Assembly: GCA_013350335.1 (NCBI GenBank)
Contig: CM023540.1
Span: 1-64,000 of the forward strand
DNA from: Chimonanthus salicifolius
Lineage: Eukaryota; Streptophyta; Magnoliopsida; Laurales; Calycanthaceae
Length of the DNA: 64,000 nucleotides
Direction: 5' to 3'
The notes below the pieces were generated by a model, which was given only the letters and a program-made list of their open reading frames with translations, had not been told where the DNA came from and did not search any database. Shown piece after piece: positions 1 to 64,000 of the stretch. The position numbers and the translations under genes are program-made. Every line of letters starts with the position of its first letter. Within the stretch, counting starts at the first letter, position 1.

Positions 1-192
1 TAGAGACTTGATCCAGACATCGCTGTCACCGTCGCACATCAGGAGGAGTTGTTTTGGGTAGCCAACCTCATTAGTATTGGCACTTGCACCGACATCATTA
101 TCGACGACACCGAGGACGACAGACGATTTTTTGTGCTTGGATTCATACTAGTTGCAGATCTAGTACATCAGCGCTATCTCTCAGCCGTTTAG
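1..192 (+). pseudogene. C-terminal end of Gypsy-2 polyprotein
   Basis: After an initial TAG at 1-3, an open frame runs RLDPDIAVTV...HQRYLSAV to a stop at 190-192. RLDPD followed by an acidic tail matches what comes after the chromo-like TWxxxEEL motif in chromovirus polyproteins. That TWITYEEL motif sits at the very end of the other contig (49,642 onward, minus strand). This fragment is therefore inferred to be the missing terminus of Gypsy-2, separated from its body by a scaffold inversion. Confidence 0.6.
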
Positions 193-245
193 CCTTTAAG
201 AGCGTTAGAGTTCTACATTAGCCTTCTTTGAGAGAGTCGAGCTCT

Positions 246-262
246 TTCTCGGGCGGGGAGAA
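246..262 (+). other. Polypurine tract of Gypsy-2
   Basis: The purine-rich stretch GGGCGGGGAGAA lies directly before the TGATGCGGG start of the LTR, where the plus-strand primer is expected. It shows that the LTR at 263 is a 3' LTR. Confidence 0.6.
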
Positions 263-1377
263 TGATGCGGGAGCATTTTATTTTATTTTATTTGGAGTTG
301 ATGTTATTAGATTTTGATTTTATTTTATTTTTACTTAGCTTTGTCTTTAGTTTGTTTTCTTTATATGACGGAAAACAACAAGGAGCTGCTGGCCCCTTTG
401 TTTTTTTGGTTAAAAAAGCTTTGTAAGGAGGATGCATACACGATGGACTGAAAGAAAAAAAGAAAAGGAAAGCTTGGCCTATGCGCATGGTGTCAATGGA
501 TTCCCCTTGAGGGTTTGGTGTGAAGCCAACAAGTAAGTCTACTATCCTCTCTTGTTCTTCTTCTCTTCCTATTTCTTTTTCTTCTTCTTCCCTCTTCTCT
601 TTTGTTTCTTTTTTGGCCGGAGCCTACCCACACAAAACCCCATCCCTTTGCCGCTACCCAAACACTCACCCATGGCCTTCCGCCCCTCCTAACTGTTACC
701 CAACTTCCGCCAGCCCCCATATTCCCTTCCATTGTCTTCGCCACACCCAAAACTCCCATTTACTGCTGCTGTTCATCTCAAAACTGTCCATTGCTGCTGT
801 CCAAAAGCCTTTTTTGGCCTTCCTACATCCAACTACAACCCGTACAGCCCATCATACTGCTGTCCCATAGTCCCTACATTCAAAATTCTCTTAAACAGCC
901 CTAATGAACCCCATTTTAAATCTAAACAGTCATAAAACACTTGGGACAGCGCTGTCCCATTGTTCTTTGAGTCCCAAATCTATCTATTTAGTTTTCCTCT
1001 GGCCTTTATCCCTTCAAACAGCAGTGTAACATCTGAATGACATCAATTCACCTCCATATTAATTCAAAATCTGCATGGTTTATCAATATTGACTGAATGA
1101 ATTGTTACATTTTCATGGGACTGATTTGTTGAGCATCCTTAGGGTCAGAATTAGGGCTTCGAGAGTATTAACTGTGATTTGGAATCTCAAATGAATGTTT
1201 ATAATGGTGGATGTGTTTGGACATGTTGACTTACCTTTAATTGCTTATTGTGGTCTAGTTAATAATCTCAGTTTTATTTCATACATGTGTTCATATCATC
1301 ATTTTAGATTAGCCTAGGTCAAGTCATCGTAGATTTGCATAGATATTAATTTAGGATTTCTAGCCAACCCTGCATAA
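263..1377 (+). repeat. Gypsy-2 3' LTR
   Basis: Starts TGATGCGGGAGC and ends CCCTGCATAA (expected CATCA). It is an inverted copy of 59,047-60,378, so both are LTRs of one family. It is followed by AAAAG at 1,378-1,382. The same AAAAG precedes the LTR at the other end of the window when that is read on the minus strand (60,379-60,383). The copy is 1,115 bp, shorter than the 5' LTR because that one contains a roughly 130-bp tandem duplication. The open frames at 520-935 lie in its pyrimidine-rich leader and are not genes. Confidence 0.85.
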
Positions 1378-1486
1378 AAAAGAGAGCTTGTATTTAACCA
1401 TTGCAAATTTAAGGAGTATACCATTAACTTTCTATCCAAGTCTCCATAGATTTTGGCATCTCATTTCAGTAATGTTTGTTACGCAG

Positions 1487-1596
1487 CTCTCATTCTACGT
1501 GCTGTCAGAATTGCAGCTCGTCTAGACTTTCAGTTTACAAGAGAAACAGCTCATTCTGTGAGAGACTTCTCTTGCTTAGTATCGAATCTTAATAAG
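1487..1596 (+). CDS. Poly(A) polymerase/CCA-transferase-like gene, exon e4 (strand-switched relative to e1-e3)
   Basis: Encodes LILRAVRIAARLDFQFTRE, then TAHSVRDFSCLVSNLNK. This is the alpha-helical neck following motif D (family pattern: ED-C-A-R-I-L-R-A-x-R-I-A-A-R-L-x-F). The acceptor is GTTACGCAG at 1,478-1,486 and the donor is AAG/GTATTT. The exon has 110 nt: two bases completing the split Ala codon left by e3, then 36 codons. The residue after that Ala is Leu (CTC) where the EDxxR motif expects Arg. It starts about 110 bp after the 3' LTR of Gypsy-2. An earlier acceptor at 1,469 would give a different N-terminal stretch that does not match the family. Confidence 0.87.
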
Positions 1597-1654
1597 GTAT
1601 TTGAATACTTTCCTGGTATGGATCTTTTTGTTTTTATGACCAAAGGTGTCCAGG

Positions 1655-1850
1655 CATCTCATCCATAGGAGACTTTACCTGGCTAATCCTTTGGGACATG
1701 CGTACACCTCCCTAAACACACATACCAGGTTCAAGTGATGAGGAGTAACCCCATAGGGAGTGGCCCGGAGAGGTTGAGCGTGAATAGAACCCAAGATCTC
1801 CCTTCATGAGTGGAGCTTCTTTGACCATCAGGCCAACCACTCTGGGTTAT
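1655..1850 (-). repeat. tRNA-derived SINE-like element
   Basis: On the minus strand an A-box-like TGGCCTGATGGTC (1,823-1,835) is followed by a B-box-like GGTTCTATTCACGC (1,779-1,792) at tRNA-like spacing, then a unique body. It lies inside the short intron between e4 and e5. The edges are approximate. Confidence 0.5.
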
Positions 1851-1918
1851 ATGGATCTTTTTATTGAACTTGACAAATATGCTGTGACCTTTCCTTTTTC
1901 TTCTTGCAAATAATGTAG

Positions 1919-2026
1919 GGAAGGATACTCATGGAAATGAATTATATGCTAGCATTTGGGTCTGCCGAAGCTTCATTGAGATTACTTTGGAAATTTGGTC
2001 TCCTTGAAATTCTTTTACCCATTCAA
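1919..2026 (+). CDS. Poly(A) polymerase/CCA-transferase-like gene, exon e5
   Basis: A 108-nt phase-0 exon reading GRILMEMNYMLAFGSAEASL and then RLLWKFGLLEILLPIQ, with no interruption. It follows the acceptor AATGTAG and ends before GTATGT. This block (RIxxEMxxML..GSAxxSLRLLWxxGLLExLLP) is very characteristic of plant polynucleotide adenylyltransferase family proteins and lies in the RNA-binding neck/body. The 322-bp intron from e4 contains a tRNA-like SINE. Confidence 0.9.
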
Positions 2027-2129
2027 GTATGTATTTTTTTTTCATATTCAAGATTTTAGCCAGATTGTTTATCTGCCTAAACAAATTTTTTTTTTTTTTC
2101 TGTACATGTAATACACCGAAACTACACAG

Positions 2130-2189
2130 GCAGCATATTTTGTTTCACAAGGTTTCCTAAGGCGTGATAAGCGATCTAACATGCTCCTG
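2130..2189 (+). CDS. Poly(A) polymerase/CCA-transferase-like gene, exon e6
   Basis: A 60-nt exon of 20 codons (AAYFVSQGFLRRDKRSNMLL), phase 0 at both ends, between a CTACACAG acceptor and a GTATGT donor. It follows e5 after a 103-bp intron. The RRDxRSNMLL block continues the body domain. The next exon lies 15.4 kb away because the following intron is packed with retrotransposons. Confidence 0.9.
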
Positions 2190-3500
2190 GTATGTAAAAG
2201 TACCTTCTCTGAGTCTTTGTTATGTAGTGGTGATGTGTGAAAATATTGAATCGTTAGGTTTGTTGTGACTTCATAACAAACTTCATAACAAGCTTATATC
2301 TACTAGAATCATGAACTAGTTGTCAGATTGCATCTGTTATTTATTATTGGTGGATTGACCTTTATTTGGGGCCAAATTCACTTAGTCCAACAGGCAGGAT
2401 ACTCTCATTATTTCCAAATTAGACAGATTTTTAGTTTCTATGGAATAGTTGGATTTATTCTAAGATTCTCATGTACATGCTTTCCATGGATCTACTTTGT
2501 ATCATTGGGCCCTTATGCTTGATACTTTTGAGGAATCTTGGAGCCACTCAATAAAATATTTTTATAGTCAATATAATCAATTAATACTTGAGCACTATCA
2601 GTTCTATTTGTTTAAATAAAATATATAAATATTTTTCAATTAAAACTTATTTTTATAGTCAATATAGTAAAAAAATTAATTTATTTTGATAAGATACTAT
2701 ATTCAATAAATTAACATTTTATTAAAACCATTATAGTCCTCACATGACTGTATCTCGTGAATTAACTATATCTCGTGTGAGGACTGTTTATGGTAAAAAA
2801 AACCACATTACAGTCCTCACAAGGATTGTTAACAGAAGAAATGACTCTTCCACTTCCCATGTCCACGTACGAGGACCCTCACACCTAACACCTAACTTAA
2901 AATATCTGTAACTCTTACAGTATCTAAGTTTGCCAAAAAAAAAAAAATGAAACAAGCTAATGCAAAACAAGAGAAGAGGAAAGCAAAACCAGAAAGTCGA
3001 AGAAGAGGATAACGAAGAAGAAGAAAGAGAAACGAAAAAATCGAAGAAGAGGATTGCGAAGAAGAAGAAAGAGGAAAGAGGAGGAAATGGACGACGAAAT
3101 ACGAGAGGAGAAGAGGAAAAGAAGAAAAGAGAGAAGCATGTCTTGAACTGTTGAAGGCTTGAAGGACTTCCAGAGAGAGCATACACCACAGCTTGCAGAG
3201 GAGACACGATGGATGAAGAAGGGTTTCTCTTTGTTTGCTTGAAAGAAACACATGTAAGAGGGCCATGTATTTATCGATCCTTTTTTAGACTTTAATAGGC
3301 ATGTGAAAGATGACTTTCGATCTTCCTAAGGTATCCACAGCATGTCTTTCCTCTTTTGCTCATTTTCCCTCTTTTTTTTCCTTCAACATTGCACGATGGT
3401 GCGATTGACGAGTTTCGAATCGTGCAATCTGCGATTTTAGCAAAACTCAGACGGTTGCCCTCTTAAAATGAGTACAAAAGCGATTTTTTGCCATGGCCTT
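2190..3500. other. Start of 15.4-kb intron; low-complexity sequence
   Basis: No gene seen. Contents: AT-rich intron, a short palindromic segment near 2,735-2,785 (GTCCTCAC...GTGAGGAC), and a purine-rich GAAGAA tract at 2,950-3,150 that creates spurious reading frames on both strands. Confidence 0.6.
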
Positions 3501-3880
3501 TACTTGTTGGTCCTTATCGAATGGATCCTTCATGGAGATTGGGATTTTAACTTGAGGGGTGAGTGGAGCAGTAGTAGTCATCTATTGAATAGAGGCCCGA
3601 GCAGATTTGTCCATAGTTGAAGGCCCTATAAACATGGGAACCAATGTCTCCTCTCGAAGGAAGCATTGTATACATGGTAGACAAGGGTGGTGTGATGAGC
3701 TGTCCAAGGATTTGTGCACGGAGAAACTTAAGGTTGGATTTGAGGCTAGCCAGTAATTTATAGGTACGCTGAGACTCAGCTAACTTCATCCGTATCTCAA
3801 TATCTTTTGAACATACAAGACTTATGATCTCAATGTAGTCGAGTTCTTGCCATAAGGTGCGTAAGTATATATAATAGAAA
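3500..3880 (-). pseudogene. Copia gag fragment (UBN2 type), downstream half
   Basis: The minus strand reads YYIYLRTLWQELDYIE... and ...AESQRTYKLLASL...LRAQILGQ. These are the LRTLWQELD and QRTYKFLAGL signatures of Copia gag. It stops abruptly at about 3,880, where the Gypsy-1 LTR begins. The upstream half of the same gag lies on the far side of Gypsy-1 at about 10.5-10.8 kb, so Gypsy-1 inserted into this Copia relic. The frame is broken. Confidence 0.6.
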
Positions 3881-4512
3881 CGCAACGGGGATCGGGTTGA
3901 AGGGATTAGGACAGATAACTTAGGCTAAGGATGAATTAATGAGGATGTAAGTGGTTAGCACGGCTAACACATTGGCTAAAAGGGATACTGGAACAGAGGC
4001 GATGGTTTTGGGGAAAACCCAAACAATGATGGAAGCTTTAGATTTGAAGCAGCAGGACCTGCAATAGGGACGCCAACGACAGATCTGAAATTGGGCGAGC
4101 TTGGCTGGGTATTCCAAGCAGCAGAGGTGGCTGAGAGAGTGGATTCCGACCTTCTCAACGATGGAGAAGATGAAGAACTCCAAGGGATTGTTCAAATGCC
4201 GTTGAAACCAAAACCCCAGGGAGGAAATAAAAACACTTCAAGCACAAGAACTTAATAAAAACAACTCAAATTTTGTTCATTCAATTAATGGTTCTTTTCA
4301 CAAAGTCCCAAAGGGGTATTTATACACAAACTAGCATTTGAAAAGGATAAGATATAGGAGGGGATGAGATAAAAGATAGGATAGGATGGGATGGAATGGG
4401 GAGGGGAGGGGAGGGGAGGGAGATGGAGATGTGGGATGAGATGGGATGGAGATGTGGGATGGGATTACAAGGGGGTGTTTAATCTTTAGTGGAAAACCTC
4501 TTGACCCACACA
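3881..4512 (-). repeat. Gypsy-1 3' LTR
   Basis: In minus orientation it starts TGTAGCATGTGTGGG at 4,512 after a purine-rich stretch (ACAGGGGACGCTAA). The part 4,200-4,512 is repeated at 10,262-10,496. A TATA box (TATAAATA, minus strand near 4,317-4,325) marks the promoter. A GGGAT/GGGGA simple repeat occupies 4,380-4,460. The left edge is inferred from where Copia gag resumes. Confidence 0.65.
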
Positions 4513-4546
4513 TGCTACATTAGCGTCCCCTGTGGTTGAAAAGGAC

Positions 4547-5528
4547 TCACTCGTCCTTGAGTTTGTAAACATGATGCAGACTCAGGGGAATGATGAACAT
4601 CTTCGATATGCCATAATTGTCTGGAAGATCAATCACGTAGGCATTATCGTTGATTCTGCGAAGAATTTTGAAGGGTTCAATCTTCTTTGAATTCAGCTTG
4701 TTATAAGTACCTGTTGGCACCCGTTCTTTGCGTAGATGCACCATTACCATGTCACCTTCTTTGTAGACCTTCAACTGTCGGTTCTTATCTGTAGTTTTTT
4801 TGTATTTCGCATTAGTATTCTTTAAATGTCGTTTACTTCATGAAATTTTGCCATGTGAGTGAGCATGCTATCTGCTACTTGACTAGCAGTTGGTACTTTG
4901 GATAACTTGACAAGTTCCACTGGGTGAGTTGGTGACCTTCCCAAAATAACTTCAAAAGGCAACTTGCCATTAGATCGACTTTTCATGTTAATGTACGCAA
5001 ACTTAGCTTGGGCAGGTGCCAAGTCCCATTGCTTCAGATGATCACTGGAAAGACTGCGAATAGGATTTTCACGTGTTCGATTGACAACCTCAATTTGCCC
5101 ATCTATCTGTGGATGGTATGTGCTGCTAAACTGGAGAGAAGTATCGTATCGTGACCATAGAGTGCGCCAAAAGTGACTGAGAAAGTTTGTATCACGATCA
5201 GATGTGATGGTTTTTGGAACTCCGTGCAAACGAACAGCCTCTCTAAAGAATAGGTGAGTAACACTAGAGGCATCCGGTGTCGTCTTGCATGCCCCGAAGT
5301 GAGCCATCTTAGAAAATCTGTCTACAATCATGAACACCGAGTCGAATCCACGTTGTGTGCGCGAAAGGCCAACAATGAAATTCATCGATAGATCCTCGCA
5401 CGGGACATTAGGAACTGGAAGTGGAGTGTAGAGACCCTGTTTTGCACTTGACCCTTCGATGCTTGACAGGTGTAGCATCGTTGGACGAACTTTGTAACAT
5501 CGCGCTTTAGATGTGGCTAATAATAGCA
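4547..5528 (-). pseudogene. Gypsy-1 integrase, C-terminal part
   Basis: The minus strand shows the HHCC zinc finger remnant (WPHLKRDV...CYTCQASKGQ) and the catalytic core: MNFIVGLSRTQRGFDSVFMI, then TITSDRDTNFLSHFW with the second Asp, then HPQIDGQIEVVNRT with the Glu. The C-terminal domain follows ([18 protein letters not shown]). The core is largely readable, but frames are broken between blocks. The upstream part of the integrase is separated by the LTR at 5,530-7,143. Confidence 0.8.
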
Positions 5529-5529
5529 G

Positions 5530-7143
5530 TTAGTGCCCCGGTTTTGCCGAGTCCCTATCTGTCAATTCCATGACTCGGGAAGAAGCACTTAGCAAGAAGC
5601 TTGAAGACTCAAGATGATCAGGAAAGAAGATCATGCTCCACCAAGTTCAAAGCTCATCGTAATGACAATTACAAAAAGGTATTATGGCCATAGATGACCT
5701 TAGGTATAACCCACACCTTAGAGAGGACTATCCATAGGCTTAGCTGAACAAATGGTTAAATCATAAAAAGTTTAGCAAGGAAGCTTGACGGTGAATTGGA
5801 ACTCAACTTGGAAATATGTATTTGGTTTCACTGTCAGCTCGACTAGTCGTTCTCACCGACCCCTCGGTGGAGACAAGATCGACCCATCGTGGTCAAAGAC
5901 TGGTCGACTAAATTGACATGGGTTCTGGATCTGAGAACTGTCATTTTGGGAAAGCCTCTGACCAAGAGTCTCGTATGCACCGATCCCTCGGTGATGAACT
6001 TAAACAACCCCTCGTGGTCGACGACTCGTTGGTAAAGGACTAGTGAATTCTGGAATGTGAATTCAAGTGGGCTCTCGAAGAAACAGACATCTCGGTACAT
6101 AAAGACCGATCGAGAGAATCAGGATAGAGCCCTCGGTAAAGGACGACAAGTTGTTCTAGGTGGGACAAGTTTTGGGACATGAAACTCTGTCAACATGGTA
6201 TTGACCCAGACCGAGCCTCTCGTATGGACCGACCTCTCGGTGCCATAATTGTCGACCCATCGACGACACTGACCTGTCGACCGGGAAGTAATTATACCGT
6301 TGGGAGTGCATTTAATGCTTAACGGTCGGGTGGTTGAACGGTAATAAATACGAACACCGACCTGTCGGTACCGGATAGTCTGAAAAACCGTTAAGACTCT
6401 TCTATAAATATGAGTGTTTTATGATCATTTGATTATCTTCCTTGAACTGAGAAAAATCATACACACTAAGGAATGATCATCTCCTTGTGCCTATACCCAA
6501 AAATCAAATACCCAATCTTTGATTGAGATTGTGAGAGAGAGAAAGAGAGGGAGAAGTTAAGATATCATCTAGGATTTGAACCAAGTTTCCTAGTCTTCCT
6601 GAAATTGTGATTGTTATACAACGTCTACAAGAAAGAGTGCCAACACACCTTGAGTGAATCTTTGAGAAGCATATATCATCACGGAAAAAGCTACAAGGCA
6701 AGTTCTTCGTGGTTTTAAATCTATTTTTTTTAAACCTTTGCCCCGAACGTGGATTAAGGGGGATATGCTCCGAAACCACTATAAAATACTCTAGAGTGTT
6801 GTCTCTGGCATAGTGGTTGGTGGAATTCCTACTCTACTTGTGAGGGTGAAGTCCCCACATAGTGAATTTGGGGATAGCTCAAGGTTGAGCTAGTCCTAAC
6901 AGTGGATTTAGGTTGGTTAACCGAACCATTATATATATTGTGTTCTTGAGATTGTGGTATTAGAGCTAACTTCTTGTTGATTGTTTAATTATTCTTGCTA
7001 ACACACACCCACTTGATTGTTATATCAGCTGCGCTTAAAACTAATCAATCAGTTAATTTTAAAAAGAGCAACGAATTGAGATTGAATCACCACCCCCCCC
7101 TCTCCCTCTCCTAGGGTCAATCATGTTCTAGCACATTAGGAAT
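5530..7143 (+). repeat. Solo LTR (Copia SIRE/Tork-like) inside Gypsy-1 integrase
   Basis: It begins TTAGTGCCCCGG and ends near the CACCCCCCCC..CTAGGGTCAATCA stretch that typifies the LTR ends of these Copia lineages. TATA box TATAAATA lies at about 6,404. Many ACCGAC-CTCGGT motifs occur at 5,840-6,370. It splits Gypsy-1 exactly between the VEERY and YYWPHLKRDV parts of the integrase zinc finger, with CAGT present at both joins. No internal coding region, so a solo LTR. A related LTR start occurs at 12,993-13,091. Confidence 0.65.
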
Positions 7144-8640
<1,497 letters not shown>

Positions 8641-8641
8641 T

Positions 8642-10277
8642 CTATGTGATGCTGGATGTCCGAGTCAGAGGCAAGCCATCTGGCATCAAGTTTTGAAACT
8701 TGTCCAAAATTAGGGTTACCTCTAGCGGGGTTGGTACAACTCCTGAGTCTGGCTCCTGGACGACGACTTCACCTGTTTCAAGTGACTCATGCTCAATGTC
8801 GTTGACTAGGGCGGTGGTCTTTTCACAGCATAGGGCCGAGGTGACCTTCATTCCATCTTTGTAGAAGATGAAGGTGTTTGCACGTCCCCTATAGTGGCAA
8901 TTGACGTTGTACTGCCACAGGCGGCTCAAGAGCATGTGGCAGACATTCATATCAACAACGTCGCAGAGGGCCTGATCTTTGTATCTCTTACCAAAGGAGA
9001 AGGAAATGAGGCATTGCTTCGTTATTCTGGTCTCTCCCACACCCTTGATCCATCCGATCGAGTAGGAGAGGGGTGTGGCTGGGCCGGCAAGCCCAACTTG
9101 TCTACCATCAACTGGGAAACGATATTTTCGCTGCTACCACCATCAATGATAAGATCACAGACTTTACCGTTGACAGTGCACCGAGTCTTGAAGATTTTGT
9201 GACGTTGCGATGGGAGATCCTGCTTCGGTGTGTAGAGTAATCTGCGAACACCAAAGAGGATTCTTCGTCTTCATGGTCGACATACTCCTCATCATTGTCA
9301 GCAACATCTTCCACTCATCCTTCAATGTACTCGTCTTCCTCATCCTGAGCTTCATTAGTGGTGAGGTTGACGAGTTGACGGTGAGGGCATTGGTTGGAGT
9401 GGTGTCCTGGTTCTTCGCAACGAAATCACTTGCCTAGCATAGGTCGGGCGTATGGGTTGTTTCGTCTTGTATCTTTGCTAACAACAAGCTTTGGGGTTGC
9501 AACTGGTGGGTTCCGGGTGGAACCTGTCGAGGAGGCATAGTTTGCTGAAAAGTGCGCCTTGGGGCTGGTGCAGGAGTCGAAGAAGTCGATGGTAGGGTGT
9601 GCCTAGCCACCGGTGCATTCCTTCCCCCCCAGGCGATCAACTTGGCTTTCAACCATCGTGGCTAATTGAATTGCCTCGCTCAAGGTGTGAACATGCTGGT
9701 ACCTGGAGCAGTCACGGAGCGAAATGCGAAGACATAAGAATCGTGAGACTTGTTGGGACTCAGTCTTGGGCAAATTGGCTTTGGCAGATAGGTGATAGGA
9801 CCTTTTTGCGTAGTCACAAACCGAACGGTTTCCCTTTCTGCAATTCTGGTACTGTTCAAACAGAACTTGCTCATAATTAGCTGGGAGGAAACGAGTCCAT
9901 AATAACTCTCACATTCGCGTCCATGAATTAATAGGGTGCTTCTCCTGTAGCTTGCGGGCGACTTGTAGCTGTTCCCACCATGCGAAAACTCTGCCCTTGA
10001 GTTGGCAGGCTACAAGCTTTACTTTTCTCACCTTGTTGACTTCCATGTAATTGAAGAAGCATTCAACTTCTGAGAGCCAGTCGAGAAAGCCTTCGACGTA
10101 TAGTAGACCGTCGAAAGATGGTAGGTCCATCCTCGCACAGTACTCTCGATCAACGTGGTCTGGTGTGCGCGGAGGCTCACATTGTCTAGTGATGTCTTCT
10201 GGCTCTTTATCGCTAGAATCATACTCGGGGTGAGCGTGGGGTCTCCTACCCCGATTGCCGCAAGGGGAGGAAATCAA
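8642..10277 (-). pseudogene. Gypsy-1 gag and protease
   Basis: Gag: MDLPSFDGLLYVEGFLDWLS and VKLVACQLKGRVFAWWEQLQ at 10,277-9,909, then a CCHC knuckle near 9,400-9,450 whose first Cys codon is a stop (TGA). Protease: CDLIIDGGSSENIVS near 9,100-9,190, and the domain end (DMNVCHMLLSRLWQYNVNCH) near 8,900. Several stops and frameshifts. The frame begins directly at the truncated 5' LTR, so leader, primer-binding site and gag start are missing. Confidence 0.75.
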
Positions 10278-10496
10278 AACACTTCAAGCACAAGAACTTA
10301 GAAAAAAGAACTCAGATTTTATTCATTCAATTAATTGTTCTTTTTACAAAGCCCGAAAGGGGTATTTATACACAAACAAGCATTTGAAAAGGATAAGATT
10401 AGGAGGGGATATGATAAGATAAGATAGGATAGGATAAGATAAGATGGGGGGTCTTTAATCTTTAGTGGAAAACCTCTTGACCCACACATGCTACAT
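10262..10496 (-). repeat. Gypsy-1 5' LTR, 3'-truncated
   Basis: The first 235 bp of the LTR at 3,881-4,512, starting TGTAGCATG at 10,496 and including the TATA box. It then joins gag directly. The last roughly 395 bp of LTR plus the primer-binding region have been deleted. Confidence 0.65.
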
Positions 10497-10780
10497 CAAA
10501 TACTCGGCAACAATTGTCACCTTGTCTTGTATTAGCTGTTTCTTGACGAAATTGGTAAATTCTAGATAGATTATTTTAGTCAGCACAAAGTTCATAAACA
10601 ACATCCCAAACATCTTTAGTTGTTAAATTATTTGGATTCTACATCAATTAATGGGCCAAGGGAGAACCAACCAATTGTTGGTTCTCCATTCTCTATAGTT
10701 TTTGGCATCCTTCAATGGTTCGTGAAGACTACATTCAATGTATTCCAACATTTGTCTCCCTCCACGAAAGAATGTGATTG
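10497..10780 (-). pseudogene. Copia gag fragment, upstream half
   Basis: The minus strand reads EWRTNNWLVLPWPIN and NNLTTKDVWDVVYELCAD, then IYQFRQETANTRQGD: a Copia gag N-terminal half. It ends exactly where the Gypsy-1 LTR begins and continues at 3,880 on the other side. Confidence 0.55.
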
Positions 10781-11400
10781 CTCTAGACCATCAGAATGTT
10801 ACACCCACTAGGAGGAGTATTGTTATTTTGAGGGCTACTTTTTTCAATGATTTATCATCTGAGTGCATTTTAAAAATAATTGTAGAAAATATCAGCAATA
10901 AGGGTAGCAATATGAACAAGAAAGTGAAGTAAATCAAACAAATGAATAAGCATCCAAGCAATGTGAGTATTTTGCTAAGAATGAAAACAAAGAAATGAAT
11001 GAGAAATTAGAAAGAGTGTAAATACACTATGAAAATACTGTCCAAACCAGGTGAAGAACTTGCAAGAACCAGAGGAATCTGCACAACCAGCCCCCTTGAA
11101 AAAGAAAACCGGAAAAATCTAGAGAAAAACAAAAAAAATAAAAACAACAATCTGGATGTCCATAATATTAGCAAAAGAGAGCCTCGCAGTTGGCCCCACC
11201 ACAGATCTGATATTTGAGGGATGAAACCTACCCCTAAATGTGACAAAAGTTATGTGGGGGTTTCCATTAGCAACATAGAAAGTTGCACTTTTCGATGATC
11301 CAGATAAAAATATATTCAGGGCAAGGTTTCTGCAATTTTTTAAATAAAAGGAAGAGAAACAGAAAACCTGGCCTTGGAGGATGTTTAAATCCAAAAAATC
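10781..11400. other. Intron sequence without recognised features
   Basis: AT-rich, with short spurious frames on both strands. The final part probably belongs to the LINE 3' end that follows. Confidence 0.5.
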
Positions 11401-11530
11401 AAATTACTTGAGTCTTTTTTTTTTTTTTGTCTTTTGATGGGTTTAAGACTCTTAGACCTTTTGTAATGTATATGTAATGCTTTTTCCTCTATTAATATAT
11501 TTTTCTTCTTGTTACTACTCAAAAAAAAAA
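11401..11530 (+). repeat. LINE 3' end with poly(A)
   Basis: GGGTTTAAGACTCTTAGACC, then TTAATATAT and a ...TACTACTC(A)10 tail. The same pattern (TTTAGACC, TTAATAATAT, CTC + poly-A) ends the LINE fragments at 29.5, 61.25 and 62.07 kb. Confidence 0.5.
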
Positions 11531-12100
11531 TTGAATTTTTTTTTTTTGAAAGATTAAAGAACGAAAAAAAAAAAGAAAATAAATAAGTTGCATGTGATGC
11601 TAATTAATAAGTTGATAGGCTTCCCTATCAAACGGAACCAATTCGAGGAGGTTCCGACCTGAAATTTTCTCTTTTCTCTAAATTTGTTATTGAAATTTTA
11701 ATCAAATTACAATTCTGTTATATATACCCGATGCACCAAATTTGTTCTACAAAACAAGCATTTTTCACTCTAAACAACAAGAAATCATTTGATTGAATTA
11801 AATCAGTTAACTAATTTATTCAAATGACTCAAATCTTTGTAACCAACAGTCCCAAATTCTTGGGCTATTAACAATCCCTTGATTCTATCTTTTGTCTGAA
11901 CTTGCGGCTTGGACTGGGTCATCCCCATGGACTTTCAAGTCAAACTGAAGCCATAGTTGAGTTATTTCTGAGTGAGTCTTGACTCAGGTGAGTCTGATCA
12001 TGAGTAATCGAGTCCCTGCCATTCTCTAATCCATCAAGATGAACCTTGTCCTCAAGGTTTAGGTGAGGAATTCACAAATTGAGCTGTTGGTAGTCTTTGC
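11531..12100. other. AT-rich intron sequence
   Basis: No feature recognised other than poly-T/poly-A tracts at 11,535-11,575. Confidence 0.5.
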
Positions 12101-12103
12101 AAG

Positions 12104-12290
12104 TTTTTTTTTTTTGAGCGGTAACAAAAGAAATTACATTAATACTGAGAAAAAGTACATGAGACGGGTGTAAAAGGCTTACACTAGAAAGATGGAAAAT
12201 ACAACAGACTGCAATAATCTCCACGATCCATTTCTATTTTTCCACTAACAACGCTTGATAAGAAAAAGGACTCGTGCTGTGATGTATGAT
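12104..12290 (-). repeat. LINE 3' end
   Basis: On the plus strand a poly-T run is followed by GAGCGGTAACAAAAG, the complement of the ...TTACCGCTC-poly(A) end shared with the other LINE copies here. A 5'-truncated fragment of about 180 bp. Confidence 0.5.
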
Positions 12291-12439
12291 TCCGGATTCC
12301 ACTTTTCTGCAACACTCCTTTCAATTTCAGTCTTTTGAATGTTTGGATACCAGTATGGTCGAACATTGGTAGGAGAGGCTCTGGGTTGAATCCTGACCTT
12401 ATGGTCTTGTGTTCGGTTAGGTGGGAGTCACGTGGGTTG

Positions 12440-12979
12440 TTAAAACACGCCCTCAAAATCCCTCAAAAGACAGTTCAGCTCCATGGAACGGTGAAGAAAT
12501 TCATGGCTTGGTTCAGATCCCATCCCGTCGTCACTTGAATTGGAAATGAGCTGCTTAAGCAACCCAGGCGAATCAGCTTGCAGTAGTTTCTCTAGGCTCT
12601 GCTTGCTAGCCCAGAACACTGCTCCTTCGGCCTCACCTGTGAGGCAATGTCTTCTCACACACCATAAATTCCATACGTTTTTCTTTTCACATATCCCCGG
12701 TCCCGAGCTTTGCAACCATTGGATGTTGAGCACCAGATTCGACCCATCTAGATTAATGGGATGCATGTCGATGTTGAATTGATAGCCTTGGATTGCAACT
12801 GCCACATTCTTACAAATCCCTGTATATTCCAGTTGATTCCCTCCGATCACCATCACCTGGAAGGAACGGGAGGGTTGAATGGGACACTCAAGTTGCCAGG
12901 CTAGCCCCACATTGATGAAGTTGTCGGTGCTCCGCTCTCTACCAACATGGAGAGATGTCGACCCTTGAGGAGCCTTCAC
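12440..12979 (-). pseudogene. Gypsy retropepsin domain, second decayed element
   Basis: A single 179-codon open frame: FINVGLAWQLECPIQPSRSF, QVMVIGGNQLEYTGICKNVA, LDGSNLVLNIQWLQSSGP. This is the protease region of a Gypsy family distinct from Gypsy-1 and -2. The DSG active-site triplet is not preserved (ERSTDNFIN in its place). Its gag lies at 16.1-16.87 kb, separated by the Copia relic. Confidence 0.7.
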
Positions 12980-12992
12980 ACTTCAACCAACG

Positions 12993-13091
12993 CTTGAGAT
13001 CTTGAGTTTTTGAGCTTCTCTCTTCAAGGCAATGCTTCACCTAAGTCACAGAATTGACAAACAGGTGACTCGGCAAGCCGGGGCACTAACA
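12993..13091 (-). repeat. SIRE-like LTR start, fragment
   Basis: In minus orientation it reads TGTTAGTGCCCCGGCTTGCC and a GTCAATTC..TGAC block, matching the beginning of the solo LTR at 5,530. About 100 bp only. Confidence 0.5.
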
Positions 13092-13127
13092 GAGTTGAAT
13101 CGCGACTCGTATGTTTGCCAACATTGC

Positions 13128-13157
13128 TAATTTTTTTTTTTATTCTATTTGTCTACA
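13128..13157 (+). repeat. Copia 5' LTR, terminal remnant
   Basis: The T-rich stretch ending TTGTCTACA matches the end of the 3' LTR at 16,079 (TTTTTCTACA). The rest of the 5' LTR has been lost. Confidence 0.6.
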
Positions 13158-13172
13158 TGGTATCAGCCAAGG
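13158..13172 (+). other. Primer-binding site (initiator-Met tRNA type)
   Basis: TGGTATCAGCCAAGG starts directly after the LTR terminus CTACA. TGGTATCAG is the usual complement of plant initiator-Met tRNA in Copia elements. Confidence 0.75.
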
Positions 13173-13985
13173 ACGGTTCTTGTGTTCGCTCTGACCTTTT
13201 TTTCTCTATTTCTAGGCGTCACTTTCTACAACAGCTTTTTTCGGGCGAAGATCTCTCTTTTCGGCGAAGGTTTTGCCTGTGGGGACCCATCTACCCTACT
13301 GTTTTTGCAAACTCTTTCTATCCATAGGGTTGGATTACTTATCTGGAGGACCAAGCCCGCCTTCTGCCCCCCTTCTTCCAAGACATATTTGTCGTTCCTT
13401 CCTGTAGCAGATTCAGTTTTTTCCCTTCGATCCAACAGGATCCTCCTTCTCTGCATCTTGGATTCACACTACTGTATTCGCCTTTGACCCACCTATCTCC
13501 GCCCTAGGTGGACCTAGGTTTTCAGTCAACTGTGGGTCCCTCTTTCTCCATTTCTTCCGCAGCTGCCAGAGACGCACTTAACCCAGTTTTTTGGGCTCTT
13601 CTGCTTGGATCTACTAGCTCTTGCAGATTTCAGGCTTCCCATCAAGCCTCCTAGGATCTCCCCTTCCTGTGCTTTCATCGCACTTGGCTACCCACCTTGC
13701 ATCAACAGTGGGACCCACTTTTTGGGCTTTCTTCTTGCTGCCAGAGACATTTGGGTACCCAGTTTTGGGTCCCTTTTTTGCAGGATCTGGGAGGAATAGA
13801 CCAGTCCGTATTTGGTTTCTCCTCCTCTACTTTCGCCTCTACCTCTAAATTATATCGGTGTGGATTTTTCATCTAGATTCTGTAGTGTGGGGTCCATGAT
13901 ACACTTCTTTTCAGATTTGCTGTGGAATCTTCTCCTTGGGTCGATATTTGTGATATATCATTGCTTTGGATTTCGCCTCAGCCTC

Positions 13986-15819
13986 ATGGCATCATCTTCT
14001 ACATCTCCCGCTTCTTCACCAGATATGTCCTCTTCTGGCTCTCCACAGATTGGACAGATCATGACGGTGTTACTAAATGAGACCAATTACTTTGAATGGT
14101 CCGATTCTTCAACGATGTTCTTAACTGCGAGGCAACTTTCTTCGTATATCGATGGTACTGCCCCCAAACTAGCAAAGACTGATTCTACATTCTCCACCTA
14201 GACTGCCAATAACACTCTGGTCCAGGCTTGGCTTCTTCACTCATGGAAGCTCATGTACGGCATCTTGTTTATACACTTCCTACCGCTAAAGCCGTCTGGG
14301 ACACTGTAAAGACTCTGAACTCTGATGGGGATAACTTCGCCCGTATGTATGAATTATCTCAGACCATTGTCACTCTCTAGATGAGTTCTACTCTGTCTTA
14401 CTTCGTGATGATCAGCGTCACCTTTTTATGACTCCTATGCTGGCTGAACATTTTACCCTGGTCACCACCCATTCTTTCTCTCTTTCTCCGACTTATGGGC
14501 CTCCAGCTTCCCATGGCAAGGATCCTTCTTTTGATCCTCGTAAAGACACCAAAGGCTCACGGAAGAAGGGGGCCCGATTTTGCACCTATTGCAAGATGAA
14601 ATACCACAACATTGACTCTTGCTACAAGTTACATGGGCGACCTAAGCAAGCCAAATCTCTCCGTTGCACCTACTGCTTTTTCCTCTGATGTGGCTCATGA
14701 TAGTGCCCCTGTGACTCGACATGACTTTAACTTAATATTGTAATGACTGGAGCGCCTTGAGCCCTCTCAGGTTTCCAATGTTGTCTCCTCTACATCAGGT
14801 ACTGAATCATCTGCCCACCATGCCTCTCATCATTCTTGGATTGTCGATTCTAGTGCTACTGACCATATGGCTAGTATGTCTACCCTCTTCTTTTCTCTTT
14901 CTCCTATTTCTTGTGGTAAGGTTAAATTAGCCAAGGGCTCAGACACTGCTATTGTTGGGAAATGGACTGTTTCAGTCTCTCCTCATTTAGACCTTCCCTT
15001 TGTTTTGCATGTTCCAAATCTCTCCCTCAATTTGTTATATGTTAGTGCCTTGACTAAACATTTGAATTGCTTGGTCATATTCTCTCTCTCTCGTGGCCTC
15101 TATTTCTTTCAGAGAAAGTATGCCTTGGATCTCCTCTTGGAAGCTAGCTATTCTAGCTGCAAACCCGTGGATACTCCGTTGGATGTGAATACTAAGTTAT
15201 TTGCCTTTGATGGAACCTTTCTTGACACACCAAGTTTCTATCAGAAACTTGTCCGAAAGCTCATTTATCTCACCATCATGAGACCGGACTTATCTTATGT
15301 TGTTGGTGTTGTCAGCCAATTCATGCATGAACCACGGGACACTCACCTTCATGCTATGTTCTGCACTCTTCGATATATATTAAGGCTCATCCGAGTCATA
15401 GTTTTTTCAATGCACACCAGCCTACTTGTCCGGCTCACGATTATTCTGATGCTGATTGGGCTAGCTATCCGGATGATCGCCACTCTACTACTGGTTATTG
15501 TGTTTTCTTGGGCTCCCATTTAGTTGCCTGGCGAAGCAAGAAGCAATTAGTTGTTGTTCGTTCCTGTGCTGAGGCTGAATATCGTGCCATGACTGATATT
15601 ACTTCTGAATTGTTGTGGCTTCGACAATTCCATACTGAATTGGGCTTTGCTCCTGCCAATTCACTCGTCATGTTCTGTGACAATCAGGTGGCCATCAACA
15701 TTGCCTCTAATCTAGTATTTCATAAGTGGACTAAACACATTGAAGTTGATTGTCACTTTATCCGTCTGCATATTTCAGAAGGGCGACTTTTTACTCCTCA
15801 TCTGACATCTTCTAACTAG
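13986..15819 (+). pseudogene. Copia gag-pol relic lacking integrase and most of RT
   Basis: Begins MASSSTSPASSPDMSSSG with gag signatures (VLLNETNYFEWSDS). It continues to a Copia knuckle (CTYCKMKYHNIDSCYKLHGR) and protease region (SWIVDSSATDHMASM, DSS in place of DSG/DTG). After about 15,110 it jumps to the end of RT and RNase H: KPVDTPLDVNTKL, YQKLVRKLIYLTIMRPDLSY, SKKQLVVVRSCAEAEYRAM, CDNQVAINIASN. Integrase and the RT core are deleted. Stops and frameshifts occur throughout. Confidence 0.8.
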
Positions 15820-15821
15820 CT

Positions 15822-15831
15822 TGAGGGGGAG
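15822..15831 (+). other. Copia polypurine tract
   Basis: TGAGGGGGAG directly before the TGTTGTGGG start of the 3' LTR. Confidence 0.7.
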
Positions 15832-16079
15832 TGTTGTGGGATCTATGTTAGAACACACAAGGGTTGTGGGACCCACATCGGAGCAGTGTTGACTAAAATA
15901 TCATTAGTTGTGTAATTGATTGTAGATAACCATTGGGTTATTTTTTTCCTAATATAGATCCCTAGATTACTCTCATTCTTTTATATATACTTGTATCCAT
16001 ACAGTGTATCGACATACAATCAATACAATATTCAGAGAATTTCTTCTCTAATTTCTTTTATTTATTCTCTTTTTCTACA
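15832..16079 (+). repeat. Copia 3' LTR
   Basis: A 248-bp LTR, TGTTGTGGGATC...TTTCTACA, preceded by the polypurine tract. TATATATACTTG near 15,981 is a likely TATA region. Confidence 0.75.
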
Positions 16080-16870
16080 CTCTTGGCCTAAGTGTTGTTT
16101 CACTCGTATGACTCGTTGGAGAGTTGGCCGGCTGCACCACCCGTCGCTGCTTTGACAACTTATCATCCTATAATCATGTGGGCCCAATCCCACCAGAATA
16201 ATGGTAGTCTTAAAAGATTTTCATCTCTAATGAAGCTCTGGACTAGAGCCTTTTCAAGCTCATCCTTGAACACGTGTTGCCAACCTCCCAAATTTAATTT
16301 GATATTCCCGAATCGAGCCTGTTTGTTTCAACTTGTCGAGGACTAGAGCCTTTTCAAGCTCATCCTTGAACACGTGTTGCCAACCTCCCAAATTTAATTT
16401 GATATTCCCGAATCGAGCCTGTTTGTTTCAACTTGTCGAGGGCCTTGTCAAAATCGACATATTCACTCCGTATTTCACTCAAATGGATTCAGTAAATCGG
16501 TCCAGCATACTGCTTTGTGAATGGTTTCATTCCATTCCATTACGTTCCGGGGCTTCTCCTTCCAAATGGAAGGATGTCGATAGTACTTTGTCGCCCTCAA
16601 GGGTCGCTTGATATTTAAAAAATTGCTCGGCCTGATAGATGCAGCCTATGAGATCTTCCTTGAAAAATCGAGAAAATTTGACTCTAGGAAACCGGGTCTG
16701 GATTCCTTTCTTGCTAACTGAATCTCCATTCGATGAATCTGTCTCGTCCTCGTGTCGATCACACAAAACGGATGCTGCTACTCATTCGTATTTGGCTGAT
16801 AAGGCAGCCACTATTTCCTTCAATTCCGTCACAAAACTGGAAAAGGAAAAGGAAAAGGAAGGAGAAATCT
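16080..16870 (-). pseudogene. Gypsy gag fragment interrupted from its protease by the Copia relic
   Basis: The minus strand encodes RFPRVKFSRFFKEDLIGCIY, AEQFFKYQATLEGDKVL and FHLEGEAPE, then KLKQTGSIREYQIKF. This is the R-F-PRF-G-DP-W....FHLEGEA pattern of Gypsy gag. It contains a perfect 100-bp tandem duplication (16,241-16,440) that breaks the frame. It probably belongs with the protease at 12,440-12,979. Confidence 0.65.
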
Positions 16871-17561
16871 AGAGAATGACCAAACTTTTTTTTTTTTGGT
16901 TGCATTTCCATTCATTTGAACAGATATATACAATACTAAAGTGTGTTTCTTCAAGATATTTTTCCCTTAACTTTGGGATTTACAATCAATTACAAATCAG
17001 TTACAACAAAACAAGATTCTAGTCAAAATGCAACTTTTTGAGCATTCAATGTTCTAAAAGAAACATGACAAAGTATATTTTTTTTCTTCATCATAAATTC
17101 TTTTAGGCATCAAACAAGTTGCTGAATTATTAGATGACCAAGAATGTTGCTCTTCAGGATGGCTGTGTTGTCCCTCGTTTTTTTTTTTTTGAGAGGTTTC
17201 TTCATTTTATAGTAGCTTTCCAAACTTTTCTATCTATGCTGGAACTGTTGCCTCATGGAATCCTGAATGTTTTTCTTTACTCATTAATGTAAGCTATCTT
17301 AAATCTGTCAGTACAAATTAGATAGTATTTATTGGATAATCCGACAAATGCTACTTGTCAGGTCACAATAGTCACATGCCATATCTTGCAATTGCGACCA
17401 CAGATATGTACTTGTCGAGTACACATGTGGTTCTATCGATTAGCATGTGTTCTATTCCAAGCTTAAGGCAATTTTTTGAGATTCTAGCTGATTGACCTTA
17501 TCGTTTGTGTTGTTGTCTTTTTTATGTATTTAAAAGAACTTTTTTTTTGGTTATTGTGCAG
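16871..17561. other. Intron sequence with two poly-T starts
   Basis: Poly-T tracts at about 16,890 and 17,180 look like tails of minus-oriented retroposon fragments. The remainder is AT-rich intron leading to exon e7. Confidence 0.4.
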
Positions 17562-17623
17562 ACATTGTTCTCTAAGTTGGATAGGCTTCTTGCACCTAAT
17601 AGGCCTTGCCATAGTAGCTTGTG
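17562..17623 (+). CDS. Poly(A) polymerase/CCA-transferase-like gene, exon e7
   Basis: A 62-nt exon encoding TLFSKLDRLLAPNRPCHSSL plus two bases (TG) of a Trp codon. It lies between a TTGTGCAG acceptor and a GTAAGT donor. The leftover TG joins the first base of e8 to give TGG, so the family motif HSSLW(I/V)GILAFH is kept across the intron. The exon is intact although it sits between two transposon-filled introns of 15.4 and 8.7 kb. Confidence 0.88.
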
Positions 17624-18535
17624 GTAAGTACAGTTTCTTTAATATTTTTTCATATTATTATTTTATTGTCGTCATCTTCGTTAGCATTATCATATTGGAA
17701 AAGTAGATTTTCTATTTTTGCAAAAGAAATTTTAGAATTCTTATTGGGCTGAATGGCTTTATCACTCTCTCAAAAAAATAAAAAAAGAAAAAAGAAAAAA
17801 AAAGGCTGCATGGTTTTATAATTAGAGAGCCTACAATCGTATTCAATGATTTTTTGACATTATTTTTATTTTTGTATATACAGACATTATCGTCTATCTT
17901 TACTAAAAGAAGTCTCCGATTATGGTAGGTTGAAACAATACTTAAATGTGGGTCCAAGTGGCATCCATTGGCCGTTCTCATGAAAGTCTTTAGGGGTATA
18001 AATCATCTGGGCCCACATGGATAGGTGGGTTTAAAAAGGCCTTGTCTTATATATAATATAACGCTTATAAATTTCATCTTGAATGAATAAAAGTACCATG
18101 TTTCTTAAGGTTCTTAAAGTTTTACATTTATCTTATGATGGAAATTCATGAATTGGTGTCACATGAGCTTTAAAAGTCAAATTGGGTACGAGTACGATTC
18201 ATGAAGGGTAGGTGGGTTTAGGGGGATTTAATCCATTCGGTCTACTATGGGCCCTACAAACCAATGTCTGCAGATTAGATGAAGATTGAAGATGAAGACT
18301 TCATTTCCCTAGCACACAAGATCTTTGCTTCTAGAAGAATTGAAGACATCATACATCATGCATAAAATTGGAAGCCATGTTCATCAATTGGGTGACCCCA
18401 TGATGAGACTAACCATGAAATTGTTCAATTAGCCATAATTGAGTATAAGAGAAATATTGGTGCCAAAGACCTGCATTTTCAACTCCAAAAGCCTCCTCCT
18501 AAATTGACCCAAATCAGTCCAAGTTTATGTCATAT
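17624..18535. other. Intron sequence
   Basis: No feature recognised beyond a poly-A-rich stretch at 17,770-17,805. Confidence 0.5.
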
Positions 18536-18628
18536 GGGTCCAATCAATGTTGTTAAATTTGCACGATTCATGGTTCGAATCATGCGATTCAAATCGAATC
18601 GTGGCCTCCAACGAGCCAAATCGCTTAC

Positions 18629-21600
18629 TGTAATAACCCGACCCTTTAAATTAGAAAAATAACAAATTTTTAGAATTACTAACTCGGCTTTGTGACTGGT
18701 TATATGATAGGGTATGGAAAGAGCTTCCCAAAAAGGGATTATGTGACCCGATCAGAGCTCGTTTGCTTAGTGACTCAGCCCGATGAAGTTCGGAGGGCAT
18801 TTTAGACATTATTTAAATGTCTTTTGTTTTACATATAAAATCATGAATAGTCTTATAAACCTCTTGAGTGTGAATGACCAGTCTTCTGATATATTCAGAC
18901 CTTGAAATTCACACACATATTAAGTTTTTGAGTACGCTATTCAGTGGTATTTTCGGAATTTCACGAGTATTCTTCAAAACGTGTATTTTACATAGGCTTT
19001 TATCTAAAAGCCCCGATTTTTAAGAGACCCCGCATTCAGAAAATTAGTAAACTCAGATCACATTCGATCTGTATTTTATCAAACTCTTTGACATATTTAG
19101 AATGTCGAAATGAGTATTTTAAACACTTGTTTCGAAGTGTCAAAATTATGGTGACTATAAGCCTTCGATTTTATTAAAACATTGACTTTGTGAAAAATAC
19201 CCTATTTTTGGTGTCAAAACAAAAAGTGAACGTTCTACCGCAGGTAAACCCCGTGTTCTTAACACACCTGCGGTGTCGGATTTTCATGAGTTAAGGTCTA
19301 ATATAGACAAACAGAAAAAGGGTAAGGTAACAGTAATTTTTACTGTTACCTAAGATAAGATTTTTTTCATCTTATCTTTCTGCCGACAGTCTTAAAAGCT
19401 GAGATTTTGCCGACACTTTTAACTCTCAGGGTTGATCCAGCAGATATCAAATAGTGTTTTTAAACCCTTATAAATAGGTGCATTCGGTTTCGGTTAAAAA
19501 TCACAAATTTACAAAGCATTTTCTCAGTTTTTTTTCATTTTTCTCTGCTGCCAGACGTTTACTGTTGCCCTAAGCAGTTATCTTAATTTTTCAGAAGATT
19601 TCTGTAAATGTTTATTTTGAATTAATATTTTTAGTTTGTATACCTCATTAAGAGGAAGCTAGATATTTAATTTCATCAAAAAATGACTTACGGTTTGCTC
19701 TATAAAAATAAGAGAAGAAAATATAAAAAAATCGAAAAATCCACCCATGAATAGTGATTTGTGGCGCACCGTGCTGGCCCTAAATTGTCAGAAGGGCATT
19801 TTGGTAATTTGATAATTCGGATGAACAGTGCCCGTGAACAGTAACTGATGGCATTTTCGTAATTTCGGTGAACAGTACTATGAATAGTGTCGAGTGATAT
19901 TTTCGTAATTTCAGTGAACAGTACCCTGATGGCATTTTTGTAAATTTTATGAACAATACTGTGAATAATGCCCAGTGGCATTTTTCGTAATTTCAGTAAA
20001 CAGTATTGTGAATAGTGCCCAGGGGCATTTTGGTAATTTTGGATATTTTTGGAGGGCAAAAACGTAATTTTTGAAAAAGTTACAAAAATGAATTTTATGT
20101 TGTTTTAGCTTAAAAATATTCGTGTTAGACCACTTAGGGGCTTATTTTTAGTCCGAATTAGGCTCAGGGGCAAAATCGTATTTTTTACAAAATTGCATGA
20201 AAACTCTATAAATATATTGTCATGATATTCCAAACGCTTAGGAGTATATACTATCACTATATAGTGTTATTATACATTGTATTTACACTGTTTTCCGTTT
20301 TAAATAGATTACTGAAAAACACTCGCCGACCGAAGGTGAGGAGATTCAACCGCATTATGTGTTTGCTAAAATGCATCTCATTTTGCATTCAATACAATGT
20401 TTCTTTTACCATTAGCCCTATGGCAATGAGTGGATATTCGTGGTCATCTTTATTGACGGAAAGGATGTAATGGGATTAGAATGCGATACCGACACTGTTC
20501 ACACATAAGGAGGTAATTATGAGTTTCTGCATATGAAACGTGAACTTGAGAGTGTTTCGAGATGTCGAGATCTAGTCATCCTAAAATGGAGTACGGAACT
20601 CACTTATTTCTGGAGACTACTTGGTATTGTGATATGGGTGATCTGATGATAGATCAGGTATCCAACAGTGATTCTGATAGAAATATGCATTTTGTGTATA
20701 ACTGATATATTGCAGGATAATTAGTCTATGCAATAAATGATGAGTATAGGGTAGACGTACCCCATTGGAGATAACGGTAACACTTATTTGTGTTATAATG
20801 TAACTCGTTGGTGGGCTTTTAACCTGTGTTTAGTTTTTTCAGCATAATATATACTGATTGCTGATATTTGTATTATGATCCATGCGGGAGGGCTTAAGAA
20901 TCTATGTTAGCTGAGTGAGGTTATTATGATCATATGTGTGAAAGATGTTATGTGGGGTTAACAATTATGTTTAAATCCATGTGTTGATGTGCATATTGAT
21001 TGATGTACTGTGCATATCAAATTACCTCACACCAATGTATGAAGTACGTAGCTCGTGGAGGGTACTGGTACGAGATGTATTTAAAATAAGGGTTGTGTGA
21101 AGCACTGAGCATGAATTTGCCGGCGGTGTAGGAAACGTATTACTCGCGATTAGGGGAGAACCGTAGACCTCGTTTGGCGGGGGTATCTTTTTGAGAAATG
21201 AAGGGCATTTCATGGTAGATAAGTGTGTTAACATTATTGTACATGATTTTTGAGTGTATAAACTGTTGTTTGATAACATGTCTATTGTGTTGATAATATG
21301 CTTTGTTATCCAGAACTTGTTGTTTTCTCTTCATTGAGTTTGTAAACCTCATACCCTTTACGAAACAGGAAACCCAGAGGACGAAGGACAGGAGGATCTT
21401 CAGCTGTAGTTAGGGTGGAGACCCTTTAACTATCTACCCAAATGTTGGGATTTTATGTTTAACTTAGTAGACATTGTACGTATGAACATGCAATGAAATA
21501 AACCCTTTATGGTGTTCGTTTGAAATACTGTAGGATGTAATAAAGTCTACTTCGTTTCTGATGTGCAATTCTGATGTTGATGGAATCGATTGATGATAAA

Positions 21601-21933
21601 TGTTAGGTAGATCATGTGTGACATTTTCTATTTGGACTTTCCTAAGAGGTTAAGTTATAGATTATATGTTGGTTAGTAATGTATTCACATACTATGCGTC
21701 GAGGTGAAATCTGTCGAGGTTTTGGGTTTTAAGCGGGCCCATGGTGCCCTCCATCTGCCTAGGATTTTTACTGGCTAGATATGGTTGGCTCCGAGGCTGC
21801 CAAATGTTAGATCCAAACTTGGTCATAAGAGATGTTAAAATCCATAAGATGATTTCCGCAAAGGCTCAATATTGTGTTAGAAAAAAAAAAAAAAAATCTC
21901 ACGTCAGTGGGCCCAGAGGGTCGGGGCGTGACA
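18629..21933 (+). repeat. Solo LTR, 3.3 kb, with TSD CTTAC
   Basis: Starts TGTAATAACCCGACCC and ends GGGTCGGGGCGTGACA, with CTTAC on both sides (18,624-18,628 and 21,934-21,938). TATA box TATAAATAG near 19,470. No coding internal region. An inverted relative lies at 37,696-41,046. A Tekay/Del-like LTR is suggested by the TGTAAxxxCCCG terminus. Confidence 0.8.
19800..20045 (+). repeat. Degenerate tandem repeat inside the solo LTR
   Basis: Four to five copies of a roughly 50-70-bp unit containing GAACAGT..., GAATAGTG and GGCATTTTCGTAATTT. Confidence 0.6.
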
Positions 21934-23737
21934 CTTACAGTATTCTAAATGGAAGAAAATCATACGATTTTGGAGGGATTTTGGAGGTGAATCGCAAATC
22001 GTACGATTCACCTCCATGAATCGTAGAGTCATGCGATTCTGCGAAAGAAGGAATAGATCTATGGAAGATTTGGAAATTGTGTTTTTGCAGGGCTTTTAAA
22101 GGAAAGTACCTCTCTTTTTCTTCTTCCTCTTTTCTCTTTCTTCTTCATCGTTGGCTCTCTGCTGCCGTTTCCTCTTTTCTCCTTCGTCTCTGCTCTGTCG
22201 CTCCTAAGTTTTTTCCTTCCTTCGGTCTAGCGATGCAAATTGGGAAGTGGGAACCCTATATTTAACTTCTCATGTTGCCGTCCTTCTGTGAGGGTGCTAA
22301 TGAGGTCTTTGACCCTTTTTTCTTGCCGTCAGCTAAGCGTGTTTGATTTTTTTTTTTTAGTTAAGACATCTATTTAATTTTTTACTATCTTTTTCCTTTT
22401 TATTAACAAATTTCTTTTTTCTCTCTTTTCAATCTTTTTATAATTATATCTATTTTAAAAAATAAATAGTTTTATTTATTTTTTTTTTAATTTATTTGGT
22501 GGATGTTATTAAGGGTTATTTAAAACTTTAAATGCTATTGATTTATTATCTGGTACACTAATAAGATTTCAATTAAATAGTTATTATTTAAAATAGTACA
22601 ATAATTGTTTTAACAATTATTATTTAAAATAGTACATATCTCAATTAAACAATTATTATTAAAATAGTACACTAACTATTTTAACATATTTTCCATTACC
22701 TAGTCAGATATTTTAAAATATCTGGTGTCCCTGTTCTTATAACTTTATGAAACCAAGCATTATTAATTTTTATAATTTAATATCACATGCACCCAATATT
22801 TTAATTCATGTCTAACTATATAATAAAAATTGTTTGAAATTATGCTAGATACTTTTAAAATAGGGCTTTTTCATTCAAAATACCTCAAAAGCTATGCAAT
22901 TTGGAAAACTTGCTTAAAAATTATGAAATTGGGTCAGAGTGCCTCTAGCACTTTGTCAGACTTTTTATAGACGAAATTATCCATGCTGCTTTTTAGAATC
23001 ACAACAATGCCACACAAAAGCCAATACAACGATAGAACCTACAAAACGAGGACTTTAATATGAAAATTGACGCTTTATCCCTCCCTCTTCTCTCTCTTGT
23101 TTCCACGCAAACGACTGAGAGAATGAGGTGGCCGATGGACGTGTGGTCTATTCCAGGTTGAGGGTGTTTCTCAGGCTTGCACAGATGGGGAATAGTTGCA
23201 GCCAGATGCAGCAGTCACCAACAAAGCGGTGGAACTGCTAGTCAATGTTGTTGCTTGATGGTTTGAAGCTAATGATGTGCTGAGAGGTGGGGGGAGACCG
23301 TATAACTGAGAGAGAACCGGCCGAGGGAAAATAAAACACAAGATATTTTCCTCCCTCGTCACCTGCTTTTCCTCCTCTTCCTCTTCTTCCTCGCAGTAGC
23401 TCTCTCCCTTGGAGAAACTCCATCACACCACAATTATTTTCCTTCTCTCCCCTTTCCATTGTATCTAAAGATAGAAGAGAAGAGAAAAAGTAGGTCTTTA
23501 GCTATATGTTTGCAAGAGAATTTCTTGACCCAGTCAGAAAACAGATAGAGAGAAAAGAGAATTTTTCATGCCCGTGAGACCCAAAAGGAAAATAGAAGAA
23601 GGGACATTAGGTAAAGAGTCGGTGCCTTCTTTGACTGAGATGTTTAGATGCCATGAGTGAGAACAGCTGCGAACTTATTGACTTTTAGACTCTTGGCTTC
23701 TTTGTTACACCCTTGAAACTTCCCAAAACTACACCAA

Positions 23738-23885
23738 TTTTTTGCTCAAAGGGAAGAGGAAGGAAACCAAAGTAGAGAGAGAGAGAGAGAGAGAGAAGAG
23801 AGAGAGCCCCCACGAATTATCTACTATGCCCATTTTTTGCTCAAAGGGAAGAGGAAGGAAAACAAAGTAGAGAGAGAGAGAAGTA
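23738..23885 (-). repeat. Local duplication with GA repeat
   Basis: A segment TTTTTTGCTCAAAGGGAAGA...GTAGAGAGAGAG occurs at about 23,738 and again at about 23,831, separated by a long GA run. Confidence 0.6.
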
Positions 23886-23911
23886 GGGCCCCATGAATTA
23901 ACTGGTTGGGC

Positions 23912-24288
23912 TCATCTGAGCTTGTCTTTGTCCCTTTCATCATTTGGGTGTGAATATTTTCCGTCACTGATGACCCCAAAAGCCAGTTGTTCTGATTTCT
24001 GAGAGGCCTGGGCTTGCAATTGATTTCCTCTAGTGTAAGAAAGACATAAAGAAGAATTTTGACGCACAGATGTATTTGCTGATCGGAAGCACTGCAGATG
24101 TAAGAAGAAGAATTCCACTGGAGAAAAGTGTACAAGAAGGAATTGTCACCACAGTTGACTGAAGAATCTCCGAAGATGAAAAAGGCAGAGATGGGCGATT
24201 GGCCTTGGGCAGAAGGCAGGAGCGTAAATTGACTAGAAAGAATGGCAAAGGCGAAGAGAAGACCAGCCATTGGTATTCTCCTTTCCAT
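23912..24288 (-). pseudogene. GDSL esterase/lipase first-exon fragment captured in Pack-MULE
   Basis: The minus-strand frame starts MERRIPMAGLLFAFAILSS with a hydrophobic signal peptide, then SPISAFFIFGDSSVNCGDNS. The latter is block I of plant GDSL esterases (FxFGDSxxDxGxN), including the nucleophile Ser of GDS. The Asp after SSV is Asn here. NSSSYICSASDQQIH follows, resembling the next part of the family, after which similarity fades. Blocks II, III and V with the other catalytic residues are absent. The full protein would be about 350 residues; about 80 remain. Confidence 0.65.
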
Positions 24289-24589
24289 CTCGTCTTTCTT
24301 ATTTTTGGAAAATAAAAGGCGCTAACGTTTTGGGAAATAAAACGTCATGTGAAAAGGGGTTAGCGTCCGTGTCCACTTGCGACCTCAGCGTGAGGAGAAA
24401 AAATTGAAACGTGTGGGCGTTAGAGACCACGGACTTTCTTTTTTCCAAAGTATCGTCCATTTAATAGGGGGTATACGGTTAGAAAAGATGATGGTGCAAG
24501 TATCACTTTTCAAGTAGTTTGGAAAAAAATAAAGTTTTATTAAAAGTGGTGTACCATAATTAAAAAAAGGGTGCAAAAATCACTCTCCC

Positions 24590-25030
24590 ATTTTTTTCAT
24601 GTTAAAGCACATTTTTTATATTTAAGTGTTTTTCTCATTTAAAGTGCTTTTTTCATGTTAAAGTGGATTTTTTATGGTAAAATGGATTTTTTTATATTAA
24701 AGTGGCTTTTTTTTATGTTAAAGTTAATTTTTTTACGTTAAAGCATTTTTTCCATATTAAAGCACTTTTTCATGTTGAAGCGGCTTTTTTTATGTTAAAG
24801 TGCTTTTTTCCATTTCAAAGCGTGTTTTTTTTTTTTTTCATTTTAAAATGAATTTTTATGTTAAAGCACTTTTTATATTGAAGCGCTTTTTAATGTTAAA
24901 GTGGATTTTTTTATATTAAAACATTTTTTCATGTTTAAGTGCATTTTTTTTAATATTAAAGCACATTTTTTTTAATGGTAAAGCATTTTTTTTCATATGA
25001 AAGCATTTTACTTTTCATGTTAAAGTGCTT
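24590..25030. repeat. Degenerate short tandem array
   Basis: About fifteen imperfect units built on TTTTTCATGTTAAAGTGC. The unit resembles the subterminal TTTAATATGAAAAT of the Pack-MULE TIR. Confidence 0.65.
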
Positions 25031-25590
25031 AATGATGGGGGCACTCATTTTCATATTAAAATGGAAGCTTTAACATGAAAAATTCTATCTAAATAGTGTT
25101 TTCATCTTACAACACTCATTTTCATATTAAAATGCTCGTTTTGTGGAATGTGTCGTTGTATTGGCTTTTATGTGACTTTGTTGTGATTCTAAAAAACAGC
25201 ATGGACAATTTCGTCCAAAAAAGCCTGCCAAAGCGCCAAAGGGACTTTGACCCAATTTCATAAATTTTAAGCATGTTTCCCAAATTGCACATCTTTTGAG
25301 GTATTTTGAACGAAAAAGCCCTTAAAAATATGTCAGCTATAATAAATTGAACATTTTTGAAAAATCTATATAGTATCAAATTTTCATTCCAACTGAACCT
25401 ATATATTATGAGGAATTGAACAAAGGATCTTATTATTCTATGTCATTTTATATGTAATTATAGTATAAATAATTATTTTAGAAAAAATGTTATGAATCTT
25501 ACGATTCTTCGATTTTCGATTCAAAATTCACGATTTACACCCATAGATTGATTCACGATACGATTCAAGTTTGACAACATTGGGTCCAAT

Positions 25591-26363
25591 GCTCCAAATT
25601 CACCAAGTTGACCATTTTAGTAGCCCAAATCCATGAAATTAGGGTTTTACGCGAATTTTCTCTCTCACATGCTTAGAGGTAGGTTTGAAAGAGGAAAGAT
25701 TGGGATTTAGATGGTGATTTGCGTGGAAGCCTTATCCAAGGGAGCCAAAGTTGCCATGTAGAATTTTAGCATCTTAGATTGTATGGCCAGGATTGATCCT
25801 CATGTGAAGAGGTGGAATGAATGGTTTTGATGGATGTCAATTCTTGTAAATATTTTTTGAGTTTTTGTGTATAAATAGAGTCCTTTGGGCATTGTACAAG
25901 ACACACAAGCAATTCTAATCAATTTCAAGTTTGAGATTGAAGTCTCCTCTCTCTTTGAGTTCTTTTCTAGTTTTTCTGTTCTAGTTTGATTTTCTAGTTT
26001 TTAGTTCTTGTTCTAGTTTCATTTTTTGTGCAAATCTGTTGGTCAAATTTTGCAATTAGTTCTAGGAATTGATTCAAGGTATCAATTCTAGAATTCCATT
26101 TTTTCTTAGGTGATTTTTGCCTGGTGCCATATTTTCCATGTGTTTGTTTGTGTGTGTGTCATTTGATCCCATTTTAAGAATAAATTTTGTTTCTTAAGTA
26201 AATCCACAAATGTGATATTTCGTTTAACATGGTCAGTGCTGCAAATGCTGCATCAAATCCAGACTTGTTCATCCCTGCCACTTTTTTGTTACTTGACTGA
26301 TTCTGTAATTACAGTGTCATTATTTTTTAGTATGTTCTTATCAGTTGGTTATGTGTTATACAG
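25591..26363. other. Intron sequence before exon e8
   Basis: No feature recognised. A GT microsatellite lies near 26,145, and the final part is pyrimidine-rich before the acceptor. Confidence 0.5.
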
Positions 26364-26682
26364 GATTGGAATATTGGCCTTTCATTTGGCTCTAGTGGAT
26401 GAACCTCGCAATCCTTTGGCAGTTGCTACATTTGCTCTTGCCATACACAATGGGGGAGATCTTTTTGAAGCTGTAAATATAGCGACAGGAATTACCCAAT
26501 CGCATGATAGCAATTTCAATGAACTACTTGATGAACATCATCCATTGGATACTGACAATGAGTTAATGGATGAGGTTTTGGATCTTGCATCATCAGTGAA
26601 GTCTGCATTGAATATGATGACAGATGAATATTTTGTCTCACAGGCAATGGCAAGATACCCACAAGCTCCATATTCAGATATG
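26364..26682 (+). CDS. Poly(A) polymerase/CCA-transferase-like gene, exon e8
   Basis: The longest visible exon, 319 nt. One base finishes the split Trp codon, then 106 codons follow: IGILAFHLALVDEPRNPLAV, later ATFALAIHNGGDLFEAVNIA, and near the end DEYFVSQAMARYPQAPYSDM. This is the C-terminal helical domain typical of the plant family. The acceptor is GTTATACAG and the donor is ATG/GTACTC, followed at once by a CT/CA dinucleotide repeat. No stops or frameshifts. Extending the frame 5' of the acceptor adds residues without family similarity, so the splice boundary was chosen as the exon start. Confidence 0.92.
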
Positions 26683-26999
26683 GTACTCTCTCTCTCTCTC
26701 TCTCACACACACGCACACGTTGTCTTGTTGTGAAAAGTGAACTTGTTAGTTAGTTTTTCCAGTGAAACTATGTTTTTATCTATAATGCATGGACACTTCA
26801 ATATGTGTAATGCACTTGTATTGGCCACTTGCACCCGTTCTTCATGGACTTCTCTAGTACATTCTATCATTGTTTTCCAACATGGTCAAAATATTACAAC
26901 ACATTTGTCCTCATAAAACTTTAATTAATTAATCGATATGTTTGTCACTGGTATATTATTTTCTGTTGGTGTTATTTCTGCACCTTATTTTTATTTAAA

Positions 27000-27725
27000 G
27001 TAATTTTAGATTTAAATTTATGTAAATATGACGCGGAGCACTATACGATTTTCCATATTTAGTAAGTTTCTATATTTAGGTTTAGGATTTCCAGCTTTTC
27101 ATAATTGTATTTTTTCTTTCATTTATTTGTTTAGTCCAATAGTTGGTTTTGTTTGGAGAAATTTAGTGATCTTACATGTAATTAGGGCTTTCTAATCATT
27201 GGAGGTAGTTTGGTATTTGCTTATTTAAGGGTATTTTGGTCTTTTTCATGTTTTTAAGTCATTATATATATGATGTAAACCCTCCATACGGGATTGACTC
27301 TTGATGAATGAAAAGAACAACTTTTGCTTTGTGCAAACTTGCCTCCATCGCAGGAAGCATGGTGAGAAGCCAAGGAACCCTCGTGAGAAACTAGGGAAGG
27401 CGAGAAACCACGGGAAAAAGGTGAGAATCCTCTTCCAAGATTCAGGTTTTTATCTCTCTCTCTTCTATCTCTCTTTTTCCCTTTCTTCTCTCTTTGCTGC
27501 TCTCTCAAATCCAGCCGAACTGCTGTCCCAGAATCATCTTATTGATGTCCCAGATCTGTCCCAAAATCATCCTATTGTTTTCCCAGATCTATCTCAGAAA
27601 AATCCTTGTTTACCGTCCCAACCTGTCCCAAATCCCATCCAAACTCGTTCCGACCTGTTCCAGATCCCATCCAGACTTGTCCCAAGCCCTTCCTAAATCC
27701 CTGTCCTACATCAAAATATGGTGGT
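27000..27725 (+). repeat. LTR-like fragment
   Basis: A TATA-like ATTATATATATG near 27,262 is followed by a leader-like region with CT-rich tracts and several imperfect TGTCCCAGATC-type repeats (27,520-27,690). No boundaries or duplication found. The long open frame at 27,301-27,696 is not similar to any family I know. Confidence 0.35.
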
Positions 27726-27728
27726 GTC

Positions 27729-28830
27729 TGTTAGTGCCATAGTTTATTTGTGTCTCCCATATTGTCAATTCCTTGACTAAGTGTCCGAACCTTGCCTTTG
27801 GAAGACCGAAGATGGTGTATCAAGTAGTTGAAGACCAGAAGCATGTAATTTAGAAGACTGTGCTCGAAGAAGTAATCTCCCGTGTTTGCCAATCATTTCA
27901 GGTAAAAAGGACCGTAGGTGTGACTAGAAAGACCCTAATTACATTTAAGTAAATTGGTATTTAATTGTAGAATTTCTGTAGTCAAAATCATGGTCTAAAT
28001 ATTTTTTACTTGAAACAAGGGATCGGTGAACCGAATTAGTGTAAATTTCACACTGTGCTAGCCGTTTTCAGAGTATGGTTTCTAAAAGATCCAATGCAGT
28101 CGATTACTGTTCGTAAAAGGATTCTACTTGGCAAGGAATTGCTCAAGCAATATCCTAACCGATTGCACAAGTTTTCCAAGAATTCGAATTAGTCTATGGA
28201 TTTCATAAGATTAGGCCTCTTCTAATTGCATTGAATTTGAAAATAGCGAAAGCAAATTAAAAGTGAGACTGATGAAATTCGATTATTGCATTAACCTAAT
28301 CTATGAAGACCATAGAACTAATTGAATTCAAAACAACTGGGACTTACTTGCTAATGGTGAAAATTGGAGTTCACCAATCTTCAAACTACTCTACAGAGTT
28401 ACAAGAGCATTCCTCTCTCAGAAATAAACTTCAAATCTAATTCAATTGTGTAAAATTTGAATGGGGTACATGGAGTATTTATATAGAAAAACTAGCAAAA
28501 GACCTAATTGCCCTTGCCTTGGTCGACCACACCAAGGAGAGACTCTCTCTAAGAAATTCAACAAATAAACAACTACCAAGGATAAAAAGACCACTGAAGT
28601 TTGTGAGTTATACGGAAAAACTAGCAAAAGACCTAATTGCCCTTGCCTTGGTCGACCACACCAAGGAGAGACTTTCTCTCTAAGAAATTCAACAAATAAA
28701 CAACTACCAAGGATAAAAAGACCACTGAAGTTTGTGAGTTATTTCAAAAAGCCAATTGAAGACTTTGTGCTTGGCTCCTTTCTAATAAGGAATTCAAAGA
28801 CTTTAAAGCCAATGGCTTCTTATCTTCGTG
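27729..28830 (-). repeat. Decayed LTR-like sequence
   Basis: The left part (GTTAGTGCCATAG...GTCAATTCC) resembles the SIRE-like LTR start at 5,530. The right part has a minus-strand TATA box (TATATAAATAC near 28,477). No coding content. Contains the tandem duplication at 28,486-28,745. Confidence 0.4.
28486..28745 (+). repeat. Two-copy tandem duplication (about 130 bp)
   Basis: The block GAAAAACTAGCAAAAGACC...GTTTGTGAGTTAT occurs twice in a row, at 28,486-28,614 and 28,615-28,745. The copies differ mainly by a 2-bp CT indel. Confidence 0.85.
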
Positions 28831-28840
28831 GGAGGGTTGC

Positions 28841-29501
28841 ATGAATGGAAGAACTAGGAAACCCAAAGTGTTGGTGGACTCGTCACCTCCTCAACAAAGG
28901 GTCATGAAATTTAACGTTGATGGAGCATCGAGGGAAAAATCGGGCCCGGCGGGTATTGGGGCCGTGCTTAGAGATCACAATGGCCAGACATCAGTGATAT
29001 TCACAAAATCAGTAGGGACTAGAGACTCTAATGAAGCTGAACTTTTTAGTATCAGGAGAGCTTTGTCCATTTGGATAGGTCTAGGTGGTGGAAAACTAGT
29101 CATCAAGGGAGACTTGGCAAATACAATTAAATGGGCGAAAGATTTGAAGCGACCTCTCTGGAGACTGATTACCACAGTTAGGGAGATCAGGGCTTGCCAG
29201 GGGGACTGGAGGTCTCCTTCGTTCACATCAGGCTTGCAGCAAATGGGGTAGTGGATTATTTTGCAAAGAACGGCTTAGAGGGACTCGTTTTTAGTGTCTT
29301 CTATATTCAAAGAGGAAGCTCTTTGGATTGTGCTAGACGGACCTACCTGTCCATCTGGAGCTTTTGTTGTTCTTTTTTCTTTTTCTATTTATTGTTTTTT
29401 CCTTTCTTGTGTTGGTTGGTTCTAATCCTTTTAGACCTTTTTCCTTGTACTGTTTCTCTTTCTTTAATAATATAATCACTTTGTTACCTCTCAAAAAAAA
29501 G
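28841..29501 (+). pseudogene. LINE 3' part with RNase H-like domain
   Basis: Encodes MKFNVDGASREKSGPAGIG, AVLRDHNG, SVGTRDSNEAELFSIRRALS, KLVIKGDLAN, and after a frameshift VVDYFAKNG. These are the D-E-D blocks of the RNase H domain found at the end of plant L1-type LINE ORF2. The 3' UTR ends TTAATAATAT...CTC(A)8. The rest of ORF2 is absent (5' truncation). Confidence 0.75.
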
Positions 29502-31090
29502 GATGTAGTCTTATTTTGACCATTCAATCCTAACCCTACACATGTAATCTAAATATAACAAAAGGCTAAGGTTAAAAGATAAAAACATAAAGTAGGTGGA
29601 GAAAGGAAGTGGAAGAGCAAGTGGCCATGTGTGGATGGAATCCACAAGGAATTTTCGCCCCGCCTCCTTTCCTCCATGGAATTTCCGCCACCTACTTTCT
29701 TCTCTCTTTCTTGGGCCCATTTGCAATCCACCTCCTTTGTCCACTTGCTTTACACGCCACTTGCTGTTTGGAGAAGCCATTGTGATGTTGACACATGGCA
29801 CTTGCAGAGAAACTAAGGCTTGGACAAATTTGGGCCCGGTGGATTGGGCTTTGGCTTGTTTATGAGCGGGATTGGCTTTAACCCACTAGGTAATATTGGG
29901 TCATGCTTTGCAAAGCGAATGGGCTTATAAATTGGTGTCCATTTATGAAGACCTTGATCAAATTGAGACATATTAGCCAATGCAATTTCATTTGCATGAT
30001 CCAATTCCATTGACGAAGGATCGGACTCTGAACCAATGGGCTGGATAGGCTGGATGCCTTCATCACCTTGTAAGACTACAATTAAATAAATGACAACCTC
30101 AAACCCTGCTCAAGCTAGTAGGCACTTGAGAGAACTCGAATTATACAGCCGCCTGGAATTTTAGAGAGTTTGTCAGATCTCTCATGCCTTCCAATCTGTT
30201 AATTGATTTTCGCCAAGTATTGGGCAACTAGAAACTCAATTAGAAATGATGAACCTGATCTAAATTCTTACCCGATAATAGGAAAGGCCCCAAATTAGAG
30301 AAGACCCCAACCCGTAGTGAAAACAACTTTCTAATGAAACTATGTTTAATTTGCTTTAATTAAATTTTTAAAATGGAAATCCAATCACACCAATCAAATT
30401 TAAATGATGTCATGCAGACATTTAATGGATGCTTGCATGCATTAAAATTAATTCAAAACAAAAAAGAAACTAGCATTTAAACCAAACTTACTTGAAATTT
30501 CCTACGAGACTTCTCTTTTTCTACTAAATTCTCCAGCCAAATTTGTGTCTTTTACATGGCTGCACTACACTTCTATTTATAAACTCTAAAGGTGGAAAGA
30601 ACAAGAGAAAAAACAGCCCCAATGAGCATTGCTAGGGTTGAGCTACATTAGGATTACTATCAACACTAGAGTTCCCGCACTCTTTAACACCTTACTAGAA
30701 AAATGGTCATCAGTTTGTCGATGTATATCGGACTTGTTTGAAAGGTTATTGAATAAGCTTTCTAACGAATCTAATTTTGTGAAAATTTGATATTGTTTGA
30801 TACTTCAATTATACTTGTAAAGTTACTGCACATTTTCTACCAATCATAGAGTGACGACCAATCACATTGTGCCATGTCACATTAATGTGTTGTCCCAACC
30901 AATCAAACCAGCCACCTCCATACACCACCGTGCCTTATCCTAGTCCACCTTGGAGTCCTTGTCTTGATGAAGGAGTGAGTCCACACGCCACTCTTGCCTG
31001 GAAGTAGGAGTTTAGCCACCAATCGTTTCTCTTTTGGAGCTAGGGTTTTGCCACGGTAAAAAATGATGCAAATTCTTTCCTTATTTTCAT
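29502..31090. other. Intron sequence without recognised genes
   Basis: Diffuse repeat-like sequence; no motifs or boundaries found on either strand. Confidence 0.4.
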
Positions 31091-31180
31091 CTTTTTTTTT
31101 TTTTTGGAACAGTAACAAAGAGAGAATATTATTAAATAAAATATGTTCAGTACAAGAAGAAAGAAAAAGGGTCTAAACTT
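31091..31180 (-). repeat. LINE 3' end
   Basis: A poly-T run then GGAACAGTAACAAAGAGAG...TATTATTAAATAAA...GGGTCTAAAC: the complement of the TTTAGACCC...TTAATAATATT...GTTACTGTTCC-poly(A) end shared by the LINE family here. Confidence 0.55.
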
Positions 31181-31969
31181 TCCTTATGTTCCTTGTGATT
31201 TGTATTCCTTGTTGAGTATATTTTGTTTCTGCATCCTCTAGTGGGCTATGGAAAAGTGTGTATCATGCAGGCCATGATCTGTGATGAGAACTAGGGATGG
31301 AAATGGATCATATTTGATAATAACAAACATGGTTCATGTCCACTTCATGGTCATGCTTGGACCTACTGATGAGAAAGCAATACTTGTCTATATTTATAAA
31401 ATTTATTATATTTACACTGTATGTAAAATTTGGTAGGTAAAATATTATGTAATAAATGTTAAATGGGTGATATTGTTTTATTTTACCATCAGGTTTCATG
31501 TCCAAAATAACATTCTTGGACCCTGATCCAGGCTTGCAATGGAGGGATGCAATTTGAGTGGCTGCATAAGGCCAAATGCCAAACTGACCCTTCTATTTTC
31601 GGAATGGAGTTGATATATTCTGGTTCGAGCTGTAACCCAAATGCAACCTTGCCTAATTCCAATTCCATTTGCCAAGCTGCAATGGTGTCAGGTTGGCTTT
31701 ATTTTGAGTCAACCTGAGAGGAATATATCTATGGTCAAAATTTAGAACCGAAGAGCATACAACTCTGAACATATAGCAAGCATATGAAGCTCATATGGTT
31801 CACTAACATATGGAGCTTTATCCAAAAGGTGAATCATGTGGGATTCTCTGAAATGATTTTTAAATAGACAACTAACTATAGAGATAGAAGTTAGTGACCT
31901 TAAGGAATTGGGAGACCGCAACAGGGCTCTATCATGTGCAATTTTATCCCAATTTTAAATCTGTTTGTG
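31181..31969. other. Intron sequence
   Basis: Nothing recognised. The solo LTR that follows inserted into this sequence. Confidence 0.4.
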
Positions 31970-31974
31970 AAATC

Positions 31975-32996
31975 TGTAACACCCCGCCCTTTTCACTCAA
32001 ATTTTCAGAGTTTATTTTTATTTTTTTTAAATATATAATAATCATGTGATCGGAGCGGAGTGTCACGACGCGAGTTAAGTTCGGGTTTCTAAATCCGACC
32101 CTTAACTGGCCAAGCCCATGTGCGTATGAACTAAGTCCATAAAACTGATCCGCACATGGTACATATAACTTGCGGAATTAACTTAGTCTAAATATAACTG
32201 TGGTTATAATAGAACTTATGACTAATCCAATTTTCCATTCTTAGATAGCAAAGTACATAACTTATTCTCCAAAATTACTAATCAATCTTAACTAATCGTT
32301 CAATCAAACCATCCAACTTACTTCAGTCTCACTCAACTGATTTAACTCGTGTTTTAGCTCCCTTGAGGGTCCACACGGTCAACCATAGTCAACTCGACCC
32401 GTTGGGTTCACTTTTAGCTCCTTGACCCGTTTTTGACTCCATGACCCAATTATGGTATTTTGGTCATTTGTAATTGGTTTTTACATATGGATCAAGCCTA
32501 CCCATTTTTTCTCCACTTGATTTTCAATCAAATCAGCTTAACCCCATTTAATTTGAGCTTACACAATGGTCAAATCATCCATTTTGACTTATTGGGTCCA
32601 ATTGGGCCCTTTGACCCATTTAGCCATTTTCGACCAAATTGATGTTCATTACCCATCAAATCAAAGTTGACATTCATAATGTGCTCATATGATCTTAATT
32701 TGAGCAATGGGCCCCACTATTTCCTTATTTACAATCACATTTATTGAATTCACCAATCTAGGGGCATTTTCTTAATTATTCCAACCATTGAGAATTCTTT
32801 GACCCAATTAACCATTTTGACCAAATTTGATGTACATTACCCATCCATTATAAGTTGACCCTTATAATATGTTCATAGGATCTTAATTTGAACAATGGGC
32901 CCCACTATTTTCTCATTTAACATCATAATTAATAAATTTACCAATCCAGGGGCATTTTCGTAAATATTCATCTTATTGAGAAATCGGGATGTTACA
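31975..32996 (-). repeat. Tekay-type solo LTR with TSD AAATC
   Basis: Plus-strand ends TGTAACACCCCGCCC and CGGGATGTTACA, flanked by AAATC at 31,970-31,974 and 32,997-33,001. The first 300 bp are highly similar to 43,849-44,150, the LTR of the Tekay element, which fixes the minus orientation. 1,022 bp, much shorter than that 4-kb LTR, so internally deleted or a short subfamily. Confidence 0.85.
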
Positions 32997-33001
32997 AAAT
33001 C

Positions 33002-33553
33002 TGAGCCCAACCCACACAAAATTTGGGTTGGATGATTCTATTTGTTGCTGGTCTCAGCCCAATTTTAATCCCAACCTCTAAGTTGGAGCTGGAGTGATCC
33101 CAATTTGAACAATGATCTAGAATCTTACTTCCTAGAAAGATCTAAAATTCGACCAATTTTTTTTTGTTAATCGGTGTCTTTCAGTTGAGTAGCCATTGAC
33201 ATCTTTAATGAGGATTTCATACAATTCTTGATGACACTATCTTACATGACCATCTAAAAGGCATCAAGGTTCATACTATCTGGTCTACCATAGATATCTC
33301 ATTATTATCAACTGAAATGTTCCCAATCCCAAGCACACCGTTTCTTGCTGTAGCACAGATGTTGAAGAAACAACTGTCCGAATGTGTTTTCCCTTTCTCT
33401 TTTAATGTAAAAATTGCTGCATTCTCTGATTTGGCATGAATCCTCATATTGCTCGTCAGTCCAATAGTGCATAGACAGTGATGATGTGTGGTTACTAACA
33501 GAATGGATGACATCTTGCAAGGAGTGTTATTAATGAAGAGGAACTATTTTACG
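33002..33553. other. Intron sequence flanking the retroposon
   Basis: No gene. Contains the 38-bp source segment (33,514-33,551) of the inverted copy described with the next element. Confidence 0.5.
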
Positions 33554-33568
33554 GTCTTGAGCCTAGAA

Positions 33569-33762
33569 TTTTTTTTTTTTTGAATGATGAGCATTTTATT
33601 CATTCAAAGAATGGGGAAACCTCCCAAAAATAGTACAAGCCCCAGCGAGAGGGAAAAACAACAAAACAAAACTAATACAAGTATTATAGAATCATACAGA
33701 CTTAGAAATCTGAAAACATATCCTAAAATAGTTCCTCTTCATTAATAACACTCCTTGCAAGA
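33569..33762 (-). mobile_element. Short retroposon with fold-back 5' end
   Basis: A 194-bp insertion with a 5' poly-T on the plus strand (poly-A tail on minus), flanked by the perfect 15-bp duplication GTCTTGAGCCTAGAA (33,554-33,568 and 33,763-33,777). Its far end (33,724-33,761) is a perfect 38-bp inverted copy of the genomic flank 33,514-33,551. Confidence 0.75.
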
Positions 33763-33777
33763 GTCTTGAGCCTAGAA

Positions 33778-35989
33778 AGTTTACAAGTGAAGGGGATGTT
33801 AATTCTGAATGTGGCTAAGGTACACATGTACAGGTGAAGTATCGGAGTTCAACATGTGTACGAAGTGTTGGACTAAGCAAACCAAAAATATAGGGCATGA
33901 TACATGGCCCCACTTTTAAATAAAATCAAATGTAAACTTATTTTAAATGATATATGGTTTGAAGATAACATAGAAAGTAATGTACAAGCTTTTCTCTAAA
34001 CAAATAACTGACAAACATATATCAATATTTTAATTAGTTTTTTAGAAGAGAAACGTTTTCAAATGTTCTCGTAATCTTAGAAAGTGATGCAGGACAAATG
34101 ATGAGGTAGTACTAAATGCCTAATGCAATTATGAAAAGGTCAAAATAATGTTCTTTAAATCTAAAGTGGGTTGAAATTAAAGGTCCAAATTAATAAGTGC
34201 AATAAAAACAATATAAATTTACCACCAAACAATCATGCAATTCTTGAAATTTCAATATGAACAATTATGTTATGGTTCAGACCAAGGCACAACTCAAAGT
34301 AGAAAACCTTCAAAACAAAGGGGCTTGTCAAATTCCACATATAATATAATAGATCTATCATCAAAACAGGGTTAAATCTGGCTGTCTAGTATCTAAATTA
34401 TAACAAAACCAGTATGGGACGACAGTATGTGAGGGTGGAAAGGTGCAGAACAGCAGTAAAAGGGTTAAAAGGGTCCAGAAGAGGGCTGGATTTGAGGGAC
34501 AGCAGTAAGAGGGAGGGGTTTAGGGAATATCATCAACAAGGGATAGCTAAAAAGGGGTTAGCGGCAGTTGTAAAAGGCTGTATGGGGGTATTAGTTGAAA
34601 GGAAAAGCTTCAAAAGGGTCAGTGGAGGGGAAATCATGAGACTGGAAGGAGCTTGGGGGGGTGGCGAAGGCCCAGAAGGGGTCTAGAAGGGGTAATGATG
34701 GTAGCAGAGGTAATTTGGGTGAGGGACGGCAGCAAGAGATAGGTTTAGGAGGGCCAGCAGCAAGATGGGGAATAGGATCTGGGCTGTTTAGGGGATGGCG
34801 AAAGGTATGGGGTGGGGGAGACGGCTAGAGGGTCCAAGAGGGGGTGGTGTGAACCTGGGAATCCAAAGAAGAGGTTGCAGTAGCACTGTATGAGGGTAAA
34901 GGGGTAGCAGCAATGTGGATCTGGTTATGGAAGGTAACGGCAATAGAGATATGGGTTGGGGTAGGGTCACAGCAGCAAAGGGCAGCAAAGAGGATGGTGT
35001 AAGATATGGCTAAGGGAGAAGAAAAACAAAAATAGAGAAGGGAAAGAAGAAGAGAGATGAGATATGGAAGATGGTGTACCTGGATAGTGGAAGAGGTTTT
35101 GCACCTTTTCCGTGGCTTCTCGCTGCTTCGATTTCTCACCGAAGTTCTACGAATTCCACCGCTGCACCATGCGCCGAAACAGCAATGGAAGAAGTTTCCT
35201 TCATTTTCTTCTGTTCTGTTCTATGAAAACTACTGCTGCATGAGGGTTATAAAACCCTATGTAACTTAAGTTGTCTGGGCCTGACTCGAAACTGGGTCCA
35301 GGCCCAGCTGGGCTGCTCTGCATCAGAAAGCAATGTTAAAAGGTATTAGAAGAATCCATGAAGAATGAGTGCAAGTATCCAAGAGTGTCTAACACAGATG
35401 CTTCAACATTTTGAAGAATTCATGCAACATAGGAGTGTGGGCTATAGCCACCTCTATATATTGACAGCAAAGGATAAATCATGGGCAGTTAGACCCAACT
35501 GTATACAAGGACACGCAAAATTTTGTTTATAAAAACAAATTTGGAAATTGGTGAAAATCAAGGCTCGACTCTAGTGTAGCCTGTTTCAATTCTTTTTCAA
35601 ACTTACATTTGGTTCTACTCTATTTATCACGTTAGTTTTGGTGTTCATAAACTGGAAAGAGCAACTGCTGACCAAGTGTCCACAATCTGACTGATACAAG
35701 GAGTTCCAGACACCTTAGGACTAGGTAGTAATGGCCCTGCCCTGCCACCTTAGTCCTTGCTGGAAGATGCATATCAGGTAGTATACTGGTGAAACCTCAA
35801 ACCCATTACCGTGCAGAGGTGGTTTTTGCCCTCATTCTTGCATGACTTTTATCAATTACTTTATTGCTTAGTTGTTCATGTTTGCTAACCTAATAAAAGA
35901 CAGTCTATGATCTTTCAAAAAAAATAAAAAGACAGTCTATGTTAGTAACCCATGTTTATAATTTGCTAATTTAACTTTGACTCTTGCAG
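33778..35989. other. Intron; unassigned G-rich repeat at 34,410-35,330
   Basis: No gene found. 34,410-35,330 is G/A-rich and contains repeated GGCAGCAG/GGACAGCAG motifs. It may be a minus-oriented LTR leader: the minus strand has TTTTATAACCCTC, a possible TATA box, near 35,250. No boundaries found. 35,340-35,989 is ordinary intron before exon e9. Confidence 0.35.
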
Positions 35990-36208
35990 GTTTTTATCCC
36001 ATTGGCATTGTATTTGAAGGTCTGCAAGATCTTTGAGTGCATAGGAAGGAATGGCAAGGAGAAAGGTTTTGTCCCAAAAAGTGGAAGCAAGATTAACTTC
36101 AAATGTTTGGCGCAAGGTGGGTTGCAAGAGGTTCGACATACATTTGCTCGTGTTGTTTTCGATACTGTTTATCCTCTAAACCTCGATCACAATCCAAGAG
36201 AACAATGA
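35990..36208 (+). CDS. Poly(A) polymerase/CCA-transferase-like gene, last exon e9
   Basis: A 219-nt terminal exon: VFIPLALYLKVCKIFECIGR, then a lysine-rich turn, then LQEVRHTFARVVFDTVYPLN and stop TGA at 36,206-36,208. It follows e8 in phase 0 (SDM-VFIPLALYL) after a CTCTTGCAG acceptor. The nine exons sum to 1,131 nt, an uninterrupted 376 codons plus stop. The gene therefore looks intact from the head-domain end to the terminus, though N-terminal exons are outside the window. The C-terminus agrees with family members that end shortly after VFDTVYPL. Confidence 0.92.
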   Translation, partial: VFIPLALYLKVCKIFECIGRNGKEKGFVPKSGSKINFKCLAQGGLQEVRHTFARVVFDTVYPLNLDHNPREQ

Positions 36209-36363
36209 TACGAGAAGTCATTCATAAAAGGAGAGATATAGTGTCTTGTGTCTTTACAGTCCCCTTTCAAATGTTATTGGGAAGTGTTCCACCGTAGGGC
36301 AATATCTTCTTAGAACTCTTTGCAGAAATATTGGTTAAAATAACTTGGTACAAATCAGGAAGA

Positions 36364-36369
36364 AATAAA
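36364..36369 (+). promoter_or_regulatory. Candidate polyadenylation signal AATAAA
   Basis: An AATAAA hexamer lies about 156 bp after the stop codon of the host gene, in a plausible 3' UTR. Plant signals are degenerate, so this is only a candidate. Confidence 0.25.
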
Positions 36370-36589
36370 GGTTTGGAATTTTCTATCGTCACTAAATGCT
36401 TGTTCCAAATTTTCAAATTGGATAAAAGGATGGCTTTTGGAACAAAGAAAGTTCTCTAGAATCTGTTGGTGCTCAAGCGCATCAGTGGAAATGTTGCTGC
36501 TGAGCAATGAACTTCCAAGGCATTCATGTAGAATGATTTGGATGACCATGTAGAGTTGTTTACCAATGCGAACGTTTAACTTTTTTTAG

Positions 36590-36727
36590 GAATCAGGTTC
36601 CCTTGTGATGCCCAGTGAGATTGATCCAAAACTTAACAAGGATAGTTTATTTCAATTTGTGAAGAAATTGTACTCTCAATTTGAAGCTTTTGGTTCCATT
36701 TGTGAAAACTGCGCCTCAATATGTTGA
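36590..36727 (+). other. Exon-like open segment, unrecognised
   Basis: A T-rich tract ending TTTTTTTAG is followed by 45 sense codons and TGA (ESGSLVMPSEIDPKLNKDSL near the start, FQFVKKLYSQFEAFGS later). Composition and acceptor look like a terminal exon, but I do not recognise the protein family. It could be an alternative 3' exon of the neighbouring adenylyltransferase gene, part of another gene, or chance. Confidence 0.3.
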
Positions 36728-37690
36728 ATTTTGAGGAAATTTGTAAATCTTCATTCATTACACCACGGTTCATGATTTGAATATGGTAGGTATTACCTAA
36801 GCGGGAGTCGATAGGTGTTAGTCTGGTATTGCCAGCAAATATTAGAGATATTAATCTGAGATATGGTCCCTTTTTTGGGCCAGAAAAAGATGACCCTACC
36901 TATGAAATCGAATTCCTCGTTTCTCTTCACCATTTCCTTGACATGAGTTGCAAACGCCAGACCTTGAATACATTGAATTTTTTTTAACCTATTTTTCAGT
37001 CTATTAGGTAAATCTAAGCCTTTTAGATTTAGCATAGATTTCATTTTGAAACACGTTCTGGGTGTTTCTTTGAAAAGGTTTGGAAGCAAGATCTTGACAT
37101 TTTTGGTAGCAGATTGGATTGGATTTTATTAAAAGCAAGATAAATATATAGTCAAAGAGTTTAATTTATCTATACGTAACCAATGCTCATGAAAAGACAG
37201 ATTTCAAAAGAAAAACAACACCCCTCTGTCAGTGCACCCTAACCCAAAATTCGAGTCTTGAATGGTTTCACCCTTGGCTCGGTCTTCGGTAATACCAATT
37301 TTCGACAAAAAGTTTACAACAAAATTCCAAATGGTATCTTTCACTAATTTTTAAAGGGGACTCTTTCTACCACTAGCCCAAGGATAACAATAGTGAAATC
37401 ATCCTCAAGAAAGAGAGTGTCATTTCCATGCCTTATCTAATGGTGTATCTCTCTGCGAATTTGATGAGGGGATGAAGCCGTATGACTCACATTCAGTGGA
37501 TTTAGTGGACCTCGATTGGATTGAGGAAATTGCCCTGGCCTTTATAAAACAGTTTGGTTGTGGTAACCATCATCAGACTATGTCCAATAATCTAGCCCCA
37601 TTTGACTACCACAAGTCCTATGGCTTAGTTATCCCTGAATGATCCAATTTAACGTGGTTCATAAACTTATGTTGGACTCAATTAAATCCC
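36728..37690. other. Downstream flank of the host gene
   Basis: No gene recognised between the exon-like segment and the solo LTR. Confidence 0.5.
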
Positions 37691-37695
37691 ATTAT

Positions 37696-40600
37696 TGTCA
37701 CGCCAGATGTGGACAAATTTTTTTTTTTTTTCCTTTTAATTGAGTCTCTTAACACTTGCGGAAATAATAACTCAACTTGGATTGATCCTTTATTTGATCA
37801 GAAGTTTGGTCATAGCATTTGATACTCTGGACCCAACCATCACATGACTGGTTTTGTTCCCAAAACAGATGGAGGGGTCACAACGGTCCCACTTACGGTC
37901 CAGAACCAGTAGATAGAATCCACTACCATGGTATATGGATACACTACTAGTCAACATGTAGTCTATTACTTCGGTTCTTTGTTTAAAGCCCAAGTAAAAA
38001 TGTCACACATGCTCTATCTGACATTTACCATAAACTATACCCATCAGAATCACACATAGGAAACACAAAACTTTTATTGCACGTCTACTGTGCCTCAATC
38101 AGACACATTACAAGATTTATTACAGTACATTGTTCATAAAGACAATATATTAAAAAACAATATATAATTTCCAACAACGGGAAAATAACATAGATGGTCT
38201 CCACCTCTACTACAACTGTGGACCATCCAATACCTTTTCATCCGGGTTCCCTGAAATGTAAGGGATGTGAACTAACATAGCCCGGTAAATAGAAAACAAC
38301 AGATAATAAAACATATTATCAATTCATAAGCATGTTATCATACAACATTATAGACATTCAAAAAATCATGTAGTTTTACAATGAGAACAACGTCTAAAAT
38401 ATTGAATGTACAATGCATGCTCTTACTTTCTCCAAAAACAATACCCTCACCAATCGGCATCTACGGTACACTAAGCCGTAAATACATGTCTACACAGTCG
38501 GTCAATTCATGCTCAGTGCTTCACCAAATTCGTTATACACCTCGCACTGTGGCTTTCCACAAACTCAATACTTCACCTACAGTGTTGAGGTAATTTGATA
38601 TGCACAGTACATCACTCAAGGCATATCAATATATGGATTAAAACTCGTTCAACCCATTCAATATCTCATATGATCATAATATATTCTCACTGTACTAGCA
38701 TTGATTTATAAGCCCTCCCACGTAGAATCACAAATAAACCAGCAATTGGTATTTAAAACATACTGTGCTGAAAATAAACATAGATTAAAACCCACCAATG
38801 GGCAACAAACCACCATATTCGATAACTGAAATTAAAACAGATATAGGAAAATTTCAATTGTTAATATCCTCTCTAGTCGAGTACGTGTACCCTTTACTCA
38901 CCATTTGTCGTGTCAAAGTATATCTCCTGCAATACATCATTATACACAAATATGTGTATTCTAATTGGAATCACGGTTGGAAAATGATCTAGCTCAATAT
39001 CTCCAACTAATAAACCGGACAATATCTAGGCACATGAGTGGTTTCTGTTCTCCGTTTTAGAACGGCTAGACCTTACATCCCGTAAAAATTTAATGTTCAC
39101 GTTTCATATTCAGAAACACTTTATCCTCCTGTTACGTGTGAACAGTGTCGGTATCGCATTTTAGTCCGTTCACATTCTTTCTGTCTATAGAATAACCACG
39201 GATTTCCACTCATTACCGTAGGACTGGTGGTATAGAATTCAAAATTCAAATGCAAAATGAAATAACTTTTTAATAACATAGCGTAGTTGAATCTCCTTAG
39301 CGTAAATTGGCGAGTGTTTTTTTCGAACTATAAAAACATTAAAATCACGTAAATAAATAGTACGCTAATAACAAGCAGTTTAAATATCCCATATTTATAT
39401 TTTTCTCATTTTAATCCACCCTTTAATCGAGAAACCAATACGGGCAAGTGCACTTTTAAAAGTGTAAAACTCGTGCGATAATAATTCGCATTTAGATACT
39501 TCCAACGGTCTTTCAAGTAATAGCAAAAAATGAACAAAAAGTCAACAAAATAAAATAACATTGAATACGTGGTGTTTTAAAAAGAATCGGCATTCAAAAC
39601 ACAAAGAACCAGAAATTCAGTGCCCATCTTGTATTATCATCGGGTGATCGTTACCGAGATGTATTGAGACTGGCCCAACCAATAAGGGGAAAAAAGAAAG
39701 CAGTAAATAATACGTGATATACTAGAAGTAGTAATCAGAAAACAAAACAGTTCCCCAGTCCAAACCGAAAGCATAGCACGTAATTTGGAGTGGGATAATC
39801 TTTTTGTAAAAAAATATTTTATTTCTAAGTTACAATGTATTTAAACATTACAAGACTTAAAATAATCACAAAAAGGGTCAAATACATGAATTTTAAGTCA
39901 AAACAATAAAATTTTCAATTTTTGAAAATGTTACAAAAATTATGATTTTGTCCCTAGCACTATTCACCGAACAGTGTTACTGTTTATTAACCGTGTCATT
40001 GTTCACTGAAGCGTGTTACTATTCATTGGACGCTAAAAAAATACTGTTCAAAATGCTGAGTAGTTTTTCCAATTTTTTTTTTTATCTTCTTTGCCTATTT
40101 TTCAAAGAAAATCTACAAAGTATTTTTTGACGAAATTTTAACCAGAGCTATATCTAAATAAGATCTATGTGAGAAAAATATTAAACAAGAATGAACTCAT
40201 ACCAAAGGACTCCAGAAAATCAGTACAAAAACACTGCTTCTAAGGTTACTGTTGAGTTTGCAGAATAATAAAATGAAGAAAGAGAGCTGAGAGGAGTGGC
40301 CATGGAATTGGTGTTTTAAACTAACACCCAAGCACCTATATTTATAGCCTTCAAAAGAAATCACCTGGGCAACCCCAACCCTTGGATTAAAGGTGGTGAA
40401 GTGTATGGTGGATTGGAACAAGCCAATTCCCATCTTTACTCTTTAATTTCTTTTTCCAAAAATCAAAATTTAAAAAATCTTCAGAATATTTTCCATGTTT
40501 AAGCAATTTAAATTGACTATATTTAGAAAATTTTCATTTGAATCTTAAAAATTCCATCATTTTTACAAAGTTCAATATTTTGATTCACATTCTTCGGTTT

Positions 40601-41046
40601 TTGAAATATAATTTTGGGTGTTTTAAAATATCAAAATGAAAATAAAAAATGCAAAAGTTTTTGTTTAAATACAGATCGCTTCTAATAAGCTTTTGCAATT
40701 TTTCGGGTTATGGGGTATTTGTTAAATCGGGGTTTTTAGATAATGCTTGCTTAAAAATCTTATTTCGGGAAATCATCGGAAAAATCTGGAAATACCATTG
40801 ATTAGTGTACTCAAAGACTTAGAGTGTGTTTCAAGGTCAGACTACGTCAGCAGAGTAATCTTGTGAAATATCAATTTTACCCTCCAGGCTTCAATAGGCT
40901 GGATCACTGAGTAAACGTACTCAGATTTGGACAAAGAAGAGCTTTTCAGAAAGCTTTCTTTGCACTCTACACTATTAATCGGTCAAAAGCCAGGTTAACG
41001 GTCTGAAAAATTACTCATTATTCTAATCAAGGGTTGGATTCTCACA
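37696..41046 (-). repeat. Solo LTR, 3.35 kb, inverted relative of 18,629-21,933
   Basis: Plus-strand left end TGTCACGCC, right end GGATTCTCACA, flanked by ATTAT and ATTCT (one mismatch). The minus strand aligns with the LTR at 18,629, including the start region (CTTTGTCC...TACTCAGTGA) and a TATA box (GCTATAAATATAGG, about 40,334-40,348). No coding region. Confidence 0.7.
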
Positions 41047-41167
41047 ATTCTACCCAACCTAAGAAAAACCCTAACTTTCATAAGGATAAACCTCCAAAAT
41101 CTCTCAAAGTGTCATCCAAAACCCTAATTCTTCTCTCCCAAAGCAATGTGAATTGTAAACACATGAG

Positions 41168-41340
41168 GGTTGGCATCTCGGTCAAGAACCTGCCTGAGAT
41201 GTAAAAGGTCTTGGGTTCAAGTCACTCTCAACACAAAAGGGCCACTACCCATAGTGTTGCCAAGTGTTTGTGGATAAAGAGGTTTGCACTGTAGCGCTCC
41301 TCCCTCTCCCACTAGGATCAAAGTGGTATTTAATGAGAAA
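41168..41340 (+). repeat. tRNA-derived SINE-like element
   Basis: A-box-like GGTTGGCATCTCGGTCAAG and B-box-like GGGTTCAAGTCAC (41,213-41,225) at tRNA spacing, followed by a unique tail. It ends in a GA microsatellite. Confidence 0.55.
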
Positions 41341-41355
41341 GAGAGAGAGAGAGAG

Positions 41356-43848
41356 ATGGAGCACCACAACACGAGTCAATTCTGAGTCAGAAGACCCGAC
41401 CCTTGACTGGCCCAACTAGTTGGTGCGCATGTACATAGTCCATTTTAACTTTTGCAACACACCAACATAAAACCTACAGAAGCATATACATAATATTTGA
41501 TACATTTGAATTATAGTCATTCTCAATCCAAAGAAAAACGTATTAATCTCATATAAGCTAAATGTCAAATAACAAAGAAGTCTAACATCATCATCTAGGA
41601 GTTTACACATCATCAATTAAACTTCCAATCATATAACTCCTACAAAAATTACATGTTCTCAAAATATAGACAAAAAGAATGATAATGTCTTCTATCTCCA
41701 AATGTCAAAATGTGTGACTCCCTAAAACTTTGTCTTTTGCTTTCATCTCCTATCATGCTTGACTAGCATTCGGCCCAGCCTCATTGCTCTTATCGTTTCC
41801 TGCATTAGATTCAAAAAAGGGGGAAAATTTGTGGGCTTAATCAACGCCCAGTAGGAATTCCCAACAGTGTGGGTACCAATATGTGACATATACAAAATCA
41901 TTATATAAGATAAGTGCTTATTACATTGTAATTCACATTTCATAAAAACATCTCCCATCCCCATTTGAAATTTCAAATCAAAATCAAAGTCATGCGTAAA
42001 TACCAAATAATAAACATCTCGAAATCATAATATATCTCATAACGAAATATCGAATCATATTTTCCAACTTAGTACATAAAATAATCATGAATGACATGCC
42101 ATGGGTGCCATGAAGTCTATGCAATCCCTTTCATGCTCCATGCATTGGAAAGTCTGTCTTTTCCAATTCAACATTTTTATTACTGGCCTCTTATGTCCGT
42201 AGCTTTCCCGTGGCATCCGGATGGGAGCTACTTTCCAATACTTAGCATTTCTACCGGGACTACCGAGGAATGCTATCACCCATACAATCCTGCGCAGGTT
42301 TCGGGTCTCATACCCAGGAGCATTCAGCCTATCTTAATGCCATATCTTGTCACATGGACGGGGCCAAAAACCTATTTTGTACAATTCCTATCATAAGAAT
42401 CCATATTCGTAATGCTCATGCATTCCCATCCCTCATGAATGCATGATTCATATGCATGAGAACTCCATCGCTAATATTAAATCCATTTGCATTTCATAAT
42501 AAGATAATACATATACATCAAACTCCATGCTTAAAACACACATATAACAAATCTCAAAACAATGAAATCCAAACTAGAAATACATATTCACCATTGTACA
42601 TCAATAAGAGTAGGAAAACCTACTTGATTCCAAGTTTCTAGTGTTGATGTTGAGTCTTGAACTTTCTTGCCCAATAATGGGGTCACCTCCAATCTCTTCA
42701 TTCATCCCATGCATCATAAGCATAATTTTAGATAAAAATCATAACCTTCTAATAAATAACTTAATAAGATTCTTTAATAAAATTCATTACTTCTACTTTA
42801 CTTCTTGAACCCAAATCTAGTTTAGATCATTTCCAACTAATTCTAGAAATAAAGACCATAAGCCTTTTCTTGTGCTTTTCTTTCAAATTACACCTTATTT
42901 AGACTTAGGGTTAAGAATCCCCAATTTCCACTTCAAATCTTAACTCTAGATAAAAATCTAAATTCTAACATACATTTTCTTAACCTTAGATAGATTAGAT
43001 TTCTCATACCTTCTTAGATTTCCTACATGTTCTTCCCATTCCTTTCACTCATAATCATTTTGCACTCTATTCCTAAGCATGCAATTGGATCATTTTAGCA
43101 CAACAATGGTAAATTTCACATACCTTAGAATTGGAGGTTTTTGTTGTGAATGAACTTGGGCTTAATTTCTAAGCCTAATTAGTTGTATTACTTTTCCATG
43201 TACTTGGTCACATATTAGGAGGCTAGCATTTCCAATTTGATGAGTTAATTCATAGATTTACATCAAATTCTATGAATTTGGAAAAAACCCCTAAATCCCC
43301 AAATTCGATCTCCTTAACTTGGGCTTAATTTCCAAACCTAATAATTTGTATTACTTCTCCATGTAATTGGCCACATATTAGCAGGCTAACATTTCCAATT
43401 TGATGAGTTAACTCATAGATTTAAATCAAATTCCACGAATTTGGGAAAAAATCCTTAAATTCCCAAATTTCTCCAAATTCCATCATCTTAACCAAAATTT
43501 GTCTAGGGTTGGTTCCAAATCATCCTAAATTTCACATTAAACATAAATAATAAGCTTAGGGAAGAAGATTTTACCTTTAGATGAGCTTTCTAAGTTTCCT
43601 TCCTTTCTTTTATTCTCTTCTTCTTCTTCGTTCTCAAACTTCTCTAATGGAGGAGAACAAATTCGTGTAGGGTGGAGTAGGGAAGATGATTCCCTCCTCT
43701 TTTCTTCTCTTTTCTTCTCTCTTCTTCCTTTTTAGGTGTAGAGGAAGAAGAAGAGAGGAAAGAGAGAGAACCGATTGAAGAGGGTGAGAGAGGGAGAGAG
43801 ATGAGGGAAAGAGGAAGGTGAGGATCAGTGGAGGACGTAGAGGGCACC
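41356..43848 (-). repeat. Diverged Tekay-type LTR fragment
   Basis: Blocks such as CCCGACCCTTGACTGGCCCA, GCGCATGTACATAGTCC and CAACGCCCAGTAG correspond to the same positions in the LTR at 43,849. The left terminus has been replaced by a GA repeat. The right end is interrupted by the younger Tekay LTR. Confidence 0.6.
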
Positions 43849-44583
43849 TGTGACACCCCGCCCTTTTCACTCTAAAATTTCAGAGTTTATTTTTTTTTTT
43901 TTATAATAATAATCAATAAGTGATCGGGGCGGAATGTCACGACGCGAGTTAAGTTCGGATCTCTAAATCCGACCCTTAACTGGCCAAGCCCATGTGCGTA
44001 TGAACTAAGTCCATAAAACTGATCCGCACATGGTACCTATTTACCTAGCGGAATTAATTAGTCTAGATCTAACTGAGGTTATAATAGAACCTATGATTAA
44101 TCCAATTTCCATTTTTAGATAGCAAAGTACCTTATTTATTCTCCAAAATCACTAACCGATCTTAACTAATCGTTTAATCCAAACATCCAACATAAAACAA
44201 ACCATAGCATCTAATTAACTACATTATTACATGCCAACATCTAATTTAACAAATTACATTGTTCCAAATAAATCAACTAACAAATCCATAAATAATCCAT
44301 TCATAGTCCATTGCAATCATTCAAATCGCCCAAGTTTTCGTACTTGGTCCTCTTCTCCAACCACGTTCTTTCCTTTCCTTGCATCATCCACTAAAGATAT
44401 AGATAGGGCGTTAGATCAACGCGCCCAGTAGTGTTTCCGAATTGGGCTACCACATGGTTAGTCAAAAAAACATGCAAATAGGATAATAGTTATACATGTG
44501 TGACAAATTCTATAAAAATATGCTATGTATGAAATGAACATGTAATGAGTCCCACCCATCACCATTCAACATAGCCATCACTT

Positions 44584-44735
44584 GACGGGATTCTCATCGT
44601 CAAGGTAACCCACAGTGGTCTTTCGGACGCCCCGACGGAGTGTGGCCTCCGGATTCCTCCTGATGGGATTCTCATCATCAGGGTACCCAACAATGGTCTT
44701 TCGGACGCCCCGACGGAGTGTGGCCTCCGGTTACT
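44584..44735 (+). repeat. Two-copy 78-bp tandem repeat
   Basis: GACGGGATTCTCATC...GGAGTGTGGCCTCCGG followed by a near-copy beginning GATGGGATTCTCATC. Confidence 0.8.
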
Positions 44736-45031
44736 TCCCCATCATCCCATGCTATGCATGAGATGTCTATGCAAACATGCCATTTGTAAATATAACATTT
44801 GATTCAAATAACTTATTCAAATAAACATAAAACAGCGAATAAGTTGTGTGGTTACAACAAGGTAGGAAACCTACAATATTTTACTTTGTTCGACCCTTCC
44901 TTTGGACCGTCTTTCGATCACGACTTTGTACACCGTTCTAGAAATCCGAATACCCTATATACATGGCAGCAAGTTAATCATTTGACCATATGATTCTAAT
45001 TTGATTTAAATCCCAAAAATCCACTTTGTGG

Positions 45032-46316
45032 GGTTCGGCCATACCCCATGGCCGAACCTCACCCATTTAAACTTTGATAAATCTTTTATTTACTTAATAC
45101 CATCTAAGTATCCCAAACTTTTCAAATGACACTCGGTAGGGTTCGGCCATACTACATGGCCGAATCTTACCACCTTAGGTTTTGGCTCATAAGTCCATTC
45201 TTTTGATCATTTCATCTTTTCATCCTTATTTACCATAATGCCATTATACTATCCTTTGCCTAATTTTTTTTTTTCCTTAGACAACAAAGTCCATCACATG
45301 ACAATTGGTGGGGTTCGGCCACATAACATGGCCGAGCCTCACCCTAAAGATTTTAATCCTATTTTCCATCATCTTAATACTACATCCATACTTGATGTGA
45401 TTTCCATCTTTTTGAAAGCCAACCCAAACAACCAAATACTTACATGGGGTTCGGCCATCCAAGGTGGCCGAACCCTATGTCCATGTTTTGGTCTTCTAAA
45501 ACATGTGTTTGGTGTTATTTAAACATACAAAATCAATATAATATTGCTGCCATTATACATCTTATACACCATCTAAATCAGTTCATCTACTTGTCCCAAA
45601 TGACCATATTATTTCATGAAATTCGGCCATCCAAAATGGCCGATCCAAATGATCCATTTCATCAGTTTTGAACCACTGTTTTAAACCATGCTAACTTCAG
45701 TCCTTTGTCATACAGATCCATGCTTTTAACCCTTTCCAAAACATGTATTTGAATCTTAAATAATAACCCAAAACAGTCCACATACTTCACGGTTTATATG
45801 TTCCAAATACATCAAAACCATACCATTATTTGCATGGGGTTCGGCCCTCCATGGTGGCCGAACCCTATGACCTTTGGTTTTGAACTTCTTAATCATTCAT
45901 TTTTGTCCAAAACAAACTTCCTTATTTATGTTTTAACCTTTTTAAAACACATACTTAAAATCATCTAAAAACAGTCCATGGGGTTCGGCCATACACATGG
46001 CCGAACCCTATGGTTCTCTTAATGGAAATCCACCCATATTTATCTATGAAATTAATCCACAAATTAACATAAGATAAATATGGTTCAGTCATGTCATATC
46101 TACTCCAAAACAGTAAGCTTAATTCCATATAAAAATCTTTTAAAATCCTCACTCCAAAATATGGATTTTGACTTTCAAATACCATAGAATCCACCAAGTT
46201 TTTCCATGGGGTTCGGCCATCCAATGGGGCCGAACCCTATGGTCCATATTTTATTATTTTAAACATCATAATTCTAGGTCTAAACCATTGATGGATCTGG
46301 CCATACAATGGCCAAA
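45032..46316. repeat. Array of nine palindromes GGTTCGGCCAT..ATGGCCGAACC
   Basis: Hairpin-forming units near 45,032, 45,140, 45,311, 45,446, 45,620, 45,836, 45,980, 46,208 and 46,295. Each has arms of 9-12 bp and a short loop, separated by about 90-230 bp of unrelated sequence. Confidence 0.8.
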
Positions 46317-47937
46317 TCTCATTTTCTTAACCAATCTATTAAACAAGGGTTCAAAATGCACTTACTAATACCGCGTCTCCTTCGGTTCTTTTGACTCCTT
46401 CTTTGACCCTTTATCTCCTTGACCTCTCCTTCTCTCTTACTGTTCTTTGGACTGAGACTGATCTTGATGCAAGCTCCTTGAGATAATTCAGCCAGGTGAC
46501 AAGGACTTAAGAGAGAGAGAGAGAGAGAAAGGGAACTTTGGTCTTGAATGAAATTGCTAACCTTGTTGCCAAAACCCTTTTGCTGATTTTTGTCTTGATG
46601 AAAGGATTACCCAAAAACTAATTGAAATGAGCAACCAGCTGCTGCTCTTGGTTTAGACAGATAGAGGACGTCCAAGAGAGATAGAGAGATAGAGAGAGTA
46701 ACAATGAAAATCCTTTGCTTGACCAAAAACAGCCCAAGGTTAATCCTTGTGTAACTCCCTCTCCTCAATCAAGGTTCTTTATGTTACTTGGGGGTTTCAT
46801 CTATGAAATGAAACACCCCAAGCAACCAACGTCCCTTGTGGTTGAACTAGTGTAACCCCCCTTTTTCTTAGGTTCTCACATGGGAGTTTCATTTTGAAAT
46901 GTAACCCCCATGTGCTGCACCGTCCCTTTGTTAGCTGCCTCTCAATTTTGGCTTATGTAACAGCCACTACTCTCAAGTGTAGCTCCACCAACAGCAGCTC
47001 CAATCAGCCCCATTTGGCCCTCATCAACGTCCCATGTGGGAGTTCTATCATGGGAATAAAACTCCCCTCCTCCAAGTGTGAACACACTTTGTAACTCCCA
47101 TTGGTTTAACATCTAATTTGAATTTGGAATGCCATAATCTATTGTGTGTAACTCCTCCAATCAGATACCTATTTTATTCTCCAACCTTGGAGTTACATGC
47201 ATGAACCATCAATCCATATATGGGCTGTCTTTTGAAGACCCAAGCATGGCATAAACCCTATACCAACTCCAACGTGCATAATGATTTGAAAAACTCAACT
47301 CTCACCCAAGTAACTCCATGTAACGTCATTTTCATTCTTAACTTGGGTGGGAGTTACATGCATATAAGTTTCCCATGCAGCCAATAATTCTTAGTGTTTG
47401 AATTTGAAACAGCCTACAATCCTTCTATCTCTACATCTTACTCATTTAAAAATACATATTCATTCAACTCATTTATTCAACTCACCCAACCTAACTCATT
47501 CATTTAATTTAACTTAACTAATAAATTCAACTCAACTAAACCCATCATTCATTTCAACTCAAACCAAACTCAAGAAATTAATAAACTTAAATTAACTAAG
47601 CTTGAACTCAATCCATGGCTAATCATGCTATTCACGACCCATTGGGTCCCATCTATCCATTTTGACCCATTTATCAAAATTTGACCCAAATATGATTCTT
47701 GACCCGTTTAAATTCATCTTATCCATTTATTTGTTTTGTAAACCAACTACCATCCTTTGGGTCTTGATTGAGCCATTGACCCATTTAAATTCAAATCAAT
47801 TTTATCACAATGGCAATTCCGTAAATATGAATATTTTCATATAAAATGATAACTTTGAAATCCCAGGGTGTTACAATACAATACTCTTTTTATAATTTTC
47901 GTCCCGAAAATCGAACGAAGTAGGATTTCAAAGTAAA

Positions 47938-49541
47938 TCATACAAACAATTCAGGGTGAGACGTTCTCATCTCCGATTCCAATTCCCAAGTGGCCTCCTC
48001 AACACCATGTCGATCCCAAACCACCTTGACGAACTGAATCGCTCGGTTACGTAACACCCTTTGCTCACTCTCCAATATTCCGACCGGCTTCTTGACATAA
48101 GTGACGTCGCTTTGCACATCTATATCTTGCACATTCAAAACATGAGACGGATCAGGGTTGTACTTCCTCAGCATCGACACATGGAATACATCATGTAGAG
48201 ACGCCAATTGCGAAGGAAGTGCCAACTGATAGGCTACATCTCCCATCCTTCTGATAATTGAAAACGGTCCCACATATCTTGGCGACAATTTTCCTTTCTT
48301 CCCAAATCTCATGTGCCCTTTTCGTGGCGAGACCTTCAAGAATACCATGTCTCCCACTTCAAATTCGAGAAACCTCCTCCTTTTATCCGCATAGCTCTTT
48401 TGCCGACTCTGTGCGGTCAACAAATGTTGACGTATCAACTGGATCTGTGCAGTAGTTTCTGCAACCAACTCAGGTCCTATCAGTGCAGGTTCGCCGACCT
48501 CGGTCCAGCACACTGGTGACCTGCATGGTCTACCATACAAAGCTTCGAATGGTGCCATCTGAAGGCTTGCCTGGTAGCTATTGTTATAAGAAAATTCCAC
48601 CAATGGCAAATGATCCTCCCATCCACCTTTGAAGTCTAGCGTGCACGCCCTCAACATGTCCTCCAACGTTTGTATTGTTCTTTCCGATTGTCCATCGGTC
48701 TGTGGATGGAATGCTGTGCTAATAAGTAGATCGGTTCCCATGGCCGACTGCATGCTCTGCCATACCCTGCCGGTAAATTGGCCATCTCTATCAGACACTA
48801 TAGTCTGTGGAATACCATGTAATCTGATGATATCTTTGATATATCTCCGACCCAATGTCTCTGATGAATCTGTCATCTTGATAGGAATAAAATGCGCGGA
48901 CTTGGTCAATCGGTCTACCACAACCCATATAGCGTCATTGCCCTTCGAGGACCTCGGCAACCCCGTCACAAAGTCCATGGAAATGTGCTCCCATTTCCAT
49001 TCCGGCACTGCTAAGGGTTTGAGTAACCCTGGTGGCTTCTGATGTTCCGTCTTAACCTGCTGACAAGTTAAACAATGAGCCACGTAGTCTGCAACATCCT
49101 TCTTGAGTCCATGCCACCAATAATGTCTTTTTAAGTCATGATACATTTTTGTGCTACCTGGATGAATGGACAGCTTGCTCTGATGTGCCTCTATCAATAA
49201 TTCTTTTCTGCAGCTTCTTGGCACATATATTCTACCCCGGAACATAAGACCCTGTCCTGGTCGTAATTCCCAATCCGGTACAACCTCGCCATTAGACATC
49301 TTGGCCCATGTCTCTGCCATTTCCGGATCTGTTTGTTGCTCCTGTTCAATCTTTGTAACCATGTTGGATCGTATGATCAAATTGTACATACTCCCATGGT
49401 TTGTGATATATAGATTAAACTCACGAATGGAATTCAACATCTCCCATTCAGTCCTGATCAAACATGCCACTGATGCATGAGACATGCGGCTGAGAGCATC
49501 CGCCACTTTGTTGGCCTTTCCCGGATGATATCGGAGCGCAA
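47938..49541 (-). CDS. Tekay/Del chromovirus pol: RNase H end, integrase, chromodomain (truncated by gap)
   Basis: An uninterrupted minus-strand frame of over 530 codons running out of the gap. Domains in order: RNase H end (YHPGKANKVADALSRMSH); integrase HHCC zinc finger (HPGSTKMYHDLKRHYWWHGL, CLTCQQVK); DDE core with Asp in SMDFVTGLP, Asp in TIVSDRDGQF and Glu in HPQTDGQSERTIQTLEDML; GPY/F module (LSPRYVGPFSIIRRMGDVAY); C-terminal chromodomain (RVLRNRAIQFVKVVW, then EEATWELE). Reverse transcriptase, protease and gag lie beyond the gap. The open frame suggests a young insertion. The 3' LTR follows. Confidence 0.9.
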
Positions 49542-49641
49542 NNNNNNNNNNNNNNNNNNNNNNNNNNNNNNNNNNNNNNNNNNNNNNNNNNNNNNNNNNN
49601 NNNNNNNNNNNNNNNNNNNNNNNNNNNNNNNNNNNNNNNNN
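49542..49641. other. Assembly gap (100 N)
   Basis: Exactly 100 undetermined bases. Minus-strand coding on the two sides belongs to different Gypsy families and different polyprotein positions, so the gap does not lie within one element. Confidence 0.99.
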
Positions 49642-50093
49642 GAGCTCCTCGTAAGTAATCCAAGTCTGCTCTGAATTTGGTCGACCTTGCCAATGCACAA
49701 GGTATGCCTGATACCACGCACCCCTCTCCTCCCCCCCCCCCCCCCCCCCCCTCCCTCCCTCCCCTCCCCTCCCTCCCCTCCCCTGGCTACCACTTGATCA
49801 TCTACAATATCCTCGATAACATCTCTAGTGGTCAGAATGGGAGGCAGTAGAGGAACAGGTTGTTGGTCACAGTCTGGGTCAAGGGTGTTGGTTGGGTCTT
49901 GGAAAGGATTGGGTGGAATAGATGCTGGACCCAAGAACAGAACAAAGTCCTCAACATTGAAAGTCGAACTAATTCCAAGATCAGATGGAATGTCTAATAC
50001 ATAAGTATTGGGACCAACTCGTCGAACAACCTTAAAAGGACCAGTGCTTCGGGCTTGCAATTTCTTAGCCACTCCCTGTGGGAAAAGCTCAGG
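49642..50093 (-). pseudogene. Gypsy-2 polyprotein C-terminal region up to the gap
   Basis: Minus strand: KKLQARSTGPFKVVRRVGPN and YVLDIPSDLGISSTFNVEDF (integrase C-terminal module), a Pro-rich linker, DIVDDQVVA, a G-tract, then VHWQGRPNSEQTW and ITYEEL at the gap edge: a chromo-like tail (W-KG-P---ATW). The G-run (plus-strand C-run at 49,731-49,785) shifts the frame. Confidence 0.75.
49731..49785. repeat. Poly-C / CCCT low-complexity tract
   Basis: A run of about 20 C followed by CCCT repeats, 90 bp from the gap. It may be slippage-prone and may contribute to assembly trouble. Confidence 0.9.
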
Positions 50094-51147
50094 TCAAACC
50101 CGAACCATGACATTGTCACCCACCTGAAATTCCTTTTGCCGGCGATGTGCGTCAACAATTGCCTTATACTTTTCATTGCTCAAGGCGATCTTGCGCCTAA
50201 TCTCAGTATGCAAATGATGTATATGTTGTGCAAATGCAGACTCAAATGGCCTATGGGTAGTAGACATGGGAATCAGATCTAATGAGGAAGGCTTATAACC
50301 AGTAACAACTTCAAATGGACTCGTACCTATGGACCTATTGACCAAATTGTTATATGCAAACTCCGCAGTCGGTAGGACGAGATCCCAATCCCTGATGCGA
50401 TCCCCAACAAGGCACCTCAACAGGCTACCCAAACTTCGATTCACCACCTAAGTTTGACCATCTGTCTAAGGGTGGTAAACTGTCGAGAATTGCAGACGCG
50501 TGCCCAACATGTTCCACAGTGTCTTCCAAAAGTAACTAATGAACCTCACATCCCTGTCAGACACTGGATTTGGGCAATCCATGTTTACAGACTACCGAAT
50601 CATAAAATAAACGTGCAACTCGGGGAGAATCAATAGTCTTTGAGCACATAATAAAGTGGACTATCTTCGAAAAGCGGTCCACTACAACCATGATGGAATC
50701 GTGCCTTCTGATAGTCTTGGGAAGCCTAAGTACGAAGTCCATGCTAACATCCTGCCACGGGGCATGCGGAACAAGAAAATGTGAGTATAGCCCGGTATTC
50801 TGCTTTTTCTGCTTTGCCAGTTGCCATGTGCGACACTGCCCAACGATAGTAGCTACATCTCTGTAGAGATGAGGCCAATAAAACCTATCTTCCACAAGGG
50901 CAAGGGTCTTATCCCGACCTTAGTGAACCGCAATATCACTGCCATGTAGCTCCCAGATGATGAAATCTCTGAGGGAGGTGCGAGGGATGCAAAGATGACT
51001 GCCTAAAAAGAGGTAGCCATCCTGCAAGATAAATCGCATCCAGCTAGCATGAGGATCGCTTGTGAGACCCACATACACACTTCCAAAATCTAGACACTGA
51101 GGATACTCGCCTCGTATACACTCAAATCCCATCACTGAAAGGCTCAT
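50094..51147 (-). pseudogene. Gypsy-2 integrase
   Basis: Minus strand: CIPRTSLRDFIIWELHGSDI; zinc-finger and core start (FYWPHLYRDVATIVGQCRTW, QDVSMDFVLRLPKT); VSDRDVRF; a TVYHP...TDGQT block with Gln codons turned to TAG; and AEFAYNNLVNRSIGTSPFEV. Asp residues of the DDE triad are readable, but stops interrupt the frame. Confidence 0.8.
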
Positions 51148-52020
51148 GGTGTGTAGGAGAGTTGTCCTATGATAGATGTATCAAAGTCAAAATGTTCTGT
51201 AGGCTCTACTTTGGGAGGGTCAGACTCAAATCTCACGGTAGCCACCCTGTGGCTAAGGACGTCTGCAGCCTTATTTTTGACACCGGCCATGTGCTTGAGC
51301 ACAAATGTATACTCTTCAAGAAACTCCACCCACTTGGCAAGATGTGAATTTAGTTTCTTTTGAGAGTTCAGATATCTCAGGGCATCATGGTCGGTATATA
51401 AGACGAACTCTTGCGATATCAAATAATGTCGCCAATGTCTCAAAGATTGCACAACAGCATAGAGTTCCTTAACAAAGGTGGTATACTTTTGTTTGGCGAG
51501 CTGCAACTTCTCGCTAAAATAAGCGATAGGATGTCCCTCCTGACTCAAAACACCACGTACGCCGACGCCAGAAGCATCACATGCCACCTCAAAGACTTTA
51601 GAAAAGTCTGGAAGGCATATGACAGGAGCCTCAGTCTGGAAGGCGCATGACAGGAGCCTCAGTCATCCTAGATTTAATCTCCTGAAAGGCTCTAGTTGCA
51701 GCACGAGTCCATACAAAATCCCCTTTTTTGATGCAATCTGTGATAGGGGCTATGATGGTTCTAAACCCACGAATAAATGTGGCTAGCCCATGGAAACTAC
51801 GGACCTCGTGAATGGTACGTGGCTCAGGCCACTCAACTATGGCTCTCACTTTCTCCGGATCCGCCGACATACCCTCAGGAGAAACTACGAAACCCAAGAA
51901 GACGACTCTAATAGTCATAAAGGAACACTTCCTTAGGTTCGCATACAATTTCTCAACTCGGAGGGTCTCATATACTTGCCTCAAGTGGTCGAGGTGTTGA
52001 TTTTTGGTAGCACTATATAT
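51148..52020 (-). pseudogene. Gypsy-2 RT thumb and RNase H
   Basis: Minus strand: IYSATKNQHLDHLRQVYETL and FLGFVVSPEGMSADPEKVRA (RT end), then MACDASGVGVRGVLSQEGHP and EFVLYTDHDALRYLNSQ (RNase H). A 28-bp tandem duplication at 51,606-51,661 shifts the frame between the two. Confidence 0.8.
51606..51661 (-). repeat. 28-bp tandem duplication breaking pol
   Basis: The block GTCTGGAAGGC(A/G)(T/C)ATGACAGG... occurs twice in a row. Twenty-eight is not a multiple of three, so it destroys the frame. Confidence 0.85.
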
Positions 52021-52025
52021 CAAGA

Positions 52026-52891
52026 TGATGTAGACTAGGTAGGATTAAGAATACCCAACCTTGGATTATAGCGGAAGCGATAACGAAAATCCAGTGTCTG
52101 AATAAATTCTCCAACTCACTGGCGTTGGCTGGTTGTAGGACTGCAACACATAACCTGAACTGGCTGCAATTGCAATGAAACTGGGCCTGACGTGGGATCA
52201 CTTGCAATCCCCAATCTGCTGCAAACCCACTTAAACAGGAACCAAATCCTCTTGCTGTTTGCTGGTATTCACAAGCACTCCAAGAAGGAAAAGAACCAAC
52301 CACAGGTCTACAACTAGGGACACCTGTACCTGGCTGATTCTACAACCAAAATTCTGCAATGTATTGCAGTGATTAACTCCTCACAAAACACTCTGTTTTT
52401 GTGGAAAAAGAAAACAAAATTTTATTCATGAAACTCTGTACCCCCAGGGGCTGATTACAATCTTATTTATAAGAAATCCTAACCTAAAATAAGGAAAGAG
52501 AGTTCTCCCTTAACAAGGAAAGAGAGTCCTATCTTAACAAGGAAAGAGAGTCCTGTCTTAACAAGTAACAAGGAGCCGACCCTCCAATTATGAAAATAAC
52601 AAATTCTAAATCTAGAAAATAACACAAAGAAGCTTTCCTAATTTAATTAAAATCCTAGCTGATTTAGGATTCTAATTCACAACCGTCAGCACCTCTTTAG
52701 CCATTGAGCCTGCTCTGCTGGGCCTGTTCTTGGGCTTAAGCCAATGGACCTGCTCTGCTGGGCCTGTTCTTGGGCTGAATTCCATGGTCCAATTGATAGG
52801 ATTCATTGTCATTGGACATCCTATGGAACTTCTCATAAAAATCTAATGCCAAGGCCAAAATCTCATCTTCTTTGTCATGATGTCCGCATCA
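52026..52891 (-). repeat. Solo LTR-like insertion B (TSD TCTTG)
   Basis: Plus-strand ends TGATGTAGACTAGG and GTCCGCATCA, i.e. TGATGCGG...CTACATCA on minus. Flanked by CAAGA at 52,021-52,025 and 52,892-52,896 (TCTTG on minus). It splits the codons of the RT YFDDILIYS box. Contains three imperfect copies of AACAAGGAAAGAGAGT(T/C)C at 52,485-52,570 and a duplicated CTGCTCTGCTGGGCC block. No coding content. Confidence 0.75.
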
Positions 52892-52896
52892 CAAGA

Positions 52897-52921
52897 TATC
52901 ATCGAAATACACTACCAAGAA
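52897..52921 (-). pseudogene. Gypsy-2 RT catalytic box (YFDDI) islet between two insertions
   Basis: The minus strand reads VVYFDDI; it is separated by insertion A from the upstream FIDKF and by insertion B from the downstream IYSATKN. It shows that the original RT active site was intact before the insertions. Confidence 0.75.
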
Positions 52922-53853
52922 TGATGCAGGCCAAGCTGCACTTTGAATTTTAGATCCGGGGTTTTACGCCGTATCACGGATTTTAATGAAGAAACCCAAA
53001 AATCCACTCTTAAATCTCTCGATAACTCTCAAGAAAAATGAAAGAAGGGCTAATTTCAGCGGGATAGTTTGGCAGAAACAAACTCACCAAAGAAACTAGG
53101 TGTTCTTGAAATTAACTCAAACAAGGAATTGGGAGTTCGAATTGTGCGAACTCTAATCCGGCTCAAACTCGGGATTACTCGAAGAACCTTCTGATGACCT
53201 TAGTTGCACGTGGAATTTAATCTAACACGCCATGAACTGAAGATTCAACAGGCATCAACTCGCCAAACTCGGGGGATGGAACAAGCCTCAAGCTTTCATA
53301 AATTTCAATTAAAAAATATCTGTCCTAAGTTTGGTCAAACAATGTGATTTTATAGGCCATTATTTCAAAAGGGAAATAAAATAAATAAAGAACTAAAATA
53401 AAAAAAGATCTCTAAATCTCTAGCTTTCGTTTTTTGCAAAGTTGGAATGGACCCACTCTCTATCTTCTCTTGATTTTTCTTGCTGCTAAATCTTCTCCTT
53501 TGTAGGAGCGTCCGATAGCAGTTGGGTTTCCGAATCTTCATCAACTTTCTTGTTATTCTTTCTTTTCTAATCTTACCCATGCAAAGTGCAGCATATCTTT
53601 ATCCCTTATTTCATCCAGCTAGCACTTGCTGGGTTTTGACCTTTGTACCTTCATGTGAACCAAGCAACTCTTGCCTGCTAATTTGGGGTTGGGCCCGCAT
53701 GACCAGTGACGTGGAATTGAATGTGGGGCTCAAAGGTGGGGCCCTCTCTTCCCACCATCGATCCAATGACCCATCTTGCCAATCGGGTCCAACTGAGATG
53801 GCTCATCTCTGCTCGAACTCTCATCAGGTTTATCAGGCTTGATGCCGACATCA
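52922..53853 (-). repeat. Solo LTR-like insertion A (TSD TTCTT)
   Basis: Plus-strand ends TGATGCAGGCC and GGCTTGATGCCGACATCA. Flanked by AAGAA at 52,917-52,921 and 53,854-53,858 (TTCTT on minus). 932 bp, non-coding. The termini TGATG...CATCA are shared with insertion B and with the LTRs of Gypsy-2. Confidence 0.75.
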
Positions 53854-54319
53854 AAGAACTTATCAATAAATGGTCTTAACACCTGGGTCATGATCCTCAT
53901 GAAGGTACTAGGGGCATTTGATAGCCCAAAAGGCATGACCATCCACTCGTACAGTCCATCCTTCGTCTTGAAGGGGGTCTTCCACTCGTCCCCGGGACGA
54001 ATGCGGACTTGATGGTATCCACTCTTTAAGTCTATCTTCGAAAACACACTGGCACCTACCATCATATCCAACATGTCATTAAGCTTCAGTATGGGAAGTC
54101 GATACTTGACCGTGATCTTATTAATGGCCCTACTGTCCACACATTCGCCAAGTTCCATCCTTCTTCGATGTGAGGAGCGCAGACAAGGCACAAGGGCTCA
54201 AACTCTCCCTAATAAACCCCTTACGAAAGAGTTCATCCACTTGCCTTTGTCATTCAAAGTGCTCAATAGGATTCATCCTGTAATGTGGCAAGTTGGGTAG
54301 GGTCGCTCTGGGTACAAAG
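53854..54319 (-). pseudogene. Gypsy-2 reverse transcriptase, N-terminal half
   Basis: Minus strand: [85 protein letters not shown], then insertion A. Scattered stops and frameshifts. Confidence 0.85.
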
Positions 54320-56846
54320 TGTAACGCCCCGTCCCTCTACGGGCGCGTTATCTCCGAAATATCTCAAAACATCACAAAAGACAGATATCAGGCATAGTAA
54401 TTTTTTTTTTTTGAAACGGGGTAACTACCTCCTGCTCAACAAACTATAAGTCCACAATACCAAGAAGCATAACAATCAACAACCATAAGCTAATCTAATA
54501 TTGTCATACAGTCATCAAACAAACATAAGGTGACGAATCCAAACAAACTAAAGTTTTCTCAAAGTTTAAACATAAGCATGACATAAACGTCTAATTACTA
54601 CTGCTCCTCCCTAGGCACTTGCTCAAGAGCCCAGCCTGGCCCCTCAGCGATTGAGGTACCTGAAAGGTAAGGGGTGAGCAAACCAGCTCAGTGAAGGGAT
54701 AAAGCATACCACATGTTAGCAACATAGCTATATATCACAAGTATAAAGTCTAATAAACATCATAAGTGAATGAATATCATTCTCCATGGATACTCAACTG
54801 TACCATTAATCAATGGTCCCATTGACCAGTCCAAGACCCCATCCCCACAACTCTCAATGGTCTTGTAACAACTCCGGTCTCCCTACCAATACAAACGGGA
54901 GACCATACAATATACAACACCTCAACAACCAGATTGCAACGGGGAAACCCGCATCTCCTATGGGGGTCTCAACCGCCGGAGCATAACGGAGAAGCCAATC
55001 TCAAGGGTAGGCACCTCAACCGCCGGAACACAACTGGGAAACCCGCATCCCCTATGGCGTCTCGACCGCCGGAGTGTAACGGGGAAGTCCTCCTGACAAC
55101 TAACTCATCACATCATCATAAGCATGTACATATGTGAATAATCTCTCCAATGCATGCACACGGTGTCAGGATCATGTATAACAATGAGGATACATCCTTA
55201 TACAACCAACTCAAAATCGACAACATAGTTCATCATGTGAGTCAAAAGTATATAATGAGTTACTTAGTCACACATATCTACACTCAACATGGCTTCATTA
55301 TCATCTAGTGAATAAGCACTCCAAGCATCATCAACCATTTTCAAGTATTACATTCAATTATCAAGTTGTCTAATTAAAATTCTCCACAAATGCATATAGG
55401 TAACAGAAGTACACTTGAGCGGACCCTCTGCCACATACATATTTCAATAGTTTTTCCTTACTGAGTGGCTAAATAAATAGAGGGTTAGACTCGGGTCACT
55501 CCATGTCCAAAATAACGGTTTAATATATGCAAGTGCATGCTAAAACAGTAGTAAGTCCCCTCACAGTGTGTGTGGAGTCGAAAGCCCAAAGCGAGTATGC
55601 GGCTTGATGGGTCAAAGGGATCTCAATCTGTTGAAACAAGGAAGAACAAATGAGTAATTAAGACAAAACGAGTTAAAATGAGGCCGGAGAGAAAATGGGC
55701 CCAAAACAGGCCGAATTGGGCCGGGCTTGAAAACGGACTAGGAAAGTGGGTCGGGCGGAAGGGTAGGGCCAGCCAGAAGTGGGCTGGGCCAAGTCAGGTC
55801 GGGCCTGCTAGAAGTGGATTGGGCCAAGTCAAGCTGGGCTAGACCCGAACCAGTCCACTGGGCCTGGGCTGGGCTGAATCATGACTGAGCCTGGCTGGGC
55901 CAGACTGGGCTTGGGTCTGGTTAACTCAAGAGCCTGAGCTGAGTCCACTCGGAGACTCGGCTGAGCCAACTCAGTTGCCCAACTGAGTAGGAAAAAAGGG
56001 GAAAAGGAGAGATCAGAGAAAACCCAAGAAAATCGAGGAAAACGGCGGAAAATCAAGGGAAGACGCGGAAAAAGAAGAGGGAAAATCAGAGAGAGAAAGG
56101 AAAAAGAGAAGAAAAGGGTACCTGAAAGAAGGGAGAGGAGGGGTGGAAAAATCCGGCGCTTGCGAGCGAAAATCCAAAATCGCGAACGGCGACGGCGGTT
56201 GGGGAAAACTGCGGTGGGAGGAGACGGTCGGGTGAGGGAACCGAGAGGGAAGAAGAGGAAGAAGAACAGTGAGAGAAGAAGAAGGAGAAGAAGATGAGAA
56301 AGAGAGAGATACCTGAAAACGGGGGAGGAGGGAGGGATCGCACGAGATGAGGGAGAGGGTTACAGCGGCTACTGCAAGGAGAGGGAAGTGTCTCTTAGGG
56401 TTTCGGAGGAAGAGAGGGTGAGAGGGTGGGTGTGCGGCTGCAATGTAGCTAAAATTCTACAATGGGGCGGAAATTTAAGGGTGAGGGTGTTAGGGTGTTG
56501 GGGGTGGTTTTAACTCTCTTTTTTTCTTTTTTTTCTTTTTTTGAAATAAAAAAAATCAAAGTTTTTCAAAACCTCTCTAAAAATAAAATACAATAAGAAT
56601 GAAAACCAGAAAAATCTCAAATGCTGAAAATCGAGTGAGAAAATGTGTGATTTTTAAATATTTTACATGACAATTTGCATAATAGTTCCAAAATTACCAA
56701 AATGCCCTTCGAGTTCCCGAACTCGAAAACAGGCAAATTGGGACCACCAAGGCGCCCACACACTCCTCACTACTACCATGGTCCCGAAAATAACTCGAAG
56801 ATCCGAAAATCTCTCCAAAAAAAAAAAACCGGAACGGGTCATTACA
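54320..56846 (-). repeat. Solo LTR (Tekay-like, 2.5 kb) inside Gypsy-2, TSD CAAAG
   Basis: Plus-strand ends TGTAACGCCCCGTCCC and GGGTCATTACA, flanked by CAAAG at 54,315-54,319 and 56,847-56,851. Contains GAAACCCGCATC..CCTATGG..CTC(A/G)ACCGCCGGAG repeats at 54,940-55,085 and GGCTGGGC-rich sequence at 55,700-55,930. No coding region. Confidence 0.85.
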
Positions 56847-56851
56847 CAAAG

Positions 56852-57510
56852 TCAATAGCGTGTTGAATGTCATGCATGGGAGGGAGCTCATCCGGTAAAT
56901 CATCTGGGAAGACATCCTAAAACTCTCTCATAATCGGCTCAACCTCCCATGGGCAATCAACACTAGGCTCAAAGGATGTTTCTCTTGTGACCAAAGCAAA
57001 TACAATGTCCTCCTCTTTAGCCTCTTTCTCAAACTCGATAGGACTGAGAATATGCAGGGCTTTGGCTTTTGAGCCATCGTTGTTTGTGCCCTTACTTGGC
57101 TTCTCTGCCTCCTTCTTTGGTGCTTTGGGGGGAAGAGGGTTCAACTTGATCCTTTTACCCTCAAAGATGAATGAGCACACGTTCGACCTACCGAACAGTG
57201 TAGCATCCATGTCATACAAGCACGGCCTCCTCAAAATAATGTTACCTACTTCCATAGGTATCACGTCACACCATACAGTGTCTTTATAGGATGAAAATTG
57301 GACAGGTACCTGACACTGCTGAGTCACGAGAATAGATGACGAGTCCACCCAAGCAACCCGATATGGGTGAGGATGGGTGATGGGTGACAACCCTAATCGG
57401 GAAATTGTCGATGAAGCAATGACATTTGTACAGCTCCCACTATCAATGATAATCTTACAGGTTTTGTCACCGCTCTTAGCAAAGGTATAGAAAATATTAC
57501 TCTTCGCCAA
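56852..57510 (-). pseudogene. Gypsy-2 protease region
   Basis: A 197-codon frame: FAKSGDKTCKIIIDSGSCTN with the DSG catalytic triplet, then DVIPMEVGNIILRRPCLYDM, TLFGRSNVCSFIFEGKRIKL, and an acidic linker to RT. Typical of Gypsy retropepsins; the protease part itself is unbroken. Confidence 0.8.
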
Positions 57511-58986
57511 TCGTCACTCTCTTTTGGTTGTGCTAGGGCACATCGACACACTACCATCACACACGGGGTATTACCCTCACCACGGGGGTATGATTCTCCT
57601 TGTACAAAAGCCAAGCCATTCTCAAAGTCATTGTACTCATCCTCATCGATCTCTTCCAAATCGGGCTCATGGACTTCTTCCTCAAACTCTTGTTCTTTTT
57701 CCCCATTTATTTCAGATTCATTACCTTCAAGGAGCAAAGTTTTTTGTCTGCCCTTACTGGGGCACTGCTGTGCGTAATGTTCATAGCCTTGACAATTGTA
57801 GCACTTGGGCCCTTTGCCCTTGGAATTCTCTCCAAACATTGCTTTGCTCTTATCCACCCAGTAGTGGTTGGAGCACTTGGTTGGTTCCGAGGCGGCTGAC
57901 TGGTTACAGTGGATCTCACTCCAGGAGTAGTCCTCTGTCTGGCACTACTGGAGTCAAATCGTCTCACGACTGGATGTCTAAGATAACGCTCCAACTCTCA
58001 GACCCGTCGCTGGCACTCACCTAGTGTCGTCACATCATGGGAAATCAATTCCCTCTGTAGCTCTGGACTAAGACCTGTACGGAACCTAGAAAGGGTCATC
58101 TGGCGGTCCTCGATGATACGACACAACAACAAAAACTCCTCAAAGTGGTTGATATACTCATCCACTAACATGCTCCCTTGCTGATGGGCCTGCCACTGGT
58201 CCAATAAGCTGCTGTAATAAGAGAGAGGCACATACTTTGTGTTCAATCTGTCTTTCATCACCTCTAAAGAGGTAATGGGACCTTGTCTCGCCATCTCTCT
58301 CTCTCGCTCCACTTTCCCAGAGAAGTCGAGCTTGCCCTATCAATTTCATCTAGGCAAATTGGACTTTCTTTCCCTCTGTTAGGAGGTGCCGTTTACAACA
58401 TTGGTCCATGTCAAAGATCCAGTCTAGGAAGACTTTAGGGTCAGATCTCCCTTCAAAAGTAGGAGCTTTGACCCGACTAGTTCTCATCAACTGCTCATCG
58501 GGGTAAAAAAACTCCTGATCGACCACACGCCTATTTAGACCTCTACCGTGACCAAAACCTCTCCCTCTATCCCGCTCTCCTCGTCCCTCGTCCCCACCCA
58601 AGAGGTGGACCTCTATTCACATCCACATCCTCAAACCCCCCTAGGTCATCACCTTGAGGAATATCCTCGACGGTATAGGTGGAGTCATTAGCGTCCTCCA
58701 CACGACCCTCAAAAGTACCATTTCTAAGAAAAGCAACCAACTCATCAATACGGGCATTGGTGCGAGTATTGTTCTCCTCTACTCGACGCTCAAGATGGGA
58801 TATGGAGGTTAGTAAATCAATAAGCACTTGGACTAACGTGTTGAAGTCCATATTAGGAGTTTCGGGATTGGATTGTCCAATTTGGGAACTCATGTCGGGA
58901 TGGTATTCCTGCCCACTAAGGTGTGCATGAATTCCTAGATGCGATGATGAATGGATGCAGTTTACACCTACATGCATCCTAAACAC
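57511..58986 (-). pseudogene. Gypsy-2 gag
   Basis: Minus strand from MFRMHVGVNCIHSSSHLGIH through a helical segment (LIDLLTSISHLERRVEENNT), the gag core (VKAPTFEGRSDPKVFLDWIF, DMDQCCKR), a spacer (EYINHFEEFLLLCRIIEDRQ), and a CCHC knuckle CYNCQGYEHYAQQCP. Frameshifts near 58,600, 58,350 and 58,000 break it into at least four pieces. Confidence 0.75.
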
Positions 58987-59046
58987 TCCAAGATAGCAAA
59001 CTTAAGACACAACCTAAGTCAAGTGACCTGTATGGGCCACCAAATT

Positions 59047-60378
59047 TGATGCAGGGTTGGCTAGCAATCCTAAATTAATATCTATACAAATCTACGATGA
59101 CTTGACTTAGACTAATCTAAAATGATGATATGAACACATGTATGAAATAAAACTGAGATTATTAACTAGACCACAATAAGCAATTAAAAGTAAGTCAACA
59201 TGTCCAAACACATCCACCATTATAAACATTCATTTGAGATTCCAAATCACAATTAATACTCTTGAAGCCCTAATTCTGACCCTAAGGATGCTCAACAAAT
59301 CAGTCCCATGAAAATGTAACAGTTCGTTTAGTCAATATTGATAAACCATGCAGATTTTGAATTAATATGGGGCTTTGCTGAGATTCCAAATCACAGTGCA
59401 CTAATTCTAACCCTAAGGATGCTCAACAAATCAGTCCCATGAAAATGTAACAGTTCGTTCAATTAATATTGATAAACCATGCAGATTTTGAATTAATATG
59501 GGGCTGAATTGATGTCATTCAGATGTTACACTGCCGTTTGAAGGGATAAAGGCCAAAGGAAGACTAAATAGATAGATTTGGGACTCAAGGAACAATGGTA
59601 CAGCATTGTCCCAAGTGTTTTATGACTGGTTAGATTTAAAACAGGGTTGATTTTGAGAGAATTTTGAATGTAGGGACTATGGGACAGCAGTATGATGGGC
59701 TGTATGGGTTGTAGTGGGAGGTAGGAAGGCCAAAAAATGCTTTAGGACAGCAGCAATGGGCAGTTTTGAGATGAACGGCAGCAGTAAATGGGAGTTTTGG
59801 GTGTGGCGAAGACAATGGAAGGGAATATAGGGGCTGGCGGAAGATGGGTAACAGTTAGGAGGGGCGGAAGGCCCTGGTTGAGTGTTTGGGTTGCGGCAAA
59901 GGGATGGGGTTTTGTGTGGGTAGGTTCCGGCCAAAAAAGAAACAAGAGAGAAGAGGGAAGAAGAAGTAAAAGAGATAGGAAGAGAAGAAGAAGAAGAGAG
60001 GATAGTAGACTCACATGTTAGCTGCACACCAAACCCTCAAGGGGAATTCATTGACACCATGCGCATAGGCCAAGCTTTCCTTTTCTTTTTCTCTTTCATT
60101 CCATCGTGTATGCATCCTTTTTACAAAGCTTTTTTAACCAAAAAAACAAAGGGGTCGGCGTCTCCTTGTTTCCTAAAGCTTTAGGGCAACTAATGAGGTT
60201 AAATGACCCCCCCCCCCCCCCCCCACCCCCCTCCTCCTCCCTTATTAAAATAATTCATAATACAAGTTTGCCCTCATATAAAAAAAAAAAACTATAAGAC
60301 AAGGCTAAGTAAAAATAAAATAAAATCAAAGTCTAATCATCAACTCCAAATAAAATAAAATAAAATGCTCCCGCATCA
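59047..60378 (-). repeat. Gypsy-2 5' LTR
   Basis: In minus orientation TGATGCGGGAGC...CCCTGCATCA, an inverted copy of 263-1,377. It is preceded on minus by AAAAG (60,379-60,383) and followed by gag. 1,332 bp; longer than its partner owing to a tandem duplication of about 130 bp (about 59,236-59,505). A C-rich run lies at 60,210-60,235. Open frames at 59,677-60,027 are the mirror of those at 520-870 and are not genes. Confidence 0.88.
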
Positions 60379-60450
60379 CTTTTTTTCTCTGAATGGAATA
60401 AAGCAACCAGAATAGGTTTTATTAACACATGAAAGCAGAGAGATACTTAC

Positions 60451-60496
60451 CACAATCCTCTTGGAAAGAAGTGCTTGCAGGAATTATAGTCCGAAC
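60451..60496 (-). CDS. Poly(A) polymerase/CCA-transferase-like gene, exon e3
   Basis: A short 46-nt exon on the minus strand encoding VRTIIPASTSFQEDC plus one base. It has a CGCAAG acceptor and a perfect GTAAGT donor. In the family this block carries the start of motif D (EDxxR), which takes part in nucleotide recognition. The exon leaves phase 1, so the next exon must begin with two bases of a split codon. No such exon exists downstream on the minus strand. Exon e4 on the plus strand at 1,487 fits exactly. The 5' LTR of Gypsy-2 begins 73 bp downstream of the donor. Confidence 0.88.
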
Positions 60497-60590
60497 CTTG
60501 CGGAGGTAAAGTCTAAGATAAGCAAAGATGTATATAGGCAAAAGTACCATAGTTAAATGAAATTGGAAAACTTTAGAGATACATGCACAC

Positions 60591-60663
60591 TTTAGCTCTT
60601 TTAATATCTTCCATTCCTCCCAAGTAGTCATACACAAGTTGTGCATAGGGATCAAACATCAAT
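60591..60663 (-). CDS. Poly(A) polymerase/CCA-transferase-like gene, exon e2
   Basis: The minus strand encodes LMFDPYAQLVYDYLGG and then MEDIKRAK, directly continuing the RRDFTING motif of e1. In this family the segment is the FDP..DY.GG..D link between the catalytic head and the neck. The exon starts after a GGAGCAG acceptor with one base completing the split Gly codon, and ends in phase 0 before a GTGTGC donor. It is 73 nt (1 + 24 codons). A 1.4-kb intron separates it from e1 and holds two LINE fragments in the opposite orientation. The intron to e3 is only 94 bp. Confidence 0.88.
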
Positions 60664-60842
60664 CTGCTCCAAATAAATAATGGATATAATCAATCGTCAA
60701 GTAGATGAAAACACAGTTCAAATGGAAACAAAACTAAACAATATGTGGGGAATATCAGAAACATCTCATCTGTGAAGTTGAAGGATTAGTAGTAGATAGG
60801 TACTAGGATAAGGGGGACACTGTTAAAACATGGCTTGATGTG

Positions 60843-61257
60843 GAAGGGGGACTACTCTACAAATGTAATAAAGTGGGCGTCCGGGCTCAAAAGGCCCCCT
60901 TGGAAAGTGATCACAATAGTGAGGGAAATTAGGGCGTTCTATTCAGGAAGAGAGGTCTCTTTTGTCACCATCCGGGGATCGGCAAACAGTGTGGCTGACC
61001 TTTTTGCTAAAAATGTGGTGGATTCTACTATGACTGGGGTGTTTCACATTTGACAAATCTCATGAGCAGAAGTCTTTTTGTTGTGTTTCATAGGAGTTTT
61101 TTATTATTCATAGGCATTTTGTGATATGATGTACCTTTCTTATCTTCTCGAATCATGTGGGTCTATACCTTTTAGACCCAACGATGCCATTTAATGTACA
61201 GTACTTCTTTTTAATATAATTTATTCTATTTCTTAACGCTCAAAAAAAAAAAAAAAT
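60843..61257 (+). mobile_element. 5'-truncated LINE insertion with 14-bp TSD
   Basis: Encodes TNVIKWASGLKRPPWKVITI, REVSFVTIRGSANSVADLF and a 3' UTR ending in a poly-A of about 15. Flanked by CATGGCTTGATGTG at 60,829-60,842 and 61,258-61,271. It carries the end of the RNase H domain of LINE ORF2. Antisense to the host gene, in the e1-e2 intron. Confidence 0.8.
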
Positions 61258-61479
61258 CATGGCTTGATGTGCTAACACAGGACATGATAGATATTAGTGG
61301 CAAAGAACATGATTGTGGACAAAGTTGAGTGGAAAACTAAAGATCAAAAAGTTGATCTCAGACAGATGGAACAACTGGATTTGATGATGATGACAATAAT
61401 GACGATATCAAGGGAATATTTGTGCTCAAAAAATCATTGATTAACGCACATGGAATGATTATATAAGCATTAATGTGGA

Positions 61480-62080
61480 TTAATGAAAGTTGATGTGGAT
61501 GAGGCCTCTAGGAGCAAACTGGGACCGGCGGGGATTGGGAGCGTCCTTTGAAATCATCTAAGTCATACAACTTTGGTTTTCACTGAGTCAGTGGGGACAA
61601 GGGATTCGAATGAGGCTGAACTGTGTAGTATTAGGAGAGCCTTGAGCATTTGGGAGGGTTTTGAGGGTGGAAAACTAGTTATTGAGGGAGATTCGGCAAA
61701 TGTCATTAAATGGGCAAGAGGCTTGAAGCGACCCCCACGGAAGATGATTACCACAGTTAAGGATATTAGGGTACTGGTTTCGGGTCATGAAATTTCCTTT
61801 GCTCAGATCAGTCACTTGGTGAACGGGGTGGTAGACTATTTTGCTAAAAACGGAGTAGATGACTCTGTCATAGGCGTCTTTCAGCTCTAAGGAGGATAGA
61901 TCTCAGTTTTTTTTTTAATGGGTTTCTTTGTACTAGCTTTTGTTTTATGTACAAGATGTATTTTACTGGTTATTGGTTATTTTATGTATTGCCGGGGTCT
62001 AAATCTTCTAGACCCTGGCTCTCTTGTTTTTGTACTTGTATTATTTTTAATAGAATCCTATTTTTTACCACTCAAAATAT
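61480..62080 (+). pseudogene. LINE 3' part with RNase H-like domain
   Basis: KVDVDEASRSKLGPAGIGSV, then in another frame SVGTRDSNEAELCSIRRALS, KLVIEGDSANVIKWARGLKR, NGVVDYFAKNG. Same LINE family as at 28.8 kb. 3' end TTTAATAGAATCC...CCACTC + A-rich. Antisense to the host gene. Confidence 0.75.
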
Positions 62081-62101
62081 ATACAAGGTCAGATTAGTAA
62101 C

Positions 62102-62235
62102 CCATTAATTGTAAAGTCTCGTCTCATGCAATTTCTCCATCGGATATAATCATGCTCATTGCAGCCAGAAGGCCTTTTAAAAACATAACCGAAGTCCCGG
62201 CTAGACTTTCTCCTAGTGGTGCTAAAACTTGATAC
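62102..62235 (-). CDS. Poly(A) polymerase/CCA-transferase-like gene, exon e1 of those visible
   Basis: Encodes the end of the nucleotidyltransferase head of a class II poly(A) polymerase / tRNA-nucleotidyltransferase-like protein. The minus strand gives VSSFSTTRRK, then DYIRWRNCMRRDFTING. The RRDFTIN block is the conserved motif that closes the catalytic domain in this superfamily. The exon follows an acceptor (...GGAACAG) and ends before a GTTACT donor. It is 134 nt long: 44 codons plus 2 nt, and the next exon supplies the matching single base. The N-terminal part with the catalytic aspartates (GGxxRD, DxD) is not visible in 62,236-64,000 and probably lies beyond the window. The frame is open and no defects are seen. 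Plant members of this family are thought to be nuclear or organellar RNA-tailing enzymes; the exact substrate cannot be told from sequence. Confidence 0.85.
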
Positions 62236-64000
62236 CTGTTCCATGAACCAAGAAGCTAGTTAAAATACCTTATCGTGGGGACGCCCAACAATTAAAAAAA
62301 AACAAAAAAACACAATAACAACATCATGAAACCAAAACGAAATTATTTTATAAGATTCAATTCCCATTAAGGCAACTTTCTCACAATAAGTACAAAAACT
62401 TGATAAAGCATACACTCAACTTGAATTCTTTATCCCTAGATACATAGACACATTGCCTACGGAGCCCTCCTATCACCACCATCATCACCCCATTTATTCC
62501 GTCAATCTAGGGTAGGCCTTCATATTCAGATTTGGCAAATTCTTTCCATGGACCGACTACCACATCTGACGCTCATGGGACTTGAATCTACAACCTCTAG
62601 ACTACAATCATTAGTCCTGACCAGTTGTACTATAGGTTATTGTCTATAGTCAACCTAAATTGCACCCATCCCCTGATGGATTTCCATGTCAAAAACTGTA
62701 TTTCTCCAACCTTTATAAAGACAACAAGCTCTGAATCCATGGATTTATAGCCAGGACAAGAGTGAAAAAAATTCCCATCCTCATCAACCTAATGGCCTTC
62801 CATGTGACTCTGGGATAGCCAAAAGTACACAAGGAAAAATAATTGATCATAATGGTAACCACCAAGGCCTAAAACGTTTAACTTCGGGTGATTTAATCAA
62901 TCATTAATGTTGCCAATTATGGGTACATGCTCATTCATGGTCGTGCTTGATACAATGTATACCCCAGTTAAAGGTGAACTCTAAAAGAAGTATGTACATT
63001 TTGCACCCAAAAAAAATCTAATAGAAGTGAAATGGGTCCATGCTGTCAATTCATGAAGATTAATATTTCACCTTGGTCGATGGGTAGCCCCAAAAGATGT
63101 TTGCATGTATTACAATGAATGTCGTTCTAATCAATAACAAATTTGGTAAGTGCTAATCCAATGGAGTATTTGGTCCAATATTTATCTCAATCAATAGGGA
63201 TGTAAAAGGTTGGATTAAGATTGGATATAAGTAAAACTGCATCCACATCCACTTCATATTGTCAAAATTGGTTTCGAATTCAGATCGTGTCAATTTCCTT
63301 CAATTTGACAAAAAGTGATTTTCCTTGATCTTCCATTAATGGATATCATAGCATCCTTGGCTATTTCGCAGCTATCAAATTTGACAAAAAAGACATTCTA
63401 GAAACAACAGGATTCTTTGCTCTTAGGAATGAATAAGTCGCAAATGGAGCCGAACTTAAAGAAATAAGAGGAAAGCTTTAAGTTGGTATTGTCAGCAAGT
63501 ATGTTTGCAACAAAAACTATGATAAGCTTAGCCTTCCCTTTCTTCCTTTCTACATTTTTTCCAATTTAAAGATGTCATCGACTAAAACAGGGGATAATAT
63601 CCTAAGCTTGAATGTTACATCAGTTTCCAATGGGGGCTCGATGAAGAGGCCACCGCAAAAGGAAGAATAAACCAAGATGGGATGAACTCACTCAGCGTCC
63701 AATACAGATTTGTCAGATGAGGACAACTCGTGATCCCATCAATTGCTTTCAACTATATTCACATCATATTTTGCTTAGATTCCATAATTCAAGGTATTTG
63801 CAATGGACCCATCACACTAGATAAAATGGGCAATCATTTAATAAATTAACGGTCAATATTCATATGGTTGACACTCAAAAGTATAAATGTGGGAAGGGTG
63901 TTGGGGAAGTTTAGTCATCCTAACTATTCTCCCTTTCTAGTTACATTAGGAGGATAGGATGTAATCGAATCGTATTGATTACATCCTAAGGATGTATAGT
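62236..64000. other. Upstream intron sequence; possible SINE at 62,440-62,640
   Basis: No further exon of the host gene found on the minus strand. A minus-oriented tRNA-like piece has a B-box-like GGTTGTAGATTCAAGTCCC (62,577-62,595) and an A-box-like region near 62,615-62,630. The rest shows nothing recognisable. Confidence 0.4.

Follow-up and report, generated by a model that had tools for sequence, protein, structure and literature searches.

A gene split between strands at the start of a Chimonanthus salicifolius chromosome record is best explained by a terminal block joined backwards

At the start of one chromosome record of Chimonanthus salicifolius, a single gene lies in two parts on opposite strands, and this split is most probably an error of assembly. 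The whole stretch of DNA that we analyzed, here called the window, comprises bases 1-64,000 of record C9 (CM023540.1; 69.07 Mb) of an 852.6-Mb assembly (GCA_013350335.1) in 591 contigs, made up of 11 long contigs and 580 further ones. As filed, exons e1-e3 of the gene are on the minus strand (62.2-60.45 kb), while e4-e9 are on the plus strand (1.49-36.2 kb). We conclude, with a probability of about 0.97, that the first 49,541 bases of C9 were joined to the remainder in the wrong orientation. The evidence that we judge decisive is a Ty3/gypsy element of 12.1 kb that sits broken in the e3-e4 intron. Its two sides join exactly to the base, it represents a single insertion, and flipping the block makes the gene collinear. 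As expected of a scaffold orientation error, a gap of arbitrary size (100 N) is present at the strand switch, and flipping the block restores the continuity of the element sequence, the orientation of its long terminal repeats (LTRs) and its target-site duplication.

The sequence-only reading had proposed nine exons that add up to 377 unbroken codons. Rebuilding the model from the window sequence placed all nine at the claimed positions and on the claimed strands; together they comprise 1,131 bases, or 377 codons including the stop, with 0 internal stops and with AG/GT at all internal borders. The exons, numbered as in that reading, are:

62102..62235, minus strand: exon e1, 134 bases, the ninth exon counted from the 3' end
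60591..60663, minus strand: exon e2, 73 bases
60451..60496, minus strand: exon e3, 46 bases, one codon base over
1487..1596, plus strand: exon e4, 110 bases, carrying the two missing codon bases and the motif-D leucine codon
1919..2026, plus strand: exon e5, 108 bases
2130..2189, plus strand: exon e6, 60 bases
17562..17623, plus strand: exon e7, 62 bases
26364..26682, plus strand: exon e8, 319 bases
35990..36208, plus strand: exon e9 with the stop codon, 219 bases

At the e3|e4 border, one codon base is left by e3 and two are supplied by e4, just as the reading had stated. Since any two pieces from one gene family would agree in this way, the agreement in phase is weak evidence alone; it is the retroelement test that decides.

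Does any other sequence cross the join? Three features define it:

1..49541, minus strand: left block, reversed in the file, from the record start to the gap; its true orientation would be the reverse complement
49542..49641, no strand: scaffold gap of 100 N, the only N run in C9:1-154000
49642, minus strand: end of the right contig, which in the true order would abut base 1 (plus strand) with no base between

The gap is thus the sole N run in the window, and it does part the two exon blocks, as had been claimed. Base 1 of the window is base 1 of C9 and is a sequence end, because the window starts the record. Followed on the minus strand to 49,642, the right contig stops inside the chromodomain-like end of a Ty3/gypsy pol gene, and base 1 (plus strand) carries the motif on. 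In the filed orientation, this chromodomain-like end would instead be followed by an RNase H-like stretch from another element. A search with the final 339 bases of the right contig gave at least 25 genomic matches for their first part and at least 23 for the last 72 bases, and six of these element copies were fetched for comparison at the join. In all six, the right and left sides are direct neighbors, with neither gain nor loss of sequence between them: one copy aligns locally with the left side from base 1 onward, and the other five do so from base 2, each with exactly one intervening base. Hence, the join of base 1 (plus) to 49,642 (minus) that had been predicted is one that the element crosses base for base. 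All six copies keep the same frame through the join point; several are interrupted by stop codons close by, and in one, as in the window copy, a stop codon falls on the join itself. The putative chromodomain at the join was recognized by eye and is similar in 6/6 of these copies. The window copy itself is broken. A poly-G insert precedes the join, a stop codon lies at it and the frame changes a few codons after it, so that the final chromodomain residues stay in frame across the join only locally. As we read the sequence, it is the base-level alignment to other copies, and not the reading frame, that carries the argument for continuity.

In the order in which the gene would be read, the parts of the element and its flanks are:

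60379-60383, minus strand: target-site duplication AAAAG, directly upstream of the 5' LTR
59047..60378, minus strand: 5' LTR, 1,332 bases, beginning 72 bases beyond e3
49642..59046, minus strand: internal part of the element on the right contig, with gag-like, protease, reverse transcriptase (RT), RNase H and chromodomain ORFs named by eye
1..262, plus strand: final 262 bases of the internal region, which follow on from 49,642 (minus) and end at the purine-rich tract before the 3' LTR
263..1377, plus strand: 3' LTR, 1,115 bases, ending 109 bases before e4
1378-1382, plus strand: target-site duplication AAAAG, directly downstream of the 3' LTR

Over 1,105 aligned bases, the two LTRs share 94.5% identity (K2P 0.058). 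Their identity alone is no proof that they form a pair, because the LTR of another copy reaches 93.1% over 919 bases. As filed, the LTRs are inverted, and they become direct repeats only with 1-49,541 flipped; a single insertion cannot give LTRs that face opposite ways, and the filed orientation is therefore incompatible with one insertion. AAAAG on both outer LTR edges is the expected 5-base target-site duplication. Among the 3,136 possible 5-mer pairs from the flanks, taken as 60 bases on each side, 5 match (chance ~0.0016). With the element removed, the e3-e4 intron measures 72 + 104 = 176 bases. In the paralogue on contig C6, 162 bases separate the EDC codon from RILR, a few of them exonic, which gives an intron of about 160 bases.

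With Ty3/gypsy LTR retrotransposons that carry a chromodomain, the element shares its LTRs, the 5-base target-site duplication, the purine tract before the 3' LTR and, as judged by eye, a chromodomain-like end of pol. We take it to be of the chromovirus type. The window copy differs from such elements in being broken and in its poly-G near the join, which is absent from the six compared copies; a poly-G insert is also found in its 5' LTR but not in its own 3' LTR.

Independent support for the reunited gene came from its protein homologues. A protein search listed 120 homologues of 1,248 matches, and the best of those listed, P0001, is a protein of 545 aa encoded on a contig of 1,955 bases. Its source tag, lgn, presumably stands for assemblies of public read archives. 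P0001 and the nine-exon model agree in 370 of 376 residues (98%), and their alignment is gap-free at e3|e4. From the 1,955-base size of its contig, we infer that the contig represents a spliced transcript or was copied from one. Because P0001 differs from the window model at 6 of the 376 residues and does not have the stop codon of the window, it may come from a close relative or from another allele.

Both domains of the plant PolyA_pol family scored over their cut-offs in the window model: PF01743 (PolyA_pol) at 32.2 bits (cut-off 23) and PF12627 (RNA-binding domain) at 50.8 bits (cut-off 22). The corresponding scores for P0001 were 88.1 and 48.3 bits. Among the 120 listed homologues, those with names (poly(A) polymerase I-like or CCA-adding enzyme-like) share 64-77% identity with the gene. 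At the level of sequence, membership in the PolyA_pol family is beyond doubt; motif D, discussed below, bears on activity. Another ORF of the window, at 23,824-24,321, looked GDSL-like from a motif; it gave no Pfam match, and we dropped that reading.

The sequence-only reading had also equated the gene with e1-e9. These nine exons are present, but e1 is not the first. Five more exons lie on the minus strand near 65.1, 101.4, 113.2-113.3, 113.5 and 117.5 kb (found in C9:64,001-154,000), and together they correspond, by eye, to residues 1-157 of P0001 with one residue differing. Hence, the gene has at least 14 coding exons, of which e1 is the sixth and e1-e9 are the last nine. The first coding exon begins at C9 117,536 (minus), and after the flip about 104 kb separate the start codon from the stop codon. 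That flipping 1-49,541 unites the gene on one strand, as had been proposed, is borne out by the collinear order of its exons, by the five upstream exons, which are also on the minus strand, and by P0001, which runs on without interruption at e3|e4.

Might the two blocks instead be two partial copies of the gene, or two allelic haplotigs, that were set next to each other? Agreement in phase would be expected for any copies within one family, and the assembly does contain 580 further contigs beside its 11 long ones. However, complete exon sets on each strand, which would speak for separate copies, were not found: the exact sequence of each of the nine exons occurs once in the window, and a search of C9:1-154000 found no second e4-e9 set. 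A whole-genome profile search for the PF01743 head domain, in which four candidates were scored, placed only two over the cut-off. One, at C9:101,328-101,429 (minus), belongs to the gene under study, and the other is the paralogue on C6, which is clearly different. Moreover, allelic contigs would be expected to overlap, not to abut to the base inside one insertion flanked by the same AAAAG. We therefore regard separate copies or haplotigs as very improbable.

We judge a real inversion of the chromosome in the plant that was sequenced, with a break inside the retroelement, to be slightly less probable still. The exons truly are on opposite strands in the record, and both contig ends at the gap fall in gypsy-like ORFs. 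But the break of such an inversion would have to coincide precisely with base 1 of the record and with the gap, without loss or gain of a single base; position 49,541, at the opposite end of the block, coincides precisely with the gap as well. Also against it are the intact frames of e4-e9 and a homologous protein that is encoded without interruption on the short contig of P0001. The LTR pair and the AAAAG repeats fit only the flipped arrangement. On this point we arrive at the same preference as the sequence-only reading, which had favored misorientation over a real inversion. As for a gene truly split between strands whose message is made by trans-splicing, the strand split itself is the sole point in its favor, and the idea is wholly implausible: trans-splicing cannot explain why the element sequence and the LTR pair cross the join too.

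Telomere repeats gave no help with orientation. No telomere arrays were found at the start of the window (first 2,000 bases), at the starts of nine further chromosome-size contigs (first 2,000 bases of each) or in the final 5 kb of C9, and the first 2,000 bases of C4 are N. Because the nine further starts lack arrays too, and that of C4 is N, this search is uninformative.

If the first 49,541 bases were indeed joined backwards, then the gene on C9 in the plant would be read on the minus strand from 117,536 to e3 (60,451), through the 12.1-kb Ty3/gypsy element to e4 (1,487) and on to e9 (36,208). The terminal block of 49,541 bases would have been cut inside the element and reattached in reverse behind 100 N. 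The blocks abut to the base, and they were therefore probably one contig that was cut by software. Errors of orientation are documented for short contigs in Hi-C scaffolds, and short contigs are described as the hard case, in the HiC-Hiker report (PMC7672694). Our case resembles those misoriented contigs in that a short block, here of 49.5 kb and next to a gap, is reversed relative to its neighbor and breaks a gene model. It differs from them in that the blocks abut to the base and in that the reversed block stands at the very end of a chromosome record. With the block turned around, the beginning of one chromosome record is put right, and a 104-kb gene that annotation would otherwise split becomes whole. 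It also illustrates a cheap test: where a retroelement straddles a scaffold gap, the orientation of its LTRs, its target-site duplication and its other copies can fix the order and orientation of the contigs from sequence alone.

How might the cut have arisen? The likeliest route would be a Hi-C pipeline that pre-split sequences into ~50-kb pieces and then misoriented the piece at the chromosome end. Scaffolding based on LACHESIS, with division into segments of ~50 kb, is described in PMC10809908. Pre-splitting predicts a later gap, beyond 49,641, at a multiple of 49,541 or 50,000. Twenty wide stretches around steps 1-20 of these multiples contained no gap. Forty narrow search intervals at steps 21-40 contained one 100-N gap, at C9:1,486,266-1,486,365, which misses the 29th multiple of 49,541 by 65 bases. 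The right block, if unbroken, then measures 1,436,624 bases, or 29 x 49,538.8, beside 49,541 for the flipped block. The chance expectation for one gap in the 40 narrow intervals is ~0.03, assuming about one gap per 0.54 Mb; for this density we took 1,531, from a table in PMC8012582, as the number of contigs in 820.1 Mb. Since the 1.4 Mb between the gaps were read only in part, pre-splitting as the cause of the error is suggestive only. The unplaced contigs, with a mean of ~56 kb, were also considered as uniform pieces of ~50 kb; this idea was rejected, as 21 sampled from the 580 span 12,725-346,915 bases.

The protein encoded across the join is unusual in its motif D. The sequence-only reading had expected the family motif to be restored at e3|e4 as EDCA-ILR. 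The residues there are EDCA-L-ILR. Both the window model and P0001 read EDCAL, which departs from the EDxxR of motif D; according to PMC7014341, the residues of this motif template the incoming nucleotide in class II enzymes. Arginine occupies the motif-D position in 119 of the 120 listed homologues, the one exception being P0001, and it is retained in the C6 paralogue. Might the substitution affect function? Because the frame is otherwise intact and the substitution is also seen in the short contig of P0001, an altered activity of the motif-D leucine protein is possible. We consider it conceivable, though doubtful, that the reunited gene encodes an expressed protein of the class II nucleotidyltransferase type in which the templating arginine of motif D has been lost (EDxxL) with the frame intact, and in which base selectivity is perhaps changed. 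Scanning for unusual residues against the 120 listed homologues, up to position 120, revealed a second change that, with the leucine, sets the gene apart from the plant PolyA_pol family: 34 residues farther on, the model and P0001 have asparagine in place of the aspartate found in all 119 other listed homologues.

Motif D of the nine-exon PolyA_pol-type gene model carries leucine in place of arginine at model residue 86 (start of exon 4, window 1487-1491), giving EDCAL, and model residue 120 is N where D is expected. We found both substitutions in P0001, a 545-residue protein from a 1,955-base contig; among the matches listed (120 of 1,248), the 119 other homologues have neither. The model stops at a TGA (window 36206-36208), a position at which P0001 has an amino acid residue. 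P0001 extends 10 residues past the model stop, and the window codes for the same 10 immediately 3' of the TGA.

Introns of this gene hold:
14747-15819, Copia-like pol pieces, with a Pol_BBD match for 14747-15523
28760-29251, an RVT_3/RNase H-like ORF
The latter region matches window positions ~61.5-61.9 kb at 71.5%. A Pfam search of a minus-strand ORF at 23824-24321 returned no matches; its start is secretion-signal-like, and with an FGDSS motif it resembles a GDSL esterase first exon.

Two poly-G tracts, read as C runs on the plus strand, lie in the element that crosses the join:
49731-49751, plus strand, 21-C run, ~90 bases from the join
60207-60224, plus strand, 18-C run, within the 5' LTR
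The first is missing from all six compared copies of the element, and the second from the sister LTR (the 3' LTR). Both may be trouble spots of sequencing or assembly.

At its other end, the flipped block breaks off within a second gypsy-like element (window 47938-49541). Flipping the block turns the cut edge of this element into the end of the chromosome record, which is probably a natural contig end.
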